DNA from: Thuidium tamariscinum
Lineage: Eukaryota; Streptophyta; Bryopsida; Hypnales; Thuidiaceae
Assembly: GCA_947034885.2 (NCBI GenBank)
Contig: OX344749.2
Span: 16,631,501-16,695,500, forward strand
Direction of reading: 5' to 3'
Length of the DNA stretch: 64,000 nt
Shown piece after piece: positions 1-64,000 of the stretch. A model generated the notes under the pieces. The model did not search any database. It was not told the origin of the DNA and saw nothing but the letters and a program-made list of their open reading frames with translations. Position 1 is the first letter of the stretch, and every line of letters begins with the position of its first letter. The translations under genes and the position numbers were made by a program.

Positions 1-580
1 TTTTGACGATTTTGTTGTCATTCCAAAAGAAAATAAGTTCAAAAAAGATTCAAATGTATTCTAAAAAGTGTCTTCAAAGATTAGAGGTAGTTCAAAATTT
101 TCCATCTATAAAGATGCATTATATTGATTTAATGAGAGTCTTAAAGTAGAAGTTGTCAAATTCCCGTAGATCATATCCATACGTTTGGATCTACTACATT
201 CACCAATATTTATCAATGAAGTGTTTAACCAAAAATTGAATTTTTTTTCTATAGTAGATTACAAATTGAATTGTTGTGGTTTTCACAATAATTTTTTCTC
301 TTTCAATTTTGTAGTGCTTTAGTGATAATTTTTTAAAGTTTTGATTTGATTTACTTACATTCATGTAATTTTTTAAGCATCATTTTTTAGAACTAGAAAA
401 AACAACTTTTTGAAGTGAAACATTTTTATATTTTTTGAGTTATTGAGCTAAAAGTCTCGAAAATCTTTACCATACAAAGAAACCGAATGTGCAATTAGAG
501 AGGGTGCAATTACAGAGGGACATGTACTAAACCCCTAAAACGTGCACTTCTCACGAAAGTGATGCAGGATTGACAACCAT
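1..580. other. AT-rich intergenic DNA upstream of the SICKLE-like gene
   Basis: No open frame or RNA gene is visible here. The base composition is strongly AT-rich up to about position 540. After that GC rises toward the transcribed leader of the next gene, so the promoter boundary probably lies near 500-600. Confidence 0.5.
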
Positions 581-888
581 CAAAGGGAGGTGTTTCCGCA
601 GTCAAATTTTTCTCCCGCTACCCGAGCTACTTGCTATCGATTCTTAATTGCGGAGCTTAAAGCGGTACGAAATTGAAGAGTTTGTGTGCGGAGAGCTTTG
701 AATGTAAGCTGCAAGTGACCAGTACATCTAGCCAGAAGAAGGTACACTTATCGGGTTCAAATTGCACTTCCAAACAGCTTTTCTGGTGTTTACAGGTGCT
801 TTGAAACCCTACGTCACGACTGGATTGGCTGTTCGATTCATTAGTCGCACAGGGCTGCGTATGTCCGAAGAATTACGGATTTGGAAAC

Positions 889-905
889 TTTAGGGTTTAG
901 GGTTT
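889..905 (+). promoter_or_regulatory. Telo-box in the leader or promoter of the SICKLE-like gene
   Basis: Two and a half units of the plant telomere-like motif TTTAGGG lie head to tail, and a single reverse copy (AAACCCTA) lies near 805. Telo-boxes are common in promoters and first introns of plant housekeeping and translation-related genes. The motif is seen directly. Its role here is inferred from position about 700 bp before the start codon. Confidence 0.5.
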
Positions 906-1592
906 GACTGGATCGGATGTTTTGAATTTGAGGTGTCTCTTTTCTTTATGCTGAAAATTATGCAATTGGATAGCGCAATCTGGATCTGAATTGCTCATTA
1001 TACGTGCGAGACGTTGGGAGAGGGTTTGGGTAACGATTTCAAAAACTGAGAAAACTAGTTTGTAATTGCAAACTCTGTTTGTAGCTGAGTAGCTGACGAA
1101 CGCGAACGGTTGACCGGTCGATCACCTTTTTTTAGCTACAACTGTTTGAATCTTAAGTGCTGAATTCCGCGTGTTTTGAAAATAATTGCTCCGGTTCTTT
1201 GCCAATGGTGCATTGCTGGGAACGATCGCTCAGCAACATCTGAATCTCTAAATCTGAGTCTTTCACCTTCCAAAACCCTAAATCCCTGCCGAGATAGTAC
1301 CTATCGTATTCCACTGCTGAATTTTCTTGGGGTGTTTCTCTGTGTGTCTGTTTGTGATTCCAAGGGTGGGTTCTGTGCAGAATTACGGTGCAGAATAACT
1401 AGATAATATCATCCAACGAAGGAAAGGAGCTGTGACTGTAATTCATTCCCTTCCTAATCACTCCCATGAGTGGTTGTATGCCCGGGACACATTTCCAACT
1501 AGTTGTGTGCTGGATTCAAGTTAGTTTGCATATTAACCAAGCCTGATTTCATAGCTCACCGTTTCTCACCTCCTTTCACAGATTGTTTCGTG

Positions 1593-2201
1593 ATGGAAGA
1601 CCCGGAGGCGCGGCGAGCAAGGCTGAAGGCTATGCGGGAGCAAGCCGAAGGGGTTTCGCAAAGTGCCCCGATCCCAGACAATCCCAGTGGGAAGCTTGCC
1701 AATCCTTTTGAAGAAGCCGCTCCCACATCTGATGCTCATACTCCGCGGTTCAACTACTACTCCAACCCAGCAGCTGGCTTCGTTCACACGAAACGGAAAG
1801 ATCCAGGACATGCTCCTGGAGGTTTCCTTCCTCAATGGAGACCAAAGGCTTACCCTCCAGCACCGGTTCCTCCTCCTACGGGTCCTCAGGTGGGAGGTTT
1901 TGGGAGTCCCATTCCTATGTACCATCCTCAACAAGTCTTTGCTCCTGCACCTCCTGCTGTGGAGCCTCTGCTGCGACCTGGCGAGGCGACCTGGCCCATC
2001 AAGAGGCCAAATTTTGGGCCTGGGAGAGCAGCGGGACGTGGTAGAGGATCCGGGCTTGGAAGAGGAGGCTTTCAACCACGACATGAGGGGAACCAAGCAA
2101 GAGGACAAGGAGGAGGGGGCTCAGTCTCCGCAAGGGATCGTCCTGAGCTTTACTACCAGAAGTCCATGGTGGAAGATCCATGGCGGCACCTGTTGCCTTG
2201 A
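1593..2201 (+). CDS. SIC: SICKLE-like proline/glycine-rich protein
   Basis: This 202-residue protein resembles plant SICKLE, a nuclear proline-rich protein linked in Arabidopsis to microRNA production, intron turnover and stress tolerance. Three family blocks are visible. A basic N-terminal helix (ARRARLKAMREQAEG) occupies residues 6-20. An aromatic block beginning RFNYYSNPAAGF sits at about 52-63. The C-terminus ends YYQKSMVEDPWRHLLP. Between them lie a proline-rich stretch (about 80-135) and an RG-rich stretch (about 150-180) of the kind that binds RNA. I start at the ATG at 1593. An in-frame extension to 1503 exists but has no family similarity, and a good splice acceptor (pyrimidine tract plus CACAG, ending 1581) lies just before the ATG, so the leader is probably spliced. 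The whole coding region is one exon. Identification comes from remembered family motifs, not from an alignment. Confidence 0.78.
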   Translation: MEDPEARRARLKAMREQAEGVSQSAPIPDNPSGKLANPFEEAAPTSDAHTPRFNYYSNPAAGFVHTKRKDPGHAPGGFLPQWRPKAYPPAPVPPPTGPQVGGFGSPIPMYHPQQVFAPAPPAVEPLLRPGEATWPIKRPNFGPGRAAGRGRGSGLGRGGFQPRHEGNQARGQGGGGSVSARDRPELYYQKSMVEDPWRHLLP

Positions 2202-2264
2202 GTATGATGTCGACGCATTACCTTCTTGGCTAGCTCTTTTTTGCTCTTTCCTTTTACTTGTGAA

Positions 2265-2793
2265 ATCTGAGATTCTGTACATGACATTGAATCGAACGCC
2301 TTAAAGATTATTTTCTCTCTCTTGAATCGAAAGTTTGCTAAGTCTTATTCCATTCCAAAGCGGTCTCTATGAGTATTGTATGTTGCCGAATGCCTTTCTG
2401 AAGATTTTGCATACTTCTTTGATGAGATTGTATGTTGTAGATACCTCTCTGCTGCAACAATGCTCAGGACATCCTATTGCCTTGCATTGTTTATTGCTTC
2501 ACATGAGTTACTGGTCTTTGTATAGGATCTTCCTTCTTTGCCAGCCCCTGTTTTGCCGTTCTGAAAGCTGCGGATACTGTTCGTGATATTGAAATGAACG
2601 CAACCATTGGGTTTTTTCTCTCCTGCAGAACCGCAAGTTTGTAATCTCTTAACCCTTTATTATATTGTCGAATTTCTCTCAAGATCCTGCGTTCTTCCTT
2701 GATCAGATTGAATGTTGTGACAGGTTTCTGCTGCAACGATGCTGAGTACATCCTAGTGCCATGCATTGTTGAGAGAGCTGGTCTTTGTGTAGG
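2265..2793 (+). repeat. Tandem duplication of about 285 bp in the 3' flank
   Basis: Two diverged copies lie head to tail, about 2265-2553 and 2565-2793. Shared landmarks include a CTGCTGCAAC-ATGCT block (2449 and 2728), a TGCATTGTT block (2484 and 2761) and a CTGGTCTTTGT block (2510 and 2778). The first copy overlaps the likely 3' UTR of the SICKLE-like gene, so an extra polyadenylation region may have been created. Confidence 0.6.
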
Positions 2794-2799
2794 GTGAGG

Positions 2800-4637
2800 T
2801 AGATAATGCTCCCGAAGACGCTTTAAGACAAGAAACGTATTGCGGTTTTGGTGATTAAGAATAAGGTGATGAGGTGTCTGTCCTGCGATTGTTACCTTTC
2901 TTGTAGATTCAAGGTTCAGTCAGTCAGTAGACAATGTTGTTTGTGTTTGGGCTTGACCACAAAGATTTCTGCATGCCAAGGCTATCAACCCGTGAAGGCC
3001 CACAAGGCCAGCCCACTAAGTGGCTTCTTCTGCAACTACATTTGTAGAGAATTTGAAATGTGAACCACTCTTCAAGAGTCCATGAATAACTTAGAGACCT
3101 TGAACAATTTTTATCCATTGAATGTGTTGGTGAAATGATTGTGACCATGCGATTTTTGGTGATTTCTTGGATTATGGTGAAGGTGTTTTAGGTTGTCTCT
3201 TTAGATCCAAGTCTTTTTTTCCTCACATCAATATGATTTGAAAATAATAATACATCATCAATCTTGCCAACAATACCATTTTCTCAAAAATTGTGTAGTT
3301 TCATCAATCTTTTTTTTCATAGGAAAGCTACATAAGTCTTCTTTAACTTCAATGGTCGCGATCATCAAAATTATTCTACACAAATGAGGAATTATCAATT
3401 TGTTACAAGAACTAGTCCAAAAGACCCAAAAAACTATGTTTAATCCCCTTCATTCTTGTACCGGTTAAGTAACTCATCAAGCAACTCATTCTTGATGACA
3501 TGAGATAGATTTTTGCATTCATTTGGAAATTGCTCCAAAGAAGTTGGTTTAGGAGATATTTTCACAGATGCGTAGTTTTATTTTTCTTAAAAAATGGAGT
3601 TTAGAGATTCATGTTAATTCATGTAAATTTCAATAATTATTTAAAGAATGCATTTTCACTTATATATTCTAAACAAAGATTTATAGTCTTAGTCATTGTT
3701 GACCACAAAGGATATTTAGTTAGCTAACTAAATTGGCTTCACTCCTAGTTTTGTCAATTATTAATAGAATTGTATCTATATTCTATAAGTCCACATCCAA
3801 GCCCTAATATTGAAAACATTGATAATTTATAATCAACAATTATTTCCTTCTAAAAATTTGAAGTCTAAAAAAACACTTGCAATTAGGTATCTTTGTTATA
3901 CAAAAGAAAATACAATTATTAATTATTTATGCAATTGATTATAAGGCTTTGGTATCTCACTAGCTATCATCAATTTAAAGCAAAAAAATGCAATTTGCAA
4001 TTTTCAAGCAAATGATTTCTAGAAATTTGAAGAACAAAGTATAAGAACATTCCAATTGTGTAGGTTCAAGGAGCTTGTTTGTTGGAACCTTTGTCCACAA
4101 CAACATTGCTATTACATTTGAAACAACCTATCATACCAAAGTCATGCATTAATGGTAAACTTTATAGTAAATATTTTTTTATTAAATATTCTAAATTTTA
4201 AATTCTACATTTTAATTCACATTACAATAGTCTTAATATTGTTTTATTTATTATATTATTCATTTCTAATGCTTTTAGCCATGATATTTTTGTCTTTTTG
4301 ACAAGTCTAATTTTGTCTAATTTGTATTTTGAAATATGTTTACTTTTGCTAGGTTTGTAAATTTTGGAGCCATAAGTAGAAATACAAGGGCATTTTCAAA
4401 TGTTAGATTTATAATAAGCATGCTAAGAAACCTTTGGATTAGTCACCTTTACTTGCTAACAACAACAATGTTTGCAAAAGATACCAACACCTCAGTTTTG
4501 AAACAAAAATATTGGAAGACTCAAAAAAAATTTTAAAAACATATTTTGGCTAAATGCAGTAAAAATGCTAAATATGCTTCAATATTTTAAAACCTAAATA
4601 CCCTTGTCTCTTTTTTTAATTCTTGAAGTATAATTGA
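2800..4637. other. AT-rich intergenic DNA without recognisable genes
   Basis: Only short chance frames occur. A GC-moderate strip to about 3070 may still belong to transcripts of the upstream gene. From there on the DNA is AT-rich, and I found no element with defined ends. Confidence 0.5.
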
Positions 4638-4645
4638 ATTCAAAA

Positions 4646-5056
4646 CACGGGGAGGACACTCTCACTACATTTGGGGTAACCACGTGCGACGAAGTGATTT
4701 TTTGACCTCAACTGAAATATTTATAGAGAATGACTATTGCATCAATATTCAATCAAAATAAAACTTTAGAAAGATATTCTATAGAATTTTTTTTTCATTT
4801 TTCAAATTTTTTTTCTTATATAATATAGGGGTGTGAAAGTTATTTTCACCTTTACAATGTATCTTTTTTCTTTAAAAATTTAGAACTAATTACTATTAGC
4901 ATAAAAAATACCAATAATTCAAAACATAAACTTTTAAAGTAGCACAATCTATCTATAATTTTTTTTGGAGAAAAAATTAAATTTTAGGATGTATTACATG
5001 TGTTACATATTCCGCCACATGTATGGTTCTAAAACATAGGGAGTGTCCCCCCCGTG
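4646..5056. mobile_element. Non-autonomous DNA transposon, family H copy 1 (8-bp target duplication)
   Basis: The inverted termini read CACGGGGAGGACACTC on the left and CACGGGGGGGACACTCC (reverse complement) on the right. They are flanked by a perfect 8-bp direct repeat, ATTCAAAA, at 4638-4645 and 5057-5064. An 8-bp duplication is characteristic of hAT-type transposition. No coding capacity remains. A relative with the same GGAGGACAC terminus and a CACGTGCG-like subterminal block lies at 45785-46082. Confidence 0.75.
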
Positions 5057-5064
5057 ATTCAAAA

Positions 5065-6223
5065 GTCAAAGTTTTTACAAATTTTAACAAAGGCATTTGA
5101 ATTATTAAAAAATGACATTTAGTCACTTCCTTGTTTGGAGTATAAAAACTATTTGAAGTCCATTGAAACTTTATTTACACTTCATTTCAAACTTAAATTA
5201 TAAGCATGAATATGAATTAAAGGAAACATGTACAGCCATAATCAATTTTTTCCTTGTCAAATGATAATCAACTTTTAAGAATCACTACATTTTAGAGCTA
5301 ACACATTTTGTGGTTAAAACATAATTTTGTTAGTGCATACAATTAACAATGTACTTGAGATTTATCTCCAAGAACTCTTCATATTAGAAAATCCAATTTT
5401 GCAATGGAACCTTGCATATGAAAATTTGACTAGAAAAGTTGTGACTAAATCTTGATGATTAAATTAGACTTGAGGACTTACAATACCTAAAAACAATAAT
5501 ACCAAAAATATATGAGTTTGTAAAATTTTGTTTAACTTCAAAGTTTTCACAACCCTATATTGTTGTTCCTTGACAAAGTTCCACAATTTTCTCAAATAAT
5601 ATGGAATATTAATGAGTCTAGTGTAATTTCTGCACATTCTTCAAATTTTTATTTCTCTGAGCTATCATACAAATTAAAAACATGTAGTTAATGTTTATTT
5701 ATTAATTAGTTCATTTTTCTTCAATTAACATTCTTGATGAATTGTAATTCCTTTAGACCACTTAAATAATATCTTCAATATTGGCCAAGTAGTCCTAATT
5801 TTAAAATGTAAAGACATTTTAGAAAGTGCATCTTAAATATAATAATTTAAAATGAATTTCAAACTACAAAAGTTTAAAAACTATAAAAACCTAGATTACA
5901 TCAAGATGGTTGAATTTACATGCTAATCAATATTTATGAATAATTTTTATTTATAAATCAATCAAAATAATTCTTTAGAGAGACATATATTAGCCTAGAG
6001 GAGTTATCTTTTGAAAAGAAATATATTTATATTTTTGGAACCAAAAACATCTATAAAAAAATTTTAAAAATTTCAATAATACAAATGTTCATACTAATAG
6101 AAGAATGTATACAACTTTGGATAGGAAATTTTTGAAAGTTAATAAGACAAGATTGCATCCATTCATGGTTTAAACTTTAATTATTTAGTGCTTCAAGAAT
6201 TAAAGAACTAATTAATTGCTAAA
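5065..6223. other. AT-rich intergenic DNA
   Basis: I see no coding region, RNA gene or bounded repeat. The sequence is low-complexity, A/T-dominated DNA typical of eroded intergenic space. Confidence 0.5.
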
Positions 6224-7164
6224 TTAACCCCTAAACCCCTAAACAACATTTTTTGAGATTATAGATTTTTTGGGCAGCTCACTACGGATGGAGTTTGTTT
6301 TTTTTTTCTTTGAAATTTTGATACAATGTGTGTCCGAGGAGTAGCTTTAAGGCCCGACAATTTTCATAACTTTTGACTATGTGGATAAAAAGTTATGGCA
6401 TGATATGTCACTTTGTTTGTTCGGCGGGCAGACCGGGCAGCTGAAAAAACTTTTTTTTGAAAAGTGAAATTTCAAATTGGTTCTTTAGGTTTATACAGAC
6501 ATGTGAAGCTTTGAATCAATCCATTCCGATCAATGAGTCAAAAGTTATGAAGATTTTGAGTTTGGGGTAGTTTGCGGCTAGTTACAGAATCTCCACAGCA
6601 CAAAAAAAGTTTGAAATTCTTCATTTAATTCAATTTTTCATATTTTTGGAAAAAAATAAAAACAAAAGGTGTAGATTGTTTATTTCAACATTTTAACCAT
6701 TGGGATTGAAAATTTTCAATTCCATGAATAAAATGTTCACAATTTAATACTTTGGCTCATTTTTTACTTCTTTCTACTTACTTATTTTTTCCTATATGTT
6801 GTACAATTCCAAATGGTTTGAAATTTTTTGAGAATGTATCCAACTTGCATTGAAGTATGAATTCAAAGAGTAACCACCATTTTGAAATTTTTTTCACACA
6901 AATGTGACCTTGTGAAGTGCAGCTGCCCGGATTTTCGCAGGGATAAAAAAACAGTTTTTGTCAATTCAAATGCTTATATCTTCCAATCTACATGGTGAAA
7001 ATTTCTGAAATTTTTTCCACATGTTTACAAACCACCTTACTACAAGATCCTACGGTTACATGAGTCAAAAATGTATTTTTAAAATAAAATTGCTCTTGTA
7101 TTAGAAATGGCAGTTTTGGAGCATTTTTTTTTGGTGAAAACGCTGTTAGGGGTTTAGGGGTTAA
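6224..7164. mobile_element. TTAA-flanked transposon, copy E1
   Basis: Both ends carry TTAA (6224-6227 and 7161-7164), followed inward by the inverted terminus CCCCTAAACCCCTAA. The interior has landmarks shared with other copies: GGGCAGCTCACTACG-like near 6275, GTCCGAGGAGTAGCTTTA near 6332, and AAAAGTTATGGCATGATATG near 6389. It has no convincing frame. TTAA flanks plus a CCC-initial terminus match piggyBac-type elements. The doubled CCCCTAAA also resembles plant telomere repeats, so the terminus could be mistaken for an interstitial telomere. Confidence 0.7.
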
Positions 7165-7779
7165 ACTATAACTTTGACACTTCAACTTTGCTTCATTTGA
7201 ACAATCCATAAACTTTGCTCATTTGGTTGAGTATGTATGCTAGTGGAGATTAATCCTTGACTAAAGTAACTATAGCTAATTGTGGCTTGTTTCCAAAGCC
7301 AACCCCGACAACTTCTTGTCTAAAATGTTCAACTTCTATTTGTGAGGGCTTAGCCAAGATCAACTTTGGGAGCAAATATGGATCTAAAACTAATAAAGAA
7401 ACGTATGGAATTTTTTTGGAAATTAAACCTTATAGATTGTAGCAATGATGCTAGAGTATGAACTGGGAGCAATGAGCATTGAGCAACGAGCAACAAGCAA
7501 TGAAACTTGAATGCTCATTGCAAGAATGTTTTCTAAAAATAGACATGTTAGAGCAATAAATAGTATTGTCAAATCCAAAAATAATAATGTCAAAAATGAA
7601 AAATGAAAAAATGAAAAAAAATCTACAAAAAAATTATATTAAATAGTTGATATTATAATGAAAGGTTGCAAGAATGAACATCCATTCATTCATGTGTGAA
7701 TGAACTTCATCCATATCATCCATCCATCATCCATCATTCATCATTCAATTTTTAAATTGTTAAAATTTTTGCAACTCAT

Positions 7780-8990
7780 TATAAGCTTTTTTGAAACCAA
7801 GGAGGCTTTAAACCATCTGTGCTCTTTAATATTGTCTCCCTAAAAGCCTCTTTGGAATCCAAAAAAGGCTTTTCACTTTAAAGAGCCCTTTTTTGGAGCC
7901 AAAGGGCTCTTCTAATATAGACTTTTTAGAACCTAAAGAAAGCTCCTTAGATTTGAGGAGCTTTTCTTTAACCCATCAAGGACCAGTCGACCACTTTTGG
8001 GTTGATTTGAGGACTTTTTGTCTCCTATAATTTGCAGAACATTTGATCTCAAAAAACTTAGAGAAGAACCCATTTAGAGTGTCTTTATGCGCATCTAACA
8101 AAACCAATTTCAAGAGAATGTGTGCAAAAATGAGTGAGTTGTGCTTGGCCAAACTTGAAATGGTCCAACCTTTCATATTGAAATTTTCAATGAAAAATGC
8201 ATATTTTATAGAAAGGAAAATTATGTGTATGTTTGAAATAATAAATTGAAAGGTTTTGGTCAATTTTCAGACAATATATTCAAATCTATATCCAATTGTA
8301 GCAAACCCTAATTATAACCAGTGCCAAAGGGTGTTTATGACACAGCAATGTTTGAAGAGTAATTACAAAGACGTGAATTGTTGGATCGCTTTTGTTTTTT
8401 GTGTGGTTCAAGGACTTAATCCATGGAACTCATTTTTTCAATCCGATCTAGGATTACATCTTTTAAAAAGGCAAAAAATTGCACTTTTTGAGAATTGTGT
8501 TCAAAAACTACATCCGCCCCCTAAATCAACCACGGTCCTTAATGGGTTAATGCCAAAAGGTGTTTTTTAATAAGGCTTTTTGAATTCATGAAAGGCTCCT
8601 TGAATCCAAGGAGCATTTTTTGGTGCCAAAAAGGGCTTTCATTGAAACCACTTTGGAACTAAAAGAAGGATACTTCAAATCAATGATCCCTTCATTTGTG
8701 CCAAAAAGCTCATTAAGAGCATCCTTGAATCAAAGAGGCCTTAAAACTATCATTATTTTTAAATATTGTATCCCTATAAGCCTCCTCGAAACCCAAGGAA
8801 GGCTCCTTTGAATCCAAAGAAGGCTCGTTAGATCCGAGGAGCTTTTTTTGGTGCCCAAATCTTCTTGCAACGAAGGCTCTTTTAAACCCAAGGAAGAGTC
8901 TTCGGATCCAAAGGAGCCTTTTGTTGATGCCAAAAAGTTCTTTCAATGAAGGCTCTTTATAGCCTAAAGAATAATCTACATCCATAGTTC
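7780..8990. repeat. Degenerate tandem repeats of about 60 bp, split by a TTAA insertion
   Basis: Units of the type AAGGCTC..GAATCCAAGGAGC..TTTTTGGTGCCAAAA recur at 7795-7967 and 8551-8990. A minus-strand frame crossing them at 8713-8985 has repeated KEPSL-like peptides, but this follows from the DNA repeat and is not evidence of a gene. The array is interrupted at 7968-8550 by a separate insertion. Confidence 0.6.
7968..8550. mobile_element. TTAA-flanked transposon, copy E2, nested in tandem repeats
   Basis: TTAA lies at 7968-7971 and 8547-8550. The inverted termini are CCCATCAAGGACC and CCCATTAAGGACC. Removing the insert and one TTAA rejoins GGAGCTTTTCT to TGCCAAAAGG, which matches the neighbouring repeat unit (GGAGCTTTTTTTGG-TGCC). 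This gives an empty site inside the same array. Frames at 8043-8249 and 8256-8570 lie within the insert and are not recognised. Confidence 0.75.
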
Positions 8991-9211
8991 TTTATTTTTT
9001 CATCCACATTTTTCATCTACATTCATTTGGTATCATTTTCATCCATCTAAAGTAATGAATGAAATAAGGCATTTACATCTAAAGATTTATTTTTATAAAA
9101 TTAATCTTTAAATGTTCATTTTTAAATTTAAAAAAAAATTCATAATACTCAAATCTTCCTGCTCAATGCTCATTGCTCATACTTTAGCAACCCTATAGAT
9201 TGCAAGACTAT

Positions 9212-12200
9212 AGAGAATTTTTTTTAGCCCTTCTATTAAAGTGTATAAATTTTAATGCCTCTTGGACTAATACAATTTTTGCATTGCACGTTTTTTGGCT
9301 CATACTATGTTTGGCATATTATGTCTTCCATTGTGATATCTTGTAAGTTATAAACTTGCCAAATTTGAGTAGAGAAGGGATTTTGCACAAAGTGCTACAA
9401 TCCCACAATTGTCTATCTCACATCAACTACACGTTCCTTATCTACTCACAACTCTTTAGGTATGCATGGTTTTCAAAGATTAGAATAACATCACATCCAT
9501 GAATTTTTTTGTAGATAACCATATTCTAATACTTTATTTATCACATTCAATTTTTCTAGAGAATATTCCTTATTTCTACTTCTAGTTTTGATGTTGTATT
9601 TTTTTTTACCTTCTACTAAATAGTATTTAATAATAAATAAAGCACACCTTACTACCCTCAACTAGTTAAATCCTTGTGGATATTATTTCTATATCAAATC
9701 AAATGTCAAAGGTGTAGATTGGGATACAAGATTGCTTGAAGTTTGGAATTGATCACAAGTTTATTCTATTTTGAGAGCTTCTATGAGACACAAAGTAAAA
9801 CACTACCTATTTGATTAGTTGTGACCTTACAAATCCAAATGTAAATCTACTTTGATTTGAAATCTTTTAAGGGATTTGAAGTCTTTTCTAATCTATTTTA
9901 TGATCAAAAGAAACAAATTAGAAAATAGAGCATGAAAATCAATATAGCTTTACCTTAAATTGAATTTTGACTTTTTAATTGGGTGAAAACAAAAAACACT
10001 AATACTATCATATCTAACTTATTGCAAAGCCAATTCAAACCCAAACATAATTTGGGAGCAAGGGATCATTGTATTTATACTCAAAGTGTGTGTTATACAA
10101 TTTCAAATGTAGTCCATATTTTTCGTAATTGAAAAAAATCATATATTATTTAATGTTATTTTTCTTATTTTATAGAGATTGGTTCTTTTGATAAATTTTA
10201 ATTTTGTAGAGTATCCAAAACAATAAATCTTGTTTGGAATTTAGAGAGAAAATTCTTCCACTAGGATTACATCTATTTGTTGAGAAATTTCTAAAGAGAA
10301 TAATATTTCTGGAGTATTCAAAAGAAAATGCAAGAAATACTTGTACTATTTTGCGTCACGCAATGTGGGCTTTTTGGATTTTTGGCGATAACTTTTGTAT
10401 TTTGACTCTAAATAATTCAAGATTTATAGAAAAGGTATTTATAACTATTGTACACCTTTTCCAATTTTTTTTCTCAAATTTCAAAAATAACTAGCTATCC
10501 AAAAACAGACCCCAACTTAATGTCTTACCAATTTGGAGGTTTTTAGTACTATCTAGCACCCAAAAAATATCGAATTTTGAGCTGAAATTTGGAGGAGATG
10601 GTCTTCCAATAGACTTGTAGCTAACGGCTAAAGGAACTTCTTAAATAATTATTTTTATGGGGTGTAGAAGTCTATAAAAAGAGCTTCTTTCTACTTGCAT
10701 TTTGAAACATGTAAAAAATGATTTTGGTGAGTTTTTTGGTGAATGGCCATCTCCATAAAGTTGTTGTAAATGGACTATTTTTATTTTTATTTTTTAAAAT
10801 TTTCCTGTTTGTTCCTAATTAAAACATCAAAGTATATATTCTCTTGAGATTTGACACTTTTCTAGTTCTCTTACTTGGAGAATTTTTCTATGAATTCCTT
10901 TTGTGGTTACCTTCATCTTACTTGTGTATACAATAGCCACATTTTTTTTTAATTTAAAATTATTTTTCTAATTTTAAATTACTCCCCAAAAAATCATGAG
11001 AACACAAGAAAATCAACAAGTGTTTCTTGCAATCACCCTAAAATAGTGAGTTCCATTTAGAAATTTAGAGAGAAAGTTCTTTTCTAGAATTACATCTATT
11101 TGTTGAAGGATTTTAAGAAAACTAGTTTTCTTATCTTCCATATAGTTGCAAAAAAGGCTCTCTCGCATTTCTAGGCAATCAAGAAGATTTTTTGTAATTT
11201 AAATTATTTAAATCTCATCTCTATAAAGGTCATAGAAATAATCTATTTTTTTATTTTTTATTTTGAATGTTTTGACTATTATTAAACAATCTAAACTTCA
11301 AATCATTTTTTGCATGAAATTATAAGCATGTAAATTTTTGAAAATTTGACAATTTGCTACAAGTGTGCAATATAAAAGAAGATTAGTTCATAAGTTGATT
11401 TATTATAGGAAGAATGCAAGCTAATTATTGCAATAAGAAGATTAAAAAGGTTATGAATGGATTAGATAAGAAGGAAAGCAATTTGCCTTCATGCTATTTA
11501 GATTTGAATAGATGCCTTTACTTTTGGATATTATAAATGCAAATAATTTGTCATTTTTAACTCTTTTTTACTTTCTTGGTTAACTTTTGTAAGACAAATT
11601 GTTGTCTTTCTTTCTGTATACAACTATACATTGAACGCCTTCAATTTGTAAATCAATTCATCTTTTAAAAAGTTTGTTGTATTTTTAAGTGTTATAGTAA
11701 TTTATTTTAAATTAAATGAATGGGATTTTCTTGTGTCTAATTGACGTGTGACAAATTGATTGTGTTATAGGGCTAACTTCTAAAGGACCAAAGTCCCCTC
11801 ATGGCACACTTGAGATTTTTGATAGGCTTGTGCGACTTGAATTTTTTACATGATTTTTTGAAATTTTTTTTGAAGATAGGAAATTAGACTAGTTTTGTGA
11901 AAATATAATTCTTTTGAAATTTCAATTGGTGACTAAGAGCAAAAATTATGCCATTCTAAGTCTTAAAAGCAGTTTGCCGGATAGAACCAAAGAAATAGAA
12001 AAATAATCATTTTTAAAATTTTAGTTTTTTTTCTCAGAGATTATATTTTTTTCTACATCTAAAGTTTTGATTCATTCTATTTGAATTAATAATGATAAAA
12101 TTTTGGACAAACTTGTATTTTGGGCAATCTAGGCATCTTTTAAATAAAAACAACTTATTAAATTAATTTTTGCATGCAATTTTTAAAATTAAAAAATTTG

Positions 12201-12576
12201 ATAGGATTAAGTTGTTTTGTTTGATTTTAGACCTACTTCTACTTAAAAATTCTTTAATGAATAAAAACCAAGTATTTATTTATTTTTTAACTTTTGGATC
12301 GATTCTCAAATAAAATATTCAGTATTAAAAAAATTAATTTATAGTGCATGGTGCAAAAAATTCTACAAATGGAAATCAAAGTCATCTAAAATTGCACACC
12401 AAAGTTCAAAATTTTTTTTCCCAACTTTGTATTTTGATTTCTTCCAATTGGTACAGTCAAACTTCATTAAATTCTTACCACATGATCTAAGACAAGAAAA
12501 TTATAAGATTCTATAGTTAGATTCTAAATAAATAAATAGTTTTTTGGTTTCTATGGCAATTTTGAATGGTTTTTGA
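9212..12576. other. Long AT-rich intergenic block
   Basis: No gene is supported. A diverged direct repeat is present at about 10228-10300 and 11060-11130, sharing GAGAAA-TTCTT and TTACATCTATTTGTTGA. A lone degenerate TTAA-family-like end (CTAACTTCTAAAGGACCAAAG) occurs near 11770 with no visible partner. A CACTTGTTTCTTGCAATCAC-like terminus seen elsewhere in the window occurs at about 11018-11036. Confidence 0.5.
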
Positions 12577-12853
12577 CATTAGAAGGGATTTGAGGCCAAC
12601 AAGAGATTGCGAAAGCCTTATTTCCAGAATTGTTCCCGATATTGTCAAGTCAGCAGTTAATTAATTAATTAATTAATTAAAGTTGTTCCTGAAATGCAAA
12701 GAGAAGTCCAAAAAAAAATTCAAAAAAAATTCGATGACGTGGCACATTCTCAACTACGTTAGCAGAAGCTAGTTTTGCATTTCTGCGGCAAATTCCTACG
12801 TTCATTGCGTTGGGAACTCACAGTCTCCTGTTGGCCTCGAATCCCCTCTAATG
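12577..12853. mobile_element. MITE family E, copy 1
   Basis: The inverted termini are CATTAGAAGGGATTTGAGGCC and CATTAGAGGGGATTCGAGGCC. They enclose a core with GACGTGGCAC and a TGTCAAGTCAGCA block shared with copy 2. An (AATT)n microsatellite sits inside near 12656-12680. I could not decide the target duplication, because the ends are palindromic around TA. Confidence 0.7.
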
Positions 12854-13438
12854 GCTAGAAAATGCCTTGGTCCTTCAGTAGTTAGTTGTTCCTATTCCAT
12901 TACAAAATTTGTTGTGAATGTACCTTTAATTTCTTACTTTATTATAAAAGGAAATAACAATCCCATTGAAGTTGTTACTTTTTGCTATAACAAAAAAATT
13001 CTGTTAAGTTGTTTTTTGTACAACTTTTGAGGGAAATTTTTCCTACACCTAAAATTTCAAGAATACAATATTTATATTACTCTTTTGAAATAATCATCCA
13101 TAGTTTATGTTACTTTTAAATAATTTTTTCCAAAAGCTCATACTATTTCAAATATTACTTTCTAAAATTACAAGATAGTCTATTTGCACCCTATTCTACA
13201 ACAAAATGTACAAGCATTTTGTGCTCTCAATCGGGTTTTTTTTATTCCATTTTGCACTTTCAATCACAAGATAGCCTAATTTTAAACTATCTTAAAAAAA
13301 TTCCATCTTATATTATCAATTTCAAGATAGCCAAGGAAGGACTCCAATGAAATGGATTGGTTATGTAAATTTGTAAGGTTTCAATTAATCAAATGGGTTT
13401 GTAATAAAATATGTTGAACTTGGTTTTTAATGTTGCTT

Positions 13439-14159
13439 TTAACCCTTAAAGGACAAACCTACAACCATAGCTTTCAAGTCTCATTGCCTATCATTCACTT
13501 TGTTGCTATGAATTTTGAACTAAATATGTATGGAAATTTATATATTTATTTTTCAAAGATAGAATAACATATCTTCTTTGCTTTATAAAAAATTTAAATT
13601 TTTGTGATTTTTTTGAGAGCTTTTGAAGAAAAAGTGAGAAAAATTACATCAAATAAAAAATTATTTCAAAAACTTGAAAATTTCACCATAGGTGTACATT
13701 ATTGTGACAAACATCATGGTGTAAACTCAATTTCCGTGTCATTCTATAATTAAAATACAATAGACATTGAAAATACATCCAAAGTGTACAATGCATTAAA
13801 ATATTCAATATTACAAACTTTTTCAAAATTCAAATTGGTGCAAAAACTAGAATAGATGACCTTCATTTTTTTAGTTGAACTGAAATTCAAAAAAGAGGAA
13901 TTTTAGATTTAGAACAAGGAGCAACAACTTTCCAAAATACACTAAAATAACATATTTTGCAATCTGTTTTTTTATTAACTTCTCATTCACATGAAGACAA
14001 ACACTAGAAAGACAATAAATTCAATTACTTACTCTTCATAATCCTCTATGAAAGGTCAACAAGCAAAAAATGGATGAAAAATTAATTGCAATTTCTCTCT
14101 ATGTCATCACATTCTCATCCAAAAGTGATGAATTGATATTGTCAATACTAAAGGATTAA
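13439..14159. mobile_element. TTAA-flanked transposon, copy E6, with paralogous empty site
   Basis: TTAA lies at 13439-13442 and 14156-14159. Inner termini are CCCTTAAAGG on the left and TCCTTTAGT (reverse complement) on the right. The paralogous repeat at 16292-16700 is uninterrupted at this point and carries one TTAA (16560-16563). Insertion into TTAA with duplication of TTAA is therefore supported by direct comparison within the window. No transposase is recognisable. Confidence 0.78.
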
Positions 14160-14290
14160 AGATGGATGAATTTATGATCAACTTCAAATATGTATATTTT
14201 ATTAAATAATTTATTCCAATAACATTGAACTTCAAACATGCATGTTTGAAGTCCATTCCATAATAACATTTTCGTTGAATTTCACACATT

Positions 14291-14400
14291 GTATATCACT
14301 TTTTTTCCTATTTTCTACAACAAGAAACATGAAATTTAATGCAAAATTTGCATTGAATTTGATGTTTCTTGTTGTAGAAAATAGAAAAAAATCATGTACA
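14291..14400. repeat. Near-perfect 110-bp hairpin
   Basis: Arms of about 50 nt (TTTTCTACAACAAGAAACAT versus its complement) meet at GCAAAATTTGC. The foldback could be a tiny MITE or could give a hairpin RNA on transcription. No promoter is visible. It lies in the part of repeat F copy 1 that copy 2 lacks, so it may be a later insertion. Confidence 0.65.
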
Positions 14401-15110
14401 TTGTATTGACAGCAATGTGGTTTTTTTCTAGTTAAGAGAGAGTGTTATACATATTAGAAGTGTATGTAATTATTCAAATGCTCTCAATATAAAAATCTTG
14501 CTAAGAAAAATTGGGCAAAGTTTTCCAAACAATTTTGGGGGTGAACAACCAATTAAAGTAAACTAGCCTATGATAGGCAAAATGGCTGGCTTATTTTGTT
14601 GACATTCATGAAATTCTTTTCCATATAAAGACAAATGTGAGAAACAAACAGAAGAATCGAAATTTTATTTTCTTGACAAAGTATTATTTTTTTTTATGGA
14701 TTTTTGAAGTGTGTTGCATAATTGGCCCTAAACAATCTCTAGACTACCCCAAATTTATGTTAGAAGTAAATATTTGATATCTAAACAACATTGATTGATT
14801 GACATCTTTAGAAAGATTTATAAATATGGAAAAAATATTTACATTTATATTTCAAAATAAATATAAAAACATAAAAATTAGAAATCAATTTTTACTTCAT
14901 GCACTAGAATGCTTCTTTAAAAGAACCAATTTTTTTACCATGCTTATTAGAGGAAGATCTTGATGTATTGTTTAATATCTTAATAATAATTTGAATGTAA
15001 AATTCAAAAAATACTAAATTGAATACAATTCTACATATGAGCCATCATAAAATAATGTTGATGATGGTTTGGGTTTTCAAATACAACTTGATTCTTTTCA
15101 TCAACTATCT

Positions 15111-15388
15111 CATTAGAGGGGATTTGAGACCTCCAAAGGGTCGTTTCGGGGTTGTTCCCTAAAACTGTTCCCGTAACTACTGGCTGCTGTCAAGTCAGCA
15201 TTTACCCAAAAATAAATAAATAAATAAATTTTGGTCCTGAAATATGAAAAAAATCCCTATTTTTTTTTAATTTAAAAAATGACATGGCACTCTCTCAACC
15301 ACGTCGGATTTCTATTCACACGGCAAAAACTACATTCCCGTAGTTTGGGAACCCGCAATCTTCCAATGGCCTCAAAAATCTTCTAATG
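15111..15388. mobile_element. MITE family E, copy 2
   Basis: The ends are CATTAGAGGGGATTTGAG and CATTAGAAGATTTTTGAGGCC (reverse complement). It shares CTGTCAAGTCAGCA and the ACATGGCAC/CCACGT core with copy 1. An (AATA)n strip lies in the same position as the AATT microsatellite of copy 1. It has no coding capacity. Confidence 0.7.
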
Positions 15389-15479
15389 TATTGTAGAAGT
15401 TTAATTTTTCCTTCAATTTTTTGATGTTAGATGTACCTGTAAACTACTTGTACTATATAGGAACACCTTATATATTGCA

Positions 15480-16160
15480 ATAGAGTCCCACCTGTTCCAT
15501 CCCATCCCTTTCGTCACAAACAATATGTCTTAGCTAGTTCTTTGAATCTATCTATGATATAGAATACAAATTAAGGTTCATTTTGTATGGTAGACTAAAC
15601 TTATAAAATCACCCATGATGAAAAATGTCCCAAAAGTGATCTTCAAGACAACAAAAGGGTAGTCAACACTCATTTTGTAGATTTACAATGTTAAAATATG
15701 TCAAATGAAGAAATAGTAAGAAAAAATACATATCTTCACAAACACATGGATCTACATGTTTCAAAGTAGATATTAAAAAAAAGTCTAAAAGACGTGACAT
15801 GTAATGACAAGGCCAAGATAATATCTCTTGGCTACTTTTCTCAATCTGTTAGTATATACAAAATAAGATCTGATTCATTTTGTACTTTAGACTACACCTA
15901 TAATTACCAAGCGTGAGACGGTCAAACGCCTCTATAATGACCTCTAAGACTACAAAGGGGAAACAATAAGAATTAGTCAACACTCATTTTGTAGATTTAC
16001 AATGCTAAAACATGTCAAATGAAGAAATAGTGAGCAAAAATATGTATCTTCACAAACATATAGACCTACATATTCCAAAGTAGATGTTAAGAAGTTTAGA
16101 GGATGTGACATGTATGAGGACATGTGATGACAAGGCCAAGGCAATATCTCTTGACTAGTT
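15480..16160 (-). repeat. Satellite family G, about 310-bp tandem units, inverted array
   Basis: At least two units repeat blocks such as AGTCAACACTCATTTTGTAG, AATGAAGAAATAGT and GACAAGGCCAAG at about 320-bp spacing. The same units in opposite orientation form the array at 23170-24110 beside the ARID gene, so one repeat family flanks the gene region in inverted orientation. Confidence 0.65.
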
Positions 16161-16291
16161 CTTTGAATACAAAAAACAATGTGGGATTCATTTTGTACTC
16201 TAGGCTAAACTTCCAATTACTTAGGGATGGAAACTACCCTGAAAGTGTTTTATGTTTTCACTCTAATTTATACTTCTCTATTTTCCTCTTT

Positions 16292-16700
16292 CAAGATAGC
16301 AAATTTGCACCCTATTCTACAACAAAATGTACGTATATTTTGGGCTTTCAACCATTTTTTATTGTTCCATTTTCCTCTTTCAATCACAAAATAGCTTCCT
16401 TTCAACCTATTATCAAAAAAATTCCATCTTCCACTATTAATTTCAAGATAGAGAAAGAAAGACTCCAATGAAATGGATTGGTTATGTAAATTTGTAAGGT
16501 TTCAATTAATCAAATGGAATTGTAATAAAATATGTTGAGCTTTATTTCTAATGCCTTTTTTAAAGATGGATGAATTTATAATCAACTTCAAACATGCATC
16601 TCTTATTTTACAACACCATTTTCATTAGAAATTAATATATTGTTCAAATGCTCTTAATATAAGAAAATCCTTGCCTAGAACAATTGGACAAGGGTTGCCG
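16292..16700. repeat. Dispersed repeat family F, copy 2, with intact TTAA site
   Basis: This copy is continuous across 16560-16563, where copy 1 at 13.2-14.5 kb carries a 721-bp TTAA-flanked insertion. It therefore serves as the natural empty site. Frames within it are not conserved between the copies and are not considered genes. Confidence 0.7.
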
Positions 16701-16925
16701 TATACAATGCAATGTGTCCAAAAGAGGTTGTCACCTCCTGCCTCATTAGTTTTCCCTCCCTCTCAAGAAAATCATGGGCTCTTGAGTTTTTTTAAAAATG
16801 CTTCCCCTCCAAAATGCCGTAAATTTCTCAAAAAATCAAAAAATGTTGATTTTTGTGAGATTTAATCTGAGCCATCCAAATATGAACTCAAAATACAATA
16901 CCAAATATGGATACATATACTTGAA

Positions 16926-16928
<3 letters not shown>

Positions 16929-16965
<37 letters not shown>
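16929..16965. repeat. (TA)n microsatellite
   Basis: This is an uninterrupted run of about 18 TA units. Isoleucine-tyrosine repeats in translated frames here are artefacts of the run. Confidence 0.9.
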
Positions 16966-16967
<2 letters not shown>

Positions 16968-17481
16968 TACACTTATTAGATATGGATACCACATATAGAT
17001 ATGGCATACAAATATAACTATATAGAATCCCATATTGAATATAGATATTGAATATAGATATGGCATATAGATGTATGTTCCATACTAATTGTATGGAACC
17101 CCACCCTCTCAAAATTATAAGAAGGGATAGGGTATGTATGTAAAATCAAATTTAATCAAATTTTAATATTAAAATTATTACATTGAAATCAAAATTGTAA
17201 ATTTCAATATTTTTTAGCCCATTGTGTGACAGTTTGTCACTCAAAAGAGGCAGTTACCGCCTCACAACTACTGTAAGCCAATGTTTGGGGTGAAATCCCA
17301 TCAATTGATTGTTAGCTAATTGTCCGTGTGTTAAAAACAAAAACAAAAACTGATTGTTAGCTAGTGAAACTCGGATAAAAACCAGTTGGGAGAACAATTG
17401 TTAGTAGTTGGTGAAATTGGGGGAAAAAATAATTGGATGAACACCCAATTAGTTCATTGCTATTTCGTGCAATTGGGAAGA

Positions 17482-17953
17482 TTAACCCCTAAAGCCCTGA
17501 GGTGTATTTTTTGGCATTATAAATTTTTTGGGTAGCTCACTACGAATGGAGTTTTTATTTTTTTTTGCTGGAATTTTTACACAAGATGTGTCCGAGGAGT
17601 AGCTTTAGGGACCAACAATTTTTGTAACTTTTGACTTTGTGGTTAAAAAGTTATGGCATGATATGTTGTTTTTTTTACTTAGAGGGCAATCCAGGCAGCT
17701 GGAAAAACTTCTTTAAAAAAAAAAAATTTTCAAAATTTTTTTCAGCTGTCCGGGCTGCCCTCCAAGTAAAGAAAACAACATATCATGCCATAACTTTTTA
17801 ACCACAAAGTCAAAAGTTACGAAAATTGTTGGGCCTTAAAGCTACTCCTTGGACACATCTTGTGTAAAAATTTCAGCAAAAAAAAATAAAAACTCCATTC
17901 GTAGTGAGCTGCCCAAAATGCCAAAAAACACACCTCAAGGCTTTAGGGGTTAA
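17482..17953. mobile_element. TTAA-flanked palindromic transposon, copy E3
   Basis: TTAA lies at both ends (17482-17485 and 17950-17953). The whole 472 bp folds back on itself with arms of about 225 bp around an A-rich centre near 17720. The termini CCCCTAAAGCCCTGAGGTG and CCCCTAAAGCCTTGAGGTG are nearly identical. Each arm repeats the interior landmarks of copy E1, including TAGTGAGC, GTCC-AGGAGTAGCTTTA and AAAAGTTATGGCATGATATG. It looks like a foldback derivative of one half of that element. Confidence 0.8.
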
Positions 17954-18497
17954 AAAATAGCAATTTGGAAACTATGGAAAAAAATGGATGATAAAATCTG
18001 TACAATTTTTATCTGGAATTTAAAAAAAATAAAATCATACTCAATGCTTAGAAAATTGCTTCAATATGGGAATTGAAAGAAATTATAAGGTAAAACTCCA
18101 AAAGTATCCCAAATGGAGCATCTAAGGTCTAGAATTTCAGAGAGTTGAAACATCTTGAAATATTTTGCAATAAATTTTCCTTGAAAGACAAATGGAACTC
18201 ACATCTAACTCAAATCCATGTTTTTTGAAGTGTGGAATTAGTTATAAAAATTTTAGGTTGAAATGGCGTAGGGCTCTGAAATGGAGCACTACCTGAAATG
18301 TAAATAATTCGTTTGTTGCTGGAGGCTATGAATAAGCAATATGTACAAACAATGTACATTTAACAAGGTTCGAGCCAGCTCCTGCCTTAGATGGTGTCTA
18401 TTTTGGGTGATAACCGATCCAGATTATTCTAGAAGCCTCCCTTCTTCGGTACAGTATTGTGCCATGCGTACAGCAATAATTTGACACCCTACAATAA

Positions 18498-18733
18498 GAT
18501 CTGGGTGGATTGGCCCCCTCACTCGGCCTTACCATGTTTTACAGAGGTGCAATCAAAACAAAAAGCCCCCTAGTTTGGGCCGTGATCACCCCTACTTTCA
18601 ACACCCCCTATCTAATTAGCGGTCTCTGATCGCAAATATGAATTCAAAATTTGCAAAAAAAATTTGTGTGAAAAATAAAAAATTACAGCGTTTTACCCAA
18701 GTGGCCGAGCGAGGGGGTCAGTTCTCCCTGCCC
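18498..18733. mobile_element. MITE family I, copy 1 (236 bp, 8-bp target duplication)
   Basis: It is flanked by TACAATAA at 18490-18497 and 18734-18741. The subterminal inverted block is GGCCCCCTCACTCGGCC against GACCCCCTCGCTCGGCC. It is the same length as the copy at 24916-25151 and nearly identical to it, so both insertions are probably fairly recent. An 8-bp duplication suggests hAT-type mobilisation. Confidence 0.8.
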
Positions 18734-18741
18734 TACAATAA

Positions 18742-19318
18742 GAGGACTGAGCACTCATAAAAAGGAGACCTGGTTCTTTCCAAAATCCAACTCTAGTTAG
18801 TCCCCATAAGCATATATTTCACATCCGTTACCGGTAACAAAATTACACAGGTAACAAAATTATTAAGTCTTAATCGATTATTACTGTAAAGTTGAAGATA
18901 CTGTACACATCAAAAGATAGCCGAGTCTTCCAACAAAACTGATCCCAGCACACGCTTACAGGGTTAAGAAAGCAAACATAAAGTGCAGATTACACAACTC
19001 AAAGCACAAGAAATAGCAAAGCTCCTGGGTATAACCGCAAAACCATGGGAGCCAGATCCAAATCCAAAACAACAAATATAGCCTGTTCTCAGCTGGGAAG
19101 CTCAAGTAGAAGAAAAGGATGTTCTCATCCTACGCAAATATAGTTTCGTGCTTGAGGAATGAACAACTCAAACAAGTGCCTTGCTTAACAGCAAAATAAT
19201 TGGTCGAAGAATCTCCTTCGAGGATTTAGCAAATGATGGCCAGGTCTTGGCTACAACCTGCAGCAGGATGCCTTGATCACAAATGCAACAGAAAAGTCAC
19301 ATCCCAAGCCTCCTTAGA
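18742..19318 (-). other. Probable 3' flank or UTR of the ARID gene
   Basis: This stretch is GC-richer than the surrounding spacer and has no long frame. Its position just beyond the possible last exon of the minus-strand ARID gene suggests transcribed 3' sequence. This is inferred from composition only. Confidence 0.35.
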
Positions 19319-19695
19319 CTAAACGACAACGCCATCTTCTCGGTATTCAACATCATCTTGAAAAACTAGACTACAGTGGGAAAAAAAGAGAGACCAAATA
19401 ATAATAAGATGATGTTTTACATGGATGAATCCGGAGACGGCATGCAGGTCGTGGGCAAGAAGTTGTTAATTCCAACCAACTTGATCGATTGGCAAACATG
19501 AACGTTTCATTCTGCATCGGAAATATCTGCACATTCACACTACAAACCAAAAGGATTGGAGTTGGAAGAGTGCTGTGCAGCAAAAGCCAGGCCCTTAGCA
19601 AAAGTAATTTTGTAGCATAGACGCAGCAGCAGCCAAATAGCAGCCCAAAACTTCAAAGATGTAAATATGAACATGAGAACCCTGAGATCGTTGCT

Positions 19696-22600
19696 TTAGT
19701 ATCTTACATCATCACCAAATAGTTCTAAGATCATCCCATTCGTGGAAAGAAGCTTGTCCTTCTCCCGCTTAGGGGCCATCTCCATACTCGGGGTCCACAA
19801 ATCCGTGAGAACAGCTCCTTGTCGGACGTCTTCCTTGGGCGGGGATAACTGCCTACTTTGGACAGCCTCGCCGAGAACCGGAGTGACCTTCGGGTGGTCC
19901 CTGTCACCCCAATCAGGATGCTCCTCCCAGTGCCGTCCATCGCGCACTAAGGTGCCAGGCTCAAGGTGCTTGTCATCCCACATCAATACAACGTGTGAGT
20001 TGTCTGCATGCTCGGGTGCTAATCGATCCATAAGATCCTTAGCAGGACTTTCCGCCTCTTCTAGCCCCACGCCTAGCTGCGCTCTACTCGGGGCGACCTC
20101 CTCAGCAGGACTATAGTTGAACACTGGAAGAGGTCTATATTTCAGCATCCCTGCATCCATTGGAGTCTTCAATGGGAAGGCCTCCGGCACACCCTCACTT
20201 CCAGGATCATCCGCCCCATCGCTGAAGATATCATCCTCGTCATCCTCCTCCTCTTCGTCTTCGTCATCCGTGGACCCATACTCACTCTCCTCACTCTCAC
20301 CTGGCAATTCGCCCTCGTCATCATCACTGTCAATCTTACAGTCCCTTAATCTGTTCTGAAGAGCTCGTCGCCGCAACACAAACACATTGAAATAATAACT
20401 ATTAAGTTCCATCCTCGTTTTATGAGGTAAGGCATCCGGAAGGAAGTCCCAGAAGTTGCCGCTTTTGGAAGCCGGGTGTGACCGTGCAACCATTCGGAAC
20501 GTTCGTTCGTCTTCCCTGCTCCAATAATCTTCAGCAACACACTCCCCCATCTGATGAAACCCCATGTCCACAAAAGCTGGTCCCAGCTCGCTCCTAAGCC
20601 TCGCCCTTGCAGCGGCAATATGCACTCTCACACAATGTATGGAACCCGGCTCCTCACAATCACAAAAATCCGGTCTTCCTCTGCCTACTGGTCTAAATGA
20701 ACTATCAATTGCCCCTGCTTGAGGATATACTGTTACACCAAGCAACCTTTCGTCGTTCTCGTCATCATCGCTTCTAGTAGGACCCTCTCCGGCGGAATTC
20801 TCCAGGGTGGTATCACTGCCTCGGTGCACACTGTCCCGAGGAACCCACTCGGGAATATCAGCCTGAAACTCTGGACCTGTGGGTATCCTTTTTCGTTGTT
20901 GATTGTAGCGAGAAAAGGCCGAATCGTTGTAATTGTTAACTGTGTGTCTACCTGAGCGCTGTCCAGGATAAGCAGCCCCTGCTATTCCCCAGTAGGAACT
21001 GTCTAGGTGTTGGGACTGGGGTCCTGGTGGAGGTTGAAATCCAAAAGAGACCAGTCTTTCTCGAGAGGCACGGAGTTTTTCAAGGGTCTGGGCGTCTGGT
21101 CGGCCTGTATCGTCGTAATGCAGGGAAGGCACTTGTTTCCCCTGCAATGAAGAAACAGCACGATAGTAAGTACATCGCCTCTTGATAAGGCCACATTGCA
21201 GTACAAATAGGGAATCTTAGAGAGCATGAATTTAAAACAAAACTGAGGATGGATGAATTTAAACAACACGAGAAGGAACACAAATTTAAGGAAAATCAGT
21301 GCTATCACATGGCATCACAAAAAATAAAAGTTTTTTTCTTAAGCATGACTCATGTTCTCCCCTCTCCTTACAACAAATGGCACAAGAAGATAGAGATACT
21401 AAGATCATTATAAACGTATCCCGTCTCCTATCACGACCCTCATGAGATCCCTGTTGTTACCAGCAGCAACTCATCTTTTCATGAACTTGACTGGCATTCT
21501 TTAAGCTATATACTATCCTTTCCATACTGGTCTACAACCTCCCAATTCGAAAATGCATAAGAAATCCCTACATAGTGATAAAGATTTGATGTATACCGAT
21601 CTCCCCCAAATCACATTCCTACATATGTTAAAGTGATGCAAACAGCAACCTCACCAAAACCAATATCAGTATCAATAAGAAACGAAAAGGAATGTGACAC
21701 TGACCCGATTGAAGCCATGACCACCGCGACCAGGCACCTTCCAAAGAACAGACCGCACATTCTCAGTCAACATTCGGCATTGGCTCGCCCAAACATCATC
21801 TTGCCCTGAAATCCCTTCAATTGCAGAATCGTCACCAGGACACACAGCAACCCGCCTAATCCACTCCATCATGCCCCGCAGCGCCTCCCGCTGCTGCTTC
21901 ACATTCTCCACCCTAATTCCTTCATACCAATTCGAACTCCCATCCAAGTCTTCGTCCAATCCCCGAGCTCCCTCATCTCTACAACTAGGGTTTTCATCCA
22001 GACGCTCCAACGAAGCATCCGTCGTCACCCAATCCTCACTAGTGAGAGATTGTCGACATTGGAGGTGATCGTGATCCCTCTCTCGCAAATCCCCAATCAC
22101 GTCCTCATCTGGCATTGCCCCAGCTGCCCCGGCTTTGCAAATATCAGTGTCCCCATTCTGTGAATGCTTTGCCAGCTCGGAGCTACTAGCCTCTAACCTT
22201 GCACTGACCTCATTGCTGTGTTGATCTTCAAGCTCCAGAGCTTTGAGATACTTGACATACACAAGCTTCAAACCAGGACCACAACGAGCCCCAAATCCTA
22301 ATGCCTCCGAGACTGAACTCCAGAGCCTAGCTTCCGTGACTTTGCTGAAGCCACCCAAGGTGAGTACACGAGAATATAAAGCCGCGAGATCCACCGCCTT
22401 ATTACCTATTTTCACAGGCAATGGCCGTGTACACTTCCGCCTGCTAGCTTCCAAATGCCTGCTCACTCGGTCCATGAAGTCACTGCTACTACTGCTACCA
22501 AGAGCTTGGTTTTCACCCGGAAGCTCCTCTGTATCATGATAAAGCTTAAGACGCTTCTCACTTACCCCAGAGACGCCTTCCTCCTCCTGGTTGTCGCCAC

Positions 22601-22709
22601 CACCGAGGTCCTCCACCTCTTTCCGCTTGTTGCTCTTCACCATCTCCAAGGGCCTCGCCATCACCCTCCCCGCCCTCACCCAGCTCTGCTGCACCCGCCC
22701 CTCCAGCAT
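19696..22709 (-). CDS. ARID and ELM2/SANT-like chromatin protein
   Basis: Two exons (22709-21705 and 21141-19696) join in phase 0 across a 563-nt intron with donor CGG|GTCAGT and acceptor TTGCAG|GGG, giving 816 residues. An ARID DNA-binding domain lies at about 77-159 (FMDRVSRHLEASRRK to VKYLKALE). An ELM2-type start, RIPTGPEFQADIPEW, is at 420-434. A short cysteine cluster (FCDCEEPGSIHC) is at about 494-505. A SANT-like helical region is at about 527-595, and a strongly acidic tract at 606-645. This order matches plant ARID/ELM2 proteins such as Arabidopsis ARID1, which act in the nucleus on chromatin and histone deacetylation. The start is the first ATG after an in-frame stop at 22724-22722. 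A nine-residue upstream ORF (22751-22722) precedes it. The C-terminus may alternatively be encoded by a further exon at 19319-19356. Confidence 0.85.
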
Positions 22710-22721
22710 CACCTCCCTTAG

Positions 22722-22751
22722 CTACCCCACCATGGCCATTTTTCTTCCCAT
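22722..22751 (-). promoter_or_regulatory. Upstream ORF in the ARID leader
   Basis: ATG at 22751 opens a nine-residue frame (MGRKMAMVG) that stops 12 nt before the ARID start codon. Its length and closeness would let it affect ribosome access if it lies in the mature leader. Transcription start is not visible, so this is inference. Confidence 0.4.
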
Positions 22752-22989
22752 TCTGCACAAGCTTTCGGAAGCTATCTCAGTGACACCTCCCCTGCATCGC
22801 CATTCCAAGCTCTACCCTAATCTGCTTCTCCTCTGCCATTTGAAATTCTTCCATGGAAATCAGGAGCTAGGGTAGGGCAGCAAGGGCCAGCCATGATGTC
22901 ATGGGTCCATGATTCTCTCCCAGGAGAGACAAGGGCGAAAGGGGAGCTATCCTAATTGGAAAGCTTAAACCTAGAGAGAGTTCATTGCC

Positions 22990-23110
22990 GTGAGAGTAAA
23001 CAGAAAACAGAAAGAAAAAACGAAAAAGGGGCAAAGAGACGAAGGAAGAGAAGGGGAAAAAAAGGAGGGCGGACGGAAGGAAAGGGGAAGAGCTGGCTGG
23101 CTGGGAGAGA
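22990..23110 (-). promoter_or_regulatory. Pyrimidine-rich leader or core promoter of the ARID gene
   Basis: On the minus strand this is an almost unbroken C/T tract about 280-400 bp before the ARID start. CT-rich patches are typical of plant core promoters and 5' UTRs. It separates the gene from the satellite array that begins near 23170. Confidence 0.5.
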
Positions 23111-23169
23111 GAATGGAGAAAATGAAGCTGGCTGGGTCCTGGGCCTTCCTTTTATTGCCAACCCCAACT

Positions 23170-24110
23170 TGGCCATGTCATCACATGTCACATCTTCTAG
23201 ACCTCTTCTTAACATCTACTTTGGGACACGTGGATCTTTGCGTGTATGAAGATTTGTACTTATTCTTGTTATTTCTTCATTGACGCGTTTTAGCATCATA
23301 AATCTACGAAAGCAATGTTGACTAGTTCTTCTTGTTGACTGACCCTCCATGGTCTAAGAGGGCATTTGGAGGGCATTTTTCACGCTTGGTAACCACAAGT
23401 TTAGCTTGAAGTACAAAATGAATCGGATCTTGTTTTCTACATGACTGATAGATTCAGAGAACCAGCTAAGAGATATTGCCTTAGCCTTATCATCACATGT
23501 CACATCTTCTAGACTTCTTCTTAACATCTATTTTGGAACATGTAGATCTACACATCTATGAAGATTTGTACTTATTCTTACTATTCCTTCATTTGATGTG
23601 TCTTAGCATTGTAAATCTACAAAATGAGTGTTGACTAGTTCTTGTTGTTGACCCTATGTGGTCTAAGAGGTCATTGGAGAGGCATTTTTCACGCTTGGTA
23701 ACTAAAGGTGTAGTTTAAAGTACAAAATGAATCAAACCTTGTTTTCTATATGACTAATAGATTCAAAGAATTGGCCAGAAGATATTGTCTTGGCCTTGTC
23801 ATCACATGTCACATCTTCTAGACTTCTTTCAAACATCTACTTTGGAACATGTAGATCTATGTTTGTGAAAATATGCATTTTTTCTTTCTATTTTTTCATT
23901 TGAAGTGATTTAGCATTATAAATCTACAAAATGAATCAGTTGATTGGTTCTTGTTATTGATCCTTTGTAGTCATGGAGGTCACCTTTAAAATATGTTTCA
24001 TGTTTGGTGCCTACAAGTTTAGCCTAAAGAACAAAATGAATTGGACCTTGTTTTCTATATCATAGCTGGATTCAAAGAACTAGCCAAGAGATATTGCTTG
24101 TGAAGGAAGG
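23170..24110 (+). repeat. Satellite family G array upstream of the ARID gene
   Basis: Three units start at ACATCTTCTAGAC (about 23190, 23502 and 23811), spaced 312 and 309 bp apart. Shared blocks include GATTTGTACTTATTCTT, TTGACTAGTTCTT and CACGCTTGGTAAC. The first unit abuts the ARID promoter. The same family lies inverted at 15480-16160. Confidence 0.75.
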
Positions 24111-24336
24111 GAAAGGGATGGAAGGGGCCTTCCTATAGTAGTTGATGACTAGAGCCACACTAGATTAGAAAATCCAAACCATCACCAACATTATTTGATG
24201 ATGGTTCATTTATAAAGTTGTATTTAATTTAGTCTTTTTTATTTTGAACATTTTATTATTAGAATGTTAGTCAACACATCAAAATCTTTACTTGATAAAC
24301 ATTAAAAAAAATTGTATTTTTGTAACAAGCATTCGA

Positions 24337-25578
24337 GTACAATGGGGTACCATTCAAAATGGCATTTTTGAATTCACAATGAAAGAAATTTTAGTGTTGC
24401 CTACTTTGATAGCCTCTCGAGAGTTGAAAAACTAGTATTTTATCATGAATTTCTTTTTACAAAATCATCTCTAAGCTAATAACATTTGTACCAAATTTCA
24501 AGGCCAAAATATTTGCACAAAAAAAGATAATAAAAAATCTACCAACATGTCTAGCTATGAAAAAAATTTCACTACTTTCAACTTTGACATCCTTTCAAGG
24601 ATTGAATTTTTTTTCTTGCCATGACAATTTTTGTGTGAAATAAACTCTATGTTTTTAATATGTATGAAAAATTTCATGGTCAATAGATTAACACAAAAAA
24701 GATATTCAAGATCTACCAACACAAGTCTTTTTGAGAAAAATTTCACAATTGCCAACTTTGACACCCTCCCAAGGGCTAAAAACTAATTATTTACCAATAC
24801 GGTTTTTTTCATGAGATCAACTCTATGTTGATAATATGCATGCTAAATTTCAAGTTCAAAAAACTTACCTACAATTTTTTTAGAATATGTGTAGTTGTGA
24901 GGATGAGTTTTTGAGGATCTGGGTGGATTGGCCCCCTCGCTCGGCCTTACCATGTTTTACCAGAGGTGCAATCAAAACAAAAAGCCCCCTAGTTTGGGCC
25001 ATGATCACCCCTAATTTCATCATCCCCTAGCTAATTTGCGGTCTCTGATAGCAAATATGAATTCAAAATTTGCAAAAAGAAATTTGTGTGAAAAAAAAAA
25101 TTACAGCGTTTTACTCAAGTGGCCGAGCGAGGGGGTCAGTTCTCCCTACCCTTTTTGAGCCCTTGGTATATTAGTGTCATTTTGTGGGTCAAAGTTTGAC
25201 ACGGATGTAAAAAATTATACCTATGAAAATTTGAAAATTTGAAAATTTTCATATATATTAAAAACATAGAGGTTATTTCATGCCAAAAATTTCATGGCAA
25301 GAAAATAAAAATTCAATCCTTGAAAGGATGTCAAAGTTGAAAGTAGTGAAATTTTTTTCACAACTAGACGTGTTGGTAGATTTTAAATATCTTTTCTTGT
25401 GCAAGTCTCTTGGCCTTGAAATTTTGCACAATTGTTATTAACTTAGAGATGATTTTGTAAGAAATAATTCATAGTAAAATACTAGTTTTTTAGCTCTTGA
25501 GAGGTTGTCAAAGTTGGCAACACTAAAATTTCTTTCACTATGAACTCAAAAACAACATTTTGATTGTTACCTCACTAT
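24337..25578. mobile_element. Long foldback element, family C copy 1
   Basis: The arms are inverted copies of each other: GTACAATGGGGTACCATTC at the left pairs with a degenerate GTTACCTCACTATA at the right, and TCTACCAACATG near 24538 pairs with CGTGTTGGTAGA near 25369. No coding capacity is visible. A 236-bp MITE is nested near the middle. A better-preserved copy lies at 31086-32488. Confidence 0.65.
24916..25151. mobile_element. MITE family I, copy 2 (236 bp), nested in a foldback element
   Basis: It is flanked by TTTTTGAG at 24908-24915 and 25152-25159, a perfect 8-bp duplication. Rejoining at one TTTTTGAG gives GAGTTTTTGAGCCCTT, which matches the uninterrupted family C copy near 31663-31680. 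This confirms the insertion boundaries. Confidence 0.85.
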
Positions 25579-28249
25579 ATATAAAATAAAAATTAACTTC
25601 TAATTGCATTGTTTTTATTTTTAGTTTCAATATTGAATATAAATGTAATTCTTCTAATATTTATAAATTCTTTTATAGATGTCAATCAATGGTGTATAAC
25701 TATCAAATATTTTGACTTATAACATTGGATAAGTGCCATTTCAAAATGTATTTTACAAATAACAAGATTCTAAATATTTGACTTGGCCTTAACTTTGTCA
25801 TCACTATCTCATGTAATGATGCAACAAGCCTTGCCCAACCTTGCAATGTCTCCTTCTAAAAAAATAGGAGTCATCAGTTAAATTTGAAAAAATAATGATT
25901 GATTCCCCTCCGCTATCCAAATTTAGATAAAAAAAATACAAATTTAGAATACAAATACAAAGTGCAAATCTAGTTAAAGGATATAGATGAAGTTTTAGAC
26001 TATTGAAATATAATATAAAAATACATATACACATAAAGAATACATATATAGAATACATATGTATTCACAAGAAAAAAATGCAAATATATCCCTTATGGTT
26101 GGAAGTTCCCCTATTTTCCTAGGAATACAAATATAGGCAATTAGGGTGGATTTTATATGTTGAATTCATGAATTCATTTCATACAAGGGGTTTGGTAAAA
26201 AAACTTCTCAAAGGATTTACACCCAATTGGAAAATTATGTATATATGCCTTTTAGAAATTCTGTAAGAGGTTAAAAACCAATGGGACAATGCCTTGTATC
26301 CCCTTTATAGAAATCTTGTGACGTATTCTCTAAAATTGACAATTTATCACTATCCACTCAAAAGACAATATAGATGTCTATAGTAATTTTGTTTAAATTG
26401 AATATTGAATTTGGTTTGAAATTAATTCTAAAATATGTTGTAGACTCAAGGAAAAATCAAGAAGATGAAAAAATAAATAAAGCACCTTCATTAGTCAAAT
26501 TGACACCATTTCTAAACTCTTAACCAAACTAGTGAATCAAAAGTGCTTTATTTTTTTAATTTATTTACTTGACCCTATGTGTAAAACACCTCAAATTAGT
26601 CAAAGAACATTCTTTTTTGTTTTGAAAAGTATTTTGATCTTTCTCTTCTTCAACTTTGTTCTCAAAAGTCAATAAATAGATGTTAATTTTTTTATTCTTG
26701 ATTTATTCTTGCATCATCTTATGTAACCTTCTTTTTCATATGCATATCTTCTTTTGGACACATTTTCTACATATTCTAGAAATCTGTAAGAAGAGTTATT
26801 TTTATTTTTTGAATTTCTATCATCCTAAATTTTTTCCTTCAAACACATCTATTTGCTCATCTAAAATTTCCAATGTTATAAATGAATTCTTCCTTATTGA
26901 AGTACACTATATTTTTTTAAGAGATTCCTTAAGAAGTTTATTTATTGTTGGCTTAAATGACCACTTTGGTCTCTTCATTAATATTTAGTATTTAATATTT
27001 TGAATTTTATATATTGATTTTAGGTTTTATTATATTATTTTATAAAATATTGATCTTTCTTTTCTTAAATAGTATTTTCAATTTATAATGATGTATAAAC
27101 ATTTGTTCCCTAACCAAAATCATTTGCAAAAGATATCTTTTCAAAATTAAGGCACTTTAATCCTTGTAGGAAAAGTTGATTTCAAATAAAAAATTGATGT
27201 GCTTACAAAAAGTGCATTTCATACTATTTTGAAGTTTAGAGATTAAATAAATCAATAATATAATATTTAAAGCAATTTCAAATTGGTCTTTTGATGGTAA
27301 AGTTTGATCCCAAGTAAATAATACTATAAATTTTTTCATATGTGACATATGCGTATACTACAACTATAATAGAAGAATGCCAAAATGCATAATTTATATC
27401 CACCTCATAAAACTTTCAGTTTCTAATAATTTCTAAATCCAACATAATTTGAAGGACTTGTAATAAAATAAAAATTAGTGATAGATGAGAAAACCGATTG
27501 CAATATTTAGCAAATCTTGCAATCAAATAAGATCCCTTGGACCTTACATAATTGGATCAATACCATTGTGGTGAAAACATTGATAATGATTAGTGACAAT
27601 CAAATAAATTATGCGCATAAAGAAAACAAAATCTAATCAATGTCACAATTGAAAAATTGTATTTAAAAGTTTGTATTACGTGTGTTACATAAAAACCAAT
27701 GGCATGTCCAAAATGTTATTTAGAACATCATAACTCAATATAAAGAACCTAATTTCGTTACTACATTAGTATACTTAATGGCTTGTAGGTTCTACTAGCA
27801 TTCAATATTATATTAATTATGAGCCTTACATTGATTCAATATAAGTAAGTAAAGGTGTAATTTCATTAGCATTCAATTATAACTGATTTTTATAAGAATG
27901 CTTTAAAATCAAAACAAGGTTGTATTTTGCATTATTTAAATCTATTATTAATATTAAAGAGTTAAAAGGCCTAAATTACTAAAATATTGATAAATAAATA
28001 ATTTAAGAAAATCTACTATGTTACTTCATTAATTATAAAATACTTCTTGAAAGAAGAATTGATAATACTTAAGAAAATGAAAGATTATGTGAAAAATTGA
28101 TTAATATACAAATGTATCTATACAATTGAAAATACTAATCTATTAGTCTTCTATTCTAATTCAACAAGTACTAAACATTATGTCTTGAGTACAAGTAGCC
28201 TTTCAAATCAATAACAACGATTCAAATCAATAATAACCTCTATGTAAGA
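25579..28249. other. AT-rich intergenic block
   Basis: No gene is supported. Translated frames are Phe/Ile/Lys-rich chance products. A loose hairpin lies at about 26470-26570 (AAATAAATAAAGCAC against GTGCTTTATTT). Confidence 0.5.
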
Positions 28250-28530
28250 TGCTTTCAAAAGGAAGGACCATATTGTGTTTCTTTGGCAATATAGCAATTT
28301 AGGACAATTCATTACAAATGGAGTTTTTATTTATTTTTCTTTGAAATCTCCACACAATATGTGCGAAGGAATAGTTGTAAGGCTCTAAGGCCCAACAATT
28401 TTCATAACTTTTGATTACATGATTAAAAAGTCATTGCATGACAAGTGATTTTCTTTCATTTTTGGGCAACTTGGGTTGCTCTAAGAACTTTTTTAACCCT
28501 TAAAGGGCCAACCTGCTAAATTTGGCAATA

Positions 28531-28856
28531 AGGGAGGAGGCTCGAAAACCGCTCAGGCTCGAAAACCGCTCACCTTCTTAAATGTATATTTCTGGTACAT
28601 GATGCTTTTTGATCTTTACAGTAATGTACAAACAGTGAACATTTGAGGGGGTGGGCGGTTTTGGAGCCCTATGCCATATTGACTTCAGAAATTCATAACT
28701 AATTCTACAGAGCTCCAAAAATTATGAAACGACTTGGGTTAGATGCCTATTCAAGCTGTCTTTCAAGAAAAATTCACTGGAAAATACTTCAAGATGTTTG
28801 ACCTGCCCAAAATTCTGTTCCAGCCCTTAGATGGTCGGTTTATGGACCTCCTCCCT
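28531..28856. mobile_element. TA-flanked MITE family B, copy 1
   Basis: Inverted ends AGGGAGGAGG and CCTCCTCCCT are flanked by TA (28529-28530 and 28857-28858). The interior shares ATGTACAAACAGTG, CATAACTAATTCTAC and ATGGACCTCC with other copies. A TA target is the hallmark of Tc1/mariner (Stowaway-like) elements. Confidence 0.75.
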
Positions 28857-29638
28857 TATAGCGAGCAACATAGCAATTTTGGGAAGGTATGTGTAAGTGG
28901 AGATTTCTATATTTGACACCTAGATTTTAATAGAACATGGGGAAGAGTAATATCTTTCATGTGTACTAAAAATCAAGACATTTGGAAAGATAAGTCAAAA
29001 GTTATGGTCTAAATAAATATGTTTTTTTTTGTTGTAAATAGGTACTTTGGGCAGATTTGAAAAAACACTTTGTTCAAAAACAAAAACTTGAAATTGATTT
29101 CCTTCATTTATGTTTGTGTGGAAAGCTTTGAATCATTTCATATTGATTAATGAGTCTAAATTTATGAGGAGTTTTGTTTATGAGTAGTTATGGATTCTCT
29201 ATTCTAAAATAAACTTTGAAGTCCTTTATTTTATTCAATTTTCAAATAAACATTTTTTTCAAATTTTCAAATAAAATTGTTACTACAATTGTTTATTCAA
29301 ATTTTTGTACATTTGTTTATTGAATCATTATTACTACTATTGTTTATTACTACATTACAACTATTGGATTGGCATTTTTCAATTCCTTAAAGAAATTCTT
29401 AACAATTTTGTATTTTAAATCATTTGCTACTACCTTTTACTTACTATTTTTTTCCTATATATTGTACAATTCCAAATAATTTGAAATTTTTTAGACAAGT
29501 AACCTACTTAGCTTCAATAATGAATCCAAAGAAGCACAACCATTTTGAACCATTTTTCATATGATTGTTGTTTGCTGAAGAGCAGCTACCATGTTTTTTA
29601 CAGGGTGAAAAAAATTATTTTTGAGCATTCAAACACTA

Positions 29639-29970
29639 AGGGAGGAAGAAGCTCAAAAACCAATTAGGCACTACAACCGCCCAACTTCTCAAAAACTATA
29701 CATTGTTTATACATGTTGTTTTTTCATCTTTACAAGAATGTACAAACAGTGTACTTGTGAGGGGGTAGGTGGTTTTAGAGCCTTATGTCATTTTGACTTC
29801 AAAAAGTCATAATATATTACACAAAGCTCCAAAAAATATGAAATGACTTGGATTAAATGCCAATTCTACTTGTTTATGAAGAGAAATTCATTGGAGAATA
29901 ATTCAAGAAGTTTTACCTCCCCAAAATTTAGTTTCAACTTTTAGATGGGCACTTTATGGACCTCCTTCCT
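29639..29970. mobile_element. TA-flanked MITE family B, copy 2, nested in an E1 relative
   Basis: Ends AGGGAGGAAG and CCTCCTTCCT are flanked by TA at 29637-29638 and 29971-29972. The host sequence reads ATTCAAACAC-TA-CATCTTGCAAAATACATGG after removal. This aligns with element E1 at 6964-6993, which lacks the insert and so provides an empty site. Confidence 0.78.
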
Positions 29971-30353
29971 TACATCTTGCAAAATACATGGTGAAAACTC
30001 TGAAATTTTTTCCACATGTTCTCAAACCAATTTATTATAATCTTGATCTTATAATTACAAATTTCAAAAAAAGCTTAAAAAAAAATTTGGTATTGGTACT
30101 AGAAATGGAAGTTTTTGAGTGTTTTTGGTATAAACATAGTCAAGGAATTTAAGGAATTAAAAATCATTTTTGAAAGCTTCTTATATACTAGTTATTATTG
30201 ATTTTGATCTCATTAATACCTACTGTCAACTAAAACTTTTCATAACTTTTATGTCATTAACCATAATGGAATGATTCAAAGTTTCCCACATACATATAAT
30301 TCTAAAGAATCAATTTCAATATTTTATTTTTTCAAAAAGTGCCCATGGCATGG

Positions 30354-33075
30354 GATTAAAAGTAGGGTTAATTTCATTCATTGAAGGAAAAATTTATACT
30401 TTTGGTAGATCTACCATAGCATTGGTAATATGTACTTAGGGTGATTATTAAAAAAATGATAGAATAAAGCCTTCATTTTTGAATATAGTAGAAAAAAATA
30501 GGGTGCCGAAAGTTGGATCCCCTTAGGAGTGCTTAGTAGATTTAGTTTTGAGGGAGTAATGGAGGTGGTTGGAAAAGTTGTCCTAATTTTGAATTAAAAT
30601 GAAGCGTCCAAGTTTAATTTAATGTGGTAGAAAATTGGAAATCTAAGACTCCAAGTTGTGGTTTAGTATGGCATAGTAAGAACACTTAAAATCTACATCG
30701 ACCTCTTCTTGATGACACATGACGTACTAAATTGTTTGGAGACCTTGCAAATTCAAAGTTACTCGGACTCAGTTTGCCTTTCCAAGAGTTTGGGCAAGAA
30801 TGTTTGTTGTGGGCACATCCTCATGGCTTCTACATAAGGCCACTTCTTTGAATTTCCCCTCATGATTGTAGGTGTGCTAATTGGTGAAATTTTTTGGCAT
30901 GTCTTTCTTCTCTTGCTTTAGAGGCTTGTTGTAATTTAAACTATTTGTCTCATTGTTGTACCTTAGGATAGTAATGTAGCCCTAAACCATAGCTGCCAAT
31001 TTTGTTTTCAAAAGCAGTTTTCACATGCATATGAGCATGCGTAGACAATGGTTCTTCTTGAAGCAATTAAAAGGATCAACTTGTAGAGTGGGGTATCAAT
31101 CAAAATGTCGTTTTTGAATTCACAGTGAAAAAAATTTCAATATTTGCAACTTTGAAAGCCTCCCGAGAGCTCAAAAATTGGTATTTTACCACAAATTTTT
31201 TACTACAAAATCACCTTTAAGTTAATTATATGTATGCTAAATTTCAAGGCCAAAAGATTCACCAAAAAAAAGTTATTCAAAATCTACCAATATTGGTAGC
31301 TGTGGAAATTGTTTCACTGCTGCCAACTTTGACAACCTCCCAAAGATTGAATTATTTTATTTTTGCAATGAAATTTTTGTCATGAAACAATATCTATGTT
31401 TTTAATATTTATAAAAAATTTCAAGGTTTAATAAAGTTTTTTTTAAGAAGATATTTGAAATCTTCCAAAAGGTGTAGTTTTGAGAAAATTTTCACAATTG
31501 CCAACTTTGACCCCCTCCCAAGGACTGAAAAATTGGTTTCTTACCATGAATGTTTTTTTGTGAAGTCATCTCTATGTTGATAAAATGTGCTCTAAATTTC
31601 AAGTTCAAATGAATTACCAAAAAAAAGATATACAAAATCTCCCAACATGTGTAGTTGTGAAGAGGAGTTTTTGAGCCCTTAGTATAGTGTTATTTTGTGA
31701 AGCAAAGTTTGACATGAATGTAAAAACTCGACCTAACAACTACACATGTTGAGAGATTTTAAATATCTTTTTTTGAGTAAGTGTTTTGAACTTGAAATTT
31801 GGAACATATATTATCAACATAAAGTTGATCTTATTCAAAAAAATTCATGTTAATTAGACAAATTTTCAGCCACTGGGAGGGTGTCAAAGTCGGCAATAGT
31901 GAAAATTTTCTCACAACTATACATGTTGGGAGATTTTGAATATCTTTTTTTTTGGTAATTCATTTGAACTTGAAATTTAGAGCACATTTTATCAACATAG
32001 AGATGACTTCACAAAAAAACATTCATGGTAAGAAACCAATTTTTCAGTCCTTGGGAGGGGGTCAAAGTTGGCAATTGTGAAAATTTTCTCAAAACTACAC
32101 CTTTTGGAAGATTTCAAATATCTTCTTAAAAAAAACTTTATTTACCTTGAAATTTTTTATAAATATTAAAAACATAGATATTGTTTCATGACAAAAATTT
32201 CATTCCAAAAAAAAAAAAATTCAATCTTTGGAAGGTTGTCAAAGTTGGTAGCAGTGAAACAATTTCTATAGCTACCATGCAATGTTGGTAGATTTTGAAT
32301 AACTTCTTTTTGGTGAATCTTTTGGCCTTGAAATTTGGAATACATATAATTAACTTAAAGTTGATTTTGTGGTAAAAATTTTGTGGTAAAATACCAATTT
32401 TTGAGCTCTCGGGAGGCTTTCAAAGTTGCTAGTACTGAAATTTTTCTCAGTGCGAATTCAAAAACGACATTCTGATTGGTACCCCACTGTACATTCTCGG
32501 TTATAGGATGACTTGGGTTCAATGTTAAGAACTTTTGTATGTAAACAAGGTTTTTAATATACAAGTTCTTTAAGTTTGAATGTGGTGTTTCTCCTTCAAC
32601 TTGATATTGTGATTTTTTTTTGTCTATTATGTATTTGAAAGTACTAGGCTATTTAGAAAAGGATTTCACAACACGGTTCTATGCTAGAATTGTGAGATTT
32701 ATTATGTTAGAGTTTCTTTGGGGGGCAATTGTATAATTAATGTGTATGTGTAGTTCTTGATCATGGCCCCTTGAATGGTAGTGCGTGTTGTATAATCTTG
32801 TATATATACTGCACTGGAATTCCAAGAGCACACGTGCTTGCTCTTGGAGTGTGTTCATGATCTTTGCAAAGTCCTATATTTGTAAAACATATAAAAAAAT
32901 GTGAAAAGTTAGTCCCTTTAAGAATTTACAAAAACATATAGGTGTTGAAAAATATACACAAGTAGCTCTTTTTCTATTTATAGGGAGGAAAAAAATTTGG
33001 AAGGAGATAAATCCCCCCTCCATTAAATATCCCATTATCCTACATGGCTATAAAACCATATATAGTATATCCCCC
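30354..33075 (+). mobile_element. Repeat family D, copy 1, split by a foldback element
   Basis: About 1.3 kb of this stretch is the reverse complement of 46775-48885, with long shared blocks such as TAATTTAATGTGGTAGAAAA, GACACATGACGTACTAAATTG and TGTTAGAGTTTCTTTGG. A TATA-like TTGTATATATACTGCA precedes a region ending in GATCTTTGCAAAG. This could be the promoter part of a retroelement terminal repeat, but I see no protein or primer site. A 1.4-kb family C element is inserted at 31086-32488. Confidence 0.65.
31086..32488. mobile_element. Long foldback element, family C copy 2, with GTA duplication
   Basis: The ends are GAGTGGGGTATCAATC and AGTGGGGTACCAATC (reverse complement), flanked by GTA at 31083-31085 and 32489-32491. 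The arms fold back over nearly the full 1.4 kb. Family D copy 2 has an uninterrupted site (AACACGTACATTC, reverse complement of 48115-48127). A 3-bp duplication fits CACTA- or PIF/Harbinger-type integration, but the termini match neither consensus well. Confidence 0.72.
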
Positions 33076-35849
33076 GAGATGCTAGCACTTTATAGGTTAC
33101 ATGTAACTGAAAATTACTATTAGATAATGAATTTTTTTTTTAAAATAGTAAAATTAGATAATATTGCCAAGGCATATAATAATCATGAGTACCTTATCAC
33201 TCAATATTTAGGCATTTAGACCAATAACTTAAGAGTTATGAACAAAAATCAATGAGCTCAAGATGGGTGATAGAAAATAGTACAAATATTTCTTGCAATT
33301 GTCCATGAAAATAGTTTGATTTATAAATATAAAATACATAAAGTATACAAAATTCAAATTTTAATAGGAATAATACAAATTATTTCTTGAATCATTGTAC
33401 AAAGCTAACAAAAAGTCAAATAATGAATATTGAAGAATATTTTTCCAAATTCACATTGATGGAGTTTTAAACTAAGTGTTAAATCAATCCTGAAAACAAT
33501 TGGAATTATCCCCTTTGAACCAAAAACTCTTAAACATTATTAGACTAGTAATTAATTTAAAAGGACGCTTGGAGACATATCTTCGTTCACAAAATTTATA
33601 AAAAAAATTAGGATGTAAGCTATTGTATACACCTTAATCCCTCATTGCCTAAAGTCCAAACATGTCTAAAAGCATCCTTGGTTTTCAAGCCTTATAAGTC
33701 CACATATCACAAAGGTATGAAAATCTTAACCATATAATCTTGTAGTGTGAATGTTGTAGATGATGTGGATCACATTTGGAGTCATTTGACCACATGGAAC
33801 TATGGATTGCAAGATTATAATGTTTCAATGTTAAAAACACATTTGGAGGTGAAATTTGATTTCTAAACCTATTTAAATGAAAAAAATGTTAAACTAAGGA
33901 GTGCTTTGAAATGAACATTCAAACACATTCAATTTGGTGAAAGTAAACGTCATTCAATTGACTAATTGTATTTGCAAAATGACTTTGAAATGTCAAAAAA
34001 CACACAAAAAAGGGTGAAAAAAACCTGTCTATGACTAAACTTCCTTCTACTAAAATGTTTCTTACTCACTTATAACATCTTGGATTGATATGAAATTTTA
34101 GCCACACAAACAAGACTAAAATGCAAAACTTTTGCAAAAAGAATTATTAGAAATGAACATTGTATGAAGAAAAAAGAAGCCACCAAAGTTCATTGTGATC
34201 CAAAAATGTCTAGTTTTGAACTTTGAGTTGCTCCCAAACATTCAAAACAATTTGGATTGCCATGAAAATTTTACTACAATAACTAGACTTTTAGAAGAAC
34301 ATAATCCATTAAAGTTTTATTGAAAACAAATATTGAGTGAAGCAAATACAAGCCCGCAATGTCATAGCCATCAATTGCAGTTTGGTGAACTCAATTTGAA
34401 CCTAAAAACTTTGATTGGCTCCCAAAGCATTTTTACATCTTGGATTGATGTAAAATTTTTACTAACATACTAACTAGTATGCACAATTTTTCCTACAATT
34501 TTTATTGAATTTAGACATTAGATGCAAAAATTACAATACTTTGAATGAGACTCCCTGAATATGTGAGGACACTTTTTGTCCCCTTTGGTGATGAGGGGTT
34601 AACCATGCAATGCCACTACAAACACTAAGTGTACAATGGATGACAGAGAGTTCTTGCATAAAAAACAAAATTGCAATTGTTCATCTTTTAAATTTTGTGC
34701 AAAAAGGGGGGAGGTCATGAATAGTAGTTTGGCCTCCAATGAATATTTTTGACTTTTTAAAAGTTTGTAGATGATTCACATAGTTTCAGAGAGTATAATT
34801 TCCACGAAGACCAATGTGAGCAATCATAACTCCACCCTTGAGCTTAAACCTAACACACATGTTATAATGGCAATTTTGAGTAGTAAATTCTAGGGTGATC
34901 AAATTAGGTGCCTTTCAAGCAATAGACACTCAAATGATGTGATTTGTTCCTACAAAAGTCTAAAAAGTGTAAAAATTAGTCTAGTTTATGGGTTAATGGT
35001 TAGCTAATCGAATATCAAATTCTATGGATTCTAATCAAAGTATTATCTAATTCTATCTCTAGATCTTATTTCAAGATTTTTTAAATGATAAATTAAGTGA
35101 AATTTGAAAATTCCTTCAAAAGTTTTGAAAGGATGAAAAATAACCCCTAAAAAGCCTTTAGAACTTCATCCATTGTTTAAAAATAACAAATTAGATTGAT
35201 TTTACTCCAAATTCTATCCCTGGACTTTTGATGAATTCTAGATTTAGGTATAATTTTATTGTTGATCTTTGGCTATTTTTGAAAAATTTCATTCAAATGA
35301 CTTCTAACTTCATTCATCAATATCTCACTAAAAAATGAATGATTTTTCAAATGGAAAATGATTTTAGAATCCTATTTAGATTTTCTAATAGATTCTTTAA
35401 TAGAATATTCTTTAGGCCTTTTCCTCAAATTCTTAGTTAAAAGGTTGTTTATCTAATCTAATAAAAATTTAATCTAAATTACTATTTTTAAATATTTCAA
35501 AGAATTTAAGTGAAAATTAAGAATTCTTTTTTCCAACAAAATAAAAAGGTAAAAATTCTACATTTTAACGAAAAAGTTATCAATGGATGAAGTTTTGGTT
35601 TAAAGTTTAGTGAATAAAACTTCATCCGTAAATTACTTGTGGTGTAAACGAGTGTTTTAAGTTCCTAATTACCCTAAAACTTCTAAATTCTATCAAGATT
35701 CTAAGATTCCTTTATTTTATACCTTTAAAGTAAAATATCAACTTTTCATCCAACTGTTAAAGGTTCAAGTTTTAATGGTTTTCTTAAAAAAATATAATTT
35801 TTAGTTTTCTAAGGCTATTTTTTAATTTTTAAAGTCTAAATAAAATAAA
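33076..35849. other. AT-rich intergenic block with weak tandem similarity
   Basis: Between about 34060 and 34500 a degenerate unit of roughly 180 bp recurs about three times (CATCTTGGATTGAT near 34077 and 34438, TTTGGATTGCC near 34251, each followed by TGAAAATTTT-like sequence). No gene is supported elsewhere in the block. Confidence 0.45.
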
Positions 35850-36620
35850 ATAAAATCTTCGAAGATACTATTCTTTATTGTTTATTCGATTCCCTCAATA
35901 GTTTAATGTTTAAATCAAATCAAATCTTCGAAGATACTATTCCTAATTGTTTATTCAATTCCTCCCAATAGTTTAATGTTTAATTCATATCAAATCAAAT
36001 CTTCAAAGATACTATTCCTAATTTTTTGTTCAATTCCTCCCATTATTTTAATCTTTAAATTGAATCAAATCAAATCAAATCTTCAAAGATACTAAGGTAG
36101 GAGGTCCTGAAATGGAGTGGGCATTAAGAATGGACCCTATAAATGGTGGTTGAATGGACTGGATGTGGTTACTAAATTGACCTCCGTAGTCATTGAATGA
36201 ATCAAGAAAAATATTATTCATTATTCTAAGAGCCAATCGTTTCCCTTGCTTTTCCCATTTTTCTTTGGAAGTTGTAGTGAACACTTTAAGCACCTAGGAT
36301 CATAAATAAGGACCTACGACACATCTCGTTTGAAAATTCATAACTAATTCAAAAGTTATCCAAAAAATGTAAAACAACTTGGGTTAAATGCCAATTCCTC
36401 TTGTCTTTCAATAAAAATTTACTGAAAAATATTTCAAGAACTTTCACCTACCTGAAATTCAAATTCAATGCTCAGATGGTCCATTTGAAGACCTTCTACC
36501 TTATTCCTAATTGTTTTATCAATTCCCCCTATTAGTTTAATGTTTAAATTAAATCTTTAAAGATATTATTCTTTAATTCTTTTATCATTTTTCCCTATTA
36601 GTTTAATGTTTAATTGTTAG
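35850..36620. repeat. Minisatellite of about 65-70 bp, interrupted by a MITE
   Basis: Units of the form AATCTTCAAAGATACTATTC..TTGTTTATTCAATTCC..TAGTTTAATGTTTAA recur at about 35865, 35925, 35995, 36065 and after 36503. The fourth unit is cut in GATAC|TA|TTCC by a TA-flanked insertion. Confidence 0.75.
36095..36501. mobile_element. TA-flanked MITE family B, copy 3, in a minisatellite
   Basis: Ends AGGTAGGAGGTC and GACCTTCTACCT are flanked by TA at 36093-36094 and 36502-36503. Adjacent minisatellite units read GATACTATTCCTAATTG without the insert, so the integration site and TA duplication are read directly. The right portion matches copies 1 and 2 (ATTCATAACTAATTC, GACTTGGGTTA-like). Confidence 0.85.
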
Positions 36621-37199
36621 TTTTGTCTTCTTCTAAACAACAAACTAATGAATAGTAAAAGAATCAAATGAAATCAAATCGCATGGCCCTACCTAAATCA
36701 AATGCAAATATTCTCACAAAATATCTCTCAATTTCCTTCTTCTAACACTCTAAATTTTCAAACTTCAAGCTCCCTTGTTCATTTGGTTGTTGGGATGTAA
36801 GAGATTGATTTGAGGCTTGTGAGTTTATGAGTTATGTACTTTGATTTTGAAGATTTGCACTAGCTTTAAGGAACAAAAGTTAAAGATTTAGGTATGTGAT
36901 TATTCCTTAAAACTTGCAAAAATTAAGTTAGTTTAGAAATCAACATTTGAATTGAAAGTTTAATTTAGATTAAGTTGATTTAGATGCATACCTTAGATTT
37001 TATCAAGTAGTTTCTAGCTCCCTATTTGCTTCCTCTAGTCTAATTTGTCACACTTCCTTAGCCTTCCAAACAATTTTTCTTTCCTCCTTCACAATCTCAC
37101 AATCTAACTTCTATTTAATCAAACCTCCTCAGTTAATTTTCAACAAAGTGAAGACCTCACCTTGTCTTGGAACTTTAATTAGCTCAAGATCTGTTGTAC
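36621..37199. other. Intergenic DNA
   Basis: No gene or bounded repeat is recognised. The sequence is less AT-extreme than its neighbours and carries short T/C-rich strips. Confidence 0.4.
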
Positions 37200-37710
37200 T
37201 AAGGAATATTTCTCACAAATTTTAGATTTAGCAAATTCAAAACTTTGTCGTGTGGGGGCAACCCCATGTTAGTGGTATAATTTCCTTAAAATTGAAGTTT
37301 TGTAGAGTCAAAGCTTCACCATGTAGGGGCAATTCCAGGTTTTAACATTTGATTTTAAAGAAATCAAGGAAGTAAAGAGTTATAGCTTTGTCATGCGAAG
37401 ACAACCCCAGACACTAACGGTGTCAAGAGACGAAATTAATATTTCAAGGTTCTTAGATGTTGAAGGAGGTACATATGACAATGTTTAAACTGGAGTTCAA
37501 GAATAATTTCCCCAAAATGTCACGAAAATTAGTATTTCAAGGTCTAGCAGTTGAAGGAGGTACACATGACAGTGTTTAACCAAAATTCAACGCTAAATAC
37601 TCAAAATGTCGACGAAAACTTAGTATTTCAAAATTTAGAAGCCAAAGGAGGTACACATGACAATGTTTAACCAAACTTTGGCACTAAAATCTTAAAATTT
37701 TCACAAAATA
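37200..37710. repeat. Two adjoining degenerate tandem arrays
   Basis: About 37220-37430 holds three units around CTTTGTCGTGTGGGGGCAAC. About 37437-37710 holds three units of roughly 95 bp around TTAGTATTTCAAGG..GGAGGTACACATGACAATG. A TATA-like CTTTATATACC at 37936 follows. Internal tandem repeats and a following promoter-like motif can belong to a plant LTR retroelement, but no retroelement protein is visible. Confidence 0.5.
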
Positions 37711-40700
37711 GAAGTCAAACAAGAAATTGAGGTTAACCTTCTAACACAAAAGTAGAAAATAAGAATCAATTGAAGGGGTTCTAAGCCTTCAAAGTTCAAC
37801 AAGAAAACAAAATAAGCTTGGCCAAGATATTTGGTCCAAGTAGTGCTTCGACTACGTCGGTAGCACAAAACTAAAAAAAGGAGAACAAAGTGTCAATATG
37901 CAAGAAATGAGGGCACTGACAACCTTGAGGGGGGCCTTTATATACCTATGTTTCGACCCTCCCCGGTAAGTTGCTAGTGAAAACAATTTGTTATTTTTCC
38001 CCTAAACTACTCTAAATATAATTTCAAGATAATACTTATTTAATGATGGAAAATTCTAGAACTCTCCCCATTTAGCTAATGAAATCTTGGCCAAATCAAA
38101 TCCAAGATCTTAACTCAAAATATTTTCAAATTAACCCTAATCTACTTAGATATTTTGCAAATTAATCAAAAGTTATTTTGCAAATTGTCTTTCTTTAGTC
38201 TAAAGATGGCTTTTTACGCAAGAAAGAGATCTTGACCAAATCCAATCTTCGATTTTTCAAGAGATATTTCTAAAATCACTTTTAATTAACCACAATTAAA
38301 GATTAAAAAGTCAAATTAAGAGCTGACCCTCTCTATCTTTTAGGGAACAATCCAAAATGGAAATTTGTTTGTACCATTGTCTTTAGAAGACCCTAATTAG
38401 TCTAAGAGTCCCCTCACCCCTCACTCCTAGGCCATTTGTGAGCACAAATTGGAATTACGGTAACTCCAATTAAAGTTAAAAATCTAACTTTTGAAATTTG
38501 CACTTTTTGATGAATCTATCATGATAGGGTTGTTAGGAATGTCTATGAGAGTAATGAATGTCTCCTCATTTTCTCCAATCAAACATCATTCGCTCTTGAT
38601 ATGTCGGTCAATCCGCCGCCAAGTTGTAAATTATCGTAAAATTCGATGTTGATGTTGGTTTTGGTAGTTGGGAATGTTAGAATGTTTTCAAACTTGAATG
38701 AGAATTTATTAAGCACACAAAGACTGAATTTAATGTTTAGTGAGATTTTACCACAACATATGTAATTTCTAAAAATTTACGAATATATTTTTTCACGGTT
38801 GACTTCCCATGCAATCAACGTGGAATTTCAAAAAAATCCAAAATAAATTGGATAATATCTAGAACACTCCTAGACTCTAAGTGTAGGTTCCATGCTCGCT
38901 TGCATTTGTCTGTTTTTAGTAATGTGGAATTGCTTTGCCTAATTGGACAATTTAATTCTTGATACCCGGGAATCTTGAACAATTGCTTGATTCTTGTTTT
39001 CTCCTGGCATGCTCCTATCCTTGAAACACCTTTTTGTAGTCTTCAATTGTCAATTCCACCATTTTTTATGTCTTGATATTTCAACTCTTAAAGTTACATG
39101 TAAAAGTTTTACCTCTAAATTCAATTTACTCTAAAATTGGATTTAGACTTTGGTAGACTCTCTAGATTTATAATAGACTCTTATGGCTTAGTCGATATGC
39201 TATGTGCATCTTTAAGAGGTTGATTTTGCACAGATAGACACTAGGATTGACTAACTCTCATATTCTTATATCTCTCGGAATTGTTAAATATTCTTTCAAA
39301 CTCACTTCTAAGACTTAGAATGATGGAAATCCCTAGAATTAGGAATTTTCCACCTTCTAAGATGTTTCTTCACCAATTTGGTAGAGACTGCTACCAAACC
39401 TCTCATAATACTTTTTTTTAATGTATTTTTCTTCTATATTTTGACTAAATTTCGCAAAACATTCACGAAAAATAGACCCGAAGTCCCAAGTGCCAACTTA
39501 AGGACTCACAACCAACCCATCTTTACAGTGTTGAAACAATATCAACTCTGCCTCTATGCTCTCTTCTTCAAAATGGTTCCATGCCACTCTTCCTTGTCAA
39601 GGTATCCTACTAATCAATAATTTTTTAATTTGACTACCATTAAAATTTTGTTCCAACCCTTTACACTATTACAATTACATTTCTTTTCATGTTGCTTATT
39701 TTATTTATTGATATAAGTATCTTGAGCATGATTTTATTTGAAGTTGCTACTTGGACACAATGTAAAGTTTTAATGTTTTCTTTGTATAATAAATTGCTAC
39801 AAACTTTTAAGGATTCCCTAAAACCCTTTCATTTGTTTGCACAAAATGGAAATTTTTTGCTACCATTCTTGCCAATAGTTCCTACTACCTTGAATCCATA
39901 AATGTTGGTATTGACTTTAAATACATGTCAATGATTGTAGTGTTTCAAAGCGTCTTTGCAATACCTTTCAACTATATTATTAGATGGGCATCAAATTTCT
40001 ATTCCTAGCATGAAAGTTGTACATCTTGATTCAATGAAAAAATATATAGTTATTTTGTTTTGCATTTTTTATTTGATATTTTTTATTGCTAAATAAATAT
40101 TTATTTCATAGATTTCAAATTTTTTGCATATATATTTTTTAGATTAGAGATATTGGACATTACTTTGAAGAAGTGATTATACATTTCATTGTGCAACAAT
40201 TGAATGCTACATAAGAAAGTTTACAAGCATTTTTTTGTTGCTTAATATTGAAAGAAACTTCAAAAAATGGACATTCAAGTAGAGGAGTGCAAAAATCATG
40301 TTTTTCATTATAGCAATTGAGGGCATCTTTCTCAACATAAATAATAAGAATCAATGCTAATTTTGATAAATTTGAATGATTTAGGAAACCAAATTGTATC
40401 AATTACTTACACAATATTCTTATTTATAAAACTACTATTGATTTAGGATTTAGGATTTAGCCTTGAAAAGTATCAAAGTTGTTGATTTTCTTTGATTCAG
40501 TGAGATTGATGATAAGCCAACTTTAATTTTTTGTTTGATTAAGATTTGACTTACAAGGTTATATGATTGTATTGAACCTTTAAGATGCATATATTTGTTA
40601 ATATGAAGTATTTTAGAGTACCAAAATTGTAGCATTCAAGCATACAAACCTCTATGAACTATGATAAGGATTGATATGAGGTTTCAAGAATACATTTTGA

Positions 40701-40743
40701 AATAGTTAAAAGTCCCAATTTCTTAAAATTCTATCATTTTGAT
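37711..40743. other. Intergenic block, possible retroelement relic
   Basis: No frame of recognisable function occurs. A short GC-richer strip at 38600-38630 (GTCGGTCAATCCGCCGCC) and a strip with CCCCTCACCCCTCACTCC near 38410 stand out but are unidentified. Confidence 0.4.
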
Positions 40744-42220
40744 CAGGGTTGCTATTTTGTGAGCATGTGAGTGTGAGCTTGTGAGTTTATGAGCCTGCGA
40801 GCCTACACAATTTTTTGAAGATTCCATCTAAAACTTTTGGCCAAATTTGATTAACTTTGGTAAATTTTAGTGCCTATTACCGTGGAACTATTATCGTGGA
40901 CCTATTACCGTGGTCCCTTGAATAACTTTGTTTTACCATTTATTGTACTTTGCTAGATTTTATGAAGAAAAAAAATTAGTGACTAATTATAATTTTTTTG
41001 AAATCAAATGAGGTTATTTCACAAATTTAGATTTTTGTGAACACTCTCCTTAGTCTCGCTTCTTAGTATCCCTTAGCACCAAGGGGAATCCCATAGCTCT
41101 GATTTAAAAAAATTCTTTTTCCCCCCCACAATTCTGGGACTCCCCTTGGCGCCGAGGGGAGTCCCTCGGAAGGAAAGGGAAGGAAAAAAAAACTTTTTTT
41201 TTTGCAATAATAATTTTATTGGAGCCATGGGACTCTTCTAAGCACCGAGGGGTACTACGAAGCAAGACCAAGGAGAGTATTCACAAAAATCTAAAAAAGC
41301 TTGACAAGTATTGTTTTAAGATGATAAATAAACAACCATTGCATCAAGAAAGAAGAAATGAATCCCTTCATTGAATGAACAAGAGGATAATGAGTCAACC
41401 AATCAATAATCTTGTGTAACAAAGTTCATTCTTTACAAAAGTAATCCCTATCAATCAATTTTATAAAAAAAACTTAACAAGTTCCATTATTGATACATTA
41501 AGACAAAACTGTAGGTGCCTATATTGGCTTTTGAGAAGACCTATGCTACTACAAGATACTCATGAACAAAATGAAATTTGGTGCAACTAAGTTCTTTCCA
41601 TATATAATGAAATCATGCAAACAAATTTTTTTCTAAAATTTAAACAAGTCCATTGACTAAAAATTGAGAAGGAAAAAATTGATGCCCTCCTGTTGGCCTT
41701 GAAAAGATTTATAATGCTACAAGACATGATCAACCAAAATAAAATTTAGTGTAGCAAAGATTTTTATCAACAAATTTTCTTTCTAAAATCTAAACAATTG
41801 TAATAATAATACATTAATAAAAATCATTAGTACCTTTCCCTAGGCCTCAAAAAGATCTACATTACTATAGGATAATGATCAACCAATACTCTATATTAAC
41901 TTAATTCCATCTTTATTCATCTTTCATATCAATTGAGTTCTTCATTTTTGTAATGTATACTTTTAAGTAAGATTGAAAATTAGAATCTTCATCGAATTTC
42001 AACACAACCACGGTAATAGGTCCATGGTATAGGTCTACAAAATAGATACTAAAATTTATTAGAAATAAAAAATTTTGATTCAAATTTTTAGATGGAATCA
42101 ATTTTAATGAATAAAATTAAGTTTTATAATGCTTCTTCAAATTTCTAAACTTTGTGTTCACAGAATCCCTACTCTACGTTCACAGGCTCATGCTCGCAAA
42201 CTCACAGAATAGCACCGCTG
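40744..42220. mobile_element. hAT-like element at the truncated end of the COX5B pseudogene
   Basis: Long inverted termini of about 200 bp begin CAGGGTTGCTATTTTGTGAG on the left and CAGCGGTGCTATTCTGTGAG on the right. They continue with shared GATTCCATCTAAAA and GACCTATTACCGTGG blocks. CAGGGTTGC is a hAT-style terminus, and repeated GTGAG/GCGAG units resemble subterminal binding sites. No 8-bp duplication is preserved (ATTTTGAT against TTGGGGTT). A MITE is nested at 41030-41291, and the interior has loosely repeated units of about 170 bp. Confidence 0.65.
41030..41291. mobile_element. TA-flanked foldback MITE inside the hAT-like element
   Basis: Arms of about 70 bp pair GATTTTTGTGAACACTCTCC with its near-complement at 41265-41291. 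TA lies at 41028-41029 and 41292-41293. The GC-rich core with CTTGGCGCCGAGGGGAGTCC is itself palindromic. Confidence 0.65.
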
Positions 42221-43709
42221 TTGGGGTTGAGCCGGAGGAATTGGAATGGAAGCAACAGGTAGAGTTATTTCCTATACAATATGTTGTCTTTAACTTGAGG
42301 TTCTTATATCTAGCTCTAATAGATCTATATTGAGTATCTTAGAATTTTTCTACAGGGCAAAGTGTGGTTTGATCTCACTCCCCCTCAAGGACCAATTGGC
42401 ACAAAGGTTGTTCTTTGCTTAAATATTTTACAACCAATGGGCTTAGTTGTGTCTTACCCTATAATTTAATAGTGTAGGGTGTATATGGCAAATTTTGTTA
42501 AAATGGTGATATTCCAAATGCCATTTTTCAAACCACACAATTTGAACTCAAAAATGGTATCTAGGACATGTATAGATTTTCAGACATCTAGGACACATAT
42601 GTATAGATTTCCAAAATCTGTGACAAATTTAAATTTCAAACCATGTGGTCTGAAACATCTTGAATAGGTATAGATTTTAGACATCTACAACACATAAAGA
42701 TTTCAAAAATCTATCATAGGTGTAGATTTCAGACCGTGCGGTTTGAACTATCAAAAGTGTCAAACTAATGGAATACTGCCATTTTAACGAAATTTGCCTT
42801 GTGTATTAAATATATCTTTTTGTAATACATTACCATTCGTATATTTCTAACATAGCATTTTTCAAATGATCATTTTTTACAATATAAATGGTTACAAATC
42901 CATGAATCTTTCATGCTAGTAAAATTTAATGTTGAGAAAAATCCTTCAAAAGTTATTTGCCAATAAGCTTTGCCTTTGTTTAATTTAATGTCTAAAATTT
43001 AGGAGGCCCCTATAATTATCAAGTCATACTATCACGCATGGATTATTGGATGTCGCAGAGGAGTCGGTGGTAAGAGTTTTTACTTACTTTCATAGGTTTT
43101 CTATAAAAATATGAAGAATCTAAAAACAAACAAACAACAAGATTTACATAAATGCAAATATAGAATATCAATTAAATGACAAAAATAAAAAATGATTATA
43201 ATTTCATTCATAATGTATACTATAATGGTTTAGTTTGGTAGGAAAGACATGAATGGCATTTCCAAGCAAAAAATAATTTATGTTATTGTTTTTTATTATA
43301 TTGGAATATGAATTGGTATAGAATTTAATATTCTTTTGTTGTATATATTTTTATACACAGGATGAACTCATGAACATGACATTATATGGTTTCACTTGGA
43401 AAAGGGTAGGACATTAGAGTGCTTTGTTTGTACTCAAGCTTTTAAGGTAATCTATTAATTGATGTTTTGCCTTCATTATTTCATTATTTAAGCAATGCAT
43501 TTATAGTAGATGACTTGTGGAGCAACTCACAAGTGATGTCCCTAATATGTATTGTACATAGAAGTTTTTAGATACAATCCAACAAATTCTTAAACTTTTT
43601 TTCTCTTTTTAGAAACATTGTTAATTAAATTCATGTGCACTTGTTTGTGATTATGCAGTTGAAGGTTATAGGGGTAGGTGGACAACCTAGGCATGATGAA
43701 CATTATTAA
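42221..43709 (+). pseudogene. COX5B: Unprocessed cytochrome c oxidase subunit 5b pseudogene
   Basis: Five exon remnants with intact-looking splice sites spell a plant COX5B: 42221-42258 (VGVEPEELEWKQQ), 42356-42406 (GKVWFDLTPPQGPIGTK), 43003-43069 (EAPIIIKSYYHAWIIGC..), 43361-43446 (HEHDIIWFHLEKGRTLEC..) and 43659-43709 (LKVIGVGGQPRHDEHY, then stop). COX5B is a nuclear-encoded, zinc-binding subunit of mitochondrial complex IV. The pair CFVC stands where CPVC is usual. Splicing exon 3 to exon 4 gives an in-frame TGA at 43363-43365 just before HEHD. The presequence exons are absent and a hAT-like element abuts the first remnant. Retained introns show it is not a retrocopy. A functional copy should lie elsewhere. 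Confidence 0.8.
42485..42800. mobile_element. MITE in an intron of the COX5B pseudogene
   Basis: Termini ATGGCAAATTTTGTTAAAAT and AAGGCAAATTTCGTTAAAAT (reverse complement) are flanked by GTGTAT at 42479-42484 and 42801-42806. The interior has several TAGATTT..AGACATCTA units. It has no coding capacity. Confidence 0.7.
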
Positions 43710-44534
43710 AAATTTGTTTGTTGATATTGACTCAAATTGAAACTAGAAGAGCTCTTTAGATGTAACACAACCTTTTGGATTCTACTTTGAGCAAATTTGA
43801 GAGGGTGTGCACATTTATTGAAATTGCAAATTTAGAAGATATTTTTTTACTTGTAATTTAATCAATTTAGGAAGGATTGAGCATAAACTTTGCAAATTTC
43901 TCATTTATTTGAGGAACTTCATTGTCTCAAAGGAGGCATGAATTTAATCAAAAGTCAATTGATTTGTTTGGTGAAAAGAAAAATTGGTTCTTTATGTTTT
44001 GTTTTTTCATGATATCGTTACTATAAGTAATAACTTGTTTAATATGGTCTAACACAAACTGAGTGAAATTTTGTATCTTGTAATTTTAGAACTTGTATAC
44101 TAATATTTTGATGATTTTTATTTTAGTATACAAGACTCTACATAATTATAAATACCATATCTTGAATTTCTTTTTCAAGATATGGACACTCAACTTGTTG
44201 TTAATTTTCCAAAGTACTTGAGGAATTGAGATCAAGAAATATTTAGGTTTGAGATTTTATTGCATAAGTAAGTTAGTATTAAAACAAACCTTTGATTGAT
44301 GCTCTTACAACTCTTACAAATGTTTGGTCAAATCAAATGCAATTGATCTTTAGATAACACTAGGTGCAATTTAGGCAATCCATCAAAAGCACCATATGAA
44401 CCAAATAAAACCTACATAGTTACATTTAATGATAAATTTTGATTAGAATATTTTAATTTTAGTAAATTAAACAACTATATAAATAAAAAAATTGAATTGG
44501 ACGTCCAAAAATATAAGGCAGTATTTGTTTAATG
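43710..44534. other. AT-rich spacer downstream of the COX5B pseudogene
   Basis: No gene or bounded element is seen. The first hundred bases may be the old 3' UTR of the pseudogene. Confidence 0.4.
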
Positions 44535-44798
44535 CATTAGAGGAGATTTGAGGCCTTTGGAGGGTTGTTTTAGGTCTGTTCCTAAAATTGCTTGCTGTTG
44601 TCATACCAACAATTATCAAAAAACAAATGGTCCTCAAATGTAAAAAAAGGCCAATTTTTTTCAAAATAAATAAATTTAATGACATAGTACAGTCTTGACA
44701 ACATCAAATTCTTGCATTTTTGCATTCCCATGGCAATTTTTGCATTCCCACAGTCTTTGAACTCGCAGTCTTCCGATGGCCTCAAATCTCTTCTAATG
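44535..44798. mobile_element. MITE family E, copy 3
   Basis: Ends CATTAGAGGAGATTTGAGGCC and CATTAGAAGAGATTTGAGGCC (reverse complement) are almost identical. The core keeps the GCTGTTGTCATACCAAC and CATTCCCA-CAGTCTT landmarks of copies 1 and 2. Confidence 0.75.
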
Positions 44799-45776
44799 TT
44801 TATTAGACAATGTTAAGAGAATCTTTGGAAATACAAGTAGGGGTTGGTTTTCTACTTATGTATATACAAAAACTTGAATATTGTAACTATACATGTGTTC
44901 AAATAAACTCAAGATAATCATTTTAAGAAAGCTCAAGCAAAAAATGAATTTTTTTATTGTGTAATATATTGTGCTAGTATATATAGGAATTTCTAGACTT
45001 ATAACAATGATAGGGTGTGGTAATGACAAACTAATTTAGATTGAACATAGAGTATCCTACAAAAATAAGATAGGTTTAACACCATATCATAGTAGATTTT
45101 CACAATTACTCTATACTTATTGGAACAAACCTAGTCTACAAAGAAGTTTGTCAATGTTGTGTTTCAATATATAAAATCATGGGGATTGCCTATGTGTCCA
45201 AAAATTTCCATTTACAACTTGAGATAAAAGTGAAAATCTTATTGGTTTAGCAAAAACAAGCATCATTCTAATTAAAAGACATTTACAAAACCCTAGTTGT
45301 TTATGTACATTTACTTATTAATTGAGCTTCCAAGTTTCAAGCTTTAAGGTTGAATGTATTTTTTTTGCTTACTTTTAAGCTATTCAAGTGGCTAGTGCAA
45401 CACAAAGCAAAATATAATTGCACATATGCATTGGAAGAGGTCTTGTTTTTGTTTTAAATGGTTGTATTGTAGATATTGAAGGTGAATCTTTTCTTCTACT
45501 TTTTTGTTATACCTAAGGGGACATGATATGTTTAGATTCACATATATTTATAAATCAAAATGTCCAAAGTTTATTTTATCTAGATAAAACATATTTCTAA
45601 TGATATAAGTTGGGCTCAAATACATTTTTTATTTATTAAATTTCATATAAAAAACAAAGAGGTACTAGTTCTAAAAATTGACCAAAAAGGCAATATTTGG
45701 TGATCCATTTTTATAGCATTTTTTTCTTTTAAAATAATTTAAAAAAATTCTCTAAAATAATTGGCTTAAAATTTAT
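44799..45776. other. AT-rich spacer
   Basis: I see no gene, RNA or defined repeat here. Confidence 0.45.
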
Positions 45777-45784
45777 TCAAGAAA

Positions 45785-46082
45785 CTAGGGGAGGACACTT
45801 CCTGTTTTTTAATAACCTACGTGCGGCGGAATATAGGGTACATTTAAATAATCTTAGGTAAAATTTATAAGAAATTTACATATAAAATAGGGGACATTAA
45901 AAAGGCAAAGTGTTTTAAAAATAAAATAGGGATGATAATATGGCTGATTTTTCCGCTTTATGGTAAAATAGGGGCTCTTTTAATGTTGCCAAGCAATGAT
46001 TACAAGTAATTGATAGCCCCCCTAAAAATACCCCACTGCCGCACGTGGGTCCCCCAAATATACAAGAAGTGTCCTCCGCGGG
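45785..46082. mobile_element. Non-autonomous DNA transposon, family H copy 2
   Basis: The 8-bp flanks TCAAGAAA lie at 45777-45784 and 46083-46090. Inner ends CTAGGGGAGGACACTTC and CCCGCGGAGGACACTTC enclose subterminal ACGTGCGGCGG and its complement. It is related to the copy at 4646-5056. Confidence 0.72.
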
Positions 46083-46179
46083 TCAAGAAATTCTTTAAGA
46101 AATCCGGATGAAAAATAAACTTCTTTGTAAATTTATTTTTTCATATTTATATGCAACACTTATAAGTTTGAAATACTAG

Positions 46180-46193
46180 AAAAAAAAAAAAAA

Positions 46194-46233
<40 letters not shown>

Positions 46234-46246
46234 TAATAATTTTTAA

Positions 46247-46328
<82 letters not shown>
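46180..46328. repeat. Poly(A) tracts followed by a long (AT)n microsatellite
   Basis: Two A-runs are followed by about 39 uninterrupted AT units (46250-46328). Such a run is highly mutable and prone to assembly error. Confidence 0.9.
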
Positions 46329-46334
<6 letters not shown>

Positions 46335-46774
46335 ACTTGCAATCATGCAAATGATCAATGTGCAATTGAAGCCATGATTGGAATAAAGAAATGAAGTCAA
46401 GACAAAAATGGTTGCTTGAAGCTAGAACTAAAACAACACAATTTCAAAGTCACATGACTAATTTAATAGAATGAAGATGAAATGAAAGTAACAAAATTTC
46501 AAAGCCATATTACTAAAATTGAAGCCTACAATATTTTTTCAATTGAAGGAATTGAGAAGTATTTCTAGGGAGCCTTTGGGGTTTACATAATCTCCTAAAT
46601 GAAGTCTAGAACAATGTGGGATTTTTAAAAATTTAAAAATTTAAAGCTTTTTGAAACAACCAATGGGGTACTATTTTTTAGCACTGTCTTTACAAATAAG
46701 TGGTCCAATATTAGTTGATTATTAGTTGATATAAGTGTCTAAAATCTAGACTCCACAAGTGCCAAGACTTTTAT

Positions 46775-48890
46775 ATCAAAATTGAGGGGATCTTACCCTA
46801 TATGGTTCTACTACCATGTACAATCATGGGATATTTAATTAGGGGGGGGATATTTATCTCCTTCTAAATATTTTTCTCCTCCCTATAAGTAGAAAAAAAG
46901 CTACTTGTGTATATTTTTCAATACCCTATTTTTTGTAAAGGTGATTGCAAGAAACACTTCACATTTTGGGTTCAAAATGTAGTTTTTGGCCATAGGATTG
47001 GTAGTACTGCGTGATCCTGGCAGTACAGTGCATCAGCACTGTGCCTACAAATCTTAGCCGTTGATTTTAGACACCTACAAATCTAGAGCGCTAATCAGTA
47101 CTATAGAGTCCTATAGACTACTATAAAGTACTACTGAAGCCACTAGTAGCAGAAAATAGCAGAAAAGGGGGTTGTCAACCTTTTCATTTTTAGTAATTAA
47201 AAAAAATTCAAATTTTTAATTTAAAAAAGCCGTTTTTAGACAAGATTGTGCTCACATTGCAATAAAAATTCTTCTAGGAATTTTTTTACCTCTTCATAGC
47301 CTATGCGCAAAGGAAGGTCACTTTGACCCTATGTGCACAATTATGTTGCTATTTTCATAAAAACTCATTGTCATTCTTTGTAATGTTAGTATTCCTCCAA
47401 CTTGTTCAATTTATGGCTTCAAATTTGGATTTTTGGGTCAAAAATAGGACTAAAACCCCCCAAAATGGCCAAGGTAGATACCCAATGGGGACAATTTAAG
47501 AAATTGAAAAAATTACTCAACATATAAAACTTTTGTATGCACCTTTACTTCAAATTTCAAGCCCAACGGACAAAAAATGCAAAAGTTATAAGCAAAAAAC
47601 TACTTGTTGGAGGTCAAAAGGACAAAAAGTAGGACAATTGTTTCTTGCAATCACTCATAAATTCTTTAAGGGACTAACTTTCCACATCCTATTTTTTTAT
47701 ATGTTTTATGAATATAGGAATTTTCAAAGATCATGAACACACTCCAAGAGTAAGCACATGCACTTTTAGAATTCCAATGTAGTATATATACAAGACTATG
47801 CAACATGCACTACCATTCAAAGGGCCATGATCAAGAACTATACATACACATAAATTACACAATTGCCCTCCAAAGAAACTCTAACATAACAAAGCTCACA
47901 ATTCTAGCATGGAACTGTATTGTGAAATCTTTTTCTAAATAGCCTAGGAATACTTTCAAACACATAATAGACCCAAAAAAATCACAGTATCAAGTTTAAG
48001 GACAAACACCGCATTCAAGCTCACAATATACAAACTTAGAGAATTTGTACATTAGAAACCTTGTTTATAAATACAAATTCCTAACATTGAACCCAAGTCA
48101 TGCTATAACTGAGAATGTACGTGTTGAACCTTCTAATTGCTTCAAGAAGAACCATTGTTTGCACATCCTTATATGCATATGAAAATGGCTGCTTTTGAAA
48201 ACAAAAATTGCCAACTATAGCATGTAGGGCTATATATGTTACTATCCTAAGGTGCAACAATGAGACAAATAGTTTAAATTACAACAAGCTGCTAAAGCAA
48301 GAAAAGAAAGAGATCTCAAAAAAATTCACTAAATAGCACACCTAGCTACAATCTTGAGGGGAAATCCAAAGAAACAAGCTTAGCCAGAGGCCATGACGAT
48401 GCACCCACAACAAACACTCTTGCCAAAACTCTTAGAAAGCCAAGCTTAGTCCAAACAATTTGAATTTGTAAGGTCTCCAAACAATTTAGTACGTCATGTG
48501 TCATAAAGAAGAGGTGGATGTAGCTTTTAAGTGTTCTTGCCATGCCATGGTGAACCACAACTTGGAATCTTAGATTTCCAATTTTCCACCACATTAAATT
48601 AAACTTGGACGCTTCATTTTAATTCAAAATTAGGACAACTTTTCCATCTACCTCCATTAATCCCTCATTAAGAAACTAAACCTACAAAGTACTTCTAGAG
48701 GGATCCAACTTTTGGCATCCTATCTTTTTTCTACTATATTCGAAAAGGAAGGCTATTTTCTATCCTTTTTTTTGAATAGTCACCCTAATTACTTATTATT
48801 AATGCTATCATAGATATACCCAAAGTATAAATTTTTCCTTCAATGAATTAAATTAACCCTACTTTTAATCTCACACTATTTTCTACTCCA
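46775..48890 (-). mobile_element. Repeat family D, copy 2, inverted
   Basis: This is the reverse-orientation relative of 30354-33075. After removing one nested insertion from each copy, both are about 1.3-1.4 kb. It carries the uninterrupted target of the foldback element (48115-48127) and is itself interrupted at 46941-47654. Frames within it, such as 48346-48594, are not conserved in the other copy. Confidence 0.65.
46941..47654. mobile_element. Insertion with GTGATTGCAAGAAAC termini in family D copy 2
   Basis: Inverted ends GTGATTGCAAGAAACA and TGTTTCTTGCAATCAC bound 714 bp that are absent from family D copy 1 (32910-32935 reads straight through TTTAAGAATTTACAAAAA). A TAAA on both sides may be the target duplication. 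The same terminus occurs alone near 11018. No coding capacity is evident. GC-richer stretches near 46995-47130 are unidentified. Confidence 0.7.
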
Positions 48891-49530
48891 TTGCTAGTCT
48901 CTCCATAGAGGCTAGTTTGTGAGCATAGAATTTATAAGCCTATGAGCTTAGGAGTCTATATTATAGACACCTTCTACAATTATAAGTGTCTATCTTGTAG
49001 ATATCTATATTATAGACTCCTTTTATGTTATAGTTCATCTAAATAGAGGTACATATGTTTGAAACACCTTCAAATGATTTGGGGTACATACCTACAACTA
49101 GGTTTAAGGCTTGTAGGCTCACATCTCTATATTGACATGCTAGCATCATTAAACATCACCATTGCTAATATGATATGTTTTAATAGTACTATTTTTAGAT
49201 CCATAATACAAACTTGGAACCAAATATTGAATATAATGGTCTTCTTATAGAATAGCAACTATAGAATGAAGTCTAAAATAGACAATTCTATATTATTATT
49301 AAAGCTAACAAATTGAGCTTCTTTTTGTTTATACTTTGAGATATGAAAATAATTATTTGGTGATTCTTTTGAAAAATATTTTTTCTTAAAGTTCTTTATA
49401 TTGGTGATATTTTTGTTTAAAAAAAAGGAGTTTTCTAATTTTTAATTGCTTCTAGAAAAAAAAGTATTGAAATATGTAACATAATTACAAAAGTAGATGT
49501 TCTTGCAATTGCCTTTGACTATACTTTCTT
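48891..49530. other. AT-rich spacer with short inverted TATAGAC units
   Basis: Around 48950-49020 ATATTATAGAC and TCTATCTTGTAGA repeats occur, with GTGAGC/GCTCAC motifs near both ends (48918 and 49120). A small decayed element is possible, but I cannot define its ends. Confidence 0.35.
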
Positions 49531-49773
49531 CATTAGATGTTTTTTGAGGGATTAAAAGACTGCTTCAAGCTTGTTTCCAATACTATGAATAGTCAAAAAT
49601 TTTATCAAAATAAAATAATAATAATAATAATATTTTTAAAATTAAAAATTAAATTTTTAAATTTTTTTTTAATATTATTATTTGATGCGTCAAATCACAT
49701 ATGAGGCAGTTCCCACAGTGTTTCCATAGTTGGGAACTTGTAGTCTTCTAAATTGTAGAAAAAACATCTAATG
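49531..49773. mobile_element. MITE family E, copy 4 (diverged)
   Basis: Ends CATTAGATGTTTTTTGAGGG and CATTAGATGTTTTTTCTAC (reverse complement) bound 243 bp. The right half keeps GCGTCAAATCAC and the CAGTTCCCACAGTG block of the family. An (ATA)n strip fills the centre. Confidence 0.6.
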
Positions 49774-50119
49774 CTAGAAGCATATTAGTTAGCCTTTAGT
49801 AAAGAAAATAGAAATAACAATAAAGTCAAAACAATAAAAATATTTTTTTAATAAAAAATCCTAAATAAATGGTACAAAGTAGAATAAATTCTTAAAAAAA
49901 TTATCTAGAGTATAATTTTTTATTTAAAATGATGCAAAGATAAGTACAATAATTTTTACTTATTGCAAGAATTTAATTTGAAGTAACTTCATCGAGTTAT
50001 CAAACCATTTTTTACTAATAGTTCTTAAGATTCAAGAATTTTAAACTTTGAAAATTTCAATTTCACACACATATACAAAAACTACTTGAAAATAAAAGTC
50101 TCACAAATTAAATTTTTTA

Positions 50120-51052
50120 TTAACCCCTAAAGGACCAAGCCCTGTTTTCTGCCCCAAAACACTAAAAACTGCCAATTCTATAGCAAAGAGTAAAAAAATA
50201 TTTTAATTAATTTTTTTCCACGTCTAACCGTAGGATCTTATACCTCACTAGTATAAGATAGTGTGGAAAAAAATTCAGAATTTTTGACCACACAGATTGC
50301 AAGATACTTGCATTTAAAGTGGGAAAAACAAGTTTTTCAACACATTGCGGGACTGGATTTTTCGACTTTGAACATTTTTAACTTAAAAATTTTGCACTAA
50401 AGAGTTTTGAGCTTTAATTATTTATAGTGAAAAATTGAGTTGAGAATCTAGGAAAAAATAAATAAATTCAAAAAAACTTAATTTTCATTCTTAAAAAAAA
50501 TGTTAAGTAGAAGTAGGTATGAGATAGAAGGAAAATCTAAAATATTAATATCTTTTAAATGGAATTAAAATGCACTAATCCTAATGGTGAGATTGTTCTA
50601 GCAAGTAAACTAAACCATGAATTTTTTTTTTTTTTTAAAAATTGCAAAAATTGCATCCAGAAATGAATCCTACAAGTTATTTTTTTCAAGAAAATGCTCT
50701 AATTGCCCGAAAAACAAGAATGTCCATAACTTTCTCATAACAAATCCAAATAAAATGAATCAAAGCTTCCTAGATAGGCAAAAATATAATCTATAAGAAA
50801 AAAAATTCAAAAAAAAAAAAATTCAATTTTTTTCTTTGCTGCCCGAACTGCCCGCCGTCCCCTGTTTTGAGCTTATTTGGGCATAACTTTTGTTCCCGGG
50901 CACCGATTGAAAAAAAAAAAATTCCCATGAAGATATTCAATTTTTCTATCTCCAAAAAAAATTTCATAAAATTAGGACAAAAATTCAGCCCGTAGGTACC
51001 TGCCCGAAATTGCATTTGTCCCCCGAAGGGACAATGGTCCTTTAGGGGTTAA
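50120..51052. mobile_element. TTAA-flanked transposon, copy E4
   Basis: TTAA lies at 50120-50123 and 51049-51052, with termini CCCCTAAAGGACCA on both sides. The interior differs from E1. It has CTGCCCGAACTGCCCGCCG near 50840 and a second CTGCCCG near 51000. There is no transposase. Confidence 0.75.
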
Positions 51053-51454
51053 ACAAATATAAAAATCATTTGAAACTTTATGCCTTTCCAAAGTTTATAT
51101 AGAAGTCTTTCAAGCAAGACTTCTATGACTTTAAATCACCATGTTAGAATGTCTTCAATCAACATACGAAGGTAGGAAGTCCCATTGTTGTCCCTTTGAT
51201 TGTTGTACATATTTGGACTAATTGGTTTCACATTTTTTTGTGCTAGAATATTAATAGAAAATCAATGAATGCTCCATATATATTTTGATCAATTCAATTT
51301 TGACAAATTATAGATGGTAAAAGAAAACTCTTATAGCTTCCTACTCGTGTTTGTAGGGGAACTATTTTTATCCATTTGGATTTTAATGTGGTTATTGTAT
51401 AGGTACTTCTTAAATGGTTGCAATGGTAATCCAAAAGTGTCCTCCAAGATCATG

Positions 51455-51670
51455 CACTAGAAGAAAATTGGCCAAAATTGCGTTTTTTTCAACATAACCG
51501 TGTCCAGTGGGTTATGTTGAAAACTACGTTGTAAACGCAGTGAAAATGCAGAAAATGCAATTTCTGTGTTTTTTTGCATTTTCACTACATTTACAACATA
51601 GTTTTCAACATAACCCATTGGATACGGTTATGTTGAAAAAAACACAATTTTGGCTAATTTTCTTTTAGTG
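51455..51670. mobile_element. CACTA-type MITE with 3-bp duplication
   Basis: It begins CACTAGAAGAAAATTGGCC and ends in the complement, GGCTAATTTTCTTTTAGTG. ATG flanks lie at 51452-51454 and 51671-51673. Almost the whole 216 bp is a hairpin with a repeated TTTTCAACATAACC motif. The terminus and 3-bp duplication are diagnostic for CACTA (CMC) elements. Confidence 0.88.
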
Positions 51671-51673
51671 ATG

Positions 51674-52297
51674 GTTGCCATGTGTTCAAAGTATATGATG
51701 GTCTACACTAAAGTTATATAATCATGACTTTTCAACCCAAACCTTTCAACTCCAATTTTATAGTGAAGTTGTTGTAATGCCAACCCTTTACAATTTTTAT
51801 TAGATTAAGATGTACCAAGGTTCAATCAAGGTTGAGAGTAAAGGTTGCAATTGGGTGAAGGATGATTTGAGGTCTCTATGCTTCATAAATTTATAGAGCC
51901 TTTTGTGAACAATTTCAAGTCTTTTTGAAACCATTCTGGGGCACACTTCTATAAAACTTTAAATTTTTGTGTAGAGAATACCAACAAATTTTGTTGAGCG
52001 TACAACTAAAAAATAACAATTACGGTAGTCTAATTGCAATTTTGACTCTGTAAATATCAATTACGGTAAAAATGGGTTTAGGATAATTCCACCTAGTGAG
52101 GCCATGGCCACAGCGAAGTTAGGGCACCGAATGAAGCTGGTGGCTATGGCGCAAAGGCAGCACCAACAAGAAGACTGCCCGACAACGCGGACATGGCGAC
52201 ACTGACAATGAACATGAATAACGTGGAAGGCTCTTCGCAGCATCCTGGTTTCTCCACCTTTCCTCTCGTCTCAAATGCATCCTACGCATACGCACAA
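51674..52297. other. Upstream region of the RING ligase gene
   Basis: It is AT-rich to about 52060, then GC-richer. A 34-residue frame starting MATAKLGHRMKLVAMAQRQ opens at 52103. It is too short to judge and may be a captured fragment or part of the leader. Confidence 0.35.
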
Positions 52298-52305
52298 TTA
52301 TATAC
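52298..52305 (+). promoter_or_regulatory. Candidate TATA box of the RING ligase gene
   Basis: TTATATAC lies 107 bp before the start codon, followed by pyrimidine-containing sequence suitable for a short leader. This is a position-based call. Confidence 0.4.
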
Positions 52306-52411
52306 TTTCGTTGTGATTTCTGTAGTTTAGAGGGTCTTTAGAAGGTATCTGCGAGTCATTTGCAAGGAATAAGATTCAGAAAAGTAGGGAATCTGTGTCG
52401 TCTGTTCAAGG

Positions 52412-55400
52412 ATGGGGATTCCTAGTGGCGGGTCTTTCGGCGGGTCGTCTGGGGGTGGTAGTAGCGGATTTAGTAGCGGATTTAGTAGCGGTGGCAGATT
52501 TGATGACAATTCCTCAAGTTTTCACCACCATCATTCCAACTCTTTCGGTGATCCTTTTTATTACATCAACCAGCGACGGTCATACAGGGAATCTTCAGGC
52601 GGCGGTGGCGGTGGCGACTGCAAAAATCCCTGCTCCTTCATCGGCTCCTTTGGCTTCCTCGTTAGCTTCTTTGGTATCTCCCTAATCTCTACGTCTTTTG
52701 TTGTATGCTTTCTGTGCGGACTACTAGGGTTGAAACTTCAGCTGAACTCATCTGGATAGAATCTAACTCTGGAATAGGTGCAATTTTGTTAATTGAGTAT
52801 GTAATAAGTACTCGTTAGTGTTTGTGATTCCAAGGATTGGTTAATGTTTATTCTTTTGATTTATTAACTCTTGGAGGTTTGAGATTTCATGGTTTTCAAA
52901 TGACCGATTTGATTGATCATTTTTTGAAAAGTAGAATTCCGGGAGGGCTAAATTTTATGTCATCGGATTCTGTGAAGAACTTTGCCCTATATATGACCCA
53001 CGCAAATGTGCTAAAAGACCATGGGGCCCAATTTGGTGCTTTTGCTGTCGAATTATACATCTTTCGGGTCTTGCATGATGGAGTTACTTTGCGTGACATG
53101 TTCTCTTGTGCACGCTGGAAATTTTCGCGCATTGAAAGTTCATTTTTTCAGAACAAGCGCTACTGTTTGACGAATCTCGAATGGAAAACATTTGCAGGAA
53201 ATCTTCTCAGGATAATTCCGATTTGTTATTAAATTCACTTTGCCTTAGATTTAGTAAATGCAAATGGTGATTTATGTTACTTAGGTTTGTCTCTACTCTT
53301 TTGCTTGCAGGATCACTGTGGGTGATGTTTGGATTCTTCCAGTCGGAACAATCATTGATGTCTTTGAATTATTCACGTCTTATAACCGCCAATTCAATCT
53401 TCGTCAAGCAAATACAGGTCAACGTTTTTCAGTAGTCTTTATTTCAAATGAGAAATTTTGGACGAGCAATTGTGATACGAGATAGTAGAAGTAAACTTCC
53501 ATTGAACTTTAGATTACCTGATCTCTCTAGTGATATGCTTGGATTGGAGAGTACAGACTATATCACTTTTGAACATCGTGTCCCTTGGAGATCTATGTGA
53601 GCGTAGACGTCTACTCTGAACGCTTTGTGTGATTTTCAGATACAAAACGTGAGAGATCCGGGTCCAGTTGTCTACTCGTTCTCTGAAAAACCTGCTCTAA
53701 GTGATTATGTAAACTACAATGAGACTCATCACGACTTTGTGGAGTCAATGAGCCATAGGGTAAGCAATGTCATCCTATGCTCCTGCTCGCTTCACTCTCT
53801 TTCAAGAAAAGAATATAAAAGCACAATTTTAAAACTAGCATTGGCAGTATTGAGAAATGCCTTGTCCTTTACCATTATTGAATCTTTTGTTGTATAATTT
53901 GACCTCGTTTCAACATCTTCCGTTGTGCTTGTGCTTGATGCCTTAGGAATGGCGTTTCTGGCTTAATCAAGGCTCTACTATTGAGCTCTCATATGATGTT
54001 AAGGGATTTTCTCAAGATTATCTCGTGCTTGCTTTTATCCGTGGTATGTAAATGAACAAGCCTTGTATTGTCCACTGATGCTTCAAATCGGTTACAGAAG
54101 TCAGTTGCAAGTAGTGCTCGTTACTTAGTCTTGGACTATGCAATCTTTTAGTTTATTTTACATTCATTTGTGTTCAATATATTCAGAAAGCTTGTTTATA
54201 TGGGTATCATCAATTTTGGATTTTTTTTTCATATTATTGTATAGTTTCCAAATAGCTGTGGTTTTATTTTTTGAACTACTGAACAGATTCGAAGTGTCTA
54301 AAAGGAGTAAGCTGGCTGTTCAATCTTTGCAGGGACGGAGGGCCTGGAAGATTGGACAAGGGCTCCGAACTCTCCAACCAAAACTTTAAAGTGGTATCGA
54401 ATACATGGTAAGTTCTCTTTGTGTGAAGGCAGAATCGTTTTCAGTACGTCATCCATCAGAGCTCGGCTTACATGGCGCCTCGGGCCCTCTTGTGATGACC
54501 AGTGGTGTCTGTGAGCCCTTGATAATACAACAAATACGTATCCATGCTAATAGATGTTGGCTATTTTATCACACCTGTATAATGAAGGCTAAAATCATGA
54601 TCTATCAGACAAGCAAACAAGAAGCATAACTATGACCTCTTAATTTCTAGACATTTCATATTTTTCAAGACGAGCATCCAGAATTCCTGTGTGTAAGGGC
54701 CATTCAATAAGAAGAGTGTGGCTGTGTTGCAGGTAGAGGTGTCAAAGATTTTGTAACTGACCGGGATGGTGATTACTTCGTTGCCTTTGGCAATCTTAAT
54801 AGTCAAGACATGGAGGTGTGTGTTTACAGCTGCGTTTTGGCACGTTTGATGTTTTCTGCTTTTGCAGTTTAGGTTGCAGTGTAGTAGAGATCTTATGTAG
54901 TACTTTATGCTGACATTGAACTGGGAGAAATGTTGTTGGGTGGATATCATACTCCCCGGGGGGAGTGTGGAGAATGCTGGGGCGGATCGTACAATATTAC
55001 AATGTGCAGTATGATTATCACTTATGGATTAAAATCCTAACTTTATTCTATTGTGTAGTTATTTCCTTAAGAGTAGGTTATTTATGAGCATATGATTTCA
55101 TCAATGAGGTCTTTGGAACAGGTGACTTCAGAATTCAACATACATAGCACACTTTACAGCGTCAAAGGTGCAGATAAAAGGATAGTGCTTACATCCGACG
55201 TTGAAGCAGTCAACATACGTTTGCCTCTCTTTCATGCCAACCCTGTATTGCTTACTACGCCTAGTGAACCACAGGTGCGCTCTCTTCTTCCCGGTGAATT
55301 TCAGACTTGACTGTGTAATTGGGCTCTGTTTCTGGAATTTTTCTAGAGTGTAGTAACCTTTGATTTGTTTCGAAGTGCCTAGGCTAATATCAAATCTTTT

Positions 55401-57679
55401 GGGGGGCTGCAGGAGGGTGCTGATGTTTGGGAGGTAGCAGTTGTCTATTCTACACGCTGGAACACCTATTTCTTAATCTGGGGTATTGAACCTCCTTATG
55501 ACGACTCTATGCATTTATATTTATACTTTCTGATTTGAACTAAACTACTCCTAGCCTTTGAACCTTATTGACTTCGAAAGTGTCCAAATATTCGTGGCTT
55601 GAAGTAACTGCATTCATACTTTTGGTAGTTGAAATGAATCATTTATGAACCTTCAAGGAATGTAGGAAAATATAGCAATGGAAAGGAGAACTCGTACACT
55701 AAATGACTTGAAAGGTTCTGGAATCGGCTACTAGCTTTCAAAGTTCATTTTCTCTATTTGGCTTGGGCACTCAAGGGTTGAATGATTTCATGCGGACATC
55801 TGTACAGACTATGTGATAGTAGTGGATAGGTGATGTAATCTTTTTGAATCTGACTGATTAGAACAAATGCTTTTATAGTGATGGATTGTCCTTCTCATAT
55901 GCCTCTCCAATGCCTGCTGCAGGTGCAATAGCTGCGGTGGTAGTTGTGATTTTTTGGGTAGAAACAGGAGGCATACGCACTTGGCGAAGAAGTCGGGAGG
56001 AACTCCCTTTACTGGCTCCACAAGATGATCGAGCAGTGCCCAGTGATGCAACAAGCAACTCTTCAAGTGTTGCAATCTCTACTCCGTCAGGAGAGTGGGG
56101 TGAACATGGTGGAGGAAGTCCTCACGATGACCAGAAACTCTGCACCATTTGTTTAGACGCTCCCAAGGATTGCTTCTTTGATCCTTGTGGTCATCGATGC
56201 ACTTGCTACGATTGTGGTCAAAGGTTAGTTTTTTACATTCTGGATCACTTAGTTCTTTGAGTCCAAAACAAGCAGCTCTATGTTATCAGAGTCTCTGTCC
56301 CTATTGCACGGACTTGTTTTTCAAGTACAATCTTACTCTAACTTCGGTACATGTAGCCTTTGTCAATGCAAAGTCTCCTCTCCTTTGGTCTAGTGGCGGC
56401 ATTCTTAGAAAGAAATCGGTTAGCTCTAAGTATCAATCTTAATTTTTAACTTGAAGTCTTAACCCCTACGTACCTAAAAGAAGTTTAAATTCATCACTCA
56501 AGAAGTTTCAAGGAGTTCACAGAATGTTCCAATAGAATGAAGAAATCATATCCAACGTTAATTAACAATAGGAATACATTTTGAAAGTTACTACAACCGA
56601 CTACTGCGCTAATTTTTCCTGTTAGTGAGGGCTTTTTGTGGATATCAGTAAAAAACAGTAATATTTCAGTCTGCACTAATAGGATAAATCAGTGTAGCTT
56701 CCAAAGTGGACTTTTGTATTTTTAGCGTGAGCACGTAGGGGTGAATCACAAGACCAATTTTTTGAGTTTGTGATTTGTTTGTCATCTGAGAATCATGAGG
56801 GCGAAAATAAGTGACGTTGTCTTGTCAGTGTCAAATTTTTCGGTTGCGTAGAGACCTTAAGTATGCTATTCCAGGTACTCATTTTTAAAGATTCAGATGT
56901 TGCAGTCATGTCCGTTTATATTTTATCTTTTATGTCTCTTGAAGTCAATATGAGTTTTAGAGGATCTTTTAAGCAAAATTTAGTTGTGACCCTCTGTCTG
57001 GCCCATGGGTTTACTGGTTTCACTCGAGTTCAAGCACTTTTAACACTTTTTTGTGCGCTTTTGGTTCCCAATTAGCTTAACGGAAATCATGCAATCAAAA
57101 TTCAAATTAGCTCCAATTCAGAGCAGACTTGAGTCTGGTCCCCAATTTTCTCTCCCAGTTTTATTTTAACTGAATGATACCCCTATGTCCCACATCCTGA
57201 TTGACTCAACTCTTCGTAGAGCTATGGACAACAAAGTCCATTCCTCACTTCGACCTTTTCTACAGAGTCACTTCTCCACCAAATTTTGAACACTACATAC
57301 CCTGAAAGCTGAGAAAGGGTGACAATTTTTTTTAAATTTGAGGTGTATGCAATTGCTCTACTATCCCTTTTTACTACTACTTTTCCTTGTTTGGTACGGC
57401 TCTCTCTCTCATAGCTTTCAAATTATATAGCTAGTTCTAAAATTTGGTAAGAAATTGACTATGGGGGAATGCAAAGAAGGGTCTCATGAAGAATGGATCT
57501 TTTTGTCCCTGACTCAGGAAGTACTTCTGAAAATGGGTTCCCTTAAGATTGTTTTTTCCTCTGGAATTGCTTTGTGACGTTGAAGCTTCTTGCTGTGCAG
57601 GATACAACAAGGAAATAGTGGTTTGTGTCCCATATGTCGCCAACCTATCCGAGCAGTTCGCAGAATCTTTGATTCTTAA
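52412..57679 (+). CDS. APD-type RING-finger E3 ubiquitin ligase, ten coding exons
   Basis: Exons 52412-52673, 53311-53417, 53640-53759, 53947-54043, 54333-54407, 54733-54815, 55122-55274, 55413-55482, 55923-56223 and 57601-57679 join without a frame break to 448 residues. All junctions are GT-AG and phases agree. The N-terminus is Gly/Ser-rich with a His run. A membrane segment lies at about 75-97, and a lumenal-type region carries SRLITANSIFVKQIQ and LEDWTRAPNSPTKTLKWYR. A second membrane segment is at about 313-336. The C-terminal RING has C396, C399, C411, H413, C417, C420, C432 and C435. This matches the plant ABERRANT POLLEN DEVELOPMENT ligases, endomembrane proteins acting in pollen mitosis. 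The least certain junction is the first donor (G|GTATCT), chosen to fit phase and to complete the first membrane helix. Introns are AT-rich, and the last one carries a MITE. Confidence 0.87.
56459..56745. mobile_element. TTAA-family-like MITE in the last intron of the RING ligase gene
   Basis: The left end is TTAA plus CCCCTACGTACC, and the right end (reverse complement) is TTCA plus CCCCTACGTGCTC. The right flank has TGAA in place of TTAA, so membership in the TTAA family is tentative. It lies wholly within the intron. Confidence 0.5.
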
Positions 57680-57950
57680 GACTTGAAGGTTCAGTGTGAA
57701 ACATCATGCTGCAAGTTGGAGTTCGACGAAGTTTGATCTTTCCTTGAGTTGCGGACCCCTTTTCTGTCTGAGACTTTCTCGATAAGTTGCTTCAAGCGTA
57801 CATAGTGTAGATCGTATTTATAGACAATCAAGAGTTGTTGCTGAAGGTTTCAATGGTTTAGTATACCAGACTTCCATTGCAGCATTTTGTAAGCTGCTCC
57901 TGTTCGTTGTTTGTTTTTCATAACGGGAAATTAAATACATTGTCTCTGCA
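57680..57950 (+). other. Probable 3' UTR of the RING ligase gene
   Basis: It follows the stop at 57677-57679 and is GC-moderate. No polyadenylation signal can be singled out. Confidence 0.4.
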
Positions 57951-60640
57951 GATGTGGCAAAAAATTGTGATTGGGGTGGTTGACGAAACATGGGCGGACC
58001 AATGTGATGTTTGAACAGGTTCACAACTACTTTTGCGATTTGGGTTCATGGAATTGTGCAACAGTAGCGAGTGTGAAAGGCAAACAAGGATTTTTTCTTG
58101 GCAAACATGTAAGTTTATCTCTCTTTATACTTGACGAACTCAGCAATAATTATCTGGAAATTGGTTGTTAATATCTTAGACCCACTTATGTCATTGCCAT
58201 CTGGGGTAGTATCACTGAAAAGGTTCAAGAACATTGTCCACATCATATACATTCGAGATTCAATTGGCCAATCGAAGGTTTTTGTCGGAGAACTCCAATG
58301 AAAGTGGTCCAGTTTCAGGTGGACAAGTGGGAACTGCACCGTCATTCGGTAACTTCAACCATTGTCGCTCAAACCGTCCCATGAGCTTAGATCAGTGCAG
58401 TGAAACGGTAGGAACATCAACCCGTGGACCTGTGACAGTCGCCAGATTCATTACAGGGCGATCCAGCTCTCCCGGTCACCGGTCACCAGGCCCCTCGATA
58501 AGAAGCAGTTGGGTAGTCAGCGTCTCAACAAGAGCTCTCTCTTTATTTTCAAGTGCTGCCGCAGATGCTGAAAGAACACAAAAAGTGTGCACCAACCCTT
58601 TTTTTTTCCGGCACCATGAAGCCAGATTGCACCATTTCAAAACAAATGTCTTTTTTCGCTAGATAAATGTAATCTTCTTTTACCAGAAATTTTCCAGTTC
58701 TCTTTAAAATATGGATGAAGTTGTCAAATTTGGATGAAAAAGTGTATGAATATGATGGAAAAGTGCATTTAAGTCCAAAAGATGGATGAATATAGAAATA
58801 CAATACTTCACCAAATTTGAAGTGATCGCCATCTTGGCACTTTCTCTAAAAGTAAAAAAAAAGGGCTGGTGTGGACTTTCCATCAGAGCACTGGATCGAA
58901 GGTTACACGTGCGTACTTCGTCATATAATTCCTTGCATCTTTTGAGGATCTGTGTTGCGAACTCATGATCAATCATTTTGTAAGACTTAGCATCGCCAAA
59001 CCGGTTATTGATCCTCGCTACAGTTGGGGTTACGTTAGAATTGGTTGCAAAATAAATTGCGCCGCAGCCAGAGGAGGAATTTGCGATGTCGATGGTCATT
59101 GGGTTCTTCTCGGTGGTAGCGGAACGGGGAAGCCTAAGTGGCAAAGAAAGAAAGCCGTCTCCGTCGTCGTTGCAGTTGTTGGCAGCAAGTTAAAAAGATG
59201 CGGAGAATGACAAGCTTCGGAGGGAGTTCTGCCGATGGCGACGCCGGTGATCCTTCGTCACCGGAGCATCTGAATTCACCGACTTGATAGCGTGAAATAT
59301 GATTGTCGCTACGAGAAAGAAATGCCAAGCCAAGGTGGCCGATTGCGAGGAATATTATGTCCTCAACTTTCACGAACCTTACTGGACATAGCCTCAATGG
59401 AGCGCAAGTGAGCACCAAGGGACTGCCTTCGCAGTATGGTGTCCTTTTCCCACCCTTGATCCTCTTAGTACGTACCACTGAGGTAATGGCTCCCTTTGGT
59501 TTGCAGGAGTAGGAGGACATCGAAGAGTGTGTAATGAATTACGAGTGCACGAAGCACGAAGCGAGCGCAATCCCTTCCCTGTAACACAGTTTGGCATCCA
59601 TCCCATTCAGTTTAAAATCTCAGAATTTTGCACGAGATTTCTTGTTTGCTGCACCAGAAGTGCCGAACTTCCTGTTCCAGTGCCAGTCGTGATCGGCAAT
59701 ACGGGATCAGTTCAGGGATGGGATTGCAGCCAAACATCCAACACCGACGAGGAAACCTAGAGTATAGAATTCCTGTTACGCAAGTCTGCAGCAGTAGCGT
59801 TGTCGATTGCCAATCATGCAACCGGATGTGCGTGACGCACCGGTTCAACCAAACTTCGTGGAATACGAAGCGGAGTAGGTCTGCGATCCTCCCCGGGTAG
59901 TGGGAAGGGCGAGAATGTTTCTCGACCTCCTGAAAAAACAGAGTGAAACCTCTGCTCGCGTCGAATACTAACGGATTGACGCATCGGCCGACCTAGTTCA
60001 CGATGTTGGAGTGCGGCAACTGCGCAAATGCTTAACTACTGTTATGATTCTCACTCTGAAAACTCATCATAGCATTCCATTTTGGACTCTACCGCTAGAT
60101 GGTGCTCTACCCTAAACAGAAAACCCTAAAACCCAGGAACATCAGCGTCCATGTCTGCTCTGAATTTCTGAATTCCTCACTGGATGGCCGGAAGCAGCTG
60201 ATTTGCTTTCCACTTCGCCAGCTAGTAAGTGATCGACATTGTGAGGCCCCAACGCCACAATCGTGATTCTCATACCTGGTGTATGAGAATTCGTGGGAGC
60301 TCTGCAAAGCTGACGGAGATGCTCGCACTTCCACTTCCCCAGAACTCTGACGCGTCCTAGCTAGTCGCATCAATCCCTGCACACACACAATTTTACCTCT
60401 CCCAAAATCATTGCAACCAAGCCCTGGAACATGCAAATCATTCCAACACAATGTTCTAACTCAACACAAACGACTCGCACCCTCGCATTCCGACCGGAGT
60501 CATGTGTCGAGTCTGTCGGTCAGAAACTGATGGGGCCAGAGGGGATGTGGAGGCCATACACTCTTGGCCGTTGTCTGGAGCCGATCAGACGTCGTTCCAC
60601 ATCTACAGATGCGGGTCTCAGATCTTAGAATAGATAGCAT
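57951..60640. other. GC-richer island without a recognisable gene
   Basis: Base composition is clearly higher in GC than either flank, and many medium-length frames occur on both strands (for example 58234-58662 plus, 59134-59520 minus and 60107-60451 minus). None matches a family I know or connects through good splice sites. A GGSGTGK-like peptide near 59117 is isolated. The island may be a decayed gene, a noncoding transcript or a captured fragment. Confidence 0.4.
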
Positions 60641-61074
60641 TTATATGGTCTAAATGTCACAAAATCAACCAAATCAATTGAATAATCTACAGGTTGTGGA
60701 TAGTACTTGCTTTGCACCCGCGTGACTGCTTGTGGAGAGCGGGGGAGTTGGATGACTTGGATCGTCGGTTAAAGCAGGCTGGTAAAGCGACCATTTAAGA
60801 GCTGATTGACTTTTCGGGGAAGCTAAGCTCCTTGAAACAATTTAAGGAAAATATAATTGGCATAATTGTAATTGGCATCTAATCTAAGTCATGTCATATT
60901 TTTGGGACTTTTGTGGAATTCCGTACAAATTTTTGAAGTTGAAACATAGTTGTCATTAGTGGTCATCTAAAGTGACCACCTCTTCAAATGTGCAGAATTG
61001 GTACATAAGAAAGAAAAATGTACCTTTGAGTCATGTTTGTTTTTAATATCGGGTTGGAGTTTGAGCCCCCCACT

Positions 61075-61558
61075 TTAACCCCTAAATGCCCAAGGTCTTT
61101 TCTAAGCTTTTAGGAATTTTTTAAGAATTGAACAAAAAACCAACATTTTAATAAGCTTTATCAATTTTTTTAAAAATGTAACCATACAAATTCAAACTAG
61201 ACGTGTTAAAGATTATACAAAAAAAGATTATAATGTTGATTGTCTCTTCACATGTCAAATCTAAAAATTTGGTCATCAAAAAAACATGAGGTTAAAGGGC
61301 CTAATATGCATAACCCAATCAATTTATGGCTTCTCAAAATCTACTCTACAATTTCTTTAAAATGAATTTCTAATATATTTTTTAATCCAAGGCTTAGTGT
61401 ATTTGAGGCTCATTTCCAAGAGCCCTCAACACCACAGAAAGTCAAGATTGCAATGGACATTCTTGCACAAAACCTTGAATAGAACAATCATAATAAATGA
61501 TTTTCAAGATGTTTTTTTATTTTATTTTTTAAGATGAGTCTGGACTCTTCGGGGTTAA
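61075..61558. mobile_element. TTAA-flanked transposon, copy E5
   Basis: TTAA lies at 61075-61078 and 61555-61558. Ends are CCCCTAAATGCCC and CCCCGAAGAGTCC, so only the first bases remain inverted. The family call rests on TTAA, the CCCC start and size. Confidence 0.5.
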
Positions 61559-61585
61559 ATCCTAGGAAGAAGAAGTTTACCTATT

Positions 61586-62026
61586 CTAGTTTATATATAA
61601 ACTTGAAACTTCAAATGTTTCAGAAATTGAGTATTTGAGTACATTGGCAATTTCTTTCATTAATGCCCAGTCTACATTGTTCACCTCTTGAACATACAAT
61701 TTTAGACCTAAATTTTGCATGAAAAGTATACCATACCTGCATACCATAGGGTTCATCACTGCAAATTTGATCCTCTTACCAAAGATTAAGTTTTTCTGAT
61801 TCTTTTTGTTATTATTGGGTTTGTAAAAATCCAATGAAAATTTTAATCCTATTTCTTTGTGTACCATATTATAGGGTTTGTAAGATTCCAAAACAATTGG
61901 ATTCTTTTTAAGATTATTGTGGTGTTTTTTACGTGCTAGACCTACAAAATCATGGTTGCTTTCTTTTGTACCAAAGAGTCTGAAATGTTCCAATGTACAC
62001 GACACATACAATTTCATTTGTGACAA
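61586..62026 (-). CDS. Unidentified 146-residue open frame
   Basis: This is a long ATG-initiated frame for such AT-rich DNA. The protein is Lys/Asn-rich with mixed hydrophobic stretches (GKRIKFAVMNPMVCRYG, YVQEVNNVDWALMKEIANVL), less monotonous than chance AT-rich frames. I do not recognise it. It diverges from the gene starting at 62168, 142 bp away. It may be a decayed transposon protein, an exon or chance. Confidence 0.3.
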   Translation of the reverse strand: MSQMKLYVSCTLEHFRLFGTKESNHDFVGLARKKHHNNLKKNPIVLESYKPYNMVHKEIGLKFSLDFYKPNNNKKNQKNLIFGKRIKFAVMNPMVCRYGILFMQNLGLKLYVQEVNNVDWALMKEIANVLKYSISETFEVSSLYIN

Positions 62027-62167
62027 ATTTTAATTTTCAGAAAAGAATAAAATTGTAAATTTAATTTCCAATTTTCATATAATAATCTGTAACAATTTGA
62101 GACTCCACGGGGAGAATATTTTCACCCAGAACCCAGGAATCAGAATCCTGTTCTCTGTACTGCAAAC

Positions 62168-63409
62168 ATGGCTGGTGGGAATGAAGATGAAGGCGCTGAT
62201 ATGAAGTTCAAATTCAATGTAAACTTGCCCTTGAACATGTCGAAATCAAAGTCTCCTCGACAAGTTCCTGCCCATGAAGGATTCAAACTTCAAGGTAAGT
62301 AAGCTCATTATTTAGTCACTCCATTTTGTCTTCAAATTTTTATTTGCAATTGCAAGTAACAATTGATATCCACATGGGCATCCACAACATCATTTTTGCA
62401 AATTTTTGCAAATTTAACCATGTAATGTTGGATTGGTCATCTTGGAAATCATCCTTTCGGGTGCCATTTGAATCATTTGCTTAACCCTTGGAAAATTGGG
62501 GTGCAAAATTCAAAAAAACAATTTTATACAAGCCACTCAGTAGTGGCCTTCTAGTTCTTTAGGTGTTAATAGAACCAAAGAGCATTCACTAGAGGTCAAA
62601 TTATTATGCCAGACCACTTTTTTACACAAAATTCCAAGGTTGAATACAAGCACTTTTGTCATAGAAATATTTCCTGCTAAACAATTATGACCATTTGATC
62701 CTAAGAATACCAAAAAAATTAATATTGGTCAACAAAAATTTCATATAAATTATTGAAGTCTTTAAAATCTGACTTACATGTCTTTGTCTCTTACTTTAGA
62801 CTACTGGGGTGATGTTTTGTTTTGAAGTGGAATAAAATGTTTGCTTGTATCTAAAAATAATGATAATGGTTCAGTATATTTTAAAATAAAAAACTATTAA
62901 TACTTTGTAAAGAATGTAAGAATATTGTGTTGACATTTCCTATCAAAAAATACAAATATGGTATTCATTTTTTTTCATTTTCATTTTTTAAAAATAATCA
63001 ACTTTAATTCCATATAGATTATAACCTCATTTCAAGAATCCTATGTTTTTTTATGCAATTTTAGGTGGAATCCACCTAATTATTTCTATGTTAACAATAA
63101 GTAACATCAATTGTGATGTTACATCTAATTTTGTTAACAACATAAAATTAGGAGGATGTCACCTTAAATTGCATAAAAATCCATCAAGGTTCTTGTAGTG
63201 TTTGTAACAAATTGTTGAGTAGAGTGTATATTCTTCCTAGTCTACTTTTCTCATTTTTAATAGATTGCGCTAAATATATATAATTGGATGCAGTGGCATT
63301 GATGGCAACTTTGGATGAAGTTATGCGTTGTGCTACCTATTGTGGTACAAGGCTTATGGCAAGTGATAAACAAGGCATCCTCTATGAATTAAATACTTCA
63401 GTTTGTTGA
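62168..63409 (+). CDS. Small unidentified two-exon gene
   Basis: Exon 1 (62168-62294) starts MAGGNEDEGADMKFKFNVN and ends CAAG|GTAAGT. Exon 2 (63294-63409) follows an acceptor GATGCAG and reads VALMATLDEVMRCATYCGTR, then LMASDKQGILYELNTSVC and a stop. The phases agree (1/1), giving 80 residues. The exons have gene-like composition, unlike the intron, which supports a real or recently real gene. I do not recognise the family. No signal peptide or membrane segment is apparent. The stop may instead be bypassed by a further intron beyond the window. Confidence 0.5.
63028..63200. mobile_element. Hairpin MITE with CACTA-like end, inside an intron
   Basis: The right end, reversed, begins CACTACAAGAACC, the common plant CACTA terminus. 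The left end CATTTCAAGAATCC is a decayed counterpart. The arms pair TTATGCAATTTTAGGTGG with CACCTTAAATTGCATAA. No 3-bp duplication remains. Confidence 0.6.
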
Positions 63410-64000
63410 TCACTAAAACCCAAACAATTGAGAGTACCTTTGCATATGTCTTCTTATTATTAAAAATGCATATACATTACATGTGTAATGAGTTTCTAGT
63501 TTAATTTAAATAGATATTGTTGTTTATCTTTGAATACAAAAATATAGTCACTAGTTCTTTTAGTGTCTTCTTAAAATTCTATTTCTACTTAGAATCAATT
63601 AAAAGGATATGTAGAATGCTATTCACTTTCTTTTGTCTTGTATTGGTATATATATTTCTTTTACAATGCCCCCCAATTTTTTTTTTAAATACTACAATTG
63701 TGCATCTTGAATTTCTATAGAATAAATTCTATAAATTTCAAGTATATGAGTCCAAACCATTATGAAGAAATAACAATCCATTATTTGTTGGAACTTTCAA
63801 ATGTTTTGTATTTTGTAAATATACATTTAAAATTTATTTTAGATACCAAAGCATCAATTACCTAAAACAGTAGATATTTTAACTTTAAAAACTTATTTAA
63901 ATGAGCACACTAGGACAATAAATGTTGCAAAATTTTAACACTTGTACTATTTCTTTTACTTAGATTTCTTAGAATTCAAAAGATATGATTATTTTGAATG
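63410..64000. other. AT-rich DNA at the window end
   Basis: No further exon of the upstream gene is evident before the window ends. The plus-strand frame at 63517-63720 is Phe/Leu/Ile-rich chance sequence. Confidence 0.4.

Follow-up and report, generated by a model that had tools for sequence, protein, structure and literature searches.

The window, the whole stretch of 64,000 bases that was analysed (C1:16631501-16695500), belongs to the 363.2-Mb genome of the moss Thuidium tamariscinum, which is represented by 11 large contigs. It possesses gene frames for MPLKIP, ELM2 and ARID, and RING proteins, and an Rfam search of the window gave 0 matches. Six insertions in the window had been described in an earlier note as bounded by TTAA and as carrying inverted ends of CCC type. 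TTAA was confirmed at both borders in all six. Comparison of the 16 bases inside the TTAA showed agreement between the two ends at 15 positions in 6224-7164 and in 17482-17953, 14 in 50120-51052, 12 in 7968-8550, 10 in 61075-61558 and 6 in 13439-14159. By ends alone, five of the six insertions are clear or fair and 13439-14159 is weak. The inverted ends proposed earlier were near-perfect in four insertions, and the weak 13439-14159 is nevertheless backed by an empty site. The window contains four pairs of the form TTAA-CCC..GGG-TTAA that span 100-3000 bp and differ at no more than 2 of the first 10 inner bases (0, 1, 0 and 0 mismatches). After first-order Markov shuffling of the window, repeated 60 times, such pairs averaged 0.017 per shuffle and never exceeded 1.

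Two of the six insertions, 6224-7164 with TTAA-CCCCTAAACCCCTAAA ends and 50120-51052 with TTAA-CCCCTAAAGGACCA ends, were annotated as putative non-autonomous piggyBac elements of one family of ~930 bp. The first showed 89% identity to an element at locus L037 over 956 columns, and the second 96.7% identity over 936 columns to a copy at L003, on the same contig at a distance of ~16 Mb. 17482-17953 was found to be a hairpin derivative of the same family, with 192-nt arms (17526-17717 and 17727-17918, 91% complementary) and a 9-nt spacer. 7968-8550 represents a second family of putative non-autonomous piggyBac-type elements with CCCATCAAGGACC/CCCATTAAGGACC ends. 61075-61558 belongs to the CCCCTAAATGCCC family; it is non-autonomous, TTAA-bounded and diverged at its right end (CCCCGAAGAG). 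13439-14159 is a degraded TTAA-bounded insertion with CCCTTAAAGGAC at its left end and a weak right end.

Empty sites were searched by joining the flanks of 28 elements over one TTAA and comparing them with the fetched sequence set and the window. Junction-spanning matches were obtained for 3 of the 28 joined flanks (13439-14159, the L035 element and the L040 element), and the other 25 gave none in this small local sequence set. The joined flanks of 13439-14159 matched window positions 16500-16607 (+), a paralogous empty site, with 86% identity over 108 bases and one uninterrupted TTAA at the junction. TTAA was kept in both spanning matches of the L035 element. For the L040 element, which is an insertion nested in another element with TTAACCCCTAAATGCCC ends, 7 of 9 empty sites kept TTAA and 2 read TTAC, its own end being left out. 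When five joined window flanks were searched against the whole genome, 44 rows were listed, all of them at the 7968-8550 junction. They represent 40 places with 87-92% identity across the junction (the 40 scored of 184 candidates, known by coordinates only), the remaining 4 rows being weaker matches on the opposite strand of the same 40 places. The joined flanks of 6224, 17482, 50120 and 61075 were absent among the matches listed genome-wide, which is not evidence against those four.

A library of 24 elements was compiled from the fetched loci and the window, all chosen for intact TTAACCC ends except 13439. Nineteen of the 24 formed one group, mostly of 927-952 bp, with pairs up to 96.7% identical. 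The earlier statement that the window copies share only short ends proved wrong for 6224, 17482 and 50120: 6224-7164 is 80% alike to 17482-17953 over 253 bp and 60% alike to 50120-51052 in an alignment of nearly full length. 61075-61558 was grouped with L032:258-884 and has relatives in L032 and L023. 7968-8550 was the lone member of its kind in the library, with a partial relative at L023:3570-3950. 13439 and L018 were joined by the score threshold alone, possibly through similar composition. No library element has an ATG frame longer than 74 aa.

Degraded relatives of the ~930-bp family were also present in the window. An old relative of 50120-51052 without intact ends lies at 11774-12590 (-), 62% identical over 935 columns and with CTAACTTCTAAAGGACCA near 11771. 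A partial copy of approximate extent occupies 28255-28496 (+), its positions 28279-28494 being 71% identical to columns 26-233 of 6224-7164. It is apparently interrupted at a TTAA by 28493-30160 (+), a degraded TTAA-bounded copy (TTAACCCTTAAAGGGCC ... GGAATTAA) with 62% identity to 6224-7164 over 767 columns, columns 750-936 falling at 29969-30154. This degraded copy holds inserted repeats of ~340 bp with AAGGGAGGAGG / CCTCCTCCCTT-like inverted ends at 28530-28862 and 29639-29970 (extents approximate), the relatives of which are situated at 18111-18369, 36313-36504 and 60783-61006. Among other repeats of the window, 24338-25579 and 31082-32493 are large, partly palindromic and ~66% alike, the second having arms of up to 214 nt that are 93-97% complementary. 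With 18498-18734, the first shares 94% identity over part of its length. A further hairpin at 51455-51670 has 101-nt arms, 91% complementary, and a 14-nt spacer.

Some long TTAA pairs on C1 were considered as autonomous elements and rejected. L022 is a ~930-bp copy split by an insert of ~4.1 kb, and L024 and L026 are each composed of several copies in a row. Gene capture was likewise rejected at L025, where a Sec1-family frame of 647 aa without stops (L025:3329-5269, 1.8e-73) sits between two copies of the ~930-bp family. Two other features were observed in the fetched loci. L028:2-3829 (+) carries a 1276-aa frame which by eye has the look of a Copia-type retrotransposon. At L041:1137-1301 (-), immediately beyond a ~930-bp element, part of the C-terminus of a piggyBac transposase survives (38% over 55 residues, E 0.001).

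The ends are abundant throughout the genome. TTAACCCCTAAA was found at 19,746 places (9906 + 9840) and its reversed control at 111 (68 + 43), while the longer CCCCTAAAGGACCAA was found at 3671 (1848 + 1823) and its control at 1. TTAA-bounded ends are present on all eleven large contigs, and the number of short copies in the genome is about ten thousand. In 12 arbitrary places on C2-C11, library elements covered 9550 of 120,000 bases (8.0%), four places having none. In the window, a library without the window elements covered 5868 of 64,000 bases. When viral contigs were scanned for TTAACCCCTAAAGGRCC, a single stretch was hit; it lacked a paired end and was taken as chance.

The target was analyzed on the CCCCTAAAGGACCAA ends, which were not selected on TTAA. 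The genome-wide check of TTAA flanks proposed in the earlier note bore it out, an exact TTAA preceding 3265 of the 3671 ends (1646 + 1619; 88.9%). Among the 406 ends without an exact TTAA, 165 had single outer changes and the remaining 241 fell outside this class. The first T was replaced with TAA kept in 92 ends (2.5%), and the last A was replaced with TTA kept in 73 (2.0%). Duplication of TA or TAA would leave the outer T free, yet this T is rarely changed, and the constraint therefore extends over all of TTAA. In the window and the 12 sampled places, CCC[CT]TAAAGG was preceded by TTAA in 6/6 cases and the shorter CCCCTAAA in 11/24. A CCC start was found in 55 of the 56 ends of 28 listed elements, which were mostly selected on TTAACCC.

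The transposase profile PF13843 detected at least 116 places in the same genome (those scored among 658 candidates of the first look), each of them above the cut-off, with a best E of 5.7e-80. They are distributed on ten of the eleven large contigs. None was detected in 14 control genomes, the names of which are not given, and the control therefore says nothing about plants in general. Eleven rows had open frames of 1023 aa, ten scoring 269.4 bits and one 269.6. Of the transposase loci, L042 was read letter by letter and L043 was also read, while the rest are known by score and coordinates.

At L042, a 1023-aa frame is enclosed in an element of 5096 bp with the organization TTAA-CCCTGAAACGCC...GGCGTTTAGGGG-TTAA and the inverted ends TTAACCCTGAAACGCCGG / CCGGCGTTTAGGGGTTAA. 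PF13843 matched residues 533-932 of the frame (5.9e-79), and the best PDB matches were piggyBat (9c0f, 3.4e-27) and 6x67 'Transposase' (1.1e-22). Aspartates 676, 781 and 897 align with the region of the catalytic residues D268, D346 and D447 given for piggyBac in the available text of PMC7351741. By eye, a CIVC...CPGC...C pattern follows residue 994 of the L042 frame and a similar one is present in L043; these may correspond to the cysteine-rich domain at the piggyBac C-terminus. A 285-aa frame at L042:4361-5215 (-), in a different reading frame, overlaps the beginning of the transposase frame and is possibly an upstream exon. On C1 and C2, all six copies of the 1023-aa frame lie inside elements of exactly 5096 bp at equal offsets, so the longer TTAA-bounded member with a piggyBac transposase envisaged in the earlier note was recovered in at least six copies. 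The equal 5096-bp lengths along with the 96.7% copies suggest recent movement. The second locus, L043, has a 510-aa frame which is 33% identical to the L042 frame over 520 columns, and a single TTAA-CCC end (TTAACCCTTGAGCGCC) was found in the 5.5 kb fetched.

L042-type ends were found at 242 places genome-wide and at 0 in the control. Among the 100 listed (C1, C2 and part of C3), four short pairs of 732-735 bp bear both L042 ends, and 80 ends had no exact partner within 10 kb. L018:1259-1993, a 735-bp element from the random sample, has 38 bases in common with an L042 end at 87% identity. Judged by these shared ends, the 5096-bp coding element and its putative short followers are directly linked, within a subfamily which is GC-richer than that of the window.

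On the basis of these results, the six insertions are very probably non-autonomous, MITE-like elements of the piggyBac superfamily in the moss nuclear genome, inserted at TTAA and moved by a piggyBac-type transposase. The strictness of TTAA and the elements with PF13843 transposase support the earlier proposal of such elements in a plant. Neither outcome that the earlier note had named as refuting it was observed: most ends do follow TTAA, and the autonomous element recovered encodes a piggyBac transposase. According to the available text of PMC7351741 and PMC3878927, piggyBac inserts at TTAA, its transposase frees the transposon ends with TTAA hairpins on them, and the complementary TTAA overhangs rejoin without a scar. 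Similarly, the longer elements elsewhere in the moss genome would make a DDD transposase of piggyBac type, which would bind the inverted ends starting with CCC and cut the copies out. The copies would then insert at TTAA with duplication of it, a step which fits the duplicated TTAA and the empty sites with single TTAA. We infer that such a transposase moved the copies of the window; excision would be seamless, and movement may still go on.

The position of the ~930-bp family is less direct. An autonomous partner for this AT-rich family with CCCCTAAAGGACC ends was not found in the two transposase loci read, and DNA comparison of L042 or L043 with the window elements gave no longer match than the ~12 outer bases common to the family and one L042 end, which begins TTAACCCCTAAA as in the window family. 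These 12 bases are suggestive, though not proof, of one transposase serving both families. An autonomous partner of the type predicted in the earlier note was recovered intact, while that of the ~930-bp family itself was not found; the latter may have been lost or may reside at a transposase locus other than these two. A related explanation treats the family as a relic: the lineage of piggyBac transposase that served it would be extinct here, with only GC-richer subfamilies such as L042 left intact. The many library pairs of only 75-90% identity fit such a relic, and so does the failure of the family to match L042 or L043. Several pairs are, however, 94-97% alike, among them 50120-51052 and L003 at 96.7%, and therefore some spread is recent; moreover, reading covered just two of the transposase loci, which number at least 116. 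We regard the relic explanation as possible but rather unlikely.

Descent of the window elements from another superfamily which duplicates TTAA, with the piggyBac genes of the genome unrelated to them, is highly improbable. Sola3 is such a superfamily. Kolobok likewise duplicates TTAA according to the available text of PMC9587614, and the absence of a partner of the main family in the two loci read would agree with either. The same text gives 5'-RR termini for Kolobok, whereas the window ends start with CCC, and a piggyBac element of the same genome, that of L042, has an end starting with TTAACCCCTAAA. PF13843 was the one transposase profile applied, so the judgement on Kolobok, Sola and Harbinger is drawn from the ends and the target.

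Since piggyBac has been described chiefly in animals, fungi and protists, the piggyBac genes could in principle be a contaminant in the assembly and not moss DNA. This is still less credible, as the transposase places are on 10/11 large contigs and the TTAA-bounded ends on 11/11, and the elements lie among plant-type genes of the window. The same contig set also bears a moss-like LEAFY, of which a 75-residue piece best matches 4bhk (70/75 identical, 5.8e-48), which we take to be Physcomitrella LEAFY, with the Arabidopsis-type 2vy1 at 4.4e-35. Like 4bhk, the piece has D in KMRDYV, presumably the moss-typical residue. Least probable of all are Tourist-like (PIF/Harbinger, TAA/TTA) or Stowaway-like (Tc1/mariner, TA) MITEs with targets merely resembling TTAA, for although these are the usual plant MITE types (available text of PMC10004981) and TTAA includes TTA, TAA and TA, a 3-bp duplication disagrees with the equal constraint on the fourth base at both outer positions (92 and 73 of 3671 changed) and a 2-bp TA duplication with an outer T changed in only 92/3671.

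The moss elements, placed by us in the piggyBac superfamily, are alike to the Trichoplusia ni type element and piggyBat in TTAA duplication, CCC ends, PF13843, three catalytic aspartates and inverted ends of 12-20 bp (available text of PMC7351741 and PMC10813416). Type piggyBac is ~2.5 kb (2472 bp, PMC10813416) with a protein of 594 aa (6x67 chain), while the moss L042 element is 5.1 kb with a 1023-aa frame and a long N-terminal region; the moss host and the very numerous non-autonomous copies are also unlike the type element. Animal piggyBac MITEs (such as the coral MITEs that duplicate TTAA, PMC2872659; cited as piggyBac MITEs in the available text of PMC9942856) are similarly short, non-coding and TTAA-bounded with CCC-type ends and a longer coding relative. 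Unlike them, the moss has a main family of uniform ~930 bp and several end types co-existing in one plant genome. In land plants, PiggyBac is named among the angiosperm MITE superfamilies (PMC10004981), and the C-fern repeat table gives 1230 PiggyBac hits, 0.00% of the assembly and ~100 bp per hit on average (PMC6890710). In the available text of these accounts it is a label or a small annotation count with no intact transposase element, whereas the moss has many intact frames and about ten thousand short copies. The PiggyBac label in land plants is thus not new and the machinery is known; the surprise is the host, the scale and the intact copies. The literature matches listed, which leave subscription papers and preprints outside their scope, included no account of piggyBac elements native to a moss, and absence in print is not claimed.

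Beyond the six insertions, we lean, with reserve, towards a broader reading in which the moss hosts an extensive and varied piggyBac invasion with recent activity, comprising several autonomous subfamilies having intact transposases, each with a non-autonomous swarm, and a noticeable share of the genome. If true, land plants would be added to the natural range of active piggyBac, and native plant systems would become available. Annotation of plant MITEs, with its focus on duplications that are TA, TAA or long, can overlook TTAA elements, which here make up ~8% of the sampled DNA. The available accounts describe piggyBac as a scarless engineering tool, and plant work borrows the moth element; the many intact, apparently recent native moss copies would give plant-adapted transposases and ends. 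With these copies, piggyBac under plant silencing could also be studied in a natural setting, and the question of how piggyBac reached land plants could be approached.
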